DNA of 64,000 nt, from assembly GCA_026874595.1 (NCBI GenBank), contig CM049311.1, positions 47,929,676-47,993,675 on the forward strand. Direction: 5' to 3'. Position 1 is the first letter of the stretch. Each line of letters opens with the position of its first letter. This stretch comes from Sipunculus nudus. Lineage: Eukaryota; Annelida; Sipuncula; Golfingiida; Sipunculidae. Both the position numbers and the translations under genes were made by a program. Below are positions 1-64,000 of the stretch, piece after piece. A model generated the notes under the pieces. That model was not told the DNA's origin and did no database searches. It saw only the letters and a program-made list of their open reading frames with translations.

Positions 1-312
1 AAAACGTAGTAATGTAATACTGCATGCACTCTAGGAAAAAAAGTACGTGAAGAACCCTTATACGGGTGCTTTGGAGTGGAGCCAGCGGGGAACCTTAGAG
101 GTTAAAGGTAGAACCCTCTAGTCAGGGACCTTCATGGAACCTTCTCACCATGCTGCAGCGGACATTTATTCAGAAAATTAATTGTTGACTTTCACCTGTT
201 TGCTAGTAGAACCTTCCCGGCAAAAGAATATTTGTTGATACGGCAACTTGTTACCTAGTTGCATCAAGAGCTATGTGGAAAATTTTATTATTTAGTCACT
301 TTAAAACATTTC
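1..312. other. No feature recognised
   Basis: AT-rich sequence with no supported gene, repeat or RNA. The short segment aaccctta/gaaccttc recurs several times between 50 and 230 but is too loose to call a repeat. Confidence 0.4.
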
Positions 313-314
313 TA

Positions 315-2027
315 CGGTGGCTGATTTAGGACACAGAAAAAAAAAATTATCTCGAGCTCTCGAGATAACATCTCGAGATCTCGACATAGAATTTCGCAAA
401 AAAAAAAAATTGAAGAAGCAAAAAAAAAAATTTTAGGAAGCAAAAAATAAATTTTAGGAGACAAAAAAAATTTAGAAAGCCAAAAAAATTTAGGAAGCAA
501 AAAAAGTTTTTTAGAAAGCAAAAAAAAAAATTTAGGAAGCAAAAAAAAAATTTTTTAAGAAGCAAAGAAAAATATAAGGAAGCAAAAAAAAATTTAGACA
601 GCAAAAAAAACATTGGGAAGCAAAAAAAAAAAAAAAAATAAAGGTAACCCTAGCTGGGAATGGGTCTTATAACGCCACTTTGACGTATAAACATTTTATC
701 TACAGGCTACTTGTACACAAGGCACTTGAGCAAGTGTTAACATACTGATAAGAACATGTAACCGAGTAACTGAAAGATCACTAGTTGATATTCGTTAGAG
801 CTTGTGAAGCAATGCAGTATTTGTCATTTACAGAACTCTGTACTCTCTGAATTGAAGCCAAATGTTTCTGCCGGACGTCTTTCTATTACGATCGGTGGCA
901 ATTTTTGCACCCCCCTCGACCCATGTTATAAAAACACGTGGATATAGACAAAGACATCGCCTTTACCCATGGGATTGGCTCATTTTTATGAAAGGTTTAA
1001 TAGATTATGTTTACCTAGATTTTGTTAATGATTACCTTCATTTGTTTAATATGTATATGCAGAGTTAGCCTGTATTACAAAGATTCTATAAATAAGGCAG
1101 GTGAATAGCAACTTTTAGACCAACTTTTTGCTGAAGAAAAATCATGATGAGAGATGATCGAAATATTTAAGCCGTTTATTTATGAATATAAAACATTTGA
1201 GAAGATAGTTTGACTAAAGGTAATCTGAGCTATAGTTTTAGCTATAGTGGATCAAGACTTGGGCTTTAGGGGCTGAATCACCCCCCTCCCCCCCCCCCCC
1301 CCCCCCCAGCGTACCTACCCGAAAACACAGTAATCATTTTTAGCATATTTTAATTTGTGATGGTCTAATACATGTTCCATAAAACAACACACCACTTCAA
1401 TAAAACAAAAGCTGAAAGAAATTGTACAAAGGAAGCTCATATTTTTTTGTATTTTTAAAATAATAAGGTACCCACAATTCATGCATGCAGACCTAAACAT
1501 TTCTATTTGAGTGATTTAACAGCATGGCTCTGAATCTGCCGTTCAGGTAGAATGTTTCAGTTTCTTTAGGCTTTGACATCTGCCTTACGGATATGAATAA
1601 TTAAATATTGAATTTATATTGAATTTTTCTTCAACTCGCCTTATCTTAGGGGATATAAAAACTTGATTGATTTTAAATTAATTATATTGTATTACCGTTC
1701 AGTTAAACACAGTATACATAGTCTTTGTTTTATAATTGCAATAGTAAGCACTCTTAACGTATACTGTCCCTTTAATGTTGCTTTGCTTTATGTCAATTCA
1801 GCTTCGAATGGTTCATAATAGTGTGCAATTTTATCTGGAGATCTCGAGTTATATATATATATTTTTTTTTTGCTTCCTAAAATTTTTTTTTTTGCTTCCT
1901 AAAATTTTTTTTTTTGCTTTCTTAAATTTTTTTTTTTTTTTTTTTTTGCTTCCAAAATTTTTTTGCGAAACTTATGTCACGATCTCGAGATAAATGTTTT
2001 TTTTTCTGGGTTCTAAATCAGCCACCT
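315..2027. mobile_element. Foldback-like element with minisatellite-bearing inverted ends and TA flanks
   Basis: The two ends are inverted copies: GGTGGCTGATTTAG on the left (316-329) and CTAAATCAGCCACC on the right (2013-2026), each bordered outside by TA (313-314 and 2028-2029). Just inside each end are A-runs or T-runs and ctcgag/agatct palindromes, including a perfect 22-nt palindrome at 347-368. Next come short tandem arrays with a roughly 20-bp unit of the form aggaagcaaaaaaaaatttt (397-640), which reappear inverted at 1868-1960 as ttttgcttcctaaaattttt. Long inverted ends made of short tandem repeats are the architecture of foldback (FB) elements; TA flanks would also suit a Tc1/mariner-type passenger. 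The central 1.2 kb holds no transposase-like frame. Confidence 0.7.
347..368. repeat. Perfect 22-nt palindrome in the left end of the foldback-like element
   Basis: TTATCTCGAG is followed by CT and then its exact reverse complement. A second ctcgagatctcgac motif follows at once (373-385), and the opposite end carries gatctcgagataa near 1981-1993. This looks like a subterminal palindromic block of the element. Confidence 0.8.
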
Positions 2028-2675
2028 TACATTTCCTCTGAAAGCCTTTCCAGTATATCCTGAAGCGAGAATGCATTACACTTATTATAGGAAAGTGAAC
2101 CTCATAAATCAGACCTTGTATGCATGCCATGCATGGATTTTAATCATGGGTAATTCAGCTGCATCTATAGCAAGGTCTTTGAACCTGAACTGTATTGACC
2201 AAAGCAATATACATAACAACGTGCTTCAAAACATTCTGATATGTTACAAACAAATATTCATTTTGAAATATCATATTTAATTTATTGTTAAAGCTATTTC
2301 GCTGATAGAACGTTATTAAAAACAATTCAAAAAGTACCCTGAAGACCATTGTTTAAAAAATACCAGCTTAAACTACAATTAAATCAACAAATCTTCTATA
2401 TTCCTGTTTACTCTAAAAAGTCTATCACGTGCAAGTCATAAACATATATAATGTATCACTGAGATTGCTTAATATAAATCAGTTTACAATGGCGTTATGT
2501 CAATAAAGTGCCTGATTACGTAAAAAATGTTATTGATATTTTAATATTCTTTAGCTGAAACTGTATACTCCCAAGAGGAGACCGGGAAGAGTGTTTTCAT
2601 GTCCAGTATACCCATGTATTTCTTGGTTAAATGTGAGAGAATCGCTTTTAAAAATAAAGGGTGTGCTTTGCTGCG

Positions 2676-2925
2676 GTTGGTTATAACACATGGAGACACT
2701 GAGGCCTGGTCGGCGCTCTCCGCTGGCGACCCGGGTTCGATCACCGGCATTAGAACTACGAGAATGGGCTGTAGTAGCCCGTCCAAGGTCGGTGGTTTTC
2801 TCAGGGTTTTCCTGTTTCCTCAACCCCTTCCAACGCCACCATCCGAGCCATGGAGAGTGCTTCGTATCAGCTGCATAAACTAGTAGTGCAATCCATGTAA
2901 AAATAAATAAAGTCTATATATTAGA
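2676..2925 (+). repeat. SINE-like element with tRNA-type B box and ATAAATAAA tail
   Basis: The head contains GGTTCGATCAC (2732-2742), close to the RNA polymerase III B box, about 40 nt after a degenerate A-box-like region (ggcctggtcggcg). A more conserved-looking body follows (ggttttctcagggttttcctgtttcctc), and the element ends in AAAAATAAATAAAG near 2925. This is the layout of a tRNA-derived SINE: tRNA head, body, short A-rich tail. It is a different family from the other SINEs in this window. No target duplication was resolved. Confidence 0.5.
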
Positions 2926-3668
2926 GTAGACAGCTTGAAAATAGATAAAACAGGAAACAAGTTTCCTAACAAAAAAAATTTTACGGTTGTCTTTTATTCT
3001 TAAAATTTGTATTTGCCCAGTATCGTCAGGTCTTTAGTTACCTGTAATTAATGTAATCGCTTGAAAAAGTGGTAAAAGAAGAACAAAGTCTTGAAGGACA
3101 CTGGTATGAAATTGTCATGTAATTTTGTGGTTGTTATTTAACTATGATCAAAAGACAAGGTACCTGGTTTCTGATGTATTCTTGGTTTAACTTTTCTTTT
3201 CATGAATGGTTCGTGGCATCTGATTTCCTGGACTCTCTGACTTAAATTAATTTATCGTTGGAATTTTTCTCTTTTTCATTTCCTAATATCATAAAATTAT
3301 ATTATCACGAAGATACCTTTATTTCCATTAGGTCTGTCCTTGTTATTCTAATTATATTCTACTGGAAGTTTACTGTGCTACATAAAATTCATTTAGGAAA
3401 ACAGGAGGCCCGCTTTAAATTTCTATGAAAGTTTTTTGCCAAGATGCAAGGCGGACTGAATATTGCAAGCAACTTCGATTGGTTGCGGGGTTGTAACTCA
3501 GGTTCGAGCTGCAACAGTTGCTCTGTTCCATTTCATGGAAATTAGGCAAACTTTCAGAAAATAATAAAGGCTCTGGGATATGTTAATTTTAAACTGTAGC
3601 TCGTTATTTTGGGTTTATTAATTGTTCCATTCCGACATCATGTGTCAGAAATTAACATGTTCACAGGG

Positions 3669-3670
<2 letters not shown>
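2926..3670. other. No feature recognised
   Basis: AT-rich DNA with only short reading frames. I see no coding, RNA or repeat signal that recurs elsewhere in the window. Confidence 0.4.

Positions 3671-3729
<59 letters not shown>
3671..3729. repeat. (AT)n microsatellite
   Basis: About 59 nt of uninterrupted alternating TA. Confidence 0.95.
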
Positions 3730-3732
<3 letters not shown>

Positions 3733-6310
3733 AACCTAAGTTGGTTCCAGTGCTTGCAGTATAGTCCTGGATACAGCTAAGGTAGAGCTGATTAACTTAA
3801 CGTTAGGCACGCTGGAGCATCGTGTTATTACTCCGAGTTTCACGCCGTTGCCGGTATCGGCACCCGGGCGATCATCAGATAACTGACGCTTTTTGGGGCG
3901 TAAACCCTAATGTGGACTGTCTGGAGTAAACGAAACCACAAGCGTTTAAAAAATAAAGAGGGCTGAAGAGGGAGGGTAATTTAGCCCACGCGGCTTTACT
4001 CCATCTTCCTGTAAGCAAGTCTCGCTAAGCTACGCCACGAGATAACTTTTTCCAATAGGTCGCCGTGTCTGCTATTTCATGAATTATAAATAAGTATTCA
4101 TGTTATATATGGCACAACAAACATTAAGGCAGTTAAAATTCAAAGTAACAACAATAAATAGTTATACACGCCGTACGAACAAACATGCACTGAAAACTGG
4201 ATATGGTCTATAAATCTTTATACGACTGGTCATACCCTCGATGACGTTCTGGTATTACTTGCAAAATAATTGATCTGAAATTAACCTACAAGGAGCGCAC
4301 GCGGTTCATCTGATTGATCCAGTTACCGTGTTCATAAAGCATTCATTTGTCGCATACTTCTGCAAATGACCAATCAAGTCATAGAATCACCAACTATAAA
4401 TAAAATTAAAATTCAATGAGAACTCATGGAGACATTGTGTGAAAATTCACTGAAATTTATGAAGACCTGTTATAAATACTGTGTGGACAATCAAACAACA
4501 GATACGAAAAGATGATGATGCTTTACAACGTGAGAGACAACATGAATTTTACCTAATAATACACTTGAATGCAAGAAGAACCACATTAACATGCAGTACA
4601 CTTATCTGGAACCCCGCAGCTGGGTTTGAAACATAACGCTTTTGATTAATCAGCTGTCACTTGCTGACCATTTTTTTACTGTTAATTGAAGGAGGAACAA
4701 CATAATAATAATTAGTTTTATCTCACAATTATATAATTAATTAGACATTTACGGGCAGCAAGGCTCACTTGATCTGATAAGTTAGCTGCCTGTAAGTAAA
4801 TAAGGGTCGTCTAAGTCAGTGGACGGGAGACTCAACTGAATCATAGAATTGATAACAACGGACATATTCTCACTAGATTTTTTCTAAAAAGTATCTGTCA
4901 ACAGGGATTCTGAATTTAAAATCCATCTCTTTGTCTTTCTAAGATCAACGTACTAGGAGAGTGACGACCAATAAAAAAAGAAAGGTAATAGACACTGAAG
5001 ACTGGGTCTTTCCGTTGGTTTTGACGATTGAAAAATAGTAAATTACGGATGTAAATTACTTTCGGCTGGTCCTTGTAACATATCTGCTCCCAAATCGCCC
5101 AACTGAAGATAGATTTATATTTTATGGCCAGAAATCTTCAAGATAGATGGATGACATTTCTTCAATATTATACGCTTTATTTTCTTAAGCTTTATGTTTG
5201 AAGAATTATAAAGAAAAAGGACGAGGTACTCATTTCCTCAGGCTAGGTGGTTCTGTTTTCACCAGTATCTGTATGTTTGTTGGGTTGTTTGTCTGTTGGC
5301 AAAATATGCAATGACCGATTCCCTTTAAGACGATTTTTAATGTATTTATACGGACGAGCGGTAAATACAGGTGAAGACACCAATAATTTCTTACGTGGAT
5401 CCCAATAAATGAACAAGTAGGATTTATTTGCCGCTGATGTATATGGTCTACTGAGTGCTATTTTGGTTGTGTGTATTATCTATCAAATACTGACATGTTT
5501 ACTGTTGAAGCAGGGACCTGTGTTTTATTCAAATAAATTGAATATATGATCGTCCATCAAATGAATATTTTATTTTTCTAAAAATAACTAATCATTCCGG
5601 CATTTGGCAAATAAAAAGTACATGAATAACTGGTCCCAATGTTCTTGTATCCCTTCTATATGCAGATGCTCTCTTTAAACAGTTCCATATGGAAACCAAT
5701 AGCGTTAATCCTGTTAAGTGTTCGGGCGTCAAGAAAGTACATACGATTTAAAGTGCATGTTGCGAAAACAATGTTACCCTTGGTATAAATCAAGCGTGGA
5801 CCTTGGGCGTCTGACACTAGGCCATATATTGCCGACATTTGTTAGACATGAGGGCGAGTGCTTTCAAATTAAGCGCTAGATGTCATGTTAATTTGGTCAT
5901 ATACTACGTTGGAATCTTGATTTATCTGTGGTCAGATATAAATAAGATCAGGTTTTCAAACGGCAAAGGAAACCCCGGAAAGCTTTGTATAATTTATTGG
6001 ACTTTATTGGGACAATTCCTGTCGCGAGATACCATTAACCAAAAGCTATTTCCATAAAGGGACCGCCATTATTGCTGCCAAAATTGTCACACCTAGAATA
6101 TCAAAAGCCTATTTAATTTCATCCTCTCAGAATATAAGATGTTGTGGGTGCATAGGTCAGCAGCGACTGCAATTTGTTTTCCTTTCGGCATGGGTTCTAC
6201 CTCGCCCTGCCAGAGGAACATTTGATAAACTGACGCTTATTTAAGCGTAAAGTGACAAAGTCCGGGACAGGTGGAAATGATATATGATGAATCCAGATGC
6301 AAGTCAAAAG

Positions 6311-6311
<1 letters not shown>
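3730..6311. other. No gene recognised
   Basis: About 2.6 kb without a supported gene. The first 350 nt are less AT-rich than the surroundings and might be an unrecognised repeat. The only longer frames (about 60-72 codons near 5656-6057) are within chance expectation for this base composition. Confidence 0.4.

Positions 6312-6366
<55 letters not shown>
6312..6366. repeat. (AT)n microsatellite
   Basis: About 55 nt of perfect alternating AT. Confidence 0.95.
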
Positions 6367-6372
<6 letters not shown>

Positions 6373-6480
6373 GAAAATCTTTTGTTAAAAAGAAACCTGA
6401 CAATATATCACATACGTAGTCAAAATACGCTCACGGGGACAGTTACATTTTGAGAATCAGGCAGTTCCGTGGGAGCGAGC

Positions 6481-6483
<3 letters not shown>

Positions 6484-6559
<76 letters not shown>

Positions 6560-6578
6560 CGAGAGTGAGAGAGAGAGA

Positions 6579-6630
<52 letters not shown>

Positions 6631-6632
6631 GA

Positions 6633-6663
<31 letters not shown>

Positions 6664-6770
6664 AATAGATAAAAAAAGAGAGACAGCCAGAGAGAGACAA
6701 ACAGACAGAGACAGGTAGACAGATAGAGACAGACAGAGCAGAGAGAGCGAGAAAGACAGGGAGATGATAA
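6484..6770 (+). repeat. (GA)n microsatellite grading into (GACA)n
   Basis: A long GA tract, broken by a few aatgcgag interruptions, passes into gacagaca repeats near 6642-6662 and then a degenerate agacag-rich tail. It creates long artificial Ser-Leu or Arg-Glu reading frames in several phases, which should not be taken as genes. Confidence 0.95.
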
Positions 6771-6779
6771 AGATACCAT

Positions 6780-7205
6780 AAGGAAATGTTACATTTGCCC
6801 GTTTTCCAATGCCATGATATGTTTAGTAATTAAATGAACACAACTCTGAGCAAAGAAAATCACATTGAAATAATTTTTATGAGCATAAATGGTGTGGACA
6901 GCCTATCTCTAATATTATTGCCTAAGGTCATTCTTTTGATGATTCTCGTCAAGTGAACCCATGGTAATTAGATTGTCTTGTTCATGGATACCCATTTTAA
7001 ATTCCGATAATTTAAATTGATTTTGTGTGCAGTATATGCCATATTCGCTGTTTTAAAATAATTTTTAAAATCAGATTTCTGTATTGATCTTTAATGTATG
7101 GGAGGACCTAATTAAATAGTGCCGACAAAAGGTCATCCGCGGGGCTTCATTAGAGCTCATGTCACGTGACCCACAGTCACTACTTCTACCATCAGTTCAA
7201 ATACT
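6780..7205. other. No feature recognised; left border of the tandem units
   Basis: Ordinary AT-rich sequence ending where homology between 7206 and 27331 begins. Confidence 0.4.
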
Positions 7206-7985
7206 TTGATTGATAGCCGTAAAACTAATTTGGCATTACGGTCGTGGGCGTGTTTCTTGACAGACTTTTTTAGAGGGATTTGTAGGGAAGGTAAAACCAA
7301 GGATTCATATCTAATTCATTAATTTAAACAAAGCATAAAGGCAGTGATGGCTTGGTGTTGATGTACGTGATAGCGCCGAGACTTTTGTCCTTAATTCCTG
7401 TTCAGCTTCCCATTGATGACTAAATAGTACGCTAAGTCGACCTACTGGAGGATGTAATAAAGACCGGCATTAACGCTTAATTATTCAGTATGACAGAAAA
7501 TATGCTTTTAAAGGATGCACGTACGTCACAGATGAAACCCGTCAATGTTAACGGACACGATAGTTCCGGGAAATTATATTGTATCATTTACCCGGGTTTA
7601 TTTTAAACATCATCGCATCAAGCGGTGTCTTTACCATTTTTTCGCTTTTTGTCATGGCATTTTTGTCCAGTGTACTCTAAAAAGGCAACGTGTTAAGGTA
7701 AAAGACAAACAACATGGCTTTTGGAGTTTGGAGATCTTTTAAGCACAGACAAAAAAGGCCATCAATTTTTGTCCCCTGTGACTTATAGGATTATTTAAAA
7801 ATTTGCAAAAGAGTTATATAGAAATAATCCATCTGGTCTGAAATACTCAAGTCACATCTTTTGTGCAAGTTTCCGTAAAGCCAAAAACCTGTCACGGTCA
7901 GGGTCGGACAGACGATTTTGACGTGTATATTTATCAGGACCAGTTGGTTGTTTATACGAAGCAGACGTGAGGACACACTTTGCAT

Positions 7986-8095
7986 GTGTCAGTGGCGGAT
8001 CCAGAGGGGGCTGAAGCTGGAACCATGGTTATCATTGTTCATCAGTGGCGTAAAGTAATCTTCAAGGGGGGTGGGGGTGGGGGTGTGATAATATA
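7986..8095. repeat. hAT-terminus-like sequences and G-rich tract
   Basis: CAGTGGCGGATCCAGAGGGG (7990-8009) and CAGTGGCGTAAAGTAATC (8044-8061) both resemble the CAGTGGCG termini common to hAT-type MITEs, and both point the same way. A run of G blocks (8067-8088) follows that could form a G-quadruplex. The opposite ends were not found, so these look like remnants that replaced the TATA half of piece b in unit A. Confidence 0.45.
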
Positions 8096-8469
8096 ATATA
8101 TAATATATTAGCGTCTGTATGACACATAACAAACATATTTCAAATAAGGTCAATATAATTATATGCTTGAAATAAGCTCTCAAGCTTAAAAAATTATCAT
8201 ATTCAGTTAGTAAATATATTTCCTGAGTTTTGACATAGCGCTTAAAAGAAATTACACGATACTGACCCAATTTCTGGTTTGTAAATAAAGGGGAATGATA
8301 ATATTTAATCTGATCAATATCAGATAAGTGGGTTTGATATTATGCAGTCTTGAAATGTTCGGTAAGTGCTCACCACAAAAACACCAATGTTTGTGCAATT
8401 TGCCTTGAGAACAATTCTTATCTAACATATTTGACTATATTAGCTTCTTCAAAACATTTACACCTACAC

Positions 8470-9025
8470 AGCGCGTAACCTCCCGGCCCAGTGACCTTCC
8501 ACTCACACGCTGTGAGAAACAGCAGTATTTTTAAGGTTTGGCAACACCCAGTCAGTTTGCGCTTGATAAAGTAAACTCTGATTGGCTCTGCGTTAAAAAA
8601 ATCTGCAGAACTAGTAGAAAAAATCTGATTGGCTTAGCGCGCGTGTAAACAAATATAGCTATGCGGGGCAAGCTCGTGCGGCACGCAATACAGGAAACAG
8701 CAGACAGTGGGAGATAACTGACCTCAGGCAAGTCAGTATACAGACTGTGCTGAAAGCTGACGATTGCATCGTGTGAATTCAAATGGGGTGTGAAAAAAGT
8801 CTGTGCTACCATGCGCTTTCCACAGCAGTGTAAAGTGACCGGTACCTCGAACAAAATCCGTTTGTGCTGGTGATACCTGCAATATGTTTGGTTAAATATA
8901 ACGCAGGAGGAATTCCACAGAGACAGCGACGCCTGGTGGCCAAACCTGCCAGGCAACCGCGGTTTAATGCAGCGGGTAGTGTAGCGAAAATTTGAGCGTA
9001 GCGTAGCCGCTGCTAATGGAGCGTA
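8470..9025. other. Unit-A-specific insertion of unknown type
   Basis: Unit D reads straight through from tttacacctac to aggattgc, whereas unit A has about 550 extra bases here. The block is less AT-rich, contains gcgtagcg repeats near its right end, and holds a 134-codon minus-strand frame (8552-8956) with no family resemblance that I can see. No terminal repeats were resolved. Confidence 0.4.
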
Positions 9026-9330
9026 AGGATTGCAATGCCTAAAATTCCTGACCAGTAGAGTCGAATTCTTGTGAGTTCGATTTTGCGTAAAATATGGTGT
9101 GACTGTTAATCTGTTTGTTACCCTACAGAGTTGTCAAATATATATTTTGACAACCTGTGTTGTTCTTTTAGGTACACCAATTAAACAACCTAAAATCGTC
9201 GATTTTACAACCCTATGTTTTCAGTCTGATCAAGCTGTTTTGGAAAAGGCACGCTTCTCGTTGAAGGATTGAACTCCTGGATACATGAGAAAGAACTCCC
9301 ACCCCCACCCCCCCCCCCCCCCCTTTATAT

Positions 9331-10188
9331 TGCCCTTTATATTGTGTGCGCATGTCTTGCAGATGTCTTTTTTGTTGTGTGACACGGGCGTAACTCGTGT
9401 TGTGGGTGTTTTACTCTCAGTTTAATCCGTGCTGGTTGGGCTCTCGTTGTCATGCTAGCTTGGGGCTTTCTCGCCTGGCCGAGCCGGGGAAAGCTCACGT
9501 GTGAACCCTAAGACATGTTCAATGTATGTTGAGACACGGCATTCGTTGTTCTGGTATGTTCTTTGAACGTGTGTACTTTGTAAGATTCTTTAGAATGTTC
9601 GAGCAATGGAAGGTTCTCGGCTGGAGGTGAAAAGTTATAAATAGAGGCCGTGTTTTAGAGCCGAGAGAGAGGTGAGAGAATATTCCAGGGAACACAGACG
9701 TGTGTATGTCAGTTTGTGGGACCTATTCGATTATCCAGCAATTTTAGGGATTCTACTGTTACTAACTCTATATAATTTAATGCTGCCTGCCTCAAGTTTA
9801 CTTTCTGGATTGCTTTACATTGGACTGTTATTCTCCGAGAGAATTTGTGTGAACTTTTCATCCCGCTTATACATTTAAAGGACTTATCGCTGTGACAGTG
9901 GTATCCAGGTACTGTGCACTTTGTTAATTCTACTGTGTGATTGTATTGATTTGTTGTTATACTGCTGTTATGCTGTGTTATTGTATTGATTTAGTGTATT
10001 GTAATGTTAGGGTTGTTTTAAGAATAAATTATAGTTATTTGTTAACAAAAAAAAACACTGACCTTCTTTATTCATTCCCCTAGACATTTCACGCTGCTTA
10101 GTGTTACAGAATTTGATTTTTCAAATCTCCTTGACAAACTTTATGTTCATAACGCACACGTGATCTGTTGATATCAGGTTCCGTAACA
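9331..10188 (+). mobile_element. Solo LTR, plus orientation, 5' end slightly truncated
   Basis: It aligns with the reverse complement of three other copies here (18953-19814, 58763-59385, 62257-63025). It has a TATA box (TATAAATA, 9636-9643), a poly(A) signal AATAAA (10023-10028), and ends GGTTCCGTAACA, matching the family's 3' terminus. The full 5' terminus is TGTTACAGGTGC; this copy lacks about its first nine bases. No internal region, primer-binding site or second LTR flanks it, so it is a solo LTR or a non-autonomous element. It sits just right of the poly-C tract of unit A. Confidence 0.8.
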
Positions 10189-11765
10189 CTGTACAAGTCC
10201 TCCTTCTAAGCGTAATAGACTGAATAATCCCCGTCCAACATTGGAATAGCAGGTATTAAAATAATGATATTAAATCTCATTTTCTTTTTAAATATGTGCA
10301 TGATATATTCGAATCACAGAATCAAAAGTGATCTCGGTGAAACTCTGGGAACAACTTAGTGTTTACAAAACTGTTATGTCTATCATTATGTTGACATATA
10401 ATATGAAGCCATAAACAAAACTTAATATCAAACAAGGATTAATATAGGTCCGTGAGTTTTACTTCAAAGAATCGCGCTGCCAACTTTTATTGTTACAAAG
10501 CCAACAAACACATGCTTACATGTAAGCAACTCATTTAACGCTTATATCATTCAAAGCCATCGAGTGTATTAGAAGTGCTGAAACATAAAGTTTAGAAATA
10601 CGTCAGCATGTCTGATTTTTTTCTACTCGTCTCTGGGCAAGCTATTTATTTTTCAATTTCCGTTATCCTGCATGGATGGACGCAGCTATTCTGTCAACCA
10701 GATAGTATTCCAACGGTCGCGCAACCACTCATTACTCACAACGAGATACAAGGGACTACCGTTTGTACTTTTGTTATGAAGTCTAATCCGTCCTGCTTCC
10801 AAGACACAAAGGTGGATATCCGCTAACCAGTTCCTCATTCCTAGACTTGTTGTATCAGGTAACGATATTTGGAGAACTTAAATGATACCATCGTCATACA
10901 TACTCTCTTATTTTTCCCACCGAGTGACGTTGCTTTGATTTGTATTTAATGTTTAACGAATCTGTGCTAGTTTCCGGACGAGTAAGCATCCGCCCGATCC
11001 TTTATACCCTTATTTCGATGATCTGAAGGATCGCTACAATTTTTTTCCTATTTATCTATGATCCAACAGAAAGTACCCCCTCAAATATTCCCAGTTGGTT
11101 GTATTATTGACTCATTGACAATTCAGTGCAATTGGGGTTTCAGCCAGACTTGAGACCTAACCTTTTTGGATTTTTCCTATGAACTATAGGCGTATTAATT
11201 TTTCCCTCTGAAATTCTGTTTTAAAAATCCCCCATAATGTACGGTTATGTAATATGTCATCTGCCATCTTTATCATAATTGTATAATTCAAACTGCAACA
11301 ATAATAATAATAAAAATAATAATAAAAAAATAATAATACCATTATTTTAAAAATATCAGAATCTCTACAAAGATCTGGCTTAACCCGTTTCAATATACGA
11401 TTGACATAGCATTCTGACAGAAGCTAGAATAGTTTATATTAATGATAGTCCTTCCAGCTTGTTTCTACGTTGTTGAGTATTATGACATATCCGACTTTCG
11501 AACATTCCCAGCATTTGAGGGTTTCGGAAATGTAATCTGATTCACCGCAGGAGTAAGATCCAGATGGTCAAAATCTTAAATTATGTGGGAGTTTCTGCAA
11601 TGTTTTGTGCGTGGCTTCAGGGAATACTAAACATTCTATCTTAAAGGAGTAAAGCTCATAGTGTATTACCCAAGGATGTGGAGCAACTCCGTTGTAAATT
11701 GTCACGGTTCATGCCTTCCACGCGCGATCTGTCCGTACCTAGCATGACCCTCCCATAATCCCCCT

Positions 11766-12430
11766 TGATACACGGCCCCTGTGACCTTGACCTTTGACCT
11801 TATGAACCAAAATGTATTTATGCTCTCCCCCTACTGGCAAGTCACATAAATGCGCAAGATGGAAAGTTTGTGATTAAAAAGCTTGGCTTAAAATGCAGCC
11901 ATAATCTTTTAAAATAAACGAGTCCTGTGACCTTTGACCTCATGACCCAAAAATCATACAGGTTGTTGATTTGTGGTGGGCCATATGTTAGTCAAGTATA
12001 AAATCATTGTGTCAATCCAACCTGGATTTATCATCTGAAAACAATTTTTGTGGATGGACGGATGGACAGCTGGACAAACGAACAGACAGACATACAGACA
12101 GGGTGATTACTTTAAGGCATCCACTTGTGATCAATAAACACACCAGGTTTTTGGGACATGATTGTTGTAATTTTTTACAAAATAAAATGAAAAATATTCT
12201 TTAAAATAGGAAAAAAATACAGGTGGCGCCACCACTTTTCAGGAACTGTAAAAACTAGTCATGGTGAATATTTAAGGCAAGATTCATGATAATCCATGCA
12301 TTAATTATCAATATATTGCTGGTTTTGTATCAATTTTTTAATTTTTCGGTGGGGGGGGGGGTACTTTCAAGCCCCATAGCTCGGAGGATATAGGTCACAG
12401 TGACGTAATTTCAGGTTTCCAGGAGGACCA
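11766..12430 (+). repeat. Dispersed repeat with 'gaccttgacctttgacc' and 'ggatggacggacag' motifs
   Basis: It interrupts unit A after piece i. Two direct gtgaccttgacctttgacc-type motifs (11780 and 11930 areas) are followed by gatggacggatggacag (12053-12069) and agacagacatacagacag. A ggtggcgccacc motif near 12223 recurs at 35286 and 35436. Sequences of this style are common dispersed non-autonomous repeats in molluscs. Borders are approximate. Confidence 0.5.
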
Positions 12431-13029
12431 CCTTTTTTGGTCCAGACCTTGAAATGAGCCCCCGTATCACGACTACTGGTCCGTGGCGACCGAGGTCCGT
12501 TGGGCAGAAGACACGCTCATCGTTTAGCTTTGACTAGCCCGTGATTGATTAGCTGGGCACATGAGAAAGCCTGCTTTCATCTTTCCAGCCGTTGTTAGGC
12601 TTGTTTATAATACCGCCCAACCTGTTACCAAAACTACACGTATCATGTATATAAGACTCCACGGTCCGTTACAACGTTTGTTGAGTACGGCTGTTAGATT
12701 AGCTTTTAACATACTGATCAATAAGGGGTTTTGGAAACATAACTGACACCACGCACACTTTCAGGTGAGTAAAGTAAAACTGTGACAAATTCCATTTAAT
12801 GATCAAGAATGAACCATATAAATAACACTTAGAATTTGATGTGTTCATTCTGTTCTCACTACGTGTTCGACATCAGACCATCTATGTGAAAAAACTTTTG
12901 AATCATATTCATGTTTGTTATTTATGTTTTTTTTTAATTTTAATTAAAAATAATTAAGCAGGGACAACAGCGTAATATTAATTGAAATACCCATATTATC
13001 GCCTGGGTTAATATTGGCAGACTAATGTA

Positions 13030-13114
13030 CAAGCACCCGCTAACACGACCATCCCCCGCAATTACGACCACTTTGTCTGGTCCCACAGGTGGTCGCGTTA
13101 GCGGGGTTTTACTG
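13030..13114. mobile_element. Short pogo/mariner-like MITE
   Basis: The right end GGGGTTTTACTG abuts TA (13115-13116), and a degraded matching left end lies after TA (13028-13029). Internal ggtggtcgcgttagc and gaccactttg are inverted counterparts. It shares terminus type with 46675-46852 and 54561-55524. Confidence 0.6.
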
Positions 13115-13205
13115 TATATTGCTAATTGCTTTTGCTTGTTTGAAGAACAAGAGGGGACGGAACACTGACGCTTCGGACAAATACAGCAATCCACCCAATA
13201 CATGC

Positions 13206-13428
13206 TGGTCTGTGGCACAGGGGTAGAGCACAAGACTCAGAACCACGAACTGGTCAGTTTGAATCTCAGCCGAGGCGGTGAGATTTCTCGGTCGGTCCGT
13301 ACAAAGGATTAGTGCTCTGCAGGCTTAATGGGAAAACCGTACCCAGCGATCACGTTTCACTCACAAACGAGTGCGCCTTTCGGGGGTTCCTTGGTGGTAT
13401 AACCCAGAAATAGGGGCGATTACAATAT
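13206..13428 (+). repeat. tRNA-derived SINE, copy 1 (family S)
   Basis: The A box lies in tgtggcacaggggtagagc and the B box is GTTTGAATCTC, 30-odd nt later. The body has a conserved tract (gctctgcaggcttaatggg, then tttcactcacaaacgag, then ggtggtataaccca). It stands between piece j and piece b, at the same place as the copy at 22713 and the fragment at 34551. Confidence 0.8.
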
Positions 13429-13489
13429 CAATCTGCTCTGAAATGTTCAAGTCACATGTTTTGCGCAAGTTCCCGTTAAGCCAAAAACC

Positions 13490-13812
13490 TGTCACGGTCA
13501 GGGTCGGACAGACGATTTTGACCTGACTATTTATCAGGACCAGTTGGCTGTTTATACGAAGCAGACATGAGGACAGACTCTGTGCCGCTATATAAAGGTA
13601 TAAGGAAGATAGTAAAAAAAAAACAGGCGGCCCATTGTAAGTGTCGGGTTATCTTAGAATGCGGGTTTGTATGTCCTGGAGGACAATTTTATATCAAGGA
13701 CATTGAAGGACAGCAGAAGGACCTTTATAATAAATATTTGCTTCCGCCTTCGACCCAGACAAGCCAGGAGCAATTCTTTATTCAATTAACCGCACGATAA
13801 TAGCAAAATGAC
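13490..13812 (+). repeat. LTR-like promoter/poly(A) module of unit B
   Basis: The module starts TGTCACGGTCAGGGTCGGAC, has a TATA-like TATATAAAGG near 13590, an AATAAA signal near 13729 about 140 nt on, and ends near aaaatgac. The same layout appears in unit C (from 22990, TATA near 23089, AATAAA near 23224, ending tgtgac) and unit D (from about 28029, TATA near 28130, AATAAA near 28258). Unit A keeps only the first part (7891-7985). TGTCAC at one end, GTGAC at the other and a short TATA-to-AATAAA spacing suggest an old solo LTR carried along in the duplication. No target duplication was seen, so a small host transcription unit remains possible. Confidence 0.45.
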
Positions 13813-15652
13813 TTCATTAGCAGTTAGGCTCCGAACGCTCGCGTGATGTCTGAATAACGTTATGACGGAAAATTGCCTTGTCTTTGGACAAGGCCGTGAA
13901 TTACGCACCGGTGCACAGGGCTCCATATTCGGTCTTGTGGATCTTTCAGTCAAAATCATTGCAAGAATAATAAATGAAACAGTATGTCCTTTTCGGGATG
14001 AAAACTAAGCAATTCTTTCCAGAACTGGTTTATATGGAAATGCTAATATAATCGCATTCTGGCTTTATTATTTGTTTCAATTATATCACATAATTCCTCT
14101 AAAATATATTAAATTTTTGAAATCGTACAGATTTTCTTGAAGTCACGAAAGTGAAACTGAACCCTTCCATCAGAAGTCGTGTCTATTCAAAACAAAACTC
14201 TTCCAGTTATCGATTAAGAGACAGGGGCACTGCTTGTCCCCATTTTCAAAATGCAAAATCAAAATTGAGTCACGATCCAGCAAACAGCCTTCTGTTGACA
14301 TTACACATTACTTGCTTACCACGTTACATAGTTCGTAAAGCCCTTATCCACACAAACAGTCATGGACATGTAATTTGCCTTGAAACACATCTAATCAAAC
14401 ATATTTTCATGGCCATTATTTACTCTCTTTGCGTCATATATATCTACGCCACTTGTGTATTAAGAAGTCATATTGTATAAAGGTGTAATTCTTTTCCCAC
14501 AATCCCTAAACACCAGAGCCAGACTCTTGATTGGCACAGAGTGTAAAAATGGTCGCTGGTGACATCTTCTGCAGTGACGATTAAGTATTTGAATGCTGTT
14601 ATGAATGCTTTTTTACATAAGGTGGACATATAATATTCATTTGGGACATAAAGCAGTTTGCTGGTAAATTGTGAAACATGTTAAGGTAACCTGTATACAT
14701 ATTCTGTTACTATTCATTATAATTTTCTAAGCTTACCTATGATATAATTTTGACGGGGATGTGCCCATAACATATTCTTATATCCTTATAATGAACACCT
14801 AAGAAGGATACGCCATCTGGTTCCAATGTAGCCATGATAAGATGACACTCAGGCCTTCTATAATAACCTGATTGGGGCCTTCGAATCATAATAGAACACC
14901 CATTCAATGGGTGCGATCAAAACATTTGGTGTTTTTCTTTGAGGCTTATCTTTGCTAAATAATAAAGAAAAAATTGTCACACAAAATAACTCTATGGCAC
15001 CGATTCAGACGAAGCTGTTAGCTCGTCATGACGAACGCAAAGACAAACTTTCCAGGTAAAACCATCTTCGTTATCAATAATTGCATGCTGCATTAATACA
15101 CGCAAATTAACCGTGAATGTAATATTTATTATTATTCCCAACAGAATAACGTCATTTTATGTGTTACTTAGGAAAAGTGACAGTTCGACAAGCATATGGA
15201 TATGAGAAAGTACTGTTAGAAATGGCGTGCACATTTGCATATACTAGAATTGATGCGAACCCAAAAGCTTGTATTGCCACCTCAACGTCATCAGTCAGTA
15301 AAATATAGACGTTTGGGTGGCAGGCTGCCTCTAGTTCCAAAGTCGTAGGACGTTGAACAAAAACACTTCATGTTTTACAGGAACAGAAATATACATATTT
15401 ATATAATGTTTTTATGATACGGCATAAGCTCTTCAATAATATTTCAAGTTCTTCTTTTACTTTTTCTCTGACATCTAGTGTGTCTTGTTCCAGGCTAGGA
15501 ATAATCCAGACATAAATAACATCACGTATCCGGCCAAGCTGAAATTTATCATATTTTAGACATTGGTAAGGTTGGAACACAGACTTTAAGCTCAAATGTT
15601 TATTAATTTGACCATCACGCTATTCATATCCATACATATAAGATATTTTACA

Positions 15653-15656
<4 letters not shown>

Positions 15657-15700
<44 letters not shown>
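15657..15700. repeat. (AT)n microsatellite
   Basis: Alternating AT between pieces e and f of unit B, absent at the same place in units C and D. Confidence 0.95.
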
Positions 15701-15703
<3 letters not shown>

Positions 15704-16285
15704 GGATATGGGTGAATAAAATACATAACTGAAAGTCTGCAAACTCACAACATTCACATGAATCATTCCTTCGCACGACCTTGAAAATCAGGTTCATCTG
15801 TGAAGGCAACCTTCCGCGAGCGGTCTTTAATGCTGAAAACGAACCTCTGCCAGATGGGAATTGTGGTGATGGCCAGCACTACTTGTCTCAATGGTCAAAC
15901 ATAAAAATAAAAGTTGTGACATTTCAAGGAAACACCTGTTTACATATCATTTGCGCATGTTTTCAAAATAATACTTATTCCATGAACTCCTTGCCACAAA
16001 AACATCCATGTTTATGCAATTTGCCTTCAAACAATGTTTTTCTGACATATTTGAATGAACCAAAGAGTCCGTCGATTCTGCGCAACGTGGTGTGACTGTT
16101 AAACTGTTTGTTAGAGTGCAAGGTTGTCAAATAGAAATTTGACAACTTGGGTTGTTATTTTAGGTACACCTATTGGAAAACACTAAAGTTGTCGATTTGA
16201 CAACCCAATGTTTCAGTCTGACCAAGCTGTTTTGGAAAAGGCATGCTTCCCGTTGAATGTTTGAACTCCGGGATACATGAGAAAG

Positions 16286-16332
16286 CCCCCCCCCCCCCCC
16301 AACCCCCCCCCCCCCCCCCACACACACACACC
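16286..16332. repeat. Poly-C and (CA)n tract of unit B
   Basis: C runs broken by AA, then cacacacaca. A C tract of different length lies at the same position in unit A (9302-9323), C (26881-26890) and D (31874-31907), marking a fast-changing site inside the tandem unit. Confidence 0.9.
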
Positions 16333-17716
16333 AAAAAATTATCAAGCCGTATAAGTCCTCCACCTCAGCGTGATAGACCTAATAATCCCCGTCCAACATT
16401 GGAATTGCAGGTATTAAAATAATGATATTAAACCTTATGTTCTATTTATATCTGTGCATATTCTGTGATATATTCTGTGATATATTCGAATCACAGACAG
16501 CAAAAGTGATCTCTGTGAGGCACTGGGAGCAAGTTAGTGTTTACAAAACTATCATGGCTATCATTATGTTGACAAAATACATGAAGCCATAAACAAAACT
16601 TAATATCAAACCAGGATTAATAAAGGGCCGTGAGTTTTATTTCAAAGAATCACGTTGCCAAGTATTAATGATACATTGCCAACAAACACATGCTTACATG
16701 TAAGCAACTCATTTAACGCTTATATGATTCAAAACAATCGAGTTTTATAGAATTGTTGAAATTTAAAAGATAGGAAATACGTCAGCCTCTTTGCTGCCGT
16801 CAAAGATTTTTCTACTCCTCTCTAGGCAAGCTATTTATTTTTTTAATTCCGTTATCCTGCATGGGTGGTCGCAACCAGTCTTTCAACCAGATAGTATACC
16901 ATCGGTCGCGCAACCGCTCATTACTCACGAAACACAAGGGACTACGTTTTATACTCTTGTTTTAAAGTCAACTCCGTCCTGCTTCCATGACACAAAGGTG
17001 GATATCCGATAACCAGTTCCTCATTCCTAGACTTGTTGTGTCAGGTAACGATATTTGGAGAACACTTAGGAGAATGATACCATCGTCATATATATTGTCC
17101 TATTTTTTTCCTCGGAATGATGTTGCTTGGATCTGTCTTTTAATGTTTTACGAATCTGTGCTATTTTCCGGACGAGTCAGCATCCGCCTAGCGCCATATC
17201 GGTCCTCTGACATTACGACTACACTACTGGCTGTCAGAGTGTCTTTACGCATTATAAGGCCCCATGAGGACGCAAATATTTTCCTTATTTTTTGACAACG
17301 CCCCTGGCCTACAGGTTCATTGTCAACACGCCTGTCCGGAGATCACTACTCTCTAGTAAAGGAGGTTAGATTAGCCATGGGCATTTGAATAGTGTGGTTA
17401 AAAAAAGCAACATGGCGGCAAGCAGTTAAAACGTGGTACACATCTAGGGAATCTATTTTCTGTAAACTTTTGTTAAACATGAACATAAACATTTATATTT
17501 AGCACTTGTGTTCTCGTGGGCACGTGCATCTGTTATTGGATGCTACGTCACAAATTATACAACCATTCCCCTGCCTGGATAAGTTACAAATGAAATGACA
17601 GGGACATTGGCATTTTACGGTGAACCTCCCAGCGAACATTAAGCCACTTGTACCAATTGTTTAAAGTGAAATATCCATGTTTGAAATGTGCAAGTCCAGC
17701 TTTTATTCCATCTCCT

Positions 17717-17794
17717 AGCATGGTTCCCAGCCTGCCTTGCGCTAGGCTGACGGAGCGACTTGAGCGTAGCGCAAGGCAGGCTCGGAACCATGCT
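17717..17794. repeat. Near-perfect 28-bp hairpin with 22-nt loop
   Basis: The arm at 17717-17744 (agcatggttcccagcctgcc on) pairs with 17767-17794 with one mismatch. The stem is GC-rich in an AT-rich setting and is an isolated strong hairpin, not one of the simple-repeat palindromes. It could be a microRNA-precursor-like fold or a collapsed inverted-repeat element; the sequence alone does not decide. Confidence 0.85.
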
Positions 17795-18892
17795 TGCGAT
17801 CTACCGGCCTGCGACTGAAATGTACATGCGTCTCTGGCATGACGTCACAAGCCAACAGTGCTTTAAAACACGGCGTATTTATATATGACAAACCGGGTAA
17901 CTAGGGTACAACTGCCAGTGACCAAACCATGCGGCCTACCTCATCTTAATTTTACTGTAACAACCCAGGGAAACGCTTTTCGTATTGGTGTTTGAAAATA
18001 AATTTAAAATTTATTAAATACCATACGAATGTTCAATCTTATTAAAATTTACCCCCTAAGCCTTGCTTTCGTTAAACACCCAGTCATTCATCATAATAAT
18101 TTACACTGAACACGGTCACACTAATAGGGTGAAACCCAAATTCCGTAACAGAACTGACATGATTTCATAAAGATTAAATGAAAATTCATGGAAAGCAGGT
18201 GGAAACTAATTAGGGGAAATCCGTGTAATTTGGACCCCTTAAAGAAAATCTTTGAAAATTTTAAATATATAAATCATATAAAAATTGTAAAATCATTTTT
18301 ATTGAGGAACCTGGTACAAGAACACTTTACTGTGAAAGTAGTCTTGCAAAATTAATATTACCGACTTTAAAGTCAGTGACAAAAATAATTAATTCTGGTC
18401 CATATTACACACTCTTAATGTAATATGGACCACATAACAGTGTAATTTGGACCATTACCTCAACAGATTCAAATAAAGTTAATATCTACTTCAAAAGCAG
18501 AAATATTATTTTATACTCTTAAGTGACCAATAATGAAGAAAAACATATAGGCATAAAAGCCAAACATGTTTTCAAGTTTATCATGAAGGAAAAAGAGTTA
18601 TAAAACACATATCGTCGATAATATTCACTGTAAATACAGCTTGCATGGAGGCAAAAATTAAACAAGACAACGTAATACTGCAGTTACAATTAACCTTTTT
18701 TTATTTCAAGTTTAAATCCACTTCAAAAACGGAAATGTTATTTACCTATATATGCATGAAGAAGAACATGCACCTAACATAAAAGCCAGACATGTTTTCT
18801 TATTTATTCCTCAATGGGTGTGCAATTAGTATACTCTCCTGTACAGGACTGTAATAGACTATACCCCCTCCAAATATCAACCCCATATATGC

Positions 18893-18896
<4 letters not shown>

Positions 18897-18952
<56 letters not shown>
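18897..18952. repeat. (AT)n microsatellite, left of LTR
   Basis: About 55 nt of perfect alternating AT. Confidence 0.95.
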
Positions 18953-18955
<3 letters not shown>

Positions 18956-19810
18956 TACGTAACCTAATAACAACAGATCAGGTAGTCGTGACGAAATTTT
19001 GTTACGGAGATAAAAGTCAGATTCTGTAACAATAGGCAGCGTGATATGTCTAGGGGAATGAATAAAGAAGTCAGTGATTTTTGTTAACAAGTAATTATAA
19101 TTTATTCTTAAAACAATCCTAACATTACAATACACTAAATCAATACCATTACACAGTGTAACAACAGTATAACAGTAAATTACTACAGTTACACAGTATA
19201 ATAAATAAATTGTACAGTACCAGAGTGTCCGGATCCTAGGCTTTGATTCTGGATACAACCACTGTCACAACTCAACAAGTCCTTTAAAACATATAATCCA
19301 GATGAACAGTTCACGTAAATCTTCTCAGAGAATAATAGTCCAATTCAATCCCGAAATCAATTTGTTGTAATCCAAAAGTGAAGTTCTGGTAATAGTCCAA
19401 AGGCAAACTGAAGACTGAATAAAATCTGTTACAAAGTTCGAAGAATATCTATCAGTGCTGCAATTATCGGAAAGGTCCACAAACTGACTCACACTCTTCC
19501 GTCTCCGATGGAATATTTCTCTCTCCCCTCGGATCTAAACACACACCTTATTTATAACTTTTTCACCCAAAGCCCAGAAACTTCTATTTCACGAACAATC
19601 CAAAAAACACAACAATACATAATACACACGCCCCCAAAAGAATAGACCTGATCATTCCAGACTAGAACAAAGAACGCTGTGTATCTACACCTCAGAGGTC
19701 AACTAGTACGGATTACACCGAGCGCTGTGTCTCTACACGCCATGGCAACGCCCTAAGCCTGCGCTACACGAATCAGAATGTCAACAGCGCACAATAAAAG
19801 AGACACCTGT

Positions 19811-19814
<4 letters not shown>
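18953..19814 (-). mobile_element. Solo LTR inside an (AT)n tract
   Basis: The plus strand begins tttacgtaacc (mutated TGTTACGGAACC) and ends CACCTGTAACA. On the minus strand it has a TATA-like ttataaata (about 19550) and an AATAAA signal (19101-19106 as tttatt). Both flanks are long (AT)n runs (18897-18952 and 19815-19868), so it sits within one microsatellite. There is no internal retrotransposon sequence. Confidence 0.8.

Positions 19815-19868
<54 letters not shown>
19815..19868. repeat. (AT)n microsatellite, right of LTR
   Basis: About 53 nt of perfect alternating AT. Confidence 0.95.
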
Positions 19869-19871
<3 letters not shown>

Positions 19872-19978
19872 GTCGGATGCCCACTTGCCATATTTGCCTT
19901 TTGCTTTCCTGGATACCCGCGTAGTCATGTCGGCTAGTAGGCCTACTAGCCCTTTAAATGAGCTTTTGTTTGTGTAAA

Positions 19979-20275
19979 GGTATGTTTCCATGTGCGCGTA
20001 TATGCCTATCAGCGTATATTCGCGTGAAACAATAGGTGTGTTTCCATGTGCCCGTAAATGCGTACATGCGTGAACTGGCAGACGTAGGCCTATATATTTC
20101 TACAGTGGGTCGAGCAGGCCTTCCACAATAAGATGCTGAAGAAACGTCATTTTATCCCGAATCCTGTGGCGATTTTCACGCATATACGCTGACGGACACA
20201 TGGAAACACCCCAGTTACAAAATCATATGAGTGATTTTTCACGCATATGCGCATATACGTGCACATGGAATTACC
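19979..20275. mobile_element. 297-bp MITE-like inverted-repeat element
   Basis: The left end GGTATGTTTCCATGTGC and the right end GCACATGGAATTACC are inverted counterparts, and the similarity continues inward through gcgtatatgc / gcatatgcgc and tgaaa / tttca blocks. Internal ttccatgtgcccg and gacacatggaaac repeat the same motif. It is non-coding. Confidence 0.65.
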
Positions 20276-22712
20276 CAGCCCTTAAGTCAATATCAATGTA
20301 ATCTAGAAGAAAGAAATAAATCGAATGATAGTTTCCTTTGATGTGTAAAATGAACAACCTGTGTGTAATTTGGACCACCGGTCCATATTACATTAAAGAG
20401 CCTGGTCCATATTACACACAGCAAGTCGATATGCAGATTTTGACCCTGACCTTATTTACATATTATTAGCCAAAATCAAATTGGCCAGTTCTAGACCCAT
20501 GTTATAAAGCTGTGTATTGTTGGGACATGATGGGATCTTCATTGAATAAAAGTCAGAATACTTCGATATTTATATGCATGGAAAATAAGAACAAACTATG
20601 AAATTTACATCTTCAAGTTGAATATTCGCCAAAACTTGCACCTAGCTTTCCTGCACCGTTGTTGTATGCTTAAAAATGGTCGATGCTACAGTGACGAACT
20701 TGCCTCGTGTTGGTACTATTTTTCCAAATATGGAAATTTTGGGTGTTTCAAATTACACAGTGGTCCCTTTAGTACATTGTTGTATCACAGTCCGTGCTAC
20801 TAACCACGTTTGAAATGACTGTATGAATTCTAAATGTACATAAACCGATCCTAGTTCGAATCATGTAAGTATATATATAATAAGGCCTATTTAAGTTCAT
20901 CATGGCATATTAAAGCTGTGATTTACGGCTTGATTCTGGTAAAGAATTCCCATAAAAACACAGTACTCCCACCCGCCATTTTTCTTTTTTTGCCCCACAC
21001 TGGCAAAATCGTAAATGACGTTTTTCGCCTTCACTGTAAAAGAGTTTACCGTAAGTAACGGGAAATGTCGATCTCTGGACACGCGTATTGACATAAACCA
21101 GACTTATCAATAGCATTTAACGTGTACTTTCTATCAACACCAAACATAAGCGATAAAAGTTCTGTCTAAACTCAGCATATTGGTAAACCCCTCCGCATGT
21201 TTGTTGAATTTCTGACCGCAAGGAAACAGACATGGCTCGCACGGGTTACTAGACGCAGCCAACTTGTACGCGATACAGGAAATGACTCTTTACCATAGAG
21301 ACGGGGTTTCAGTTTTGATTGTGAGTTCACATGTGTTCTCTTGCGTATTCAACATTCGTAGTATAATGTTAAGATTATGGGCTGTTAACCACAATGTGAA
21401 TGCAACATGATGGAAGACCAGTGCGATGCATTCCTCGACATTGCTTGTATCACGACTCAAGTAGGCTTACCAGCCCAATTAACATTGCCTACGGAATCGG
21501 GTTGTCACGGCTAGCATCCGCCCGATCCTTTATATCCTAATATTGATTACCTGAATGATTATTATTTTTTCCTACTTATCTATGATCCAACAGAAAATAT
21601 CTCTATATATATTTCAAGCTGGCTGTATTATTGACTCATGAACAATTCAGTGCAATGGGGGTTTCAGCCAGACTTGAGATCTAGCCTTTATGGATTTTTT
21701 TTCCTGCGAACTATTGATTTATTATATTTTCCCTCTGAAATTCTTTTTAAAAATTCCAAATAATGTACGGCTATGTAACATGTCAGCTGTCATCTTTATC
21801 ACCATTTTATAATTCAAATTTCAACAACAACAATAATAGTAATAATAATAATAATATCATTATAATTAATATTTAAAAAAAATCAGAATCTCTTCAAAGA
21901 ACTGGCTTAAACCGTTTAATATACAGATTTACATGGCATTCTGACAGAAGCTAGAATGGTTTGTATAAATGATAATCCTCCCGGCTTGTTTTTACGTATT
22001 TAATTATCATGACATATCCGACTTTCCAACATGCCTACCAACTGATAGCTTTGGAAATGAAATCTGATTCACCGCATGTCTAAGATTTATTGCTGGGGAA
22101 TAACAATCGTTTACCATACAGAAACCTACATTGAAATTCAGTACAAATTACACGACATCCAAGCCTTCCTACCTTTATCTCGTGTAGTTATATGAATAAA
22201 TGATTTAACATTAATGCATTAATACGTTAATTTCAGTTTTATTATATGCACGTGCTGCTCTACAGTATATGACGATATGCCGGTTTTAATTTCTAATAAA
22301 CAGGTAATTTCATGTTTACATGATTAATGATGTGGCAATGTATGTAAAAAGATTATTTTATTAAATTTGAATGTTCAACAATAAGGTTAATTCCGGGAGC
22401 AATTTCACAAAATGGCTTGAATTTAATCTGATATTTAAATTTGTCAGATATTCTTCATTACTTAAAAAAAAAAAATCCTGGTGTCTGCGTTTGAATGGGT
22501 ACAAGCATAACATTTTTTTTTCTTCAAAAATTAAGGCTTCAAACTACATACATTTTGAAAGCCTTATATTTTATGAAATACTGCATGTTTACATTTTACA
22601 ACTTAGGACGTTTTGTGGTCAGAAGATATATTGCTAATTGCTTTTGCTTGTTTGAAGAGCTAGAGGTGAGAGAACACTTAGATTTCGGATAAATATATAC
22701 AGCAATGTATAT

Positions 22713-22926
22713 GCCGGTCTATGGCACAGGGGTAGAGCACAGGAGTCAAAACCAGGAGCTGGTGAGTTCGAATCGGTAAGATTTTTCACGGTCGCTCCCT
22801 ACCTAAGATGAGCGCTCTGCAGGCTTAATGGGAAAGCCGTGCTCAGCGACCATATTTCACTCACAAACGAGTGCGCCTTTCGGGGGTTACTCGGCGGTAT
22901 GACCCAGTAATGGTGGCGATTACACA
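22713..22926 (+). repeat. tRNA-derived SINE, copy 2 (family S)
   Basis: Same head and body as copy 1. B box GTTCGAATC (22776-22784) is intact, and a short deletion follows it. Its position between pieces j and b equals that of copy 1. Confidence 0.8.
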
Positions 22927-24474
22927 ATCCAACTGCTATAGAATATTCAGGTCACATGTTTTGCGCAATTTCCCATTAAGGCAAAAACCTGTCACGGTCA
23001 GGGTCGGGCAGACGATGGAGACGTGAATATTTATCCAGACCTGTTGGTTGTTTATACGAAGCAGACGTGAGGACCGACTCTGTGACGCCATATAAAGGTA
23101 TAAGGGAGATAGTTCAGTACTAGGGGCCCATTGTAACTGTCGGGTTATCTCAGAATGCGGGTTGTACATCCTGATGGACGATTTAATAACAAGGACATTA
23201 AAGGCCAGCAGAAAGACCTTTATAATAAATATTTGCTTCAGCCTTCCACCCAGACAAGCCAGGAGCAATTCTTTATTCTATTAACCGCAATGTGACTTCA
23301 TTAGCAGTCAGGCTCTGAACGCCCGCGTGATGTCTGAATAACATTGGACAGAGATTCGCCTTGTCTTCGGACAAGGCCGTGAATTACGCACCGGTGCACA
23401 TGGCTCCATATTTAGTCTTGTAGAGTTTTCAGTCAGAGTTATCAGCCTTCTTAAATAAACTGATAGAGGCCTGCGAGTCATGATGCATGTCATAATAGAA
23501 CACCCATTCTATGGGTGCGATCAAAATATTTGCTGTGAGTTAGTATTTGACACCGGAGGCTTATATGGTCGTGTTATCTATGATAAATAATTAAGAAAAA
23601 ATGTTGTCACACGAAATTAATTACATTAATTACCTCCTTTCTTCACTATAGCACCGATTTACATGAAGCTGTTAGGCCGTCATGACGGACGCAGAGACAA
23701 ACTTTCCGAGTAAAACCATCCTCGTTAATAATAATTGCATGCTGCACAAATACACGCAAATCATCCGTGAATGTTATATTTTTCCCCCCAACAGAATAAG
23801 GTTTTTCAATGTTTTTCCGAGGAAAAGTTGAAGTTTTACAAGCAGATGAATTGAAAAATTACTGTTAGAAATGGCGTGCACATCTGCATATTCTAGAATT
23901 GATGCGAACCCAATAGCTTGTATTGCCACCTCAACGTCTTCAGTTAGTAAAAAATCGACGTTTGGGTGGCAGGCTGCCGCTATACTAATTCCAATGTCGC
24001 AGGAGAAAAAACACTTCGTATTTTACATGAACAAAAATATGTACATTTAGAATGTTTTTATGTTACGGCATAAGCTCTTTCAGTCTGACGACGTGGCAAG
24101 GACATTGCTTTATTTCAAGTTCTTCTTTAACTTTTTTTTTGACTTTTTATGTCTCTTGTACCAGGCTAGGAATAATCTAGACATAACCTGTGATTAACAT
24201 CAGATATCAGGCCCAGCTAAAATTTATCATATTTTCGACATTATCAAGGTAGGAACACAGACTTTAAGCTCAAATGTTTAACAATTTGACCATCACGCAG
24301 TTCTCCATCCATCCATGTTAGACATTTTATACACAAGAAAAATATATAAATGGGACATGGATGAATAAATTAGATAATTGGAAGTCTGCAAACGATACTA
24401 TTGAGCCTCCCTGGGCACGACCTTGAAAATCAGGTTCAGCTGTGAAGGCAACCTTCCCCGAGAGGTCTTTAATA

Positions 24475-25376
24475 TAGTGGTGGACCTATCATCGAGTTTT
24501 TTCAAAAGGCAGTCGGTTTGCTGCCACTTTCAAGCGCTCGATTATCAAAGGCATTTATCGATTACATCATACTCATGATTTTTTTTTCCAGAATGTCTTT
24601 ATGTTATAGGCAAAAATTATTCTTCAATTTTTTACAACATTCCGTGCTTCATATAATGAGTCTGTGTTCCCAAATACCCTCCGTATCTGAGTATGACACG
24701 GTAGATGAGAGAACGGAGGACTTATTAAACCACTGTGAACTGGCAGGGAGCTGCAGAATTAGCGGAGAGTTTTCTAACGAGATGTTCATTGCAAAATATG
24801 GGCGATATGGCGTTAAAATGCTCCATAATTCTCCAGGTCTTTGCCAATTTTGCGAGATTCTCTTAGAAATAATCTCTTCAACTGATGCCAGGTGCCGTTG
24901 CCGCATGAGTTATTATATATTTAGCTTTCAATTACTTTTTTTAAATTGTTATCAAAAATAATATAGGCCTGTAATTTTCCTGGCGGAGTTGTGAAACCAG
25001 TATGTATGTCGGCAGTCGTAATAATTGTTATAAAATGAAAGTCCTTGCTTGTGGTGAAGTTAGAATGATACGCAGGTGTATTCAAGGGGGCCAGTAAGTA
25101 GATGTCCTGGACTGTGGTTTAATTCTTGATTATTATAATTCATTAAAATGAAACTTTGAAAAGCATATCTTAGTAATAATAGGAAAATATAAAAAAGGCA
25201 AAGACTTCTTTTCATGAGGTAAAATTACTCAGATATACGGGTTGGGTTAAGAGAGTACAGTTTCACAGATAATTGCATATTTCTTCATATTTTTCTGAAC
25301 TGATTAATAATCGATCATCGATCGGTTTGCCAAAACCGATGATCGATTATGAAAAAGGAACCGACTCCCACAACTA
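24475..25376. mobile_element. Non-autonomous hAT-like element with perfect 8-bp target duplication
   Basis: CTTTAATA stands on both sides (24467-24474 and 25377-25384), and unit B shows the empty site (ggtctttaatgctgaaaacg). The ends are short inverted repeats: TAGTGGTGG on the left and CCACAACTA on the right. Subterminal atcgatcatcgatcgg and aaccgatgatcgattat form an inverted pair near the right end. An 8-bp duplication with short TIRs is typical of the hAT superfamily. The 147-codon frame at 24518-24961 shows no hAT dimerisation or zinc-finger pattern that I recognise. Confidence 0.85.
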
Positions 25377-25467
25377 CTTTAATACTCAAAACGAACCTCA
25401 AACGAAGCCAGACTGAAATTGTGGGGAGGGCCAGCACTACTCGTCTCAATGGTCAAACATAAAAATT

Positions 25468-26522
25468 AACAAGGCCTACAGGCCTAATGCGAACCTGTGC
25501 AAAGTTTGGGTGTATGAATGGAGGTTTATTTTTTTAAATTTAATATTGATCCTCTATGTCCTGCATATCTAACTTAGTCATAATGATTTCAGCCAAAATG
25601 ACATTTTGGACCTGCACGTTTAGGACTAGGACATTTTAAAACTAGGATGTATCAGTCAGGATATATCGGATATGTTCTTTTTGCCAGGGGGGATTATTGG
25701 GACAGATGAACGGGCAATTTGGCAGCATGGTCTAAACGCCATACAGAGCTTGGACAGTTGCCATGGTGATGTCTGGACCTCACCTGGTTGAAATGAGTGA
25801 CCTCTTGACTTGGCATGTTGAAACCTGGCATGTTGACAAATCTTTTTTCAACACTAAATGCCTTTTTCAATTGGCTACACTGCTTCTTTAAAGCTGCATT
25901 TACCCAATATGTTCTTATAAAACTGGCAGAACCCTACCATAGAATAATTCTTGTAAAGTTTAAACAAATCAGCTTAACAGTTTCATCATAAAACAGTGTA
26001 TAAGCTAGAAGATTCTAAAATTACATTTTTGCTTGTAAACAAAAACCAGATTAATGAAGAAGGCCCCACTAATACCTCAATTTCGTGTATGACTTATGTG
26101 ACAAACATGAGCATAATATTTGGTGATGATAGCTCCAGCCGTTTCTGAGATTTTAATGTTAGTGTGCTTTTTTGGACAGATGACTAAGTTCAACCTCTCG
26201 TAACTCGGCCAAAAATCACCAAACTGGAACCCTTCGAACAAAATTGAGAAAAAAATATTTTCAGGAATCATTTCCGTGAAATATTGGACAATTTGGCTGG
26301 AAAGTTTCGGCGAAGAAGATGTTTAAAGCCTTTTTAGCTTTTTCCATATAAAATCTAAGGAAATGCAGTTAGAAAAAAAATCCGATGGAGTTTTTCAGAT
26401 TACTGATTATTTGCAAAAAAATGGTGATGCTAGCTCCTGCCGTTTTTGAGAAAGCTATGGTTAACGTATAGACGACGCACGATCGACGCACGCCGCACCA
26501 TCGCATAAGCTCACAGGTTCGC
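25468..26522. mobile_element. 1 kb element with perfect 12-bp inner TIR
   Basis: TGCGAACCTGTG (25488-25499) and CACAGGTTCGCA (26512-26523) are exact complements. AAAAATT flanks both sides (25461-25467 and 26523-26529), and unit B shows the uninterrupted aacataaaaataaaag sequence. The right part contains gacgacgcacgatcgacgc followed by catcgcataagctcac, a phrase of a dispersed repeat type widespread in molluscs. Two copies of ggtgatg-tagctcc-gccgttt lie inside (about 26122 and 26422). Whether the 7-bp duplication or the inner TIR marks the true end is unclear. Confidence 0.6.
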
Positions 26523-29109
26523 AAAAATTGTTACATATCACATTTTTTACATATCACCTGCGCATGTTTACAAAATAATACTTATTCCGTGAAGTCCTTA
26601 CCAAAAAAGCACCCATGTTTATGCAATTTGCCTTGAAATAAATTCTTATCCAATATATTTGAATGAACCAGTGAGTCAAATTCTGCGCAATATGGTGTGA
26701 TTGTTAATCTCTTTGTTAGTATTCAGGGTTGTGAAATATATATTTTGACAACCTGCGTTGTTTTTTTAGGTACAACCATTTGACAACCCTACAGTTGTCA
26801 TATGTTTTCATTCTGACAAAGCTGTTTTCGAAGAGGCACGCTTCTCGTTGAAGGTTTGAATTCCGGAATATATGAGAAAGCCCCCCCCCCCAAAAAAAAA
26901 CTTTCAAACCGTATAAGTCTTCATCCTAGCCTTTATAGACTTAATAATCCCCTTCCAAATAAGGATATTAATTGTGTATGACATATTAAAATCACAGACA
27001 GCAAACGTGATCTCTGTGAGACACTGCGAACAACTTAGTGTCTATAAAACTGTCATGACTATGATTACGTTGACAAATTACATGAAGCCATAAACAAAAC
27101 TTAATATCAAACCAGGATTAATATAGGGCCGTCAGTTTTATTTCAAAGAATCACGCCGTCAGGTTTTATTGATGCGTTGCCGACAAACACAAACTTACAT
27201 TTAAGCAGCTCATTTAACGCTTACATGATAACACAACATCGAGTTTTAAGACGTGTTGAAACCTTAATGTTCGGAAATACGTCAGCATGTATGCTGCCCT
27301 CAAAAAATGTTTTGTAACTAAATGCATTTTGATTGATAGCCGTAAAATCAGTTTGGCATAACGGTCGTGGGCGTGTTTCTTGACAGACTTGTTTAGAGGG
27401 ATTTGTGCAGAAGCTAAAACCCAGGATTCATATCTAATTCATTAATTTAAACAAAGCATAAAGGCAGTGACGGCTTGGTGTTGATGTACGTGATAGCGCC
27501 GAGACGTTTGTTCATAATTCCCGTTCAGCTTCCAAGTGACTAAATAGAAAGCTAAGTCGACGTACTTGAGGATGTAATAAAGTCCGGAATTAACGCTAAA
27601 TTATTTAATATGACAGAAAATGTGCTTTTAAAGGATACACGTACGTCACAGATGAAACTCGTCAATGTTAACGGACACGATAGTTCCGGGAAATTATATT
27701 ATATCATTTCCCCAATTTTTTTTTTAAATCTCCTTCGCATCAAGCGGTTTCTTTGCCACTTTTTCGCTTTTGTTATTGGCACTGCAAAATGTCTATATGT
27801 AACTCTAATTTACAATTTACTCTAAAAGGCAACGTGTTAAGGTAAAACACAAACAGCATGGCTTTTGGATTTTGGAGATCTTTTAAGCACAGACAAAATA
27901 AGGGCACATCAACTTTGTCCCCTGTGACTTATTGGATGATTTAAAAATTTGCAAAAGAGTTATATAGAAATCCATCTGCTCTGAAATATTCAAGTCATGT
28001 TTTGTGCAAGTTTCCGTAAAGCAAAAAACCTGTCACGGTCAGGGTCGGACAGACGATTTTTACCTGAATATTTATCAGGACCAGTTGGTTGTTCATACGA
28101 AGCAGACGTGAGGACATACTCTGTGTCGCCATATAAAGGTGAGGGAGATACTCCAGTACCAGGGGACCCATTGTAACTGCCAGGTTTTCTCAGAATGCGG
28201 GCAGAACGTCGGACAATTTTATATCAAGGACATCGAGGGACAGCAACAGGACCTTCATAATAAATATTTGCTTCAGCCTTCCATCCAGACAAGCCAGGAG
28301 CAATTCTTTATTCAATTAACAGCTAGATGACAACAGTGAGACTTCCTTAATTAGCAGTCAGGCCCTAGACACTCGCATGATGTCCATTTAAAATAATATA
28401 AGAGATTCGCCTTTTCTTCGGACAAGGCCGTGAATTACGCACCAGTGCATAGAGCTCCATATAAGTCTTGTGGAGTTTTCAGTCAGAATAATCGCAAAAA
28501 TTATAAATGAAATAGTATGTCCGTTTCCGGATGAAAACTAAGATAAATCTTTATAGAACTGATTTATATTGAAATGCTAATATAATCGTATTCTGGTTTT
28601 ATTATTTGTTTCAATGATATCTCATTATTACTCTAAACTACATTCCATTATTCAAATCGCACACTTAGTCAAAAAGGACAGATATTCAAATAATATTTAT
28701 TTGGGACAAAAACCAATTTGCTGGTTAATTGTGAAACATGTTAAGGTAACCTGTAATAATCCAGACATAACCTGTAATTAACATCATATATCCGGCCCAG
28801 CTGAAATTAATCATATTTTAGACATTGGCAAGATTGGAACATGGACTTTAAGCTCAAATGTTTAATAATTTTACCATCACGCAATTCTCCATCCATAAAT
28901 ATTAGATATTTCACAAACAAGAAAATAAACTGTATAACTGGAGGTCTACAAACGACCACATGAAGCCTTCCTGGGCACGACCTTGAAAATCAGGTTCAGC
29001 TGTGATGGCAACCTTCCCCGATAGTTTTGAAGACTCAAAACTAACCTCAGCCAGATGGGTATTGTGGGGATGGTCAGCACAACTTGTCTCAATGATGAAA
29101 CATAAAAAT

Positions 29110-30229
29110 AATCAAGGGACCCATGGGTTACATCGCTCAGCTATATTATGGAAATTTCAGCAAAAGCAAAATATACTTTTTCTTTTGGTTTTTCATGTAT
29201 GTTAGCAGTTGAAAGCTAAGGGGAAATGGCCCTGCTAAAATGAAACCCTATAAATTATTGAATAATGGACATGAGTAAAAGTATAATAAAAAACATAAAT
29301 TGATTAACTGAAATAAAATGCGGTAAAAATTCAGGTGAGCATTAACAAAATTTAATAAGCATGTTAAAACAAGCCAATTAGTTTTAAATTGCATTTGCAC
29401 TTTAAAATAAATTACACATGTGGCCTGAAACCATTTAATGATGCAAAAGGGGAAAAAATGAGCCTAAGTGTTATATGAAAGGATACATTTCATAAAAAAA
29501 ATGAGTGAATGTAATTATGATTTCAATAATTAAATATATGGCCGTATGAGCTAAAAATTACTCCCACAAAAGTTTGCCCAATATTCCTGATTCACTAAGT
29601 TTAACAGTGTTATTCATATCAAGGCCCAACCAACTTTAAGAAATAAATGAAATGCTACAAATGATTTATATCTTATTAACTCTTTAAACACGGCAGTGAG
29701 CATTTACAGTAGATACTTATATTTTATTATATTTGAATATAAGGTTTTAATCGTGAAAAAGGTAAATAAAATTTCAGAATTGTTCAAGTCTCAACAAAAA
29801 CAAATGAATTTAACACTGAAATTTTAAGATTCATCTTGTTTATTAGTCCTGTGTACTGAAGGGGTGGGTGGGTAGAGGAGTCTCTGTCGTTACTGCTGGT
29901 CGCTGAAAAAATGTGAAATTAATAGATTCATCTTGTTTATTGTAGAGGTCAATAGAATGGGGTGGAGGGAGGGAGGAATGGGGGGGGGGGGGCGGCGGCG
30001 GAATGCTCTCTCTAGTAGTTACTGCAGACAACCTGACCCAGATCACCTAGACAGAGGGGGCTGGCCAGGTTTGAAATGTCATATTATAAAAGTGCAAATC
30101 CATTTCTGTACAAGCTGTGAAAATTAACCTAACAGTGATTACAGTAAGAAAATGTGCCATAGTCAAATTTTGGCAAAATTTAAGGCATTATTGCTGATAA
30201 TTCAAAAAATTTACAAAACTTAATTACAA
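29110..30229. other. Unit-D insertion with internal duplication and G-rich tract
   Basis: This stretch has no counterpart in units A-C. It starts with caagggacccatgggttac, contains two copies of agattcatcttgtttatt about 104 nt apart (29828 and 29926 areas), and has a run of G blocks passing into cggcggcgg (29959-30000). No gene is supported. Confidence 0.45.
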
Positions 30230-30618
30230 AATATAATTTTATGCTGGAAATAAGCTCTATATCCTAAAAAATATCATGTTAAGTGAGAAATATATTTCCG
30301 GAGTTTTGACAAAGTGCATTATGTTTGGGCGCATAGCTTCAAGAAATTACACAAAACTAATCCAAGGAAAAATATGACTATATTAAATTGGATCAATATC
30401 AGATCAGTTGTTTTGATACTATGCAGTCTTGACGTGTAACAATGGGTTTTCAATGGAAATTTTTGGTTTTTCCTTAATATCTCTAAGGAACGAAGTCGTA
30501 GTTACCCAATTTTGATATGGTAAGAGATTTTGGGAACATTTTGATATGGTAAGAGATTTTGTACGCTGAATTTTGGATTAGTATGTCTAACGGTTTCAAA
30601 ACGGACGGATGGACGGTA

Positions 30619-30773
30619 TGTTTAGCCATGCTGTTCTGTTATTTTCATGCTTTTCCCTGATCATATGACATTTGTATCGAAACATACAAAAAGGTCAAAT
30701 ATAAAAAAAAAACGCCCGCCCGCACAGATTTCTGAAAAAAGTTCCAGAGAACCACACCTTTTTTTTGCCTTAT
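30619..30773 (+). repeat. Family R3 repeat, 5'-truncated copy
   Basis: It matches 43510-43677 and 52376-52498: ctgttattttcatg, cctgatcata, ttatcgaaa, cgcccgcc, and a T run with tgcctta at the end. It lies in the unit-D-specific insertion 30440-30820. Confidence 0.7.
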
Positions 30774-31097
30774 TGTCAGCTGAGCTAAATTGTTACATTT
30801 AAAGTAATCGCCTTCTGTTAACATATCACCTGCGCGTGTTTACAAAATAATACTTTTTCCGTGAAGTCGTCACTACAAAAACACCCATGTTTGTGCAATT
30901 TGCCTTGAAAACAATTCTGATCCAGCTTTTCTGAATGAACTACATTTACTTCATTTACACCTACGCCGCTGGTGAAATTAGAACCCTAGTGCATTGTGGG
31001 CATAGGATTGCTATGCCTACAATCCCAGGCCAGTAAAGTCGAATTCTTGCGAGTCCGATTCTGCGAAATATGTGGTGTGTTTGTTAATCTGTTTGTT

Positions 31098-31713
31098 GGT
31101 TGTAACATACTTATTTAACCAGAATTACAAAAATAGCCGTTAGGCTAATGCAATTTTTTTCCTGTGAAACATATATACAAACAAAAATTCAATACAAATA
31201 CATGTTGATTACACGAGAACATAGTTACACTGACATAGTGTGAACAAACATATTCATTTAAAATACAAACACACTCATACGGCACATACAAAAGTGCCTA
31301 TTACATAGTTACATCAGATCCATAAAAGTATCAGACAGTTGAAATGATTACATTTAAAATCAAAATCGTTTTGTGTACCTTGTGTATCTGAATACGTGAC
31401 TAAAGAGTTTAAAATTATCTGTAGTGGTCAGGGAACAGCTGCCACAAAGAAAAATTCTAAATATTTCTAACTTAGTTGTCATAGAGTAATTTTAAGTTAT
31501 ATATGGAAATGTAAAACAGCAAAATTCCTGCAAACTAGCAAGAATTGTGCGTCTCTGTTTAATATAAAGTAGGCAGTCTAAAAAATAATGAACAGTTTCG
31601 TCAACGAGATCACATTCACAAGTTGGCTTTTCGGTTAAGTAGGCCTTAAACAGAATACTGTTTAGGGTGCTGCAGTCACTGCGTAACCGCGTGTGTAGGA
31701 TATAGTCACGTCG
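31098..31713 (-). pseudogene. 5'-truncated non-LTR retrotransposon (LINE) tail
   Basis: On the minus strand, 31713 to the stop at 31492-31494 encodes a classic C-terminal end of a LINE reverse transcriptase protein: DYILHTRLRSDCSTLNS, then KPTCECDLVDETVHYFLDC (CxC-H-C zinc-knuckle pattern), then a basic LLYIKQRR. About 400 nt of presumed 3' UTR follow. TTGTT occurs on both sides (31093-31097 and 31714-31718), and the tandem copy of piece g in units A-C lacks the insert. The polymerase and endonuclease domains are missing, so it is a dead copy. The clade (CR1, jockey or similar) cannot be told from this tail. Confidence 0.82.
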
Positions 31714-33084
31714 TTGTTACCATACAGGGCTGTCAAATAGATATTTTGACAACCTGGGTTGTTTTAGGTTCACCCATTAGACAACCCTAAAGTTGTCGAA
31801 TTGACAACCTTATGTTTTCAGTCTGACCAAGCTTTTCTTTGGAAATGGCATGCTTCTCGTTGAAGGTTTGAACCCCCCCCCCCCCCCCCCACTCCCCCCC
31901 AAAAAATACTATCAACCCGTTTAGGTTCTCCTCTTTGGTGTAACAGACATAATAATCCCCGTCAAACATTGGAATCGCAGGTATTAAAATAATGATATTA
32001 AACCTCATGTTCTTTTAAATCCGTGCGTGATATACTAGAATCAAAGACAGCAAAAGTGATCTCTGTGACATACTGGGAACAACTTAGTGTTTACAAAACT
32101 GTCAAGGCTATCATTATGTTGATGAATTACATAAAGCCATAAACAGAACTTAATATCCATCCAGGGTTAATATAGTGCCGTGAGTTTTATTTCAAAGAAT
32201 CACGCTGCCAAGTTGTACTGATACATTGCCAGCAAACACAAACTTACATGTAAGCAACTCATTTAACGCATATAACATTCAAAACCATTGAGTTTATAAG
32301 ACGTGTTCACCCCTTGAGGTTAGGAAATACGTCAGCATGTCTGCTGCCAACAAAGATTTTTTTTCTACTCGTCACTTGGCAAGCTATTCATTTTTCAATT
32401 TCCGTTATCCTGCATGTTTGGCCGCAGCCATTCTGACAAAGATAGTGTTCCATTGGTCGCGCACCCGCTCATTACTCACGAGACACAAGAGACTACGTTT
32501 TTTCTCTAGTTTGAAAGCCAACTCCGTCCTGTTTCCAAGACACAAAGTTGATATGCGCTAACAAGTTCCTCATTCCTAGACATGTTGTGTCAGGTAACGA
32601 TATTTAGAGAACATTTAAATGATACCATCGTCATACAAACTCCTAGTTTTTTCCCTCCGAATGATGTTGCTTCGATCTGTATTTAATGTTTGATGACTCT
32701 GTGCTATAGTTTCTGGACGAGTCAGCATCCGCCCGATCCGTCGTTATACCCTTATTTTGATGATCTGAGGGATGGCCTACAATTTTTTTTCCTACTTATC
32801 TATAATCCAACAGAACGTATCCCCTCATATATTTCCAGCTGACTGTATTTTTGCCAGTGGACTGATGGACAATTCAGTGCAACGGGGGTTTCAGCCAGAC
32901 TTGAGACCTAACCTTTTTGTATTTTTCCTGCGAACTATCGGTGTATTAAATTTTCCCTCTGAAATTCAGTTTTAAAAATCCCAAATGATGTACGGCTATG
33001 TAATATGTCGGCTGTCATCTTTATCATTATTTTATAATTTTATAATTCAAGTTGCAACAACAACAATAATAGTAATAATAATTA

Positions 33085-33098
33085 TAATATCATTATTA

Positions 33099-33130
<32 letters not shown>
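33085..33130. repeat. (ATT)n microsatellite in piece i
   Basis: It follows caacaacaacaataatagtaataat. Shorter relatives lie at the same spot in unit A (11298-11338) and unit B (21825-21860), another length-variable site within the unit. Confidence 0.85.
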
Positions 33131-33620
33131 TCAAAATCAGAATCTCTAAAAAGATCTGGCCTAAACTGTCTCAACCTACAGGTTAAACATGGCATTCTGA
33201 AAAAGCTAGGATGGTCACTATCACTATCTCTCGGCTTGGTTTTACGTTGTTATTATACGTTACGTTTTATGTCAGGACACATTCGACCTTCGAACATTCC
33301 CAGCATGAAATCTGATTCACGCAGGTCTAAAATCCAGATGGTCAAAATCTCAAATTATGTAGGAGATTTCTGCAATGTTTTGTGCGTGGCTGCAGGGAAC
33401 ACTACAACATTTTATCTTAAAGGTAGTAAAGCTCATAGTGCATTGCCAAAGGATATGGAGCAACTCTGTTAAAGTCACGGTTCATGTTTTCCACGCGCGA
33501 ACTGTCCGTACCTAGCATGGCCCTCCCATAATCCCTTTTGTTAGACGGTTCATTGCCGGGATTTAACAATTGTTTTCCATATAGAAAACTACATAGAAAA
33601 TCAGTACAAATTACAACACA

Positions 33621-33997
33621 CAGGAGCGTCAATGTAGGGGTGGGGGGTACACACACACACTTTTTGGCAAGGGGGGGGGGGGGGGGGGCAATTTAATCAT
33701 CCCCCAACCTTTCAAAGAATAATATTTATATATTGCAAAAAAATAAATTAATAAATAAAATTATAGAATTTGCATGGTTTTATTCATGAGTTTACTATGA
33801 AATATTATATCTACACAGCATAGAAAAATAATACTGTATATGAAATGTGATTAAGAATATATATTTCAAATGTGTAATACAAGCGCTAATATATTTTAAA
33901 TGTGTATTACAGAGTCTAAAAAATGTTTGTGAATATATATATGTGTAGGTGTGTGTTCCAGTTAACCCCCCACATTGGAAGAAAAATGACGCCACTG
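33621..33997. mobile_element. hAT-like MITE with 8-bp target duplication
   Basis: The ends CAGGAGCGTCA and TGACGCCACTG are inverted with two mismatches. Flanks acaacaca (33613-33620) and acaccaca (33998-34005) match at 7 of 8 positions. Unit B has the empty site (about 22150-22170). Internally, gtaggggtgggggg and cccccccaca extend the inverted similarity. A (CA)n and a poly-G run lie near the left end. It is non-coding. Confidence 0.8.
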
Positions 33998-34550
33998 ACA
34001 CCACACCCCAGCCTTCCTACCTTTCATCTCGTGTAGTTATATGAATTACTGATATAATATTAATGCATTAATACGTTTATTTCAGGTTTATTATGCACCT
34101 GCTGTTCTACAGTACGTATAACAATATGTCAGTTTTAACCCCCACAAAACAGGTAATTTCATGTTTTCCATTATTAATAATGTGCCTATTTATATATGTC
34201 GAAAGATTATGATATTAAATTTAAATGTTCAAAATTAAGGTTAATGCCAATAGATATTTCTAAATTTGGCTTGTATTTTTACCTGATATATAAATTTGTT
34301 ATATATTCGTCTTTACTCTAAAAATGACCCTGGTGTTTGTGTTTGAATGGGTGCAAGCATATCATTTTTTTTTTTCACTATATACATTTAAACGCCAAGT
34401 AAGTAATGAAATATTATGTATTTACATGTTACAACCTAGGAAGTTTTGTGGTTGGAAGATATATTGCAAATAGATTTTGCTGGTTTGAAGAACAAGAGGC
34501 GACAGAACACTTAAGACTCCGGACAAACAGCAATGCACCCAATAAACATA

Positions 34551-34598
34551 CTGGTCTGTGGCTTAGGGGTAGAGCACAGGACTCAAAGCCGGATCAAA
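34551..34598 (+). repeat. tRNA-derived SINE fragment (family S)
   Basis: Only the A-box half survives (ctgtggcttaggggtagagc through ctcaaagccgg), again just after piece j, now of unit D. A piece resembling the family's 3' tail (tataaaatgagag, about 36000) lies beyond the next element. Confidence 0.7.
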
Positions 34599-34659
34599 AG
34601 TTTATACTAATTAGGCTCTGTCATGCAGGCCCCTGAAACTTAACTTCACTAAAATTAAA

Positions 34660-35998
34660 ACTAGAAACCGGTGATGTAATACTCGAGCCTAGACTTAGAC
34701 TCAAGTTCGGACTCGAGTCCACTTTTTAGGGACTCGGACCGGACTTGGACTCGAGTGTCCTGGACTTGGACATCAATCGGATTCGGAGGTAAATCGAGAA
34801 ATCATGCCGAGTCCAGCTGCGATCAACAGCAAAAACAGACTATAAAGGCTTCTACACATGCATGTGCGAACTACTGACGAAATATTACTAAATAACTAGA
34901 ATACAGGTAGTCGACAAGCGATTACATGGATCCGCCAAAATCAGACTGGGACGGCCGGGTGAAGTGAGGCATGGATTGAGTGGCAAGGGGAAATAGAGTG
35001 AGGTGTGTTGCATATTAGCATGGATGTCTGCAGCCTAAATGTGTATGTAGGTGGCACAACAAAATCCAGAAAGCTTTCAAAGTTGTATACATATGCAAAA
35101 TTTTAGGCAGACAAATCAAACCACTGCTTGTATATGAGTGATTTTATCCCACAGCAGACAAACAGAAGGACGCTGCGCAAAAATGATTGCAGCTGATCTA
35201 TACACATGCAAAAATTCAGGGGAATATGTCAAACCAGTCCTGAGATATTAGCATTGACTTCTGCAGCGTAAACATAAATGTAGGTGGCGCCACCTGCCAC
35301 AAAATCCTTAAAGCTATCCAAGATGTATATACATGCAAAATTTTAGGCAGATATGTCAAACCACTGCCAAGATATGAGGGATTTTATCCCACGGCAGACA
35401 AACATACGGATGCTGTGCAAAAATGGTTGCAGGTGGCGCCACTTTTTTGTGTATGTTATAAAGCTTTCCAAGGGCGACATTTGTGCAAATTTTTTTGCCT
35501 GATTGGTCAAACGAGACCGATATGTGGGTTAATGTGTCAAAACACACGCACAGATGGACGCAATTGAGAGAGGAAATGTCAGAGGTCAACGCAAAATATG
35601 TTGGCACCAGTTGACATGTGACCCGATAATGGTGTAAAGTTTCGGAAAAAAAATCTGTCCAGTGGTCTAAGAGTTCTATTCCGGAAACGAACGCAGCAGC
35701 GGCGGCGGCGGAACCCGGTAAAAAATATAGAATCCGCAAAACTTTGTTTTTTTTTTTACGGATACAATTACACAGTAAATACCAATGTTTAAAATAATGA
35801 CAGTAAAGACATGTGTAAACTAACTTAAAAGTGTAAACTGAAATTTTCATTTTAAATTTCTTTTAATGATATTTGTACTGGACTCGGACTTGGACTCGGG
35901 TTTCAGATGACTCGGACTTGATGACGGTGGACTATGACTCGAACCTCAAGGACTCGGAGTTGGACTTGGACTCCAGTTGTCTATAACACCGGGGTATA
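34660..35998. mobile_element. Element with 'ggactcgga' repeat ends and internal direct repeats
   Basis: The left end (34665-34790) and right end (35877-35985) consist of variants of gactcggacttggactcgag. The outermost ccggtgatgtaat and ataacaccgg are partly inverted. The middle has two diverged direct copies of a block starting ctgcag-taaa-gtaggtgg and running through gcaaaattttaggcagacaaatcaaaccactgc to cagacaaaca-acggatgctg (about 35025-35190 and 35265-35420). The same repeat style recurs at 52675-52825, which ends actacatcactgcc, the inverted form of the ggtgatgtaat start. Probably a non-autonomous DNA element with degenerate repeat arms. Confidence 0.6.
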
Positions 35999-36039
35999 TA
36001 AAATGAGAGTATGTGTGTGATACTGCCCTTTCGCGAAAA

Positions 36040-37256
36040 AAAAAATTATTTATTGTCATGATGTTCACTATAAGCCCACCAAAAGTAACTGTTAATGAAT
36101 GAGAACTTATAAAATATGTATACACTCAGATAGATCGCTGCACCAGGTTTAAAATAGTGTAAACACTTTATGGGGTCTAATATGAATTTAAAACAACTTT
36201 TGGATTGATTAAGATACAGGGGTTTTTGACGATAATGATACCTTAAGTTAGCAGGCTTGTTAACTGACGTGGTATCTATCATAATGTATGGCTTTTAACT
36301 ATTCATCTCTGTCTCCTCTGGATTTTATTATCCTTGATCCTAATAGTTAAATATGCTTTAAGTGTGACCTTTATCGTTGCTGAGTAACGTCCCAGACGTC
36401 CAAACTAGGGCACCGGAGCACCATCGTTGCCTCCGCCTGGAGGGTACGCATTCATTTGAGTTCGTGTGTGTGTTTGTCTCTGTGTGTGTGTGTGGGTGTG
36501 TGTGTGTGGGTGTTGTTCAAAACATAACATGTGCAATCATGGGCCAATGAAGAATCAGTTAGATTTTGGTGTTGGTCCGGCTCATGATCTCAATCAAGGA
36601 AGGACTTCCAGGAATATTCACAAATATGCAGTCACATATACACGAAAGAACCTGGGAATAGGGGCAAAATAAGTGATGGCAAACCAGCCTCGCGTGCACG
36701 CAGGTGGCCTGTTCAGGTGGAGCGCCCACTATTTCGGTGTGAGGATTCCCAGAGTTTATCTGCAATATGGCTTGCGTACACCGGCAATTTCAAAGTATGA
36801 ATTCAGCAAGGGGATTTAAATGTTCGCAAAGCGTTTTTGAAAAGTGTGCTCTCACAGAGCCATCTGCATCCCATTATACTGGACCCTCACATGACTGAGG
36901 CTTGCAGTCCTTGAAACACAGTTTTCTAGTTTCCTATTGTAATCACTTTTAAGGAGATCAGTCAAATTGGATCTAAGTCAGCCTGACAAAAACCTAGAAA
37001 TTAAGGCACTCAGCACACAGCATCCTCCGCCATTTTAAAAACAATAACAATAACTGTATGCAGGTCTTCCCTAGCCTATGCCCCTTCCCTTCCCGAAGTT
37101 TCCAGAAACCGTTTTAATTTTAAGGTTTTGGTGTAAACCTGTTCCCTGAAAATCAAAAACATATGCAGGGGTGAAAACATATGCTGCTTCGCGAAAGTCA
37201 TAAATTACAATTTAAGATTTCTATGTATTCGTGTAGAACTATAAAAGAAAACTTAC
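36040..37256 (-). other. Presumed receptor intron downstream of the TM3-TM6 exon
   Basis: This stretch follows the GTAAGT donor of the receptor exon. I looked on the minus strand for the expected TM6 (CWxPF) and TM7 (NPxxY) exon and saw neither. A (GT)n-rich tract lies at 36463-36512. The rest is unremarkable AT-rich sequence with no gene I can support. Confidence 0.4.
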
Positions 37257-37805
37257 CTAACATTTTGAGAACCGCTCTCCTTGATTTTGAGGCTCGAGAA
37301 GACCCGGCAGATGGCGCTTGAGGGTATGCAGTTGCTCGGGTCTGGGACCTTGACCTTCTGAGGGTAAGTCCAATAAGAATGTACAAAACACTAATTATAG
37401 TCATCGGAATTATGAAGAGAATGAAAGTAGTCAACTGAAACATATATTTCATCGTTGACAACCAGTAAAAGGGGATATTGCACACTAAAGAATCCTTCAA
37501 TGGTTGCTTTGTCCTTGGGTTTATTACAGCGAAGAAAGTGCGGGTGTGTATGGGATAGGGTAGTGCAGTCAGGCACGCCACTAACCAAATCCCTACAATA
37601 ATTTTCCATGCCCTGGACAGGCGAGACATAGTTTGCGCTTTGATTGGATGACATATCGCCAAGTAACGCTCAAAAGTGAACGCAACAATTGTTAAAATAG
37701 ACGCAGAGGCGGTGGTCTCGCTCACGAAGGTCTTGAAGATACAGAAGGGTTCGCCGAATATCCAAGGGTACGCCTCCCAAATCGTGTACAGCTCTGGTGG
37801 TAAAC
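37257..37805 (-). CDS. Internal exon of a neuromedin-U/pyrokinin/CAPA-type neuropeptide GPCR
   Basis: A 549-nt open exon encodes 183 residues of a class A (rhodopsin-family) peptide receptor, a plasma-membrane protein expected to bind an amidated neuropeptide and signal through G proteins. In order: the ECL1 segment GLPPELYTIW (near-identical to the family's GLPLELYEMW), TM3 with conserved Cys at residue 22, ERY (46-48), ICL2 AICHP, TM4 Trp (74), ECL2 Cys (109, partner of Cys22), TM5 with Pro134 and Tyr142 in PMTIISVLYILIGLTLRR, then a basic ICL3 ending SRRAVLKMLG at the foot of TM6. The minus strand shows a pyrimidine-rich tract ending TTTACAG before base 37805 and a consensus GTAAGT donor just past 37257. 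Both introns are phase 1, so the exon is symmetric. TM1-2 and TM6-7/NPxxY must lie on other exons, which I could not find here. Seen: motifs and splice sites. Known: family pattern. Inferred: subfamily. A related ghrelin/motilin-type receptor is a weaker alternative. Confidence 0.92.
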
Positions 37806-40800
37806 CTGTAAACAAAATCATACAGTAAGTCATAATTTAATTAAAGGGACCTTTTCACTTTCAAGGCATATTAAATATACATGCAATATAGGGTGTTCTG
37901 CTTAAAATATTATGGTATCTGCCAATATTTCGTTCTAAGACCGTTTGATTTCTCTTGTACACGAACGGAAAAAAAAACTAGCATAGGGCGCGAGCAGTGG
38001 AGCTAACATAAACACAGCGCGCACGGCTGTACCACACAACTACACCCTAAAAATGTTCAAGCTTCAAGCTTTCTTCGGCGTTTACTCTTTCAGTGTTCTT
38101 TTGCTTATTTCGGAGTTGTAGTGCATGCTCAGGATTGAACCGCTGCATGGTCACGCAGTCTTGTTATGGTAAACAGACATACGTGGACTGTGTTTACTCA
38201 CACACAGAACCATAACAACGTATAAAACAAACGGAGAGATAAGGTCCGTGTGCCGGGATGGTTTGCTGGTAAACTTTTGTGTTATCCAAATGAACTAATA
38301 GCGCGAGAGAATAAATATATTAATGCAATCTTTCTGTGTCTTCATAGCAAGTTGGCAAAATTCCGCGTATTGAGTTCCGACAGGAAACTAATACGAAAAT
38401 CGACCCCTTGCATCATTTTTGGTTCTCAAAGTCCGTAGAAGAATTATTTTTATTGGTGTGGCCTAATTTATGTTTTCATATTATTATACTCAAGTGAGTT
38501 TATTCCGATAAAGCGCGCAGTTCTGGTGGCAAACTTGCATATAAGATGGTAATTATAGATATTATAACATTTACCATAATAGCACCATGTTCTAATTTAA
38601 TTAGCCGCAATAAGGGTGTTATATGAGGTTGAGTTTTAACCTCTCTGTCACACAAATACATTGTTACACAAAATGTGCTATACGCTGTACTCCTATATCA
38701 CATAGATGACCGCATAGTAAAACCTGTCACAGCTCAACTAATGGGGGTCATCGCATGATATAAGCAATTGGTTTTTATTACTCAATTACGTTTCCATTAG
38801 TTATAATCATTAAGATGCAAATATTACTCATAAATACCGTCGTGCGTCATCGTCATGAATGGTTTATGTACTCCCGACAAGTGAAAATAAATATTATCAA
38901 AGCGTGAGAGACGATTGATGTTTCCGCCAAAGTAGCTGAGAGCCCGCTAATGAACCGGACTAGTGCTCCCACTTGTTTTAATAACACTGTATATTTTATG
39001 TCCGTTCGTATGTCTATTCTCATGTTTGGGGAAGAGTGTGATGTAGTGTAAAATTCGGACCTGAAAGTCTACAGTTCGATCGATCCTGGATCCTCAAAGC
39101 AAAATAATAAACTCTCATCAGAATCCAAAAGATTCGCTTAATGATCGGTTATGACTTATACATGATTAATTGTTGATTTATCTGGGACAAATACATCAAA
39201 ACCCAGCAGGTTTAAATAAACATCTCTTTTTTTATCAAATATTTACTTTCATACTCTTTCAATTAACATTACAATTAACATTAACAAAACAAAATGTAAC
39301 CAGTAATATGAATAATCTTGTACAAACTTGTATCCAAAGCTCTCCCTGTTCATTGGAATCGAGAACTTTTTAATTGCAATTGTGATTAGTTACAGTTAAT
39401 GGATATCAATAAAAATTCCTTGGTGATAGCAGAGTTAATCAGTCAGGTCAAATTGTGATTAATTTAGCTTGGAAATGAGTGGAAAACAAACAGTTTGAAT
39501 GTCGTAATTAATTTGTGACGTTATGCTAATTTTTTGGTCATTTTCTTAATTACACCCGGAAGCGACAATTAACAGAGATATCCATCATTTCTGACGTTTC
39601 GCTACTTACCCTTATCAAATGCTTCATCTAGCAAAATGCAGGTTATTAAACCATGCTTTATATCAGCCCTGAATGAATCGTAACTGTGGACATAGAGACG
39701 ACGATGATATAGGATATCAGTCACTATGCTAATAAAAAAATAAGAATTTTCGTACAAAAATAAGCTTAGAAATATTTATTGTAACTTATTTTTAGTAAAA
39801 TAACAATATATATGTAAAACCTAGGCCAGACCAAGCTTGCATTGTACGCTTCCGCATGTATGTTCCCACTCTTACTCTTAAATTTAGATTTTATATATGA
39901 AATATTTACCTCGGACAGCTAAGCCTGACATATACACACATGTACCTATAGAAAATGTACCTTCAACTAAGAAATGTTTTTCTGATGTTGTAGAGGGTTA
40001 TGGTTACCCCCAAAGAACAACCGCTATAATTTTGGAAGCAGACTAGAATATGCTGTATTTTTTTGGTTGAAAATTCTTTAAAGTTCTCCTATAATTACAT
40101 ACAATTTTTTGTCCCTGCCCTGAGCGAACATATCATTTATCCCTAGTATTTATCGATAATTTTAAATGTAAATTTCTAAGTAGGATGAAAGTTGCCACCG
40201 CCTTGGTCATCGCAGGCAGAAATGGAGGCATGCATCCACTGCGATGCAGATTTCCAGTTTTAACAACTATGCAGCGGAGAGGGTATGGTTTAGGTTAATG
40301 GAAATCTTTAGAACTGATGATAAATTTCATCAGTTTTACAGAAAAAAATTCTAACCCAGTGAGACAGTGTAGATCCAACATGGCTGTGATTGGCACCCTG
40401 AGCATCAAAGGATAATAGTGTGGCTTAAAGGTATATAATCAGTTGCAAGGATGAGTGTATTATTTCACGCCATCGGTTCATTTTGGATGAACACATAAGT
40501 TTCCAAAAAGAACCATCCCGGCACACTTACTTATAATATACTAGTATTTGTTGTAGGTGATTTTGGTTCTGTGTGGAGTAGACACAGTCTATGTTTCTAT
40601 TTACTATAACAAGACTACGTGATAAGCAGGGAACCTCCGAAACAAAGAAAAGAAAAATGAAAGGAGACACAAAAGAAACACCGGTTTCAAGCTTGAAAAA
40701 TCTTGATTTTGAAGTTGCGCAATACGGGCACCAGGTGACGTGCGCTTTGTTTATGTTTTGTACCAATGATAGCGCCTGATGCAAGTCTATGTCCCCTCCC

Positions 40801-41270
40801 GTACAGGAGTGAGGAAACGGTAAGAACGAAATATTGGCAGATACCATGGCATTTTTATGAGAACACACTATATTGCATTTATACATGTAACATGACTGTT
40901 ATGTGAATAGGCGCCTTTAATGATCAATCATTTAACACCATTACGAGCCTTTGTAGAGACTTTAAAGAACTGACATCAGTGAACACCGGGGCACATGCCG
41001 TTCTTTTCGTTGTAAGTGGACACTGGAAACCAATCGACTGGCTTTGACACCAGGCAGACCCGTTTTGCAAATATTAATAAAACGTAAACAGGGATGAAAG
41101 AAAACTGATCGCGTGTGCTGTTTTTTCAGACATGTAAATAGAGGCAATGCACGCTATTCCACTCTTAATAACAGGATCCATTGTACCAGCAGTCTTACCA
41201 CATCTCTAATTAACCCTGCAAGATAAAGCTGATCCCGTGTTTTTAATTTTTGAAATTCTAGGGTTAGAGA
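37806..41270 (-). other. Presumed receptor intron or upstream region, no recognisable exon
   Basis: On the minus strand this DNA precedes the receptor exon and should contain, here or farther up, the exon for the N-terminus, TM1 and TM2. I saw no GNxxV/LAxxD-type TM1-TM2 coding pattern in it. The reading frames present (for example around 40527-40886) have compositions and lengths expected by chance. No repeat family from elsewhere in the window was recognised. Confidence 0.35.
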
Positions 41271-41600
41271 CTGCTGTGGCAGCTCAGGGGTAGAGCCCAG
41301 GACTCATAGCCGTGAGATCGTGAGTTTGAATCTCGGCCGAGGCGGTGATATTTTTCAAGGTCGGCCCCCACCTAGGTTGAGCGCTCTGCAGGCTTGATGG
41401 GAAGGCCTTGACCAACTGCCGTGTTTCACTCACAAACACGCCTTCTGTTTGTGCGCCTTTTGGGTGTTCCTCGGTGGTATGACCCAGCAATGGGGACGAT
41501 TTTGCACCCATGGCCCGCAGGTGCAGTAATCACAGGGTCTGGTTGACGCCATGATATAAGATGAGAGGAAGCGTGTAATACTACTATGTCACGTAGCCCG
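41271..41600 (+). repeat. tRNA-derived SINE, full-length copy (family S)
   Basis: The A-box region is ctcaggggtagagcccagg and the B box GTTTGAATCTC. The shared body follows (ctctgcaggcttgatggg, ggtggtatgacccagcaatgg), then a tail with ataagatgagaggaagcgtg. It carries a small internal duplication (acgccttctgtttgtgcgcc). Reading frames over it are artefacts. Confidence 0.8.
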
Positions 41601-43360
41601 AAACCGCAGATGTACATGTAAAATATTAAGAATAAAAAAAATATTTAAAACAATGACACTCATTTTAAGAGAAAGGAAAGAGAAAAAAGGTAGAGGTTAA
41701 AATATAGATTTTTAACCGGGTGAGGTATTTCCCAGTTAGGATCATAATGTTCTTCCTGTCAGTAAATACGAATATCCCTAATGGGGAAATACCGAACCTT
41801 TCCAGCTTTGATCAGGAGCTTCCTCATTATCATAACTCATATTTGCAAAATTTTAAATCAATCATTGTTGCACAATAATCAAAATTTATTAAAATTATTA
41901 TAATTATAATAATTTTTAAAAAATATATAAACTTAAAGTTACCAATATTTATATGGCGTTATAATTAGATTTTTATTTTGTTTCACTTTTATTTAATTAT
42001 AGTTATAAAATCTTTTCAAATTTTGCATTTATAACATTAGGATCGGTAGTCTCGTGAGTGACAGTAATGCCTACCAGTCTGTGTTCTAAGCTGTTAATTC
42101 AGATTCTCACGAGGGTATCCAAGTGTAATCACTTTATCTTGAAGGGCCTGTGCCACATCCCTAAAAGCAGATTTCCAAATCTTTCATCAGATGTTAAGAG
42201 GCAAGAGGCAAATTACAAATGATTTGCCAAACTGCCTGAGATGTGAATTAGTGTTATGTATACTTACATATATGACCTATGCTAATTGTGTATTAAAGTG
42301 TTATTCCTTATCAGTTAGCTGAAACGTTCTTGAAGGTCGTGGGAGGACTTGCAGGACGTGACCTTTACTGTGTGACACTTTAGTTTTTGTGGGACGTGAA
42401 TGAACGTAGGTAGTCGCTGAAATGTTCAAAACGAACGGAACAGAACGTGGTCCCTGACACAGAAATGGGATGAACGTGAAATACAGTTGGAAGAATGTGC
42501 TAAGAACGTCATGAGAACGCGGGCTTCAATTTCATCACGTTCATTCCAGACACTGCCACGTTCTGGCTTGCCGTGGCTGAAACGTGAGACACTTTATAGA
42601 AGGACGTGGTGAGTGTGTACAAGATATATTATATAACTGACGGTGTCAACAAATCATTGTCACGCAACTATTCTGTGGCCACGCGTCAGGAATTCCCGTC
42701 CGTGGTCCCGAGGTGTCAGGAACGAAGCCAAGTGTTTCATTTCTTTCAAAAAGCCTGAGGAATTTGACATAATTGGCGAAACCTCAAGAAAGGTCTCGCG
42801 CAGCGCCACCAATCAGAAACCATGTTAAGGCATCGAGCTGCCGCATTCGCCCCATGGAAAATACTATTGCACAAAAGCAATACCACGCAAATCATATGTA
42901 TAGTCACGGCACTAAAATGCCATGTTTTGTGTTGCAGTGCCTGGAACGCTGACAATGTTTCCGGCCAATGGCAACCCTGTCTCCGACGAAACTGTCCAAA
43001 CGCAAGAATATATAAGAATGGTATCCTATGTGGAAAATAACATACTGTTATATCGAGCCTTGAGAGACAAGGTTTTAATATTCTTGTTATAACTTCAATA
43101 TAATCTGTCTGAAATCAACAAGGAGTATAGGAAATTACTATAAGTGAGTTTGTGTCCTTGCCGAAAAATGTTTACTTTATGATAGATGTCTTAGTTCAAA
43201 TAAGTATTTCACGGAATGCATAGGTGTCTAACATGATGGATTCCAAAATATTCAAGACATACATAATCCTTGCCAACGATCTATCAAAACTGCGCTTTAA
43301 ATTCATGTTGGAAGTGAACAAAAAGTTTCAAACAACGTTCGCTTTTATATCCACATTGTA
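41601..43360. other. No gene; one small inverted repeat
   Basis: Arms gtatttcccagttagga (about 41726) and tccctaatggggaaatac (about 41773) form a hairpin of roughly 16 pairs. 42310-42620 is unusually rich in the word gaacgt/acgttc (at least eight occurrences) for no reason I can identify. No coding exon is supported. Confidence 0.4.
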
Positions 43361-43677
43361 AGGCAAAAAAAATAATAAATAAATAAAAGGTATGTTCTCA
43401 GGCACCGCCCTCCCCCCCCCCCCCCGCATAAAAAACTTTTATTTTGATTTTCGTCTTTCGAGAAGTCAAATTAATACAATTTTGATAAGATTTCCTTTGT
43501 TATGTAGTGCTTTTACCTGTATAGCCTTAAAATTCTGTTGTTTTCAGGCTTTTCCCTGATTATGCATATGACATTTTATCGAAAAATACAAGAAAGGTCA
43601 AAAATAAATTATCGCCCGCCCGCACTGATTTCTGAAAAAAGTGCCCGAGAACAATACATTTTTTTTCTTTGGCCTTA
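43361..43677 (+). mobile_element. Family R3 MITE-like repeat, copy 2
   Basis: It begins taaggcaaaaaaa and ends tttttttctttggcctta, which are inverted counterparts. The body shares gttctcaggcaccgccc, ttttgataagatttccttt and cgcccgcccgcac with 52231-52498. A poly-C tract follows the first shared block. No coding frame. Confidence 0.75.
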
Positions 43678-45120
43678 AGTTCGGATTTTTTCCTATTAGG
43701 CCAGATTACACTTTTCTCATTTATATTCACCAATGCCATTTGCGTTTTACCTACGTAAATTTCTGAATGACATGAGACTAGTCATCTCAAAGTAACCGTC
43801 TACTTAAAAGTTACATTTTTTTGAGACAGCGTGATATATATAGTAAAATTATTCATCTTAGTTCATTTCGAACACAGTAGGAGTCTCAAGAGTGATCAGA
43901 GCTTTCAAAGAGACTTAATGTACTCGGATTGTAAACATAATCTGGAACATGGCGTATAATGTATTTTTATTCAGAAAGTCAATATTTACTATTTTTATAT
44001 TCCTATATATACCTGAGTTTTATGATCTGAAATGAACTAAATTTCCTGTTAATTTCAGGCGGATGCTCTAGAGAAATCTTCACTTTACTCAACATATGTT
44101 GATAAAAAAATCTAACCTGATTTTCACTGCAATGGATGGCAAATGTAGCTAAAATTAATTTTAAACTTTACATTTCACAAAACATTGGTCAAATTGACAC
44201 TTGTTATAACTATCTAGATTAATTACATATTCAGTCAAAATATTATATGCTTTTTCACACGGGGCGTTTGGAATATTGATTTTAAGATTCTACGGACATC
44301 CGATATGATTTAGTGACCAAGCATTATCACCATTAAACAGTTTTAAATACGTCTCATCATTATAGGGAATATACCCATATGAATTAGGAGAGAATATATC
44401 ATTTGGCACAATAAGCTCCTATTAATGGTTTTGCTATGACTGCAGTGAACAGTGGTACCATAATAGCCAACTGCGTGGTGGAATTAACTAAATTAATTAC
44501 ATGATTGTGAATTTTAAATTCCTCATAATCCTTACTAATTTTACAGATGGATGGCAGTTGATTATTAAATGTGGATAAATGACTTCAATTAATGCGATTA
44601 TGTTTTATTATTCATATGTTCCACCCGGGCTGCTTATAGATACTTATTTCATTAATTACATTAAGAAAAAAAAACTTAAAGAAACAGTCACCTATCGGTC
44701 TGGTAATACATTTAATTAACTGCCATGCGATACACTGTTGCTGAATTCTATTAACACATTGATCCATGTATTTTAGGATATACTGCCTAAATATAAGCAG
44801 TTGTCACACTACGGCTTCCATTTATCATTGGACGTTACAGGGCCCACCGTGTTCTAATTATAACAGTGCTTTTTATTCAATTATCACATTTTCACAGCTG
44901 GATGCTAGTATAATTACATCTTATCTTCACAATGCTGGATGTTTTTCTCAAACAAAAGACACGTTCTTGTGCTTCCATCACATAACTCATATATTCAAGT
45001 CCTTTGTGTAATCTTCAAGCATCCCCCTCGTTTTACTACTGTCCTGGATTACCATTAGCCGCAACGTTTGGTCGCATTGTCTCCCGTCCCTCAAACAGTT
45101 AATGTTACTGTAATCTAAAC
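43678..45120. other. No feature recognised
   Basis: AT-rich sequence without a supported gene or a repeat shared with the rest of the window. Confidence 0.4.
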
Positions 45121-45405
45121 CGGCTTCTATGGCTTAGGGGTTGAGAGCACAGGTCTCAAAGCCGGGAGATCGTGAGATCGAATCTCAACCGAGGTAATGA
45201 GAATTTTCACGGTCGGCCCCCACCCAGGGTGAGCGCTCTGCAGACTTAATGGGTAGGCCGTGTCCAACTGCCGTGTTTCACTCACAAACGAGTACGCCTT
45301 TCGAGGGTTCCTCGGTGGTATGACCCAAAAATGTGGAGATTTCACACCCAAGGCTATAACACTGGGTTATAAAATGAGAGGAAGCGTGCGATACTGCCAT
45401 GTCAC
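45121..45405 (+). repeat. tRNA-derived SINE copy (family S)
   Basis: The A box ggcttaggggttgagagc has an extra base and the B box reads GATCGAATCTC. Body and tail (aaaatgagaggaagcgtgcg) match the copy at 41271. Confidence 0.8.
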
Positions 45406-46674
45406 CATTTTTGGGCACCCGGATGGCAAAATGTTCTCAGTTTCACTTTAGTAACCATGATTTATCTTTAACTTTTACTTTCTCTTTCTTTCTTTGCAAT
45501 GAAGAGTCTATAGAGCACTCTTCCTACATCTAATCATATCATTAACAAAATTTATAATTGATATCTTTTCCTGTTCAAGTGTATTTGAATCCCATGGCAG
45601 AACGTTAAAAAAACTTCATCTATACAACCATGGGTTTACTTGTCCAAGACCTCAAAACAAGAGAATGATAAATTGAGAAATGTTATAGTGGATTGTTTGC
45701 AAATTGCGTCTACGGACATGTTCTTATGTTGTGACGTACCGCCAGAAATGATCAATCACTGCAGTTCCTTGATGCTATGGTATATTCAGGTTTAGACGTC
45801 TTTAAACTCGGACGAATTGAACATTGGACCAAAAAAAAATTAAAAGACATATATCTAAAAAGACTTTGTTCAACTATTTCTAAGACGAATTACACAAAGG
45901 ACACCAATGGTTAAACTCTCCCATTTGTCTTTCCATGAATGTTACATTTTTTTTTTAATTTTCAGTATTTGTCAAATGCCCGACATAGAGTCGATACAAA
46001 AATTGATTCGTAACTATGGCGTCATAAAAGATCCGTCTGTACTTTTCAGTGTTGTTTGGAGAAATAATCCGTGGAAAAAGAGAGCGCAAATTACTCTGGG
46101 TAAAATATATATAAGGTTGATTACTCGGGTCATGAGGTTTTTGAGAAGTCATGAAGAACCATTGAGGTCGTTACTGGTTTGTCTGTGCACTCGATTCTAA
46201 GGGCTTGTGTTTTACCAATAATTACCTATGATTTCAGGATTTTGTGGGCAACCTCACATGCCCAGAGATAATATATATAGTCACTATAGATTTACTGTTC
46301 CGTCCCCGACCGCCTAAAATTTGACAATATTATTATTTATTCAAATTGCAGTTCTTTGAGGAAAGTAAAGCTGTACGAATAAAATGAGGTACTTGAAGAT
46401 ACATAGGAGTATACACAACAAATCGCGTATGAAACGCTTATTATTCAACATGAAAAAAACGTTAAGCGGTCTGGAACTATTAAACACACTAAACAATACA
46501 TTTACATAATGGATCTTAACATAAGTTAAGTTGGTTATCTATATTTTAAATGAACGTATGTACCACATTTCAAACCGTAGTAACATAGATGTATATATTG
46601 TAAGAAAAGGTCGTAAACGCCGCCAGGTGACTCCACAGCTGCAAGCAATGTCCGGCCTTCCATTTTTTTATATA
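45406..46674. other. No feature recognised
   Basis: The 97-codon frame at 45907-46200 is the longest here but has no recognisable domain. I see no splice-bounded exon. Confidence 0.4.
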
Positions 46675-46849
46675 CAGCAAAACTTCTAAATTACGACCAC
46701 CAATGGGACCTCGATAAAGTGGTCACATTTACGTGGTGGTCGTCTCAGCGAGGTCTCATATAAAGAGCTAAAAATGGTAGGGACCGTGAACAAATGGTCG
46801 TTATTTTGAAGTGGTCGCTTAACAGAGGTGGTCGTTAGACGAGGTTTCA

Positions 46850-46852
<3 letters not shown>
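46675..46852. mobile_element. 178-bp pogo/mariner-like MITE
   Basis: The left terminus CAGCAAAACTTCTAAATTAC and the right terminus (reverse complement CAGTGAAACCTCGTCTAACG) are both flanked by TA (46673-46674 and 46853-46854) and continue inward as inverted gaccacc / ggtggtc blocks. Terminal CAGTRAAACCTCG plus a TA target is the pattern of Tc1/mariner, especially pogo/Tigger-type, non-autonomous copies. The right TA opens directly into an (AT)n tract. Confidence 0.8.

Positions 46853-46907
<55 letters not shown>
46853..46907. repeat. (AT)n microsatellite beside a MITE
   Basis: About 55 nt of alternating AT starting at the TA target site of the MITE. Confidence 0.95.
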
Positions 46908-46913
<6 letters not shown>

Positions 46914-47439
46914 AAACATTTCCAATAGATAAAATGTGAGTTTTCATCTCACAGTCCAATTTTAGTTTTGTGAAACCAATACAGTGGAAAAGAGATCAAA
47001 TGAATACTAGTTCAACCGAAAGACTGAACGGAATATTTTTTCTCAAATGTCATTTTGAAATGTTGTTAGAATAAAACGCTCCAATTATTGCTAGAATGCA
47101 GTTTTTTATTGGAAAACAGCGACGCCAAACTGAAGGTTAAATACAAAAATAATATCAGACATCCCTCCGAGGACAAATGAAATTACTAAAACGACGCAGC
47201 AGAGACACACAAAGGATAAAATAAATAAATATCTCTGGTCGACTATAGCATTAAGAGTGGTGCTTTTTAGATAGGTTTTGCACTCTCTCTTTTTCACGTC
47301 ACAAATCCCCAGGCCAGCGGAAGCTGCTTTAATTATCAAAAGTAATGTTTTAACTTGATTTAAACATACAAAGTTCCATATTCATGTCAAGGACTGTAAA
47401 AGCTTCCTGTCCAGAAAAGGGGTTGAATCTTAAAGCTGG

Positions 47440-48200
47440 AATGTTTTATCATTTTTAACCAACTGATAAATCTGCATGGAAGAAAATTTACAAATTTATA
47501 GACTGTCTGGACATTTTTAACCGACTGAAAATTCTACATACTAAACAACTAATTTACTGTCCCATAATGCTGCTCACATTAGATAACAACATTAACTAGT
47601 GGAGAACATAGCTCATTAGGCAAACAGGTCCATGACCAATTGAACTTCTTCATTTTCGTTATCTTCAGTGTTTGTTCTCGCTGTTTTAAGTGCATTCCTT
47701 TCACCAGTCCTTTATTTTTTTGCAGAATTTTTTGTTTTAATACACAAAAAGACCAAAAAATTTGATCGGAAAAACAACCTTGAATCGACAAAAGCATAAG
47801 GAGTAGTGTTTTGTGGGACAAGTTTGTACTTTCATGTGACCCTTTTCCACACCACAAGATCGCCAGGGAATCGTAAGCTGATTTCATTAACAAAGGCTTC
47901 AGCAAAAGTTATGCTTTCAAATAATTTACCCACACCAAGCAAGACCTACAAAAGTTCCGCTTCTAGAAGAGTCGGTCCAATTCTATAAACGGAATGCTTA
48001 AATGTTTTTAACAAACCGAAAGATCTACAAACTGATAAATGATTTTACTATTTCATTTTGCTTCTGCCATTTCAAAACGATATAAGTTGACATTTGGTTA
48101 AGAAAAAATTGTCACTTAGGAAAGAGGTTCATGACTAATCTTACCTCGTCATTTTCTCTATCTTCATTTTATAAATGGGTCCTTTCCATTCGTAGGTAAA
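47440..48200 (+). repeat. Diverged direct duplication of about 250 bp
   Basis: 47440-47690 and 47985-48175 share an ordered series: ggaatg-tt-aa-tttttaac-aac-ga, then gat-tac, then tta-actggtccatgac / taggttcatgac, then cttc(a)tcgtcattttc-tatcttca. The copies are well diverged. The intervening DNA holds no gene. Confidence 0.5.
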
Positions 48201-48279
48201 CGTTTGCCTTTTAATAATTTTGTATCAGACTAAATAAATCCATGTCAAGTTGTTGCTGGTGTGATGTAAAGTCTGTGAA

Positions 48280-48291
48280 TATATATATATA

Positions 48292-48378
<87 letters not shown>

Positions 48379-48405
48379 TCAGAGAGATAGAGAGAAAGTG
48401 AGAGA
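48280..48405. repeat. (AT)n followed by (GA)n compound microsatellite
   Basis: Alternating AT with one tt slip (48280-48337) passes directly into (GA)n (48337-48373) with a degenerate agagag tail. Confidence 0.95.
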
Positions 48406-48409
48406 GAGA

Positions 48410-50340
48410 AAATGTTCTCTAGTGTGTTTATGAAATAAAACCATGATAAAAGGAACAGAGACAGCACACGAGCAAGTGTGGGTCAATCCACATGAAGTCC
48501 TTACCAAGGTCTGGTGATACTCTTTAGTATAAAAGATATATCTTCAATGTCTATGATTTCTATTTTATCTAGTGATGCCGAGGCCACAGGCATTAAAGTC
48601 AATGGACGTTCATTCGAAAGAAAGTGGAACAGAAAATGTTTTTTTTTTATTTTCTTTTGTTGTGAATATTTTCTGTTTGCTTTGTTACCTTTTTTACTTC
48701 ATCATTATGATTCGTTTTTGGCATAACGCGTCTAAAGGCAGAAAATGTACGTCCAGGACAGGGTCCTCAATAACATTTAAAAAAAATGGGTGGCAAATGC
48801 GATTTACATCAGTCCATTCGACATTTAGGAATGACATGAGAGTGCAATATGTAATGAAAGTCCTCGCAAAAATTGTCCTCGCAATTTCCAAGTTATATCA
48901 AAGCATAGTTCTGATAACTAGTAGTCTTTTCCTATTGTTCCATAGTACATGCATCTTTGATTGTATTACTTCTAGTAGCTCATCCTTCTAACTCAAGCGG
49001 AACTGCTGGTCCTTAGAAGTGTGGTTTCACCGATTAGTCAACGGGGTAGTTTATCCGCGTGTGTTTGTTTGTGTGTAAAGGTGGACAGAGGACGTGCATG
49101 TTTCTCGCTTCATGATAGTGTGATAATTTTAAAATTTTATACCATTACTTATATGCAATGTCTAGTCAACAATAAATTTATTAATATATGTAATAAAATA
49201 TATGTGGATTGAGTCTGAAATGTTAGATGCCTACCTTTATAAAAAGTTTGAAAAATGGCAATTTCTTTACCAAGAAAAGTGTTCATCACACTCGTTCGGG
49301 CTGGGGGTTGGCTAATGGCGGAGGCAAAAATCAGGAATGCCACACAGCGCCCAGCATTGTGTCACAGCGGACATGTCATTTTGAACATCTGGATACCAAA
49401 AGCGCCCGCCTGACATTTCCTCTCAGATTAATAGAACAATATATGCGAACCAAAGGACGGCCAACTCTTCTAGCTAGGGAAAGTCTATTCATTTATTTTT
49501 CATGCATATCTTATTTTGCGGGAGAATCACGGTCCCTCAGGTATTCTTTCATTGAAACAAGTATCCAACGCATCGAAATCGTCGCCCAAAGGTGCCCTGT
49601 TTAAGGGAAATGCCGACGACAGGCAAAAAAATGTTTATCTTATTATATAAATAACTAATATATTACGACAGTAAAGTACAACAAAATGAGTTAAAATTAC
49701 ATAGATTGATTTGATAACTGCATCTGAAATACGGATTCTTATGCTTCTTAAGCTTGTGCATCACGGCTTCAAAGCCATGGTTTATTTCTTTTAACGATGA
49801 CGGATTTATCGGGTTGTCTGGGGCTAAAACAAGAACCATCAATGATACTTGTTTCATCATTTGTAGCTTCTAAACGGCCGAGAGGACCAAAGACCCGCGT
49901 CTTATTTTCGTTCTGGATACGACAGTCCCAAAGAACACATTTATCTTTCTCCCCCATCGGAATAACTACAACACGGTATCCGTAGCCGGGGGAATTCCAA
50001 CAAAATGCTGGTCACCCTCAACTAACAACGTATCGGCCATTCAAAAAAGGATGTATATTTCAAATGTACCCAACCCATCAATTTTTTTTAAAATCAGTCT
50101 TGGGTTTTTATGAAGGTATTACTGTGGATGGTGTTTTGTTCGCGAGGTTTCAAATTCGCCATATCCACAAAGGAGAAATTATCGCGAAAATAAAACCGTC
50201 GTGAATAAGACGCCAAATCGGCACAGGTGAACAGAATTGATGGCATCGAATGTAGTTTGTGCCGGTAGCGTCAGTATTTGCATACGCTGAATGTTACCCG
50301 TAATCCAAAGATCATTTTGATCCTCGTACAATTGTTAATT
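48410..50340. other. No gene supported
   Basis: Frames of 125 and 139 codons (49227-49604 and 48572-48991) exist, but they lack domain patterns and splice-site logic. Confidence 0.4.
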
Positions 50341-50344
50341 ACAG

Positions 50345-51000
50345 CCCCTGTCACATTAGCACTGCGTGCAACTTACGGGTGACAATTTTTGCTGCCCGCA
50401 GCTCCCCGCAGTTGCCGCGGACCTGGCAGTATCTCGCCCGTATCCTGTCCGGACTTGCCCGCAGGTGCGCACGGAAGTCCGAATTGCCCGAAGCCAGGTT
50501 TTGAATATGCTCAAAACTTGGTCCGGGTAAGCTGCGGGAGTCTGCCCGCAAAAGTCCACGCAGAACACCAGCAGGAGGCCCGTAGCCGCGGCAAGTCACA
50601 GGCAGTTAACCCGCTTGAAGAAAGTATGTTGGCCGTGGACCTGTGGCAATTTCGCGCCAGTGTCAGATGCGGGCATGGAGCGTGCGTTTTGCTGACAAGG
50701 AATGGTGTCGGTACCGCCGACCTGCGTGTGTATCTCCTCATTTCTGCGGGCATGGAGCGATGTATACGAGGAATGTGAGGGCATGTTGAGGGCCAGTTAC
50801 TGTCTTCCTGCTGGGAATCCGAGGGCTGGCTGCGGGCAAGTTGCTGGCGTTCTGCGACTACCTCTGCCGTATAAATAGTCCCGCTACCGGCACGCACAAC
50901 TCTCGCGCCTTGCAGGCATCTGGCCCGGAGCTGGCACGCAGAATCTTTCAGCTTGGCAGGGCTACTGAGAAATATTTCGAGACCACTGCTAATGGAAATC
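50345..51000. repeat. GC-rich island of probable repeat origin
   Basis: It stands out from its AT-rich surroundings. The words tgcccgcag, cccgcag and cgggcaag recur, as does a mirror pairing ctgcccgcagc / gctgcgggcaag between the left and right parts. Long overlapping frames run on both strands (50389-50778 plus, 50511-51044 minus), which is a by-product of few stop codons in GC-rich DNA. It may be a non-autonomous transposable element, or a CpG-island-like promoter; no exon or TATA-defined start was found. Confidence 0.5.
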
Positions 51001-51059
51001 TGGCAATATTTTACGAGAAACACAGTTTCGTAGATAATTGACATGGAAACTCTTTGAAT

Positions 51060-52230
51060 AAAAGAAACACTGTGTCAGCTTTCACCAACAATCTTCCTGA
51101 ATAAGAACTTTTCTTCCGCACCAACATTCAATTCTGACAGAGTAGTTTTGGGTCATCGTTTTTTTTTAAACAGGCGAAAAAACAACACATAATAAAGGTT
51201 AAAACATAACCATCTTTCAAAAGGACTGGTTTTGTCACAACGAGAAATGTTGAAGAAGAAACAAAGGATAAAAAATTCAGTAAAAATAGTAATTTTTCAA
51301 ACCAACCTCAGACATTCACTACAATGGCCACCATAAAACAACTGCCGTCACCTCTGAAGTTTACCATACCCTTTCATGACACGCAGAAATCCTGAAATCT
51401 TAACGCATAGGCAAACTGAATATCTGCCCAGGGGATAAAAGGGTTTAGGGGCCCAATGCATGCAGATTTATATTTTACAAAAGGGAAGAAATCCCTGCGC
51501 ATCTTGACTAGCATTGACTTATTCTCCAGGCTTTTACTATATGGAAGAACCTGTTTTGAATATTTAGAATTCTTCACTCGTATGTTAGAATAGGAAATAC
51601 ATTTTCTTGGTATTAACTATTTATTCATGAAGCAACTACCCGACCAGAAAACCTGCTGTCCAACAATATAAATTCTAGCCCTTGCTCCTGTGCTTTCTCT
51701 TTCTCTCTGTCTCTGTCTCTCTGTATGTCTGTCCGTCTCTCTCTCGCTGAGAAAGAATTTAGAGTTTTTTTTTTTTTGCAAACTAGAGAACTTCCAATCA
51801 ACAAAAATATTATATATAACATATAATTTATAATATGTAACATAACATATACAATATACACCTTTAATTGCCTAATTCAAAATGCCTATTATGGGATTCC
51901 CCTACAACCACACCATATGCGTTTGAACTGGCTTTCTTTAGTGTGGATGAAAAACGATATCCTGAATAACATTAATGTAAGCCAGTTATAACATAGTTTT
52001 CTGAGAATAAATTGATATTATCAAAACATTTTAATTAGAATTTAACAAAATATTTAAAATTAGTTTCAAAGCCTGTGTTAATAGTGCCTTTCCTCCCTCA
52101 GACTGTTAAATTAAAAAAATGACAATTATAATTATAGTCATTATTCCATTTAAGGAAACTGGGCACATAGTGTCATCACTTGCTAATGACGCTTGCATAA
52201 TTTCACGGATTGCCCGTTGGTCCATATGTT
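51060..52230. other. No feature recognised
   Basis: AT-rich DNA. A ctctctctgtctctgtctctc tract near 51695-51745 is the only structure I see. Confidence 0.4.
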
Positions 52231-52498
52231 AGGCAAAAAAACAATAGGTATGGTTCTCAGGCACCGCCCGCGTCAATTTTAACCCCAAGCATTGAAATTT
52301 TTATTTTGATTTTCATCTTTCAAAAAGATAAAATAATACAATTTTGATAAGATTTCCTTTGTTATGTAGATCTTTTACTTGTTTAGCAAAAACAGTCTGT
52401 TATTTTCATGATTTTTCCTGATCATATAACATTTTTATCGAAACATACAAAAGGGTAAAAAATAAAATTTCGCCCGCCTTTTTATTTCTTTGGCCTTA
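52231..52498 (+). mobile_element. Family R3 MITE-like repeat, copy 3
   Basis: Same start (aggcaaaaaaa), body and end (ttctttggcctta) as the copy at 43361, with a deletion of the cacagatttctgaaaaaag stretch. Confidence 0.75.
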
Positions 52499-52674
52499 TA
52501 CAATTACTAATTCATAATAATGTTCAAAGGTTTATACAAACCGATTTTTACAATCAACACATTATATACCAAAGTGTATCATCATGACAGTAACAACATG
52601 TGTAAACTTACTTAAAAGTGTTCACGAAAAACTTAAATTTCCATTTTAAATTTCTTTTTAATGATATTTTATAT

Positions 52675-52825
52675 TGGATCGGACTTGGACTTGGGTTCCA
52701 AATGACTCGGACTCGATGAGGGTTGCCTGGAATGAACTCGAACTTAAAGGACTCGGAGTTGGACTTGAATTCGAGTGGTCTGGACTCGGACTTTGGTGGT
52801 GCGGACTCGACTACATCACTGCCAG
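52675..52825. repeat. 'ggactcgga' repeat, partial copy
   Basis: It matches the right arm near 35877-35985 (ttggacttgggttcc, atgactcggact, aggactcggagttgg) and then continues to gactcgactacatcactgcc, which corresponds inverted to the left terminus at 34665. Confidence 0.65.
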
Positions 52826-54560
52826 AAACTTTGCATGCTTCTGTTGACTCGCTCTGTACTAAGGACATCGCTCTCATGTACTAAGGTAACATTATGTGTG
52901 AGAAATGTCATGGAGACGCGGACGCGCGGTGTTAGCCTGTACAGGGTAGCTTTAGCAGATATGTAAAACTGTAATCCAGCTGAGTATTTGTTTTGTATTG
53001 AAAACTACGCTCCCGAGGCAGCAGAAATCTTGCGCTTCTAAAGAAGCAACTGATTTTCAAGCTGCCAGCTTTGACTGTTTATGATATATTTAGACACCAG
53101 ATGGCGGTTCGTTGTCCGCTGAAATAAACGTGCGTATGATGTGACAAGCAGCCAATCAGATGCCAATAAACAAAAACTCGACAGGCATCCTGGCTCCGCC
53201 CATTGCTGCGCTTAAAGCGCCGCTTGATGAGTTTCCGGTTGAATTTAAATTGCTCCCTCTGCATTCTCGCATCATCGACCGATTAGATTATGACATTATG
53301 ACTGTGTTAGCGTAGCCATGTATCTGTTGTCTGCAGAACTGAAACAAGCCAGCGAGGTGTGCACGCAGCCTTTGTTGTTACGTTTCGTTTTAATTACAGC
53401 TCACCGCCCGAGCATCCTATGTGCCCAAGGCCCTAAGCAAACCACGTCAGGGGCAATCTCTGAGCCTGTGGTCTGTTCAGACGGTTACGCGGGGCGATGA
53501 GCTGTCACACAAGACGAAATAAACATGATTGGCTCCGTGTATTCCTCGCTTGGCTTTGTCTTTCAGCAGAAGGTCTCATCTGATTGGACAAAAATACAGT
53601 GCTCCTCTCTGGTGTAGCAATTCGGGATATGAGGTCATAACAAACAGCGCCTAACGATATAGGTAGTAGCCCTATAGGTAAAGCGCTGTGTAAAGAGCGT
53701 AGTTGAAAACGTGATTGTTAAATGTTCCCGGGTCTTACTTTTATAACACAGCCAGTTGTGGCTGTCGAAAATTAATACATGGTATTTATCACCAAAAGTT
53801 AGGTTTACTTAACCAGGTATGGTGTCTTATGCAGACAATTCACGCTAAGATATTGCTATTATACCAAAAAACAACTTTCTTATCATGGGCAGCTTGATTA
53901 ACGTCTACCTTACCAGTCTAGAAATGTCGGGGCGGACCTGCTATTATTAATGGTCTAAGTCATCGATTGTTAGCAAAACTGGTAATGAATCTTTATCGGC
54001 GAGACAGACAGTGCATGGGCAATTAATTTTCCATGATTTCAGTTTACTTTTTTCGGGTTTTAATTTACGACCGAATCTTTATGAGCCACATCGACGTCTG
54101 TAGACCAGTAATGATCGGTGTAGGTGATATTTACCTGACAATGTACTTGCTGGCGACAGTTTCACGTCCACATCAGAGTGGCAGTGTGACTCGTATAGAA
54201 AATAAGGGTGAAAATCACCACAGGGATAAATCTGTCGCAGTAACTGCCGGTAACATATCACTCCAAGGGATGCAGGCAAATCACTGGATATATCGGTTAC
54301 TTTTTATTTGATTATATCTACATTTTGTGTAAAAGATCATAAAGCCTGAAAGAAAAGGCGACACAGCCGATACTGCTGCGTGTCTACGTTATGATAAGCA
54401 ACCTGGTGAATATCATAACAGAGGAAAACAGTTGTTTGTTTATGTTTGTTTACTTCAAAATCTTATATTGTCTTCTGGATTTCTCAGACCAGGTGGTACT
54501 GTGCATATCTTATGTTTGTGTGTAATATGTCATGCGCTTTGATGAAAGTCATTATTAATA
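52826..54560. other. No gene supported
   Basis: It includes short GC-richer stretches around 53090-53520 but no exon with recognisable coding content. Confidence 0.4.
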
Positions 54561-55524
54561 TAGTAAAACCTCGGAATTACAACCACAGACGGAATCACGA
54601 TCAAATAGTCGCATTTCCGATTAGGTTTGACTATCAAGGGTCTTACAACAGCTCGTAGTTTGTTTACCTTAAGTGCCCTCTGACGGCCCGTAGCTATTCA
54701 TTATAATTGGGAATTACTGGTCATGTTTTCCATCTACATCTACGTGTGATAAGACAGGAAATTAAAATGATAAGTTTTTGTAATTTATTTTTAATACGGA
54801 AAAATGAAAAAGTCAAAATTATAAAAAAAAAATTTAAAAAATCATATCCAAGCACATCTGAAGCATAAATTCTGTTATTAACAATGTTTCAATATTTACA
54901 ATGAATTAATGATGGTACGATATTTAGACTTGATATATCATTACCAGTGGACACAGATCAAACAGATTAATTCTAAATTTCCCTTATAAAGTCTGTTTCC
55001 TGAAAAACTGATCCATACAAAGTTGCCGACTTTAACGCCTGGCGTCCACAGCTCGCTCCTGCTGCTTGTCCTTCAGTCAATAGAGTTAATAAACAGTCAG
55101 AGCAATGGTGAATGAGATATGAACCAATAATAAATCTTTAGTGACCAGAGATTAAATCAAAGCTAGAAGCCTAGGCGTCACGTACATAATTAACAGCAGA
55201 CTCATAAAAAGTTATGAAACCGTGACGTAAACATTCCTTGCCTGCTGTGATCACCTGTAAACACGCTTTGATCGATGACCTGCTCTTGTCTCACCTAGGC
55301 CTTTATTAATTAGTGATGTAATGCCTAACAAGGCAATGTTTAATCTGTAGGAAGTGGTCGCATAATTGAGGTTCAGCTCAATTGAAACCAAAATATGTGG
55401 TCGTAAAACGGAAAAACGAGGTGCCCGCTGCTATTCCGAGGTTTAAATATAAATATAATATAAAAAGCGAAAAACAATCGGGATCATGAAACAGTGCTCG
55501 TAATTTTGAGGCCAGGTTTTACTG
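54561..55524. mobile_element. 964-bp pogo/mariner-like element, no transposase
   Basis: The left end TAGTAAAACCTCGGAATTAC follows TA (54559-54560). The right end GAGGCCAGGTTTTACTG precedes TA (55525-55526). Subterminal copies of tcgcat-att and gtcgtaaaacgg-aaaacgagg repeat the terminal motif, including a second inner end near 55405-55445. The same terminus type is found at 46675-46852 and 13030-13114. The interior is non-coding. Confidence 0.75.
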
Positions 55525-58005
55525 TATAATCAAAATAAATTTAGATTTTGCTACTATATAATTTTTTTTAAATTTTAATTCAAGCTTTTCATTCAAGCAT
55601 TTTACACGTAATTTTTAAAATCTAATGTCAGGAATTAAAAGCATAAGGATTTGTCAATTAATGAAATCGCCGAGAAGGTTATCTGAACAGTTTGGGGGGG
55701 GGGGGGGGGGGTAAAATAAAAATAGGATCAGACTAGCCCCAGGGGGTAATCTTAAATCGATTTCAGATTACCGGGGGTAACCTGAAATGAGGGGGGGGGG
55801 GTTAACCTGGATCTTTTACATGGGAAGTGAGACTATATGGACAGACGGACTAACATCAATACACATGTAGTTCACTGCCGACATCCTACTGATCTGGTAT
55901 GATGGCGCCACCTACTGAAATAATAGGGTCAGCTGCATCAAAACATCAAGGGCTGGGTACCAAATAATCGTTTTTTTTAGCAAAATAATTCTTTCACAGC
56001 TATTTTCCGATTGCTTTGTCTCTCCGTTTTAACTGTAGGTTGTGGCTGGTCTTCATGTCTGCTGGTTTGTGTAAAAGAGCCTGCATGGACGTGTACAGCA
56101 GCCAATTGCCGCCAGCACGTTATTGGATTTGTATGGTGTTAAAACGTTATCTTAACGAGACATCCGTGGTGAATGGCTGACTGATTAAATGACTGATTTA
56201 TTTCTTTCTAGTCTGGAAAGGAGAGGTTCCGCATACACTCAAATGATATATTTTTTAACCTTTATTTCGATCCTAAGAAAACCTGGTGAACGAATGTTCA
56301 ATTTCCCATTTCGAGATATTGTTTCCTGGAGTCTGTCTGAAGGCCATTTTCGCGGCCACTTAGATTAATGATAATATCGGTACTCGTCATAATGTCGTAA
56401 CCAGACATCAAATAGAAGCAACTGTGCCCATTTTCTATGCATTTCTGACATTTTATGGGTGCCCTGTCTTATGTGAAATAAAAGTTTTAAAATCTAAATT
56501 AGTGTTTCTGAACTATCGCAGAATATTAGGTCACCGTGACCTTATATTATTCTTCAAATTCCCTTGTTCTCTTAATTTCTCTTACGTAAAGTAGTATGTG
56601 GTTGTCATTGCAGATTCATAATTTTGTCTAATGAGGTGGAAATATGCTCGGTCGGTAACGCGGTGTTCAGGGGACCACCTATTAACCTAATCGCACAGTG
56701 ATATCTATATATATATTGACCGCATTAAAGTGCTGGTCCTGATATAGATGTAATTGGCTCTCATCGAGGCTACTGCTATTGCTTCATTAATATAAGGATA
56801 GCATGTATGAACCTCACCCCCCCCCCCCCCCCCCACACACACACCAAACCTGAAAGAATCACCTCTCAACAGATTAAAAGTCAGGCAAAGGTGAGCGAGT
56901 TAGTGTCAGGAAATGAATGACGGTATCACCCTCCGAGTTAACAAGGAAGGAGCCGTGATATAGTTTATAAGCAGTTTAAACTCCGAGTAGAGTATCAGTC
57001 GCGTAAATAAAACCATGCCAGGAGAGGCCTGGTTTTCAAGAGCAGCTGTGATTATTCAGTCCTGTTGCAAGTACATAAAGAATAAGACGTGGCATACGTC
57101 ATCTCTAAAACCATGTCTTTGATTGAAAACATTCGACTTCGTGGTTCGATTTCGTGTAAGACCAACAGGCCATGGTACAGCAGCTTACGTCACTGCGTCT
57201 TCTTTACGGTTAAACCAATGTAATCACGTGACACGTCTTACTTTATGTCTGCTCCTCAAAGCAGAGGAGACGTGAAATGAGCAGCTGAAGACATGCCTAG
57301 GAAACCATGGTATTTACTAAGTGAAATGTATTTTTTCGTCAGTCCGAGTTACATGGCTGCATATATCGCGCTAAAAACGAGGTGACTTACACACACACAC
57401 ACAAACATATTCTAAAGACAGGTGTGATGTATTCGATGTGTCGAATATCAGTTTCATCAAAGAAACAAGATGGTCTGAATTAATGGCCACCCGGGAGAAA
57501 CAGAGCTTTAACCATTTTACGAATTATTTTATTTTAAAAAATTTAAAGCGCAATGCTGTTTTTTTTTTTTTGGGGGGGGGGGGGGAGGATAGTTTTTATT
57601 TCAGTAAATGGAACTGTTTGGATAAGGGTATTAAGTGCTATAACAGTTCAAATCTGACCAGTCTCCTTATATTACAAAAGATTGGCGGCACGACTGTCCG
57701 GCTACCGGTCTTTATTGTGTGTACAACTACAGTGAGAGTTTGTTTCATGGCTCACCGTAACAGTCCATGCCGCATGCCACTTATTACATTGTAATGCGCC
57801 TGGTAATGCTTGGCCTTTTGTCCCTCACTGCTGTTCTTGTAGACTGGACATCATACATTTCCAAAAGGATATGCATGACCTGGTAGTTGTCTAGGTAGAA
57901 CAGTAGACCAGCTTTGTTTACAAGTGTTTACGCACTTCCAGTCTTTGCTGTGATGTGCGACCTTTATGCTGAGAAGCTTCAGTTATTATAGTTATAACTA
58001 ACTGG
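55525..58005. other. No gene; several G/C homopolymer tracts
   Basis: Poly-G runs at 55694-55711 and 55791-55801, poly-C with (CA)n at 56817-56844, and poly-T/poly-G at 57559-57586. ggtaatct / agattacc arms near 55745-55774 make a small hairpin. No exon is supported. Confidence 0.5.
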
Positions 58006-58009
58006 CATA

Positions 58010-58762
58010 TTAGCCCTTGAGTGGACAAGCTAATATAACAAGCAGTGTAGGCAGGGTTAATCACTAGCCCTAAGCATATTAGCCGTTGATGAGACTATTG
58101 AGACAAGCTATTTTACAAGCAGTGTAAGCAGGGCTCATCATTAGCCCCGAGCATATTAGCCGCTGATGGGACTGGCTATTTTACAAGCAGTGTAGCCAGG
58201 GCTAATCATTAGCCCTAATGTTGATGGGACAAGCTATTTTACAAGCAGTGTACCCAGGACTAATCATTAGCCCTAATGTTGATGAGACAATCTATTTTAC
58301 AAGCAGTGTAGCCAGGGCTAATCATTAGCCCTAAGCATAAAAGCCGCTGATGGGACAAGCTGTTTTCCAAGCAGTGTAGGCAGGGCTCATCATTTGCCCT
58401 AATGTTGATGGGACAAGCTATTTTACAGGCAGTGTAGCCAGGGCTAGTCATTGGCCCTAAGCATATCAGCCATTGATGGGACAAGCTATTTTACAAGCAG
58501 TGTAGCCAGGGCTAATCATTAGCCCTAAGCATAAAAGCCGCTGATGGGACAAGCTGTTTTCCAAGCAGTGTAGGCAGGGCTCATCATAACCCCTATGTTG
58601 ATGGGACAAGCTATTTTACAAGCAGTGTAGCCAGGTCTGATCATTAGCCCTAAGCATATCAGCCGTTGAAGGGACAAGCTATGTTACAAGCAGTGTAGGT
58701 AGGGCTCATCATCAGCCCAAAGCATATCAGCCGTTGACGGGACAAGCTGTTTAACAAGTAGT
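58010..58762 (+). repeat. Minisatellite array, unit about 57-76 bp
   Basis: About 13 diverged direct copies of a unit that reads gatgggacaagctatttta, caagcagtgtagccagggct, aatcattagccctaagcata, tcagccgtt. Some units lack the taagcatatcagcc part, giving two length classes that partly alternate. Peptides read from it are repetitive artefacts. Confidence 0.9.
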
Positions 58763-59385
58763 TGTTACGGAACCTAATATCAACAGATCACGTATGCGTG
58801 ATGAAAAAAAACTCTGTCATGTAGATAAAAAATCAGATTCCGTAACGCTATGCAGCGCGAAATGTCTAGGGGAACGAAAAAAGAAAGTCAGTGTTTTTTA
58901 TAACAAATAACTAAAATTTATTCTAAAAAAACCCTAACATTACAATACACTGAATCAATACAATTACACAGTATAACAGCAGTATAACAACAAATCAATA
59001 CAATCACACAGTAAAATAAACAAAGTGCACATTACCCGGATACCACCACTGCCACAGCGATAAGTTCTTTAAAATGCATAAGCCGGATGAAAAGTTCACA
59101 CATGACTTTTCACCTCCAGCCGAGAACCTTACATTGCTCGAACATTCTAAAGGATCTAACACAGTACACACGTTCAAAGAACATACCAGAACAAAGAACG
59201 CTGTGTATCTAGGGTCTAACCAATGCGGATTAAACCGAGCCTGCAAAATCCGGCCAGGCGAGGCCGCTACAACAAGAGATACGCGTGGCACACAAACAAA
59301 ATGCCAACAACCGTAGAACATCCGTGTGCACAATAAAACAATCATATGTAAGACCGCTGCATACAATAAAAGGGCACCTGTAACA
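58763..59385 (-). mobile_element. Solo LTR inside the minisatellite, promoter region deleted
   Basis: The plus strand starts TGTTACGGAACC and ends CACCTGTAACA. Array sequence ends tagt before it and restarts cagt after it, a probable 4-bp target duplication with one change. Compared with 9331-10188, the stretch from the TATA box to just before gtgaacttttcat (about 200 nt) is missing, so this copy has lost its promoter. The AATAAA signal is degraded. Confidence 0.8.
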
Positions 59386-59570
59386 CAGTGTAGCCAGGGT
59401 TTATCATTAGCCCTAAGCATATCAGCCATTGATGGGATAAGCTATTTTACAAGCAAGTAGCCACCACTAATCATTAGCTATATTTTACAAGCGGTACAGT
59501 CACCTCTTATCATCAGTCCTATTTCAAACGCAGTATAAGCATAGCTTATCATTAGATATATTGTAAGCAG
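59386..59570 (+). repeat. Continuation of the minisatellite after the LTR
   Basis: It resumes cagtgtagccagggtttatc, and two or three increasingly degenerate units follow before the array fades. Confidence 0.8.
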
Positions 59571-59824
59571 CATTACCCCGCTGTTCATTAGTAAGGATTA
59601 GGTCTGTTATTTTGAAGTCTATACTAAATATAATGTAAACTGGAGTCAATGACATTTTAGTCCTCATTGGTGTCTGGTGTGGCTTCATATTGTGTACTGT
59701 TTGGTTTTGAGTTTTTTTTATAGATAACACATATAAATAAATTCCTCAATTTCCAAATCATACCTACGGGTACGTAGAGCTTTCAACAATAATTAGCAAA
59801 TATTATGTGTAACGGTTAAAGTCG

Positions 59825-60066
59825 TCAATGTATCGAATATATACTGAAACCGTATGTTATTTGTCTCAACAACTCCCATAGACTGTCACACTGGTCACAT
59901 CCTCCAGTTTGACTGTATCCAATGAGGATAAATTGTTCCTGTAACCCTTCAAGGTCCATAAATAGTTTATACAAGCACCGGTCAGGCGTTCTAAAACACC
60001 TCACGTATTCAAACAGATGGGCCGTCCTGGGATCAAAAAAGGTGATGCTATTTGGCGACGGTTTCA
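59825..60066 (-). CDS. Possible exon, unrecognised
   Basis: The minus strand has a branch-point-like ttactaat, then an AG acceptor (tgtgtgcacacag), then an open frame giving LKPSPNSITFFDPRTAHLFE and, farther on, PDRCLYKLFMDLEGLQEQFI. The composition looks more protein-like than most frames in the window, and one internal GTGAGG could serve as a donor after FEY. I do not recognise a domain, and no neighbouring exon was found. It could equally be chance or a transposon fragment. Confidence 0.2.
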
Positions 60067-60069
60067 GAT

Positions 60070-61424
60070 CTGTGTGCACACACTTGCCGCCACATTAGTA
60101 AAAGCCTGATCGATAGTCCTACTCTGAGACTATCGATCTCACCTAAATAAGTATCGTTGTCATTAGACAGACATAATATTATGAGAAATGTTTCATACGT
60201 GCTGTGAAAGCACGTATATGTACAGCAGATGCAGGTAGGGGACTAGTAGGGCTCAGCAGTTAACGCCCTAGCCCACTCAAACAAATGTATCGGGAATGTT
60301 AATTAGTTAACCTTATACATATATCTACCACGCAGACGTAAAGACCAGAAAAAAATGTGAGACGGAGAGTCCGACACTGCTTTTTGATATTACGTGTGTA
60401 TTTTCCTATTTACCAGATGTTTTAGTTTAAAAAATAAGAAAAGTTTTACCACTGTTCTTGAATTTGTTCTTTTTGCAAAGGATACAGGTCATTGCCCTAT
60501 TGGCAGTATTGTCTGTTCAATCAGGTTGTATAAGTAACTATACGATATGAATGATATGTTGTTTTGATTGCACGGGCTTGGAATTATCCAAAAGTCATGA
60601 CCTCTAGTTTAGACGTTACAGCGAATCTCGTTACAGCGAGGTTATACCGAGAATTTCTACCTTTGAGGCACTTGCATGGTTTGAATCTGGTACACTTTAG
60701 TCCAAGGATAGGACCTACCAAATCAATCCTTTAGTTCTGTGATTTCTCTTTGAGCCTCCTTAACCTCCTCGATACCCTTACATGTCAATTAGTTTTCACA
60801 GCACGGGGTAAAGATTTACTGTTCCATGGCAGACAGCCGGATATGTGTTGCAATCTTTTATGTCTGTGCGCCAGCAGCTACCAGCAGGAAATCATAGTCG
60901 GGTATGTGGTAGTTTACTAGGGAATATTAGTCGCCAAGGACGTACGGGAATTTAAATTACTGTTGCGGGGATATCGAATCTTTTTTCGAAACGGAAGACA
61001 AATTATTATAAATATGGCCACAATCTGCTTTTTATTCATTTGCCATGTGGTGAGGTATCATATTTCACATTCTTTTGTCCTTAGTTTGTCTGTTGGCAAC
61101 TTCTCGCAAAAAGTTCCGATTTGATTACATTTTGCGGGGGTTATAGGGTAACATCGAGAAACAATCCATTTTATGTTGTAGGTACCCTGAACCATCATAA
61201 TGGTTTTAATTGAAATGATTCTTTTCTATTGTGTTGCTATGCATTGGTATTAGGGACAGACTTTGTGAATCGGACTCACCTGTGAACAGGGAAGATGAAC
61301 CGTGACACTGGAAACACAGATACACAAGAAAGTTTTATGGAGGTAATAAACTCTATTTTTAATGCTAGCAAAGTATTTACCGCTGCAGACCTTCATTCCG
61401 GGTTCGGACTACTTGATAGGGCAG
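60070..61424. other. No feature recognised
   Basis: AT-rich DNA. A short gttacagcgaatctcgttac segment near 60616-60635 faintly resembles the pogo-like termini but lacks a partner. Confidence 0.4.
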
Positions 61425-61697
61425 TAGGCCATGCTTCCTCTCATTTATACCCTTGTGTAAACCAGGCTCAGTGACTACCGCGCCATCGGTTGTATTATCG
61501 TCAGTTTCTGGGTCATACCACCGAGGAACCCGTGAAAGGTGCACTTGTTTGTGTGTAAAACACGCCGACTGGGCACGGCCTTCCCATTAAGCCTGCAGAG
61601 CGATCAAACAAGGGGAGACCGACCGTAAAAAATCTCAGCGCCTCGGCTGAAATTGGAACTCACGATTGAGTCCTGCCCTCTACCCCTAGACACAGGA
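61425..61697 (-). repeat. tRNA-derived SINE copy, reverse orientation (family S)
   Basis: The reverse complement carries the A-box region (ctaggggtagagggcagg), the degraded B box, the ggcttaatgggaaggccgtg body and the tail gaggaagcatgg. It is the only minus-strand copy of the family seen here. Confidence 0.78.
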
Positions 61698-62186
61698 AAG
61701 TTAAAACACGGAAGATTAAGATCCTGGCGGGTGTATTTATGCAGGCGAACGACAACACACATCTAGTTTTCATTGCCTTTCAATAAAATTCGTTGAAAGC
61801 CAGTCAAAGTCAGTTTGTTCATTTTAAGGGCTCTTGCATTCCGCCTTTGTGAATAAAGAATACGTAGATACCTGGGTTTCCAATATGTACACCTGTCACG
61901 ACCCTTGTTTGATCTTGTGATTTGCCAAAAAACATTATAAGGTGCGATGGCTTTCACTACGAGATAATTATTTCACATTAAGTAAAATTAATGCATTTGG
62001 GTAGTTTTTTTCCCAGAACACGCTAGTCTTATTGTGAAGTGTCTCTGCATATATTCTATTTTGATCCTACAACTGACCTGTGTACGCAGTAAAAATACAG
62101 ATAAATCTCCACTCCCATAGTCTCCACTGTCCTGATACACTACCACTGTAATACTGCAAGGTAAGATCCCCACAAGAACCATGGGA
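61698..62186. other. No feature recognised
   Basis: No gene or repeat identified between the reverse SINE and the (AT)n tract. Confidence 0.4.
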
Positions 62187-62193
62187 TATATAC

Positions 62194-62256
<63 letters not shown>
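62187..62256. repeat. (AT)n microsatellite, left of LTR
   Basis: Alternating AT with one aaat interruption. Confidence 0.95.
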
Positions 62257-63025
62257 TGTTACGGAACCTAATATAAACAGATCACGTATGCGTGATCAAC
62301 ACAAATTTTGTAATGGAGATAAAAAAAAACAGATTCTGTAACACCAGGCAGCGTGAAATGTCTAGGGGAATGAATAAAGAAGTCAGTGGTTTTTGTTAAC
62401 AAATAACTATAATTTATTCTTAAAACAACCCTAACAATACAATACACTAAATCAATACAATTATACAGTAAAACAGCGTTATAGCAACAAGTCAATACAA
62501 TCACACAGAAAGATAATGGTACAGTACCTCGATACCAACACCATCACAACGATAAGTCCTTTGAATGTAAACTCTCGGAGAATGACAGGCCAGTGGAAAG
62601 TTTTTGCAACAACACAGAAAGTAAACTGAAGTCCAAATGTATAAAATCCAGGAGAAAGTTCTTGAAAATCTATAATTGCCGCATTCGTCGGATAAGGTCC
62701 TGACACACGCTTCTGCGTCCGCTGGTATCTGCTCTGCTCTCTGGTTATAGAAAACAGCCCCTTTATATACCTTCACACCCCAAGCCGGGAATTGTCCACT
62801 TCTCGAACAGTCTATAAGTTCTTGCACAACACGCGTTTCAGGAATTATCTAGAAAGACATAGCCGTGTCTCTCTACACATACCAGGCTCATCACGTGACC
62901 CACGACCAGGCGTGAAAACCCAAGGCTCACAAGACAACGAGAGTTCAACCAGTACGGATTAAACATAAAATGTAACAACAACACGAGTTACGCCCGTGTC
63001 ACACAATAAAAGAGCACCTGTAACA
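62257..63025 (-). mobile_element. Solo LTR inside an (AT)n tract, most intact copy
   Basis: Complete termini: TGTTACGGAACC on the left and CACCTGTAACA on the right, i.e. TG...CA with extended inverted TGTTAC/GTAACA. On the minus strand it has TATATAAAGG (62760-62769), a poly(A) signal (complement of tttatt, 62413-62418) and gggcgtaactcg near its 5' end as in the copy at 9331. Both flanks are alternating AT. No internal coding region, so a solo LTR. Confidence 0.85.
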
Positions 63026-63135
63026 ATATATATATATATAATATATAATATATTTATATATATTCATATATATATATATATGTGTGTATATATATATATA
63101 AGATCCCCACAAGAAACATTAGATATATACACATA

Positions 63136-63188
<53 letters not shown>
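63026..63188. repeat. (AT)n microsatellite cluster, right of LTR
   Basis: Imperfect AT with tgtgtg interruptions to 63101, a short unique spacer repeating aagatccccacaagaa from 62164, then perfect AT at 63138-63188. The repeated spacer suggests that a small segment around the microsatellite was duplicated. Confidence 0.85.
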
Positions 63189-63191
<3 letters not shown>

Positions 63192-63309
63192 AATCTCGCT
63201 AACACGACTAGCCATAGTGGTGTTAGCAGTGGGTTTTAATGATCATAAGTCTGATACCAAACAAGCGAATTCGTGGAATTAATGTCCCCCGCTTTAGGAT
63301 CTTGTTGCT

Positions 63310-64000
63310 TTTCATGCATGATAAAGGACGGACAGACAGAGTGACAGACAGACAGACAGACAGAAGCCAGACACTCCAAAACCAATTCCAACCAGGGTAT
63401 GCATGAGAGCAATCACTGTCCCAAATTTTAATGAAATCCGATAATATTTAGGAAAGTAATCATACGGAAACAAAAACCTGACAGACGTACAGACAGAGTG
63501 ACAGACAGACAGACAAAAGCAGACACTCCAAAACTAATCCTAACCAAGGTAAGCATGAGAGCAATCACTGACCAAAATTTGAATGAAATCGGATAATATT
63601 TAGGAAAGTTATCGCATGGAAATGAAACTTGACAAACGGACAGACAAAGTGACAGACAGACAGAAGCCAGACACACCAAAACCAATCCCAACCAAGGTAT
63701 GCATGAAAGCAATCACTGACCCAAATTCGAATGAAATTGGATAATATTTAGGAAAGTTATCGCGCGGAAACGGAAACCTGACAGAAAGACAGACCAAGTG
63801 ACAGACAGACAGAGAGACAGACACTCCAAAACCAATCCCAACCAAGGTATGAATGAGAGCAATCACTGACCCAAATTTGAATGAAATCGGATAATATTTA
63901 GGGAAGTTATCGCACGGAAACGAAAACCTGACAGACAGACAGACAAAGTGATAAACAGACAGACAGACAGAATCCCCGACACACCAAAACCAATCCCAAC
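63310..64000 (+). repeat. Tandem array, unit about 150 bp with (GACA)n, runs off the window
   Basis: Five units begin at cagacactccaaaaccaat-like positions near 63369, 63521, 63669, 63819 and 63977. Each carries caaccaaggtatgcatgaga, gcaatcactgacccaaattt, gataatatttaggaaagtta, then cggaaac and a gacagacagacag stretch. Units differ by point changes and by the number of gaca repeats. Confidence 0.9.

Follow-up and report, generated by a model that had tools for sequence, protein, structure and literature searches.

Results

The window, that is, the whole stretch of 64,000 nucleotides analyzed here (C6:47929676-47993675), contains one exon of a neuromedin-U/pyrokinin/CAPA-type receptor gene and four head-to-tail, co-linear copies (units A to D) of one large unit. 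The exon encodes TM3-5, and splice signals place it at C6:47966932-47967480; its frame matched the Pfam family 7tm_1 (E=2e-27) and, in the PDB, neuromedin-U receptor 1 best (E=3.4e-28). No further receptor exons were found within the window, and a plus-strand NPFLY motif (30097) was dismissed because it lies in a short frame with no helix-like run before it. A TM6-7 probe matched C6:47918521-47918664 (52%, TM6) and C6:47917130-47917231 (65%, TM7) on the same strand as the exon, 11-13 kb to the left of the window. The TM6 exon is preceded by a TTTTGTAG acceptor, continues the window exon in frame and phase, and is followed by a GTGAGT donor, and the TM7 exon contains NPILY. With splice sites and phase that fit, the intron from the end of the window exon (C6:47966932) to the start of the TM6 exon (C6:47918660) measures 48,271 bp, and the whole array (C6:47936880-47964265) lies inside it, on the 3' side of the TM3-5 exon.

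Self-BLAST of the window places the unit starts at 7205, 13427, 22926, and 27328, bearing out the starts given in the first-pass annotation (7206, 13433, 22928, and 27320) and yielding the co-linear off-diagonals that a dot-plot was expected to show at that spacing. Within 7205-34590, 41 self-matches of at least 60 bp were detected (39 plus, 2 minus). All but three connect different units (38/41; 37 plus, 1 minus), the lone minus match being an inserted dispersed element, and 14,521 of the 14,893 bases aligned in the 37 plus matches (97.5%) lie on the best co-linear chain for each unit pair. The off-chain bases stem from block e, of which unit B carries a weak additional copy (14163-14411, 63%); the three matches within B represent this copy, the (AT)n edges of an element, and a short duplication. 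Conversely, 20/20 first-order Markov resamples were without any match of at least 60 bp. The array thus consists of adjoining, same-orientation, co-linear copies of more than 1 kb, as a tandem segmental duplication does. Of the ordered blocks said to recur in every copy, the order proved common to A-D, but no unit carries every block (Table 1): in A, a large part of the middle and the bulk of j are missing, and C is cut off at 27313 within h. Stretches with no match in the other units occupy 9331-10190 and 11776-13114 in A, 17189-21512 in B, about 24473-25377 in C, and about 31111-31680 in D. Outside the shared blocks, D 30619-30766 matches 43518-43666 and 52380-52467 in the window.

Table 1. 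Coordinates of the receptor exon, the units with their blocks, and the inserted repeats (window positions).
Feature	Position	Strand	Parts, evidence, or remarks
TM3-5 exon, neuromedin-U/pyrokinin/CAPA-type receptor	37257-37805 (open frame 37198-37836)	-	Pfam, PDB, splice sites
Unit A	7205-13208	+	Co-linear matches to B, C, D; upstream block 7205-7826; start of a 7827-7982; 8152-8434; 9042-9323; h-i 10191-11775; j remnant 13115-13208
Unit B	13427-22723	+	Self-BLAST and alignment of units; a 13427-14129; c 14627-14695; d 14853-15911 including dispersed repeat; e 15911-16060; g 16072-16318; h 16349-17188; i 21513-22157; j 22150-22723
Unit C	22926-27313	+	Self-BLAST and alignment of units; a 22926-23443; d 23445-24473 and 25377-25474; e-h 26523-27313; ends inside h
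Unit D	27328-34590	+	Self-BLAST and alignment of units; upstream block 27328-27969; a 27970-28663; c-d 28687-29117; 30230-30437; e 30787-30940; f 31004-31100; g 31714-31876; h-i 31925-33620; j 33998-34550; then first ~40 bp of SINE-like repeat
Upstream block	A 7205-7826; D 27328-27969		A and D only
Block a	A 7827-7982; B 13427-14129; C 22926-23443; D 27970-28663
Block c	B 14627-14695; D 28687-28755
Block d	B 14853-15911; C 23445-24473 and 25377-25474; D 28755-29117
A-D match	A 8152-8358; D 30230-30437
Block e	A 8358-8434; B 15911-16060; C 26525-26668; D 30787-30940
Block g	A 9077-9323; B 16072-16318; C 26671-26892; D 31714-31876
Block h	A 10191-10994; B 16349-17188; C 26973-27313; D 31925-32733
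Block i	A 10985-11775; B 21513-22157; D 32724-33620
Block j	B 22150-22723; D 33998-34550		Remnant in A from 13115
SINE-like dispersed repeat, A/B junction	13209-13425	+	Aligned with copies at 22724, 41274, 45126, 61490
SINE-like repeat, B/C junction	22724-22925	+	Flanks same as at A/B
Dispersed-element insertion in A	9331-10190	-	Self-BLAST
Insertion in B	14696-15499	.	Common to C (same right end); 14853-15342 is a dispersed repeat
B stretch between h and i, 4.3 kb	17189-21512	.	No match in other units

The A/B and B/C junctions are alike, with 13115-13959 and 22627-23442 matching at 82% in an alignment that runs through the junction. At both, a SINE-like repeat sits between j and a, and D stops about 40 bp into the same repeat. 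Copies of this family, whose body is well conserved, occur in the window at 13209-13425, 22724-22925, 41274-41501, 45126-45344, and 61490-61695, and when the 45126 copy was searched against the genome, 39 of the 40 scored matches lay elsewhere (2949 first-look candidates). Its head appears tRNA-like by eye, a reading called by no tool. More than one junction type exists within the array, since block h is joined to the upstream block at C/D. The repeat thus occupies copy junctions (A/B and B/C), as in SINE-mediated duplication; recombination between two SINE copies flanking an ancestral unit does not fit, because in A and D block a follows the upstream block and not a SINE. A break at the SINE repaired by end joining may have occurred.

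Other repeats entered the units. The element inserted in A (9331-10190) has further copies in the window at about 18885-19870, 58762-59376, and 62186-63083, which it matches over 18948-19654, 58763-59376, and 62252-63023; the 18885-19870 copy, with (TA)n/(AT)n edges, lies in the 4.3-kb stretch of B. Some copies of this family are flanked by (TA)n/(AT)n tracts, as if inserting into or carrying them. When the first part of block d (14853-15342) was searched, 45 of the 47 genome matches listed lay elsewhere (1521 first-look candidates, 40 scored), a core of about 340 bp being the most widespread. Junction comparison showed that the block d insertion is cleanly absent from D; therefore, the dispersed part of d is an insertion and not an original component of the unit. 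Two other tandem arrays were also seen in the window: a minisatellite at 58023-58762 (units of about 58-77 bp), which adjoins the dispersed-element copy at 58762, and a GACA-rich repeat with a 150-bp unit at 63331-63971, close to the window end.

Next to this dispersed material, the remaining blocks searched proved local. Searches of the assembly (1,426,538,692 bases, 153 contigs) covered a, j, the upstream block, h-i, and part of d. Every match of block a (13427-14129; 4/4), block j (33998-34550; 3/3), and the upstream block (7205-7826; 2/2, in A and D) fell inside the array. For h-i (31925-33548; 40 of 82 candidates scored), 5 of the 132 listed matches were in the array, and the others were short and all within query 1093-1225, around a (TAT)n tract in block i (33088-33130). 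These counts are lower bounds because only the best candidates were scored and very common words were skipped; the evidence for confinement of these four blocks to the locus is strong, if short of exhaustive. The expectation that copies would be confined to this locus was accordingly upheld for a, j, the upstream block, and h-i (bar the (TAT)n tract), which come from one locus and form no dispersed family, but not for the dispersed part of d.

This distribution bears on the proposal that a large mobile element, non-autonomous or composite, makes up the unit and was amplified here in tandem. The array holds many mobile elements, block d includes a dispersed repeat, and all unit pairs are nearly equally diverged, as such an element might allow. 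However, in a search of 1.43 Gb the blocks a, j, upstream, and h-i were found only locally (the (TAT)n tract excepted), the repeat in d is an insertion, and Pfam six-frame scans detected no transposition domain. A transposon array, whether LTR, LARD, Helitron, or composite, should have a dispersed unit, which this is not; a transposition protein domain or remnant was likewise not seen in 7201-27002 and 27328-34592, a result that non-autonomous elements would also give. Given the confinement of the four blocks, the mobile-element reading is strongly disfavoured and highly unlikely, and the composite transposon suggested earlier finds no support.

The unit alignment, which is meaningful solely within matched blocks, was used to estimate divergence. 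Over homologous columns, whose ranges were picked after viewing the alignment and which leave out A columns lacking true counterparts, the differences were 247/1697 (AB), 120/694 (AC), 330/2459 (AD), 184/1206 (BC), 422/2648 (BD), and 196/1181 (CD), a range of 0.134-0.173 (JC 0.148-0.197). The divergence check thus yielded copy pairs that are 13-17% different. At an illustrative rate of 3e-9 changes per site per year, the array divergence corresponds to about 25-33 million years. The least diverged stretch is the upstream block of A and D (66/621 differences, 10.6%), suggesting a later event or gene conversion. Informative sites were sparse and conflicting in how they group the units: block a (133 columns) gave AD|BC 3, AC|BD 1, and AB|CD 0, and f-h (535 columns) gave AB|CD 6, AC|BD 3, and AD|BC 1. 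Two rare marks, the j-SINE-a junction and the dispersed repeat in d that is absent from D, unite B and C, and A and D have the upstream block in common. This conflict may stem from exchange between copies.

A macrosatellite, another of the earlier suggestions and considered here as an array still changing in copy number, would share the multi-kb tandem unit seen here, as do DXZ4 and D4Z4. Unlike those systems, and unlike the many near-identical, homogenised units of a macrosatellite, the array has only four units that differ by 0.134-0.173 and are truncated, interrupted, and joined by more than one junction type. The array is almost certainly not of this kind.

The first-pass annotation also stated that no copy contains a convincing gene, and this held in the tests made. 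Codon phase in mismatches was absent across 26 matches (chi-square on the 13 largest, smallest p 0.10), 40/237 gaps were multiples of three, and a sliding scan of nine pair-blocks gave a smallest p of 0.036, uncorrected (B-C, 16491-16670). Six-frame Pfam scans with X at stops, covering 7201-27002 and 27328-34592, found no family at E up to 0.5-1, and the same procedure recovered the receptor exon at 86.8 bits. Individually scanned frames in the array gave Pfam matches far below cut-off (CHORD, E=0.15, 8552-9133; DUF3834, E=0.22, 24473-24961), and PDB searches with the two longest block-a frames gave Sec13 at E=0.063 as the best match for one and nothing for the other. A coding gene in the units was rejected on the basis of codon phase, Pfam, and these PDB searches. 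A phage or virus origin was rejected as well, because neither block a of D searched against phages nor a 25-mer of block a searched against viral contigs found a match.

In favour of a tandem gene cluster, of a regulatory RNA or otherwise, that has since decayed, block a carries identical-base runs of 25-29 and slightly uneven conservation. On the other side, no Rfam family reached its gathering score in the window; 11 weaker matches (E up to 1, 7205-34700) all fell on two (AT)n tracts in the 4.3-kb stretch of B. Folding z-scores for three stretches on both strands ranged from -0.61 to 0.52, showing no excess, and the lack of codon phase and the block-a PDB results also speak against such a cluster. 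An RNA gene in the units was rejected by Rfam, ARAGORN (bacterial code), and folding. With neither a known RNA family nor a structured conserved core in these tests, and with at most weak unevenness of conservation, the regulatory-RNA cluster put forward earlier was not borne out, and a decayed gene cluster of either type is very unlikely.

The unevenness in block a of B, C, and D was weak (variance p=0.014, best 60 columns p=0.046, longest run p=0.058). Conservation variance over f-i in A, B, and D gave p=0.048, and no constraint was seen in f-h across all four units (p=0.53, 0.86, 0.53). Where unit A is included, the initial statistics for blocks a and e are inflated, since past 7982 this unit lacks a true counterpart of block a, and its alignment in e is poor.

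Discussion

Very probably, the array arose long ago by tandem segmental duplication within an intron, with a breakpoint in or close to a SINE, and then underwent drift, insertions, and truncation. A several-kb non-coding segment in an intron of the neuromedin-U/CAPA-type receptor gene would have been duplicated in tandem several times. One breakpoint, probably at or near the SINE-like repeat downstream of j, would have produced the j-SINE-a junction common to A/B and B/C, and a second, in which a cut in block h was joined to the upstream block, would have produced the C/D junction. We infer that the copies then drifted, probably neutrally and with little or no detectable constraint, gained mobile elements, and underwent truncation.

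Like tandem segmental duplications with a junction repeat, the array consists of head-to-tail, otherwise locus-specific copies and has the SINE-like repeat at the same junction twice; unlike them, it is old and decayed and lacks the arrangement expected from SINE-SINE recombination. Interspersed repeats at duplication junctions may be compared with "transposable element-mediated rearrangements" (PMC9675761). Among the papers listed by general literature searches, none dealt with this locus.

The amplification of a long, apparently non-coding unit in tandem is confirmed by the co-linear copies, in which the tests made recognised no gene or RNA. Calling it unusual was an overstatement because the array sits in a 48-kb intron; it is a real yet ordinary feature. 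Its relevance lies mainly in annotation, where the region is best labelled an old segmental duplication within an intron and not a new transposon or gene family. Its four copies of one non-coding sequence provide a local yardstick of drift, and the recurring junctions offer a worked case of a SINE-like repeat at sites of duplication.

One 25-base sequence in block a is identical in all four units (7883-7907, 13483-13507, 22983-23007, and 28024-28048; longest run p=0.053) and is present a single time in each unit; even at up to three mismatches, the window holds no further match. Since these 25 bases are identical in 4/4 intronic copies against 13-17% drift around them, block a might serve the receptor gene as an enhancer-like element, its multiplied copies having been retained, a reading that we consider decidedly unlikely. 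The 25-mer contains putative GGTCA-like half-sites.
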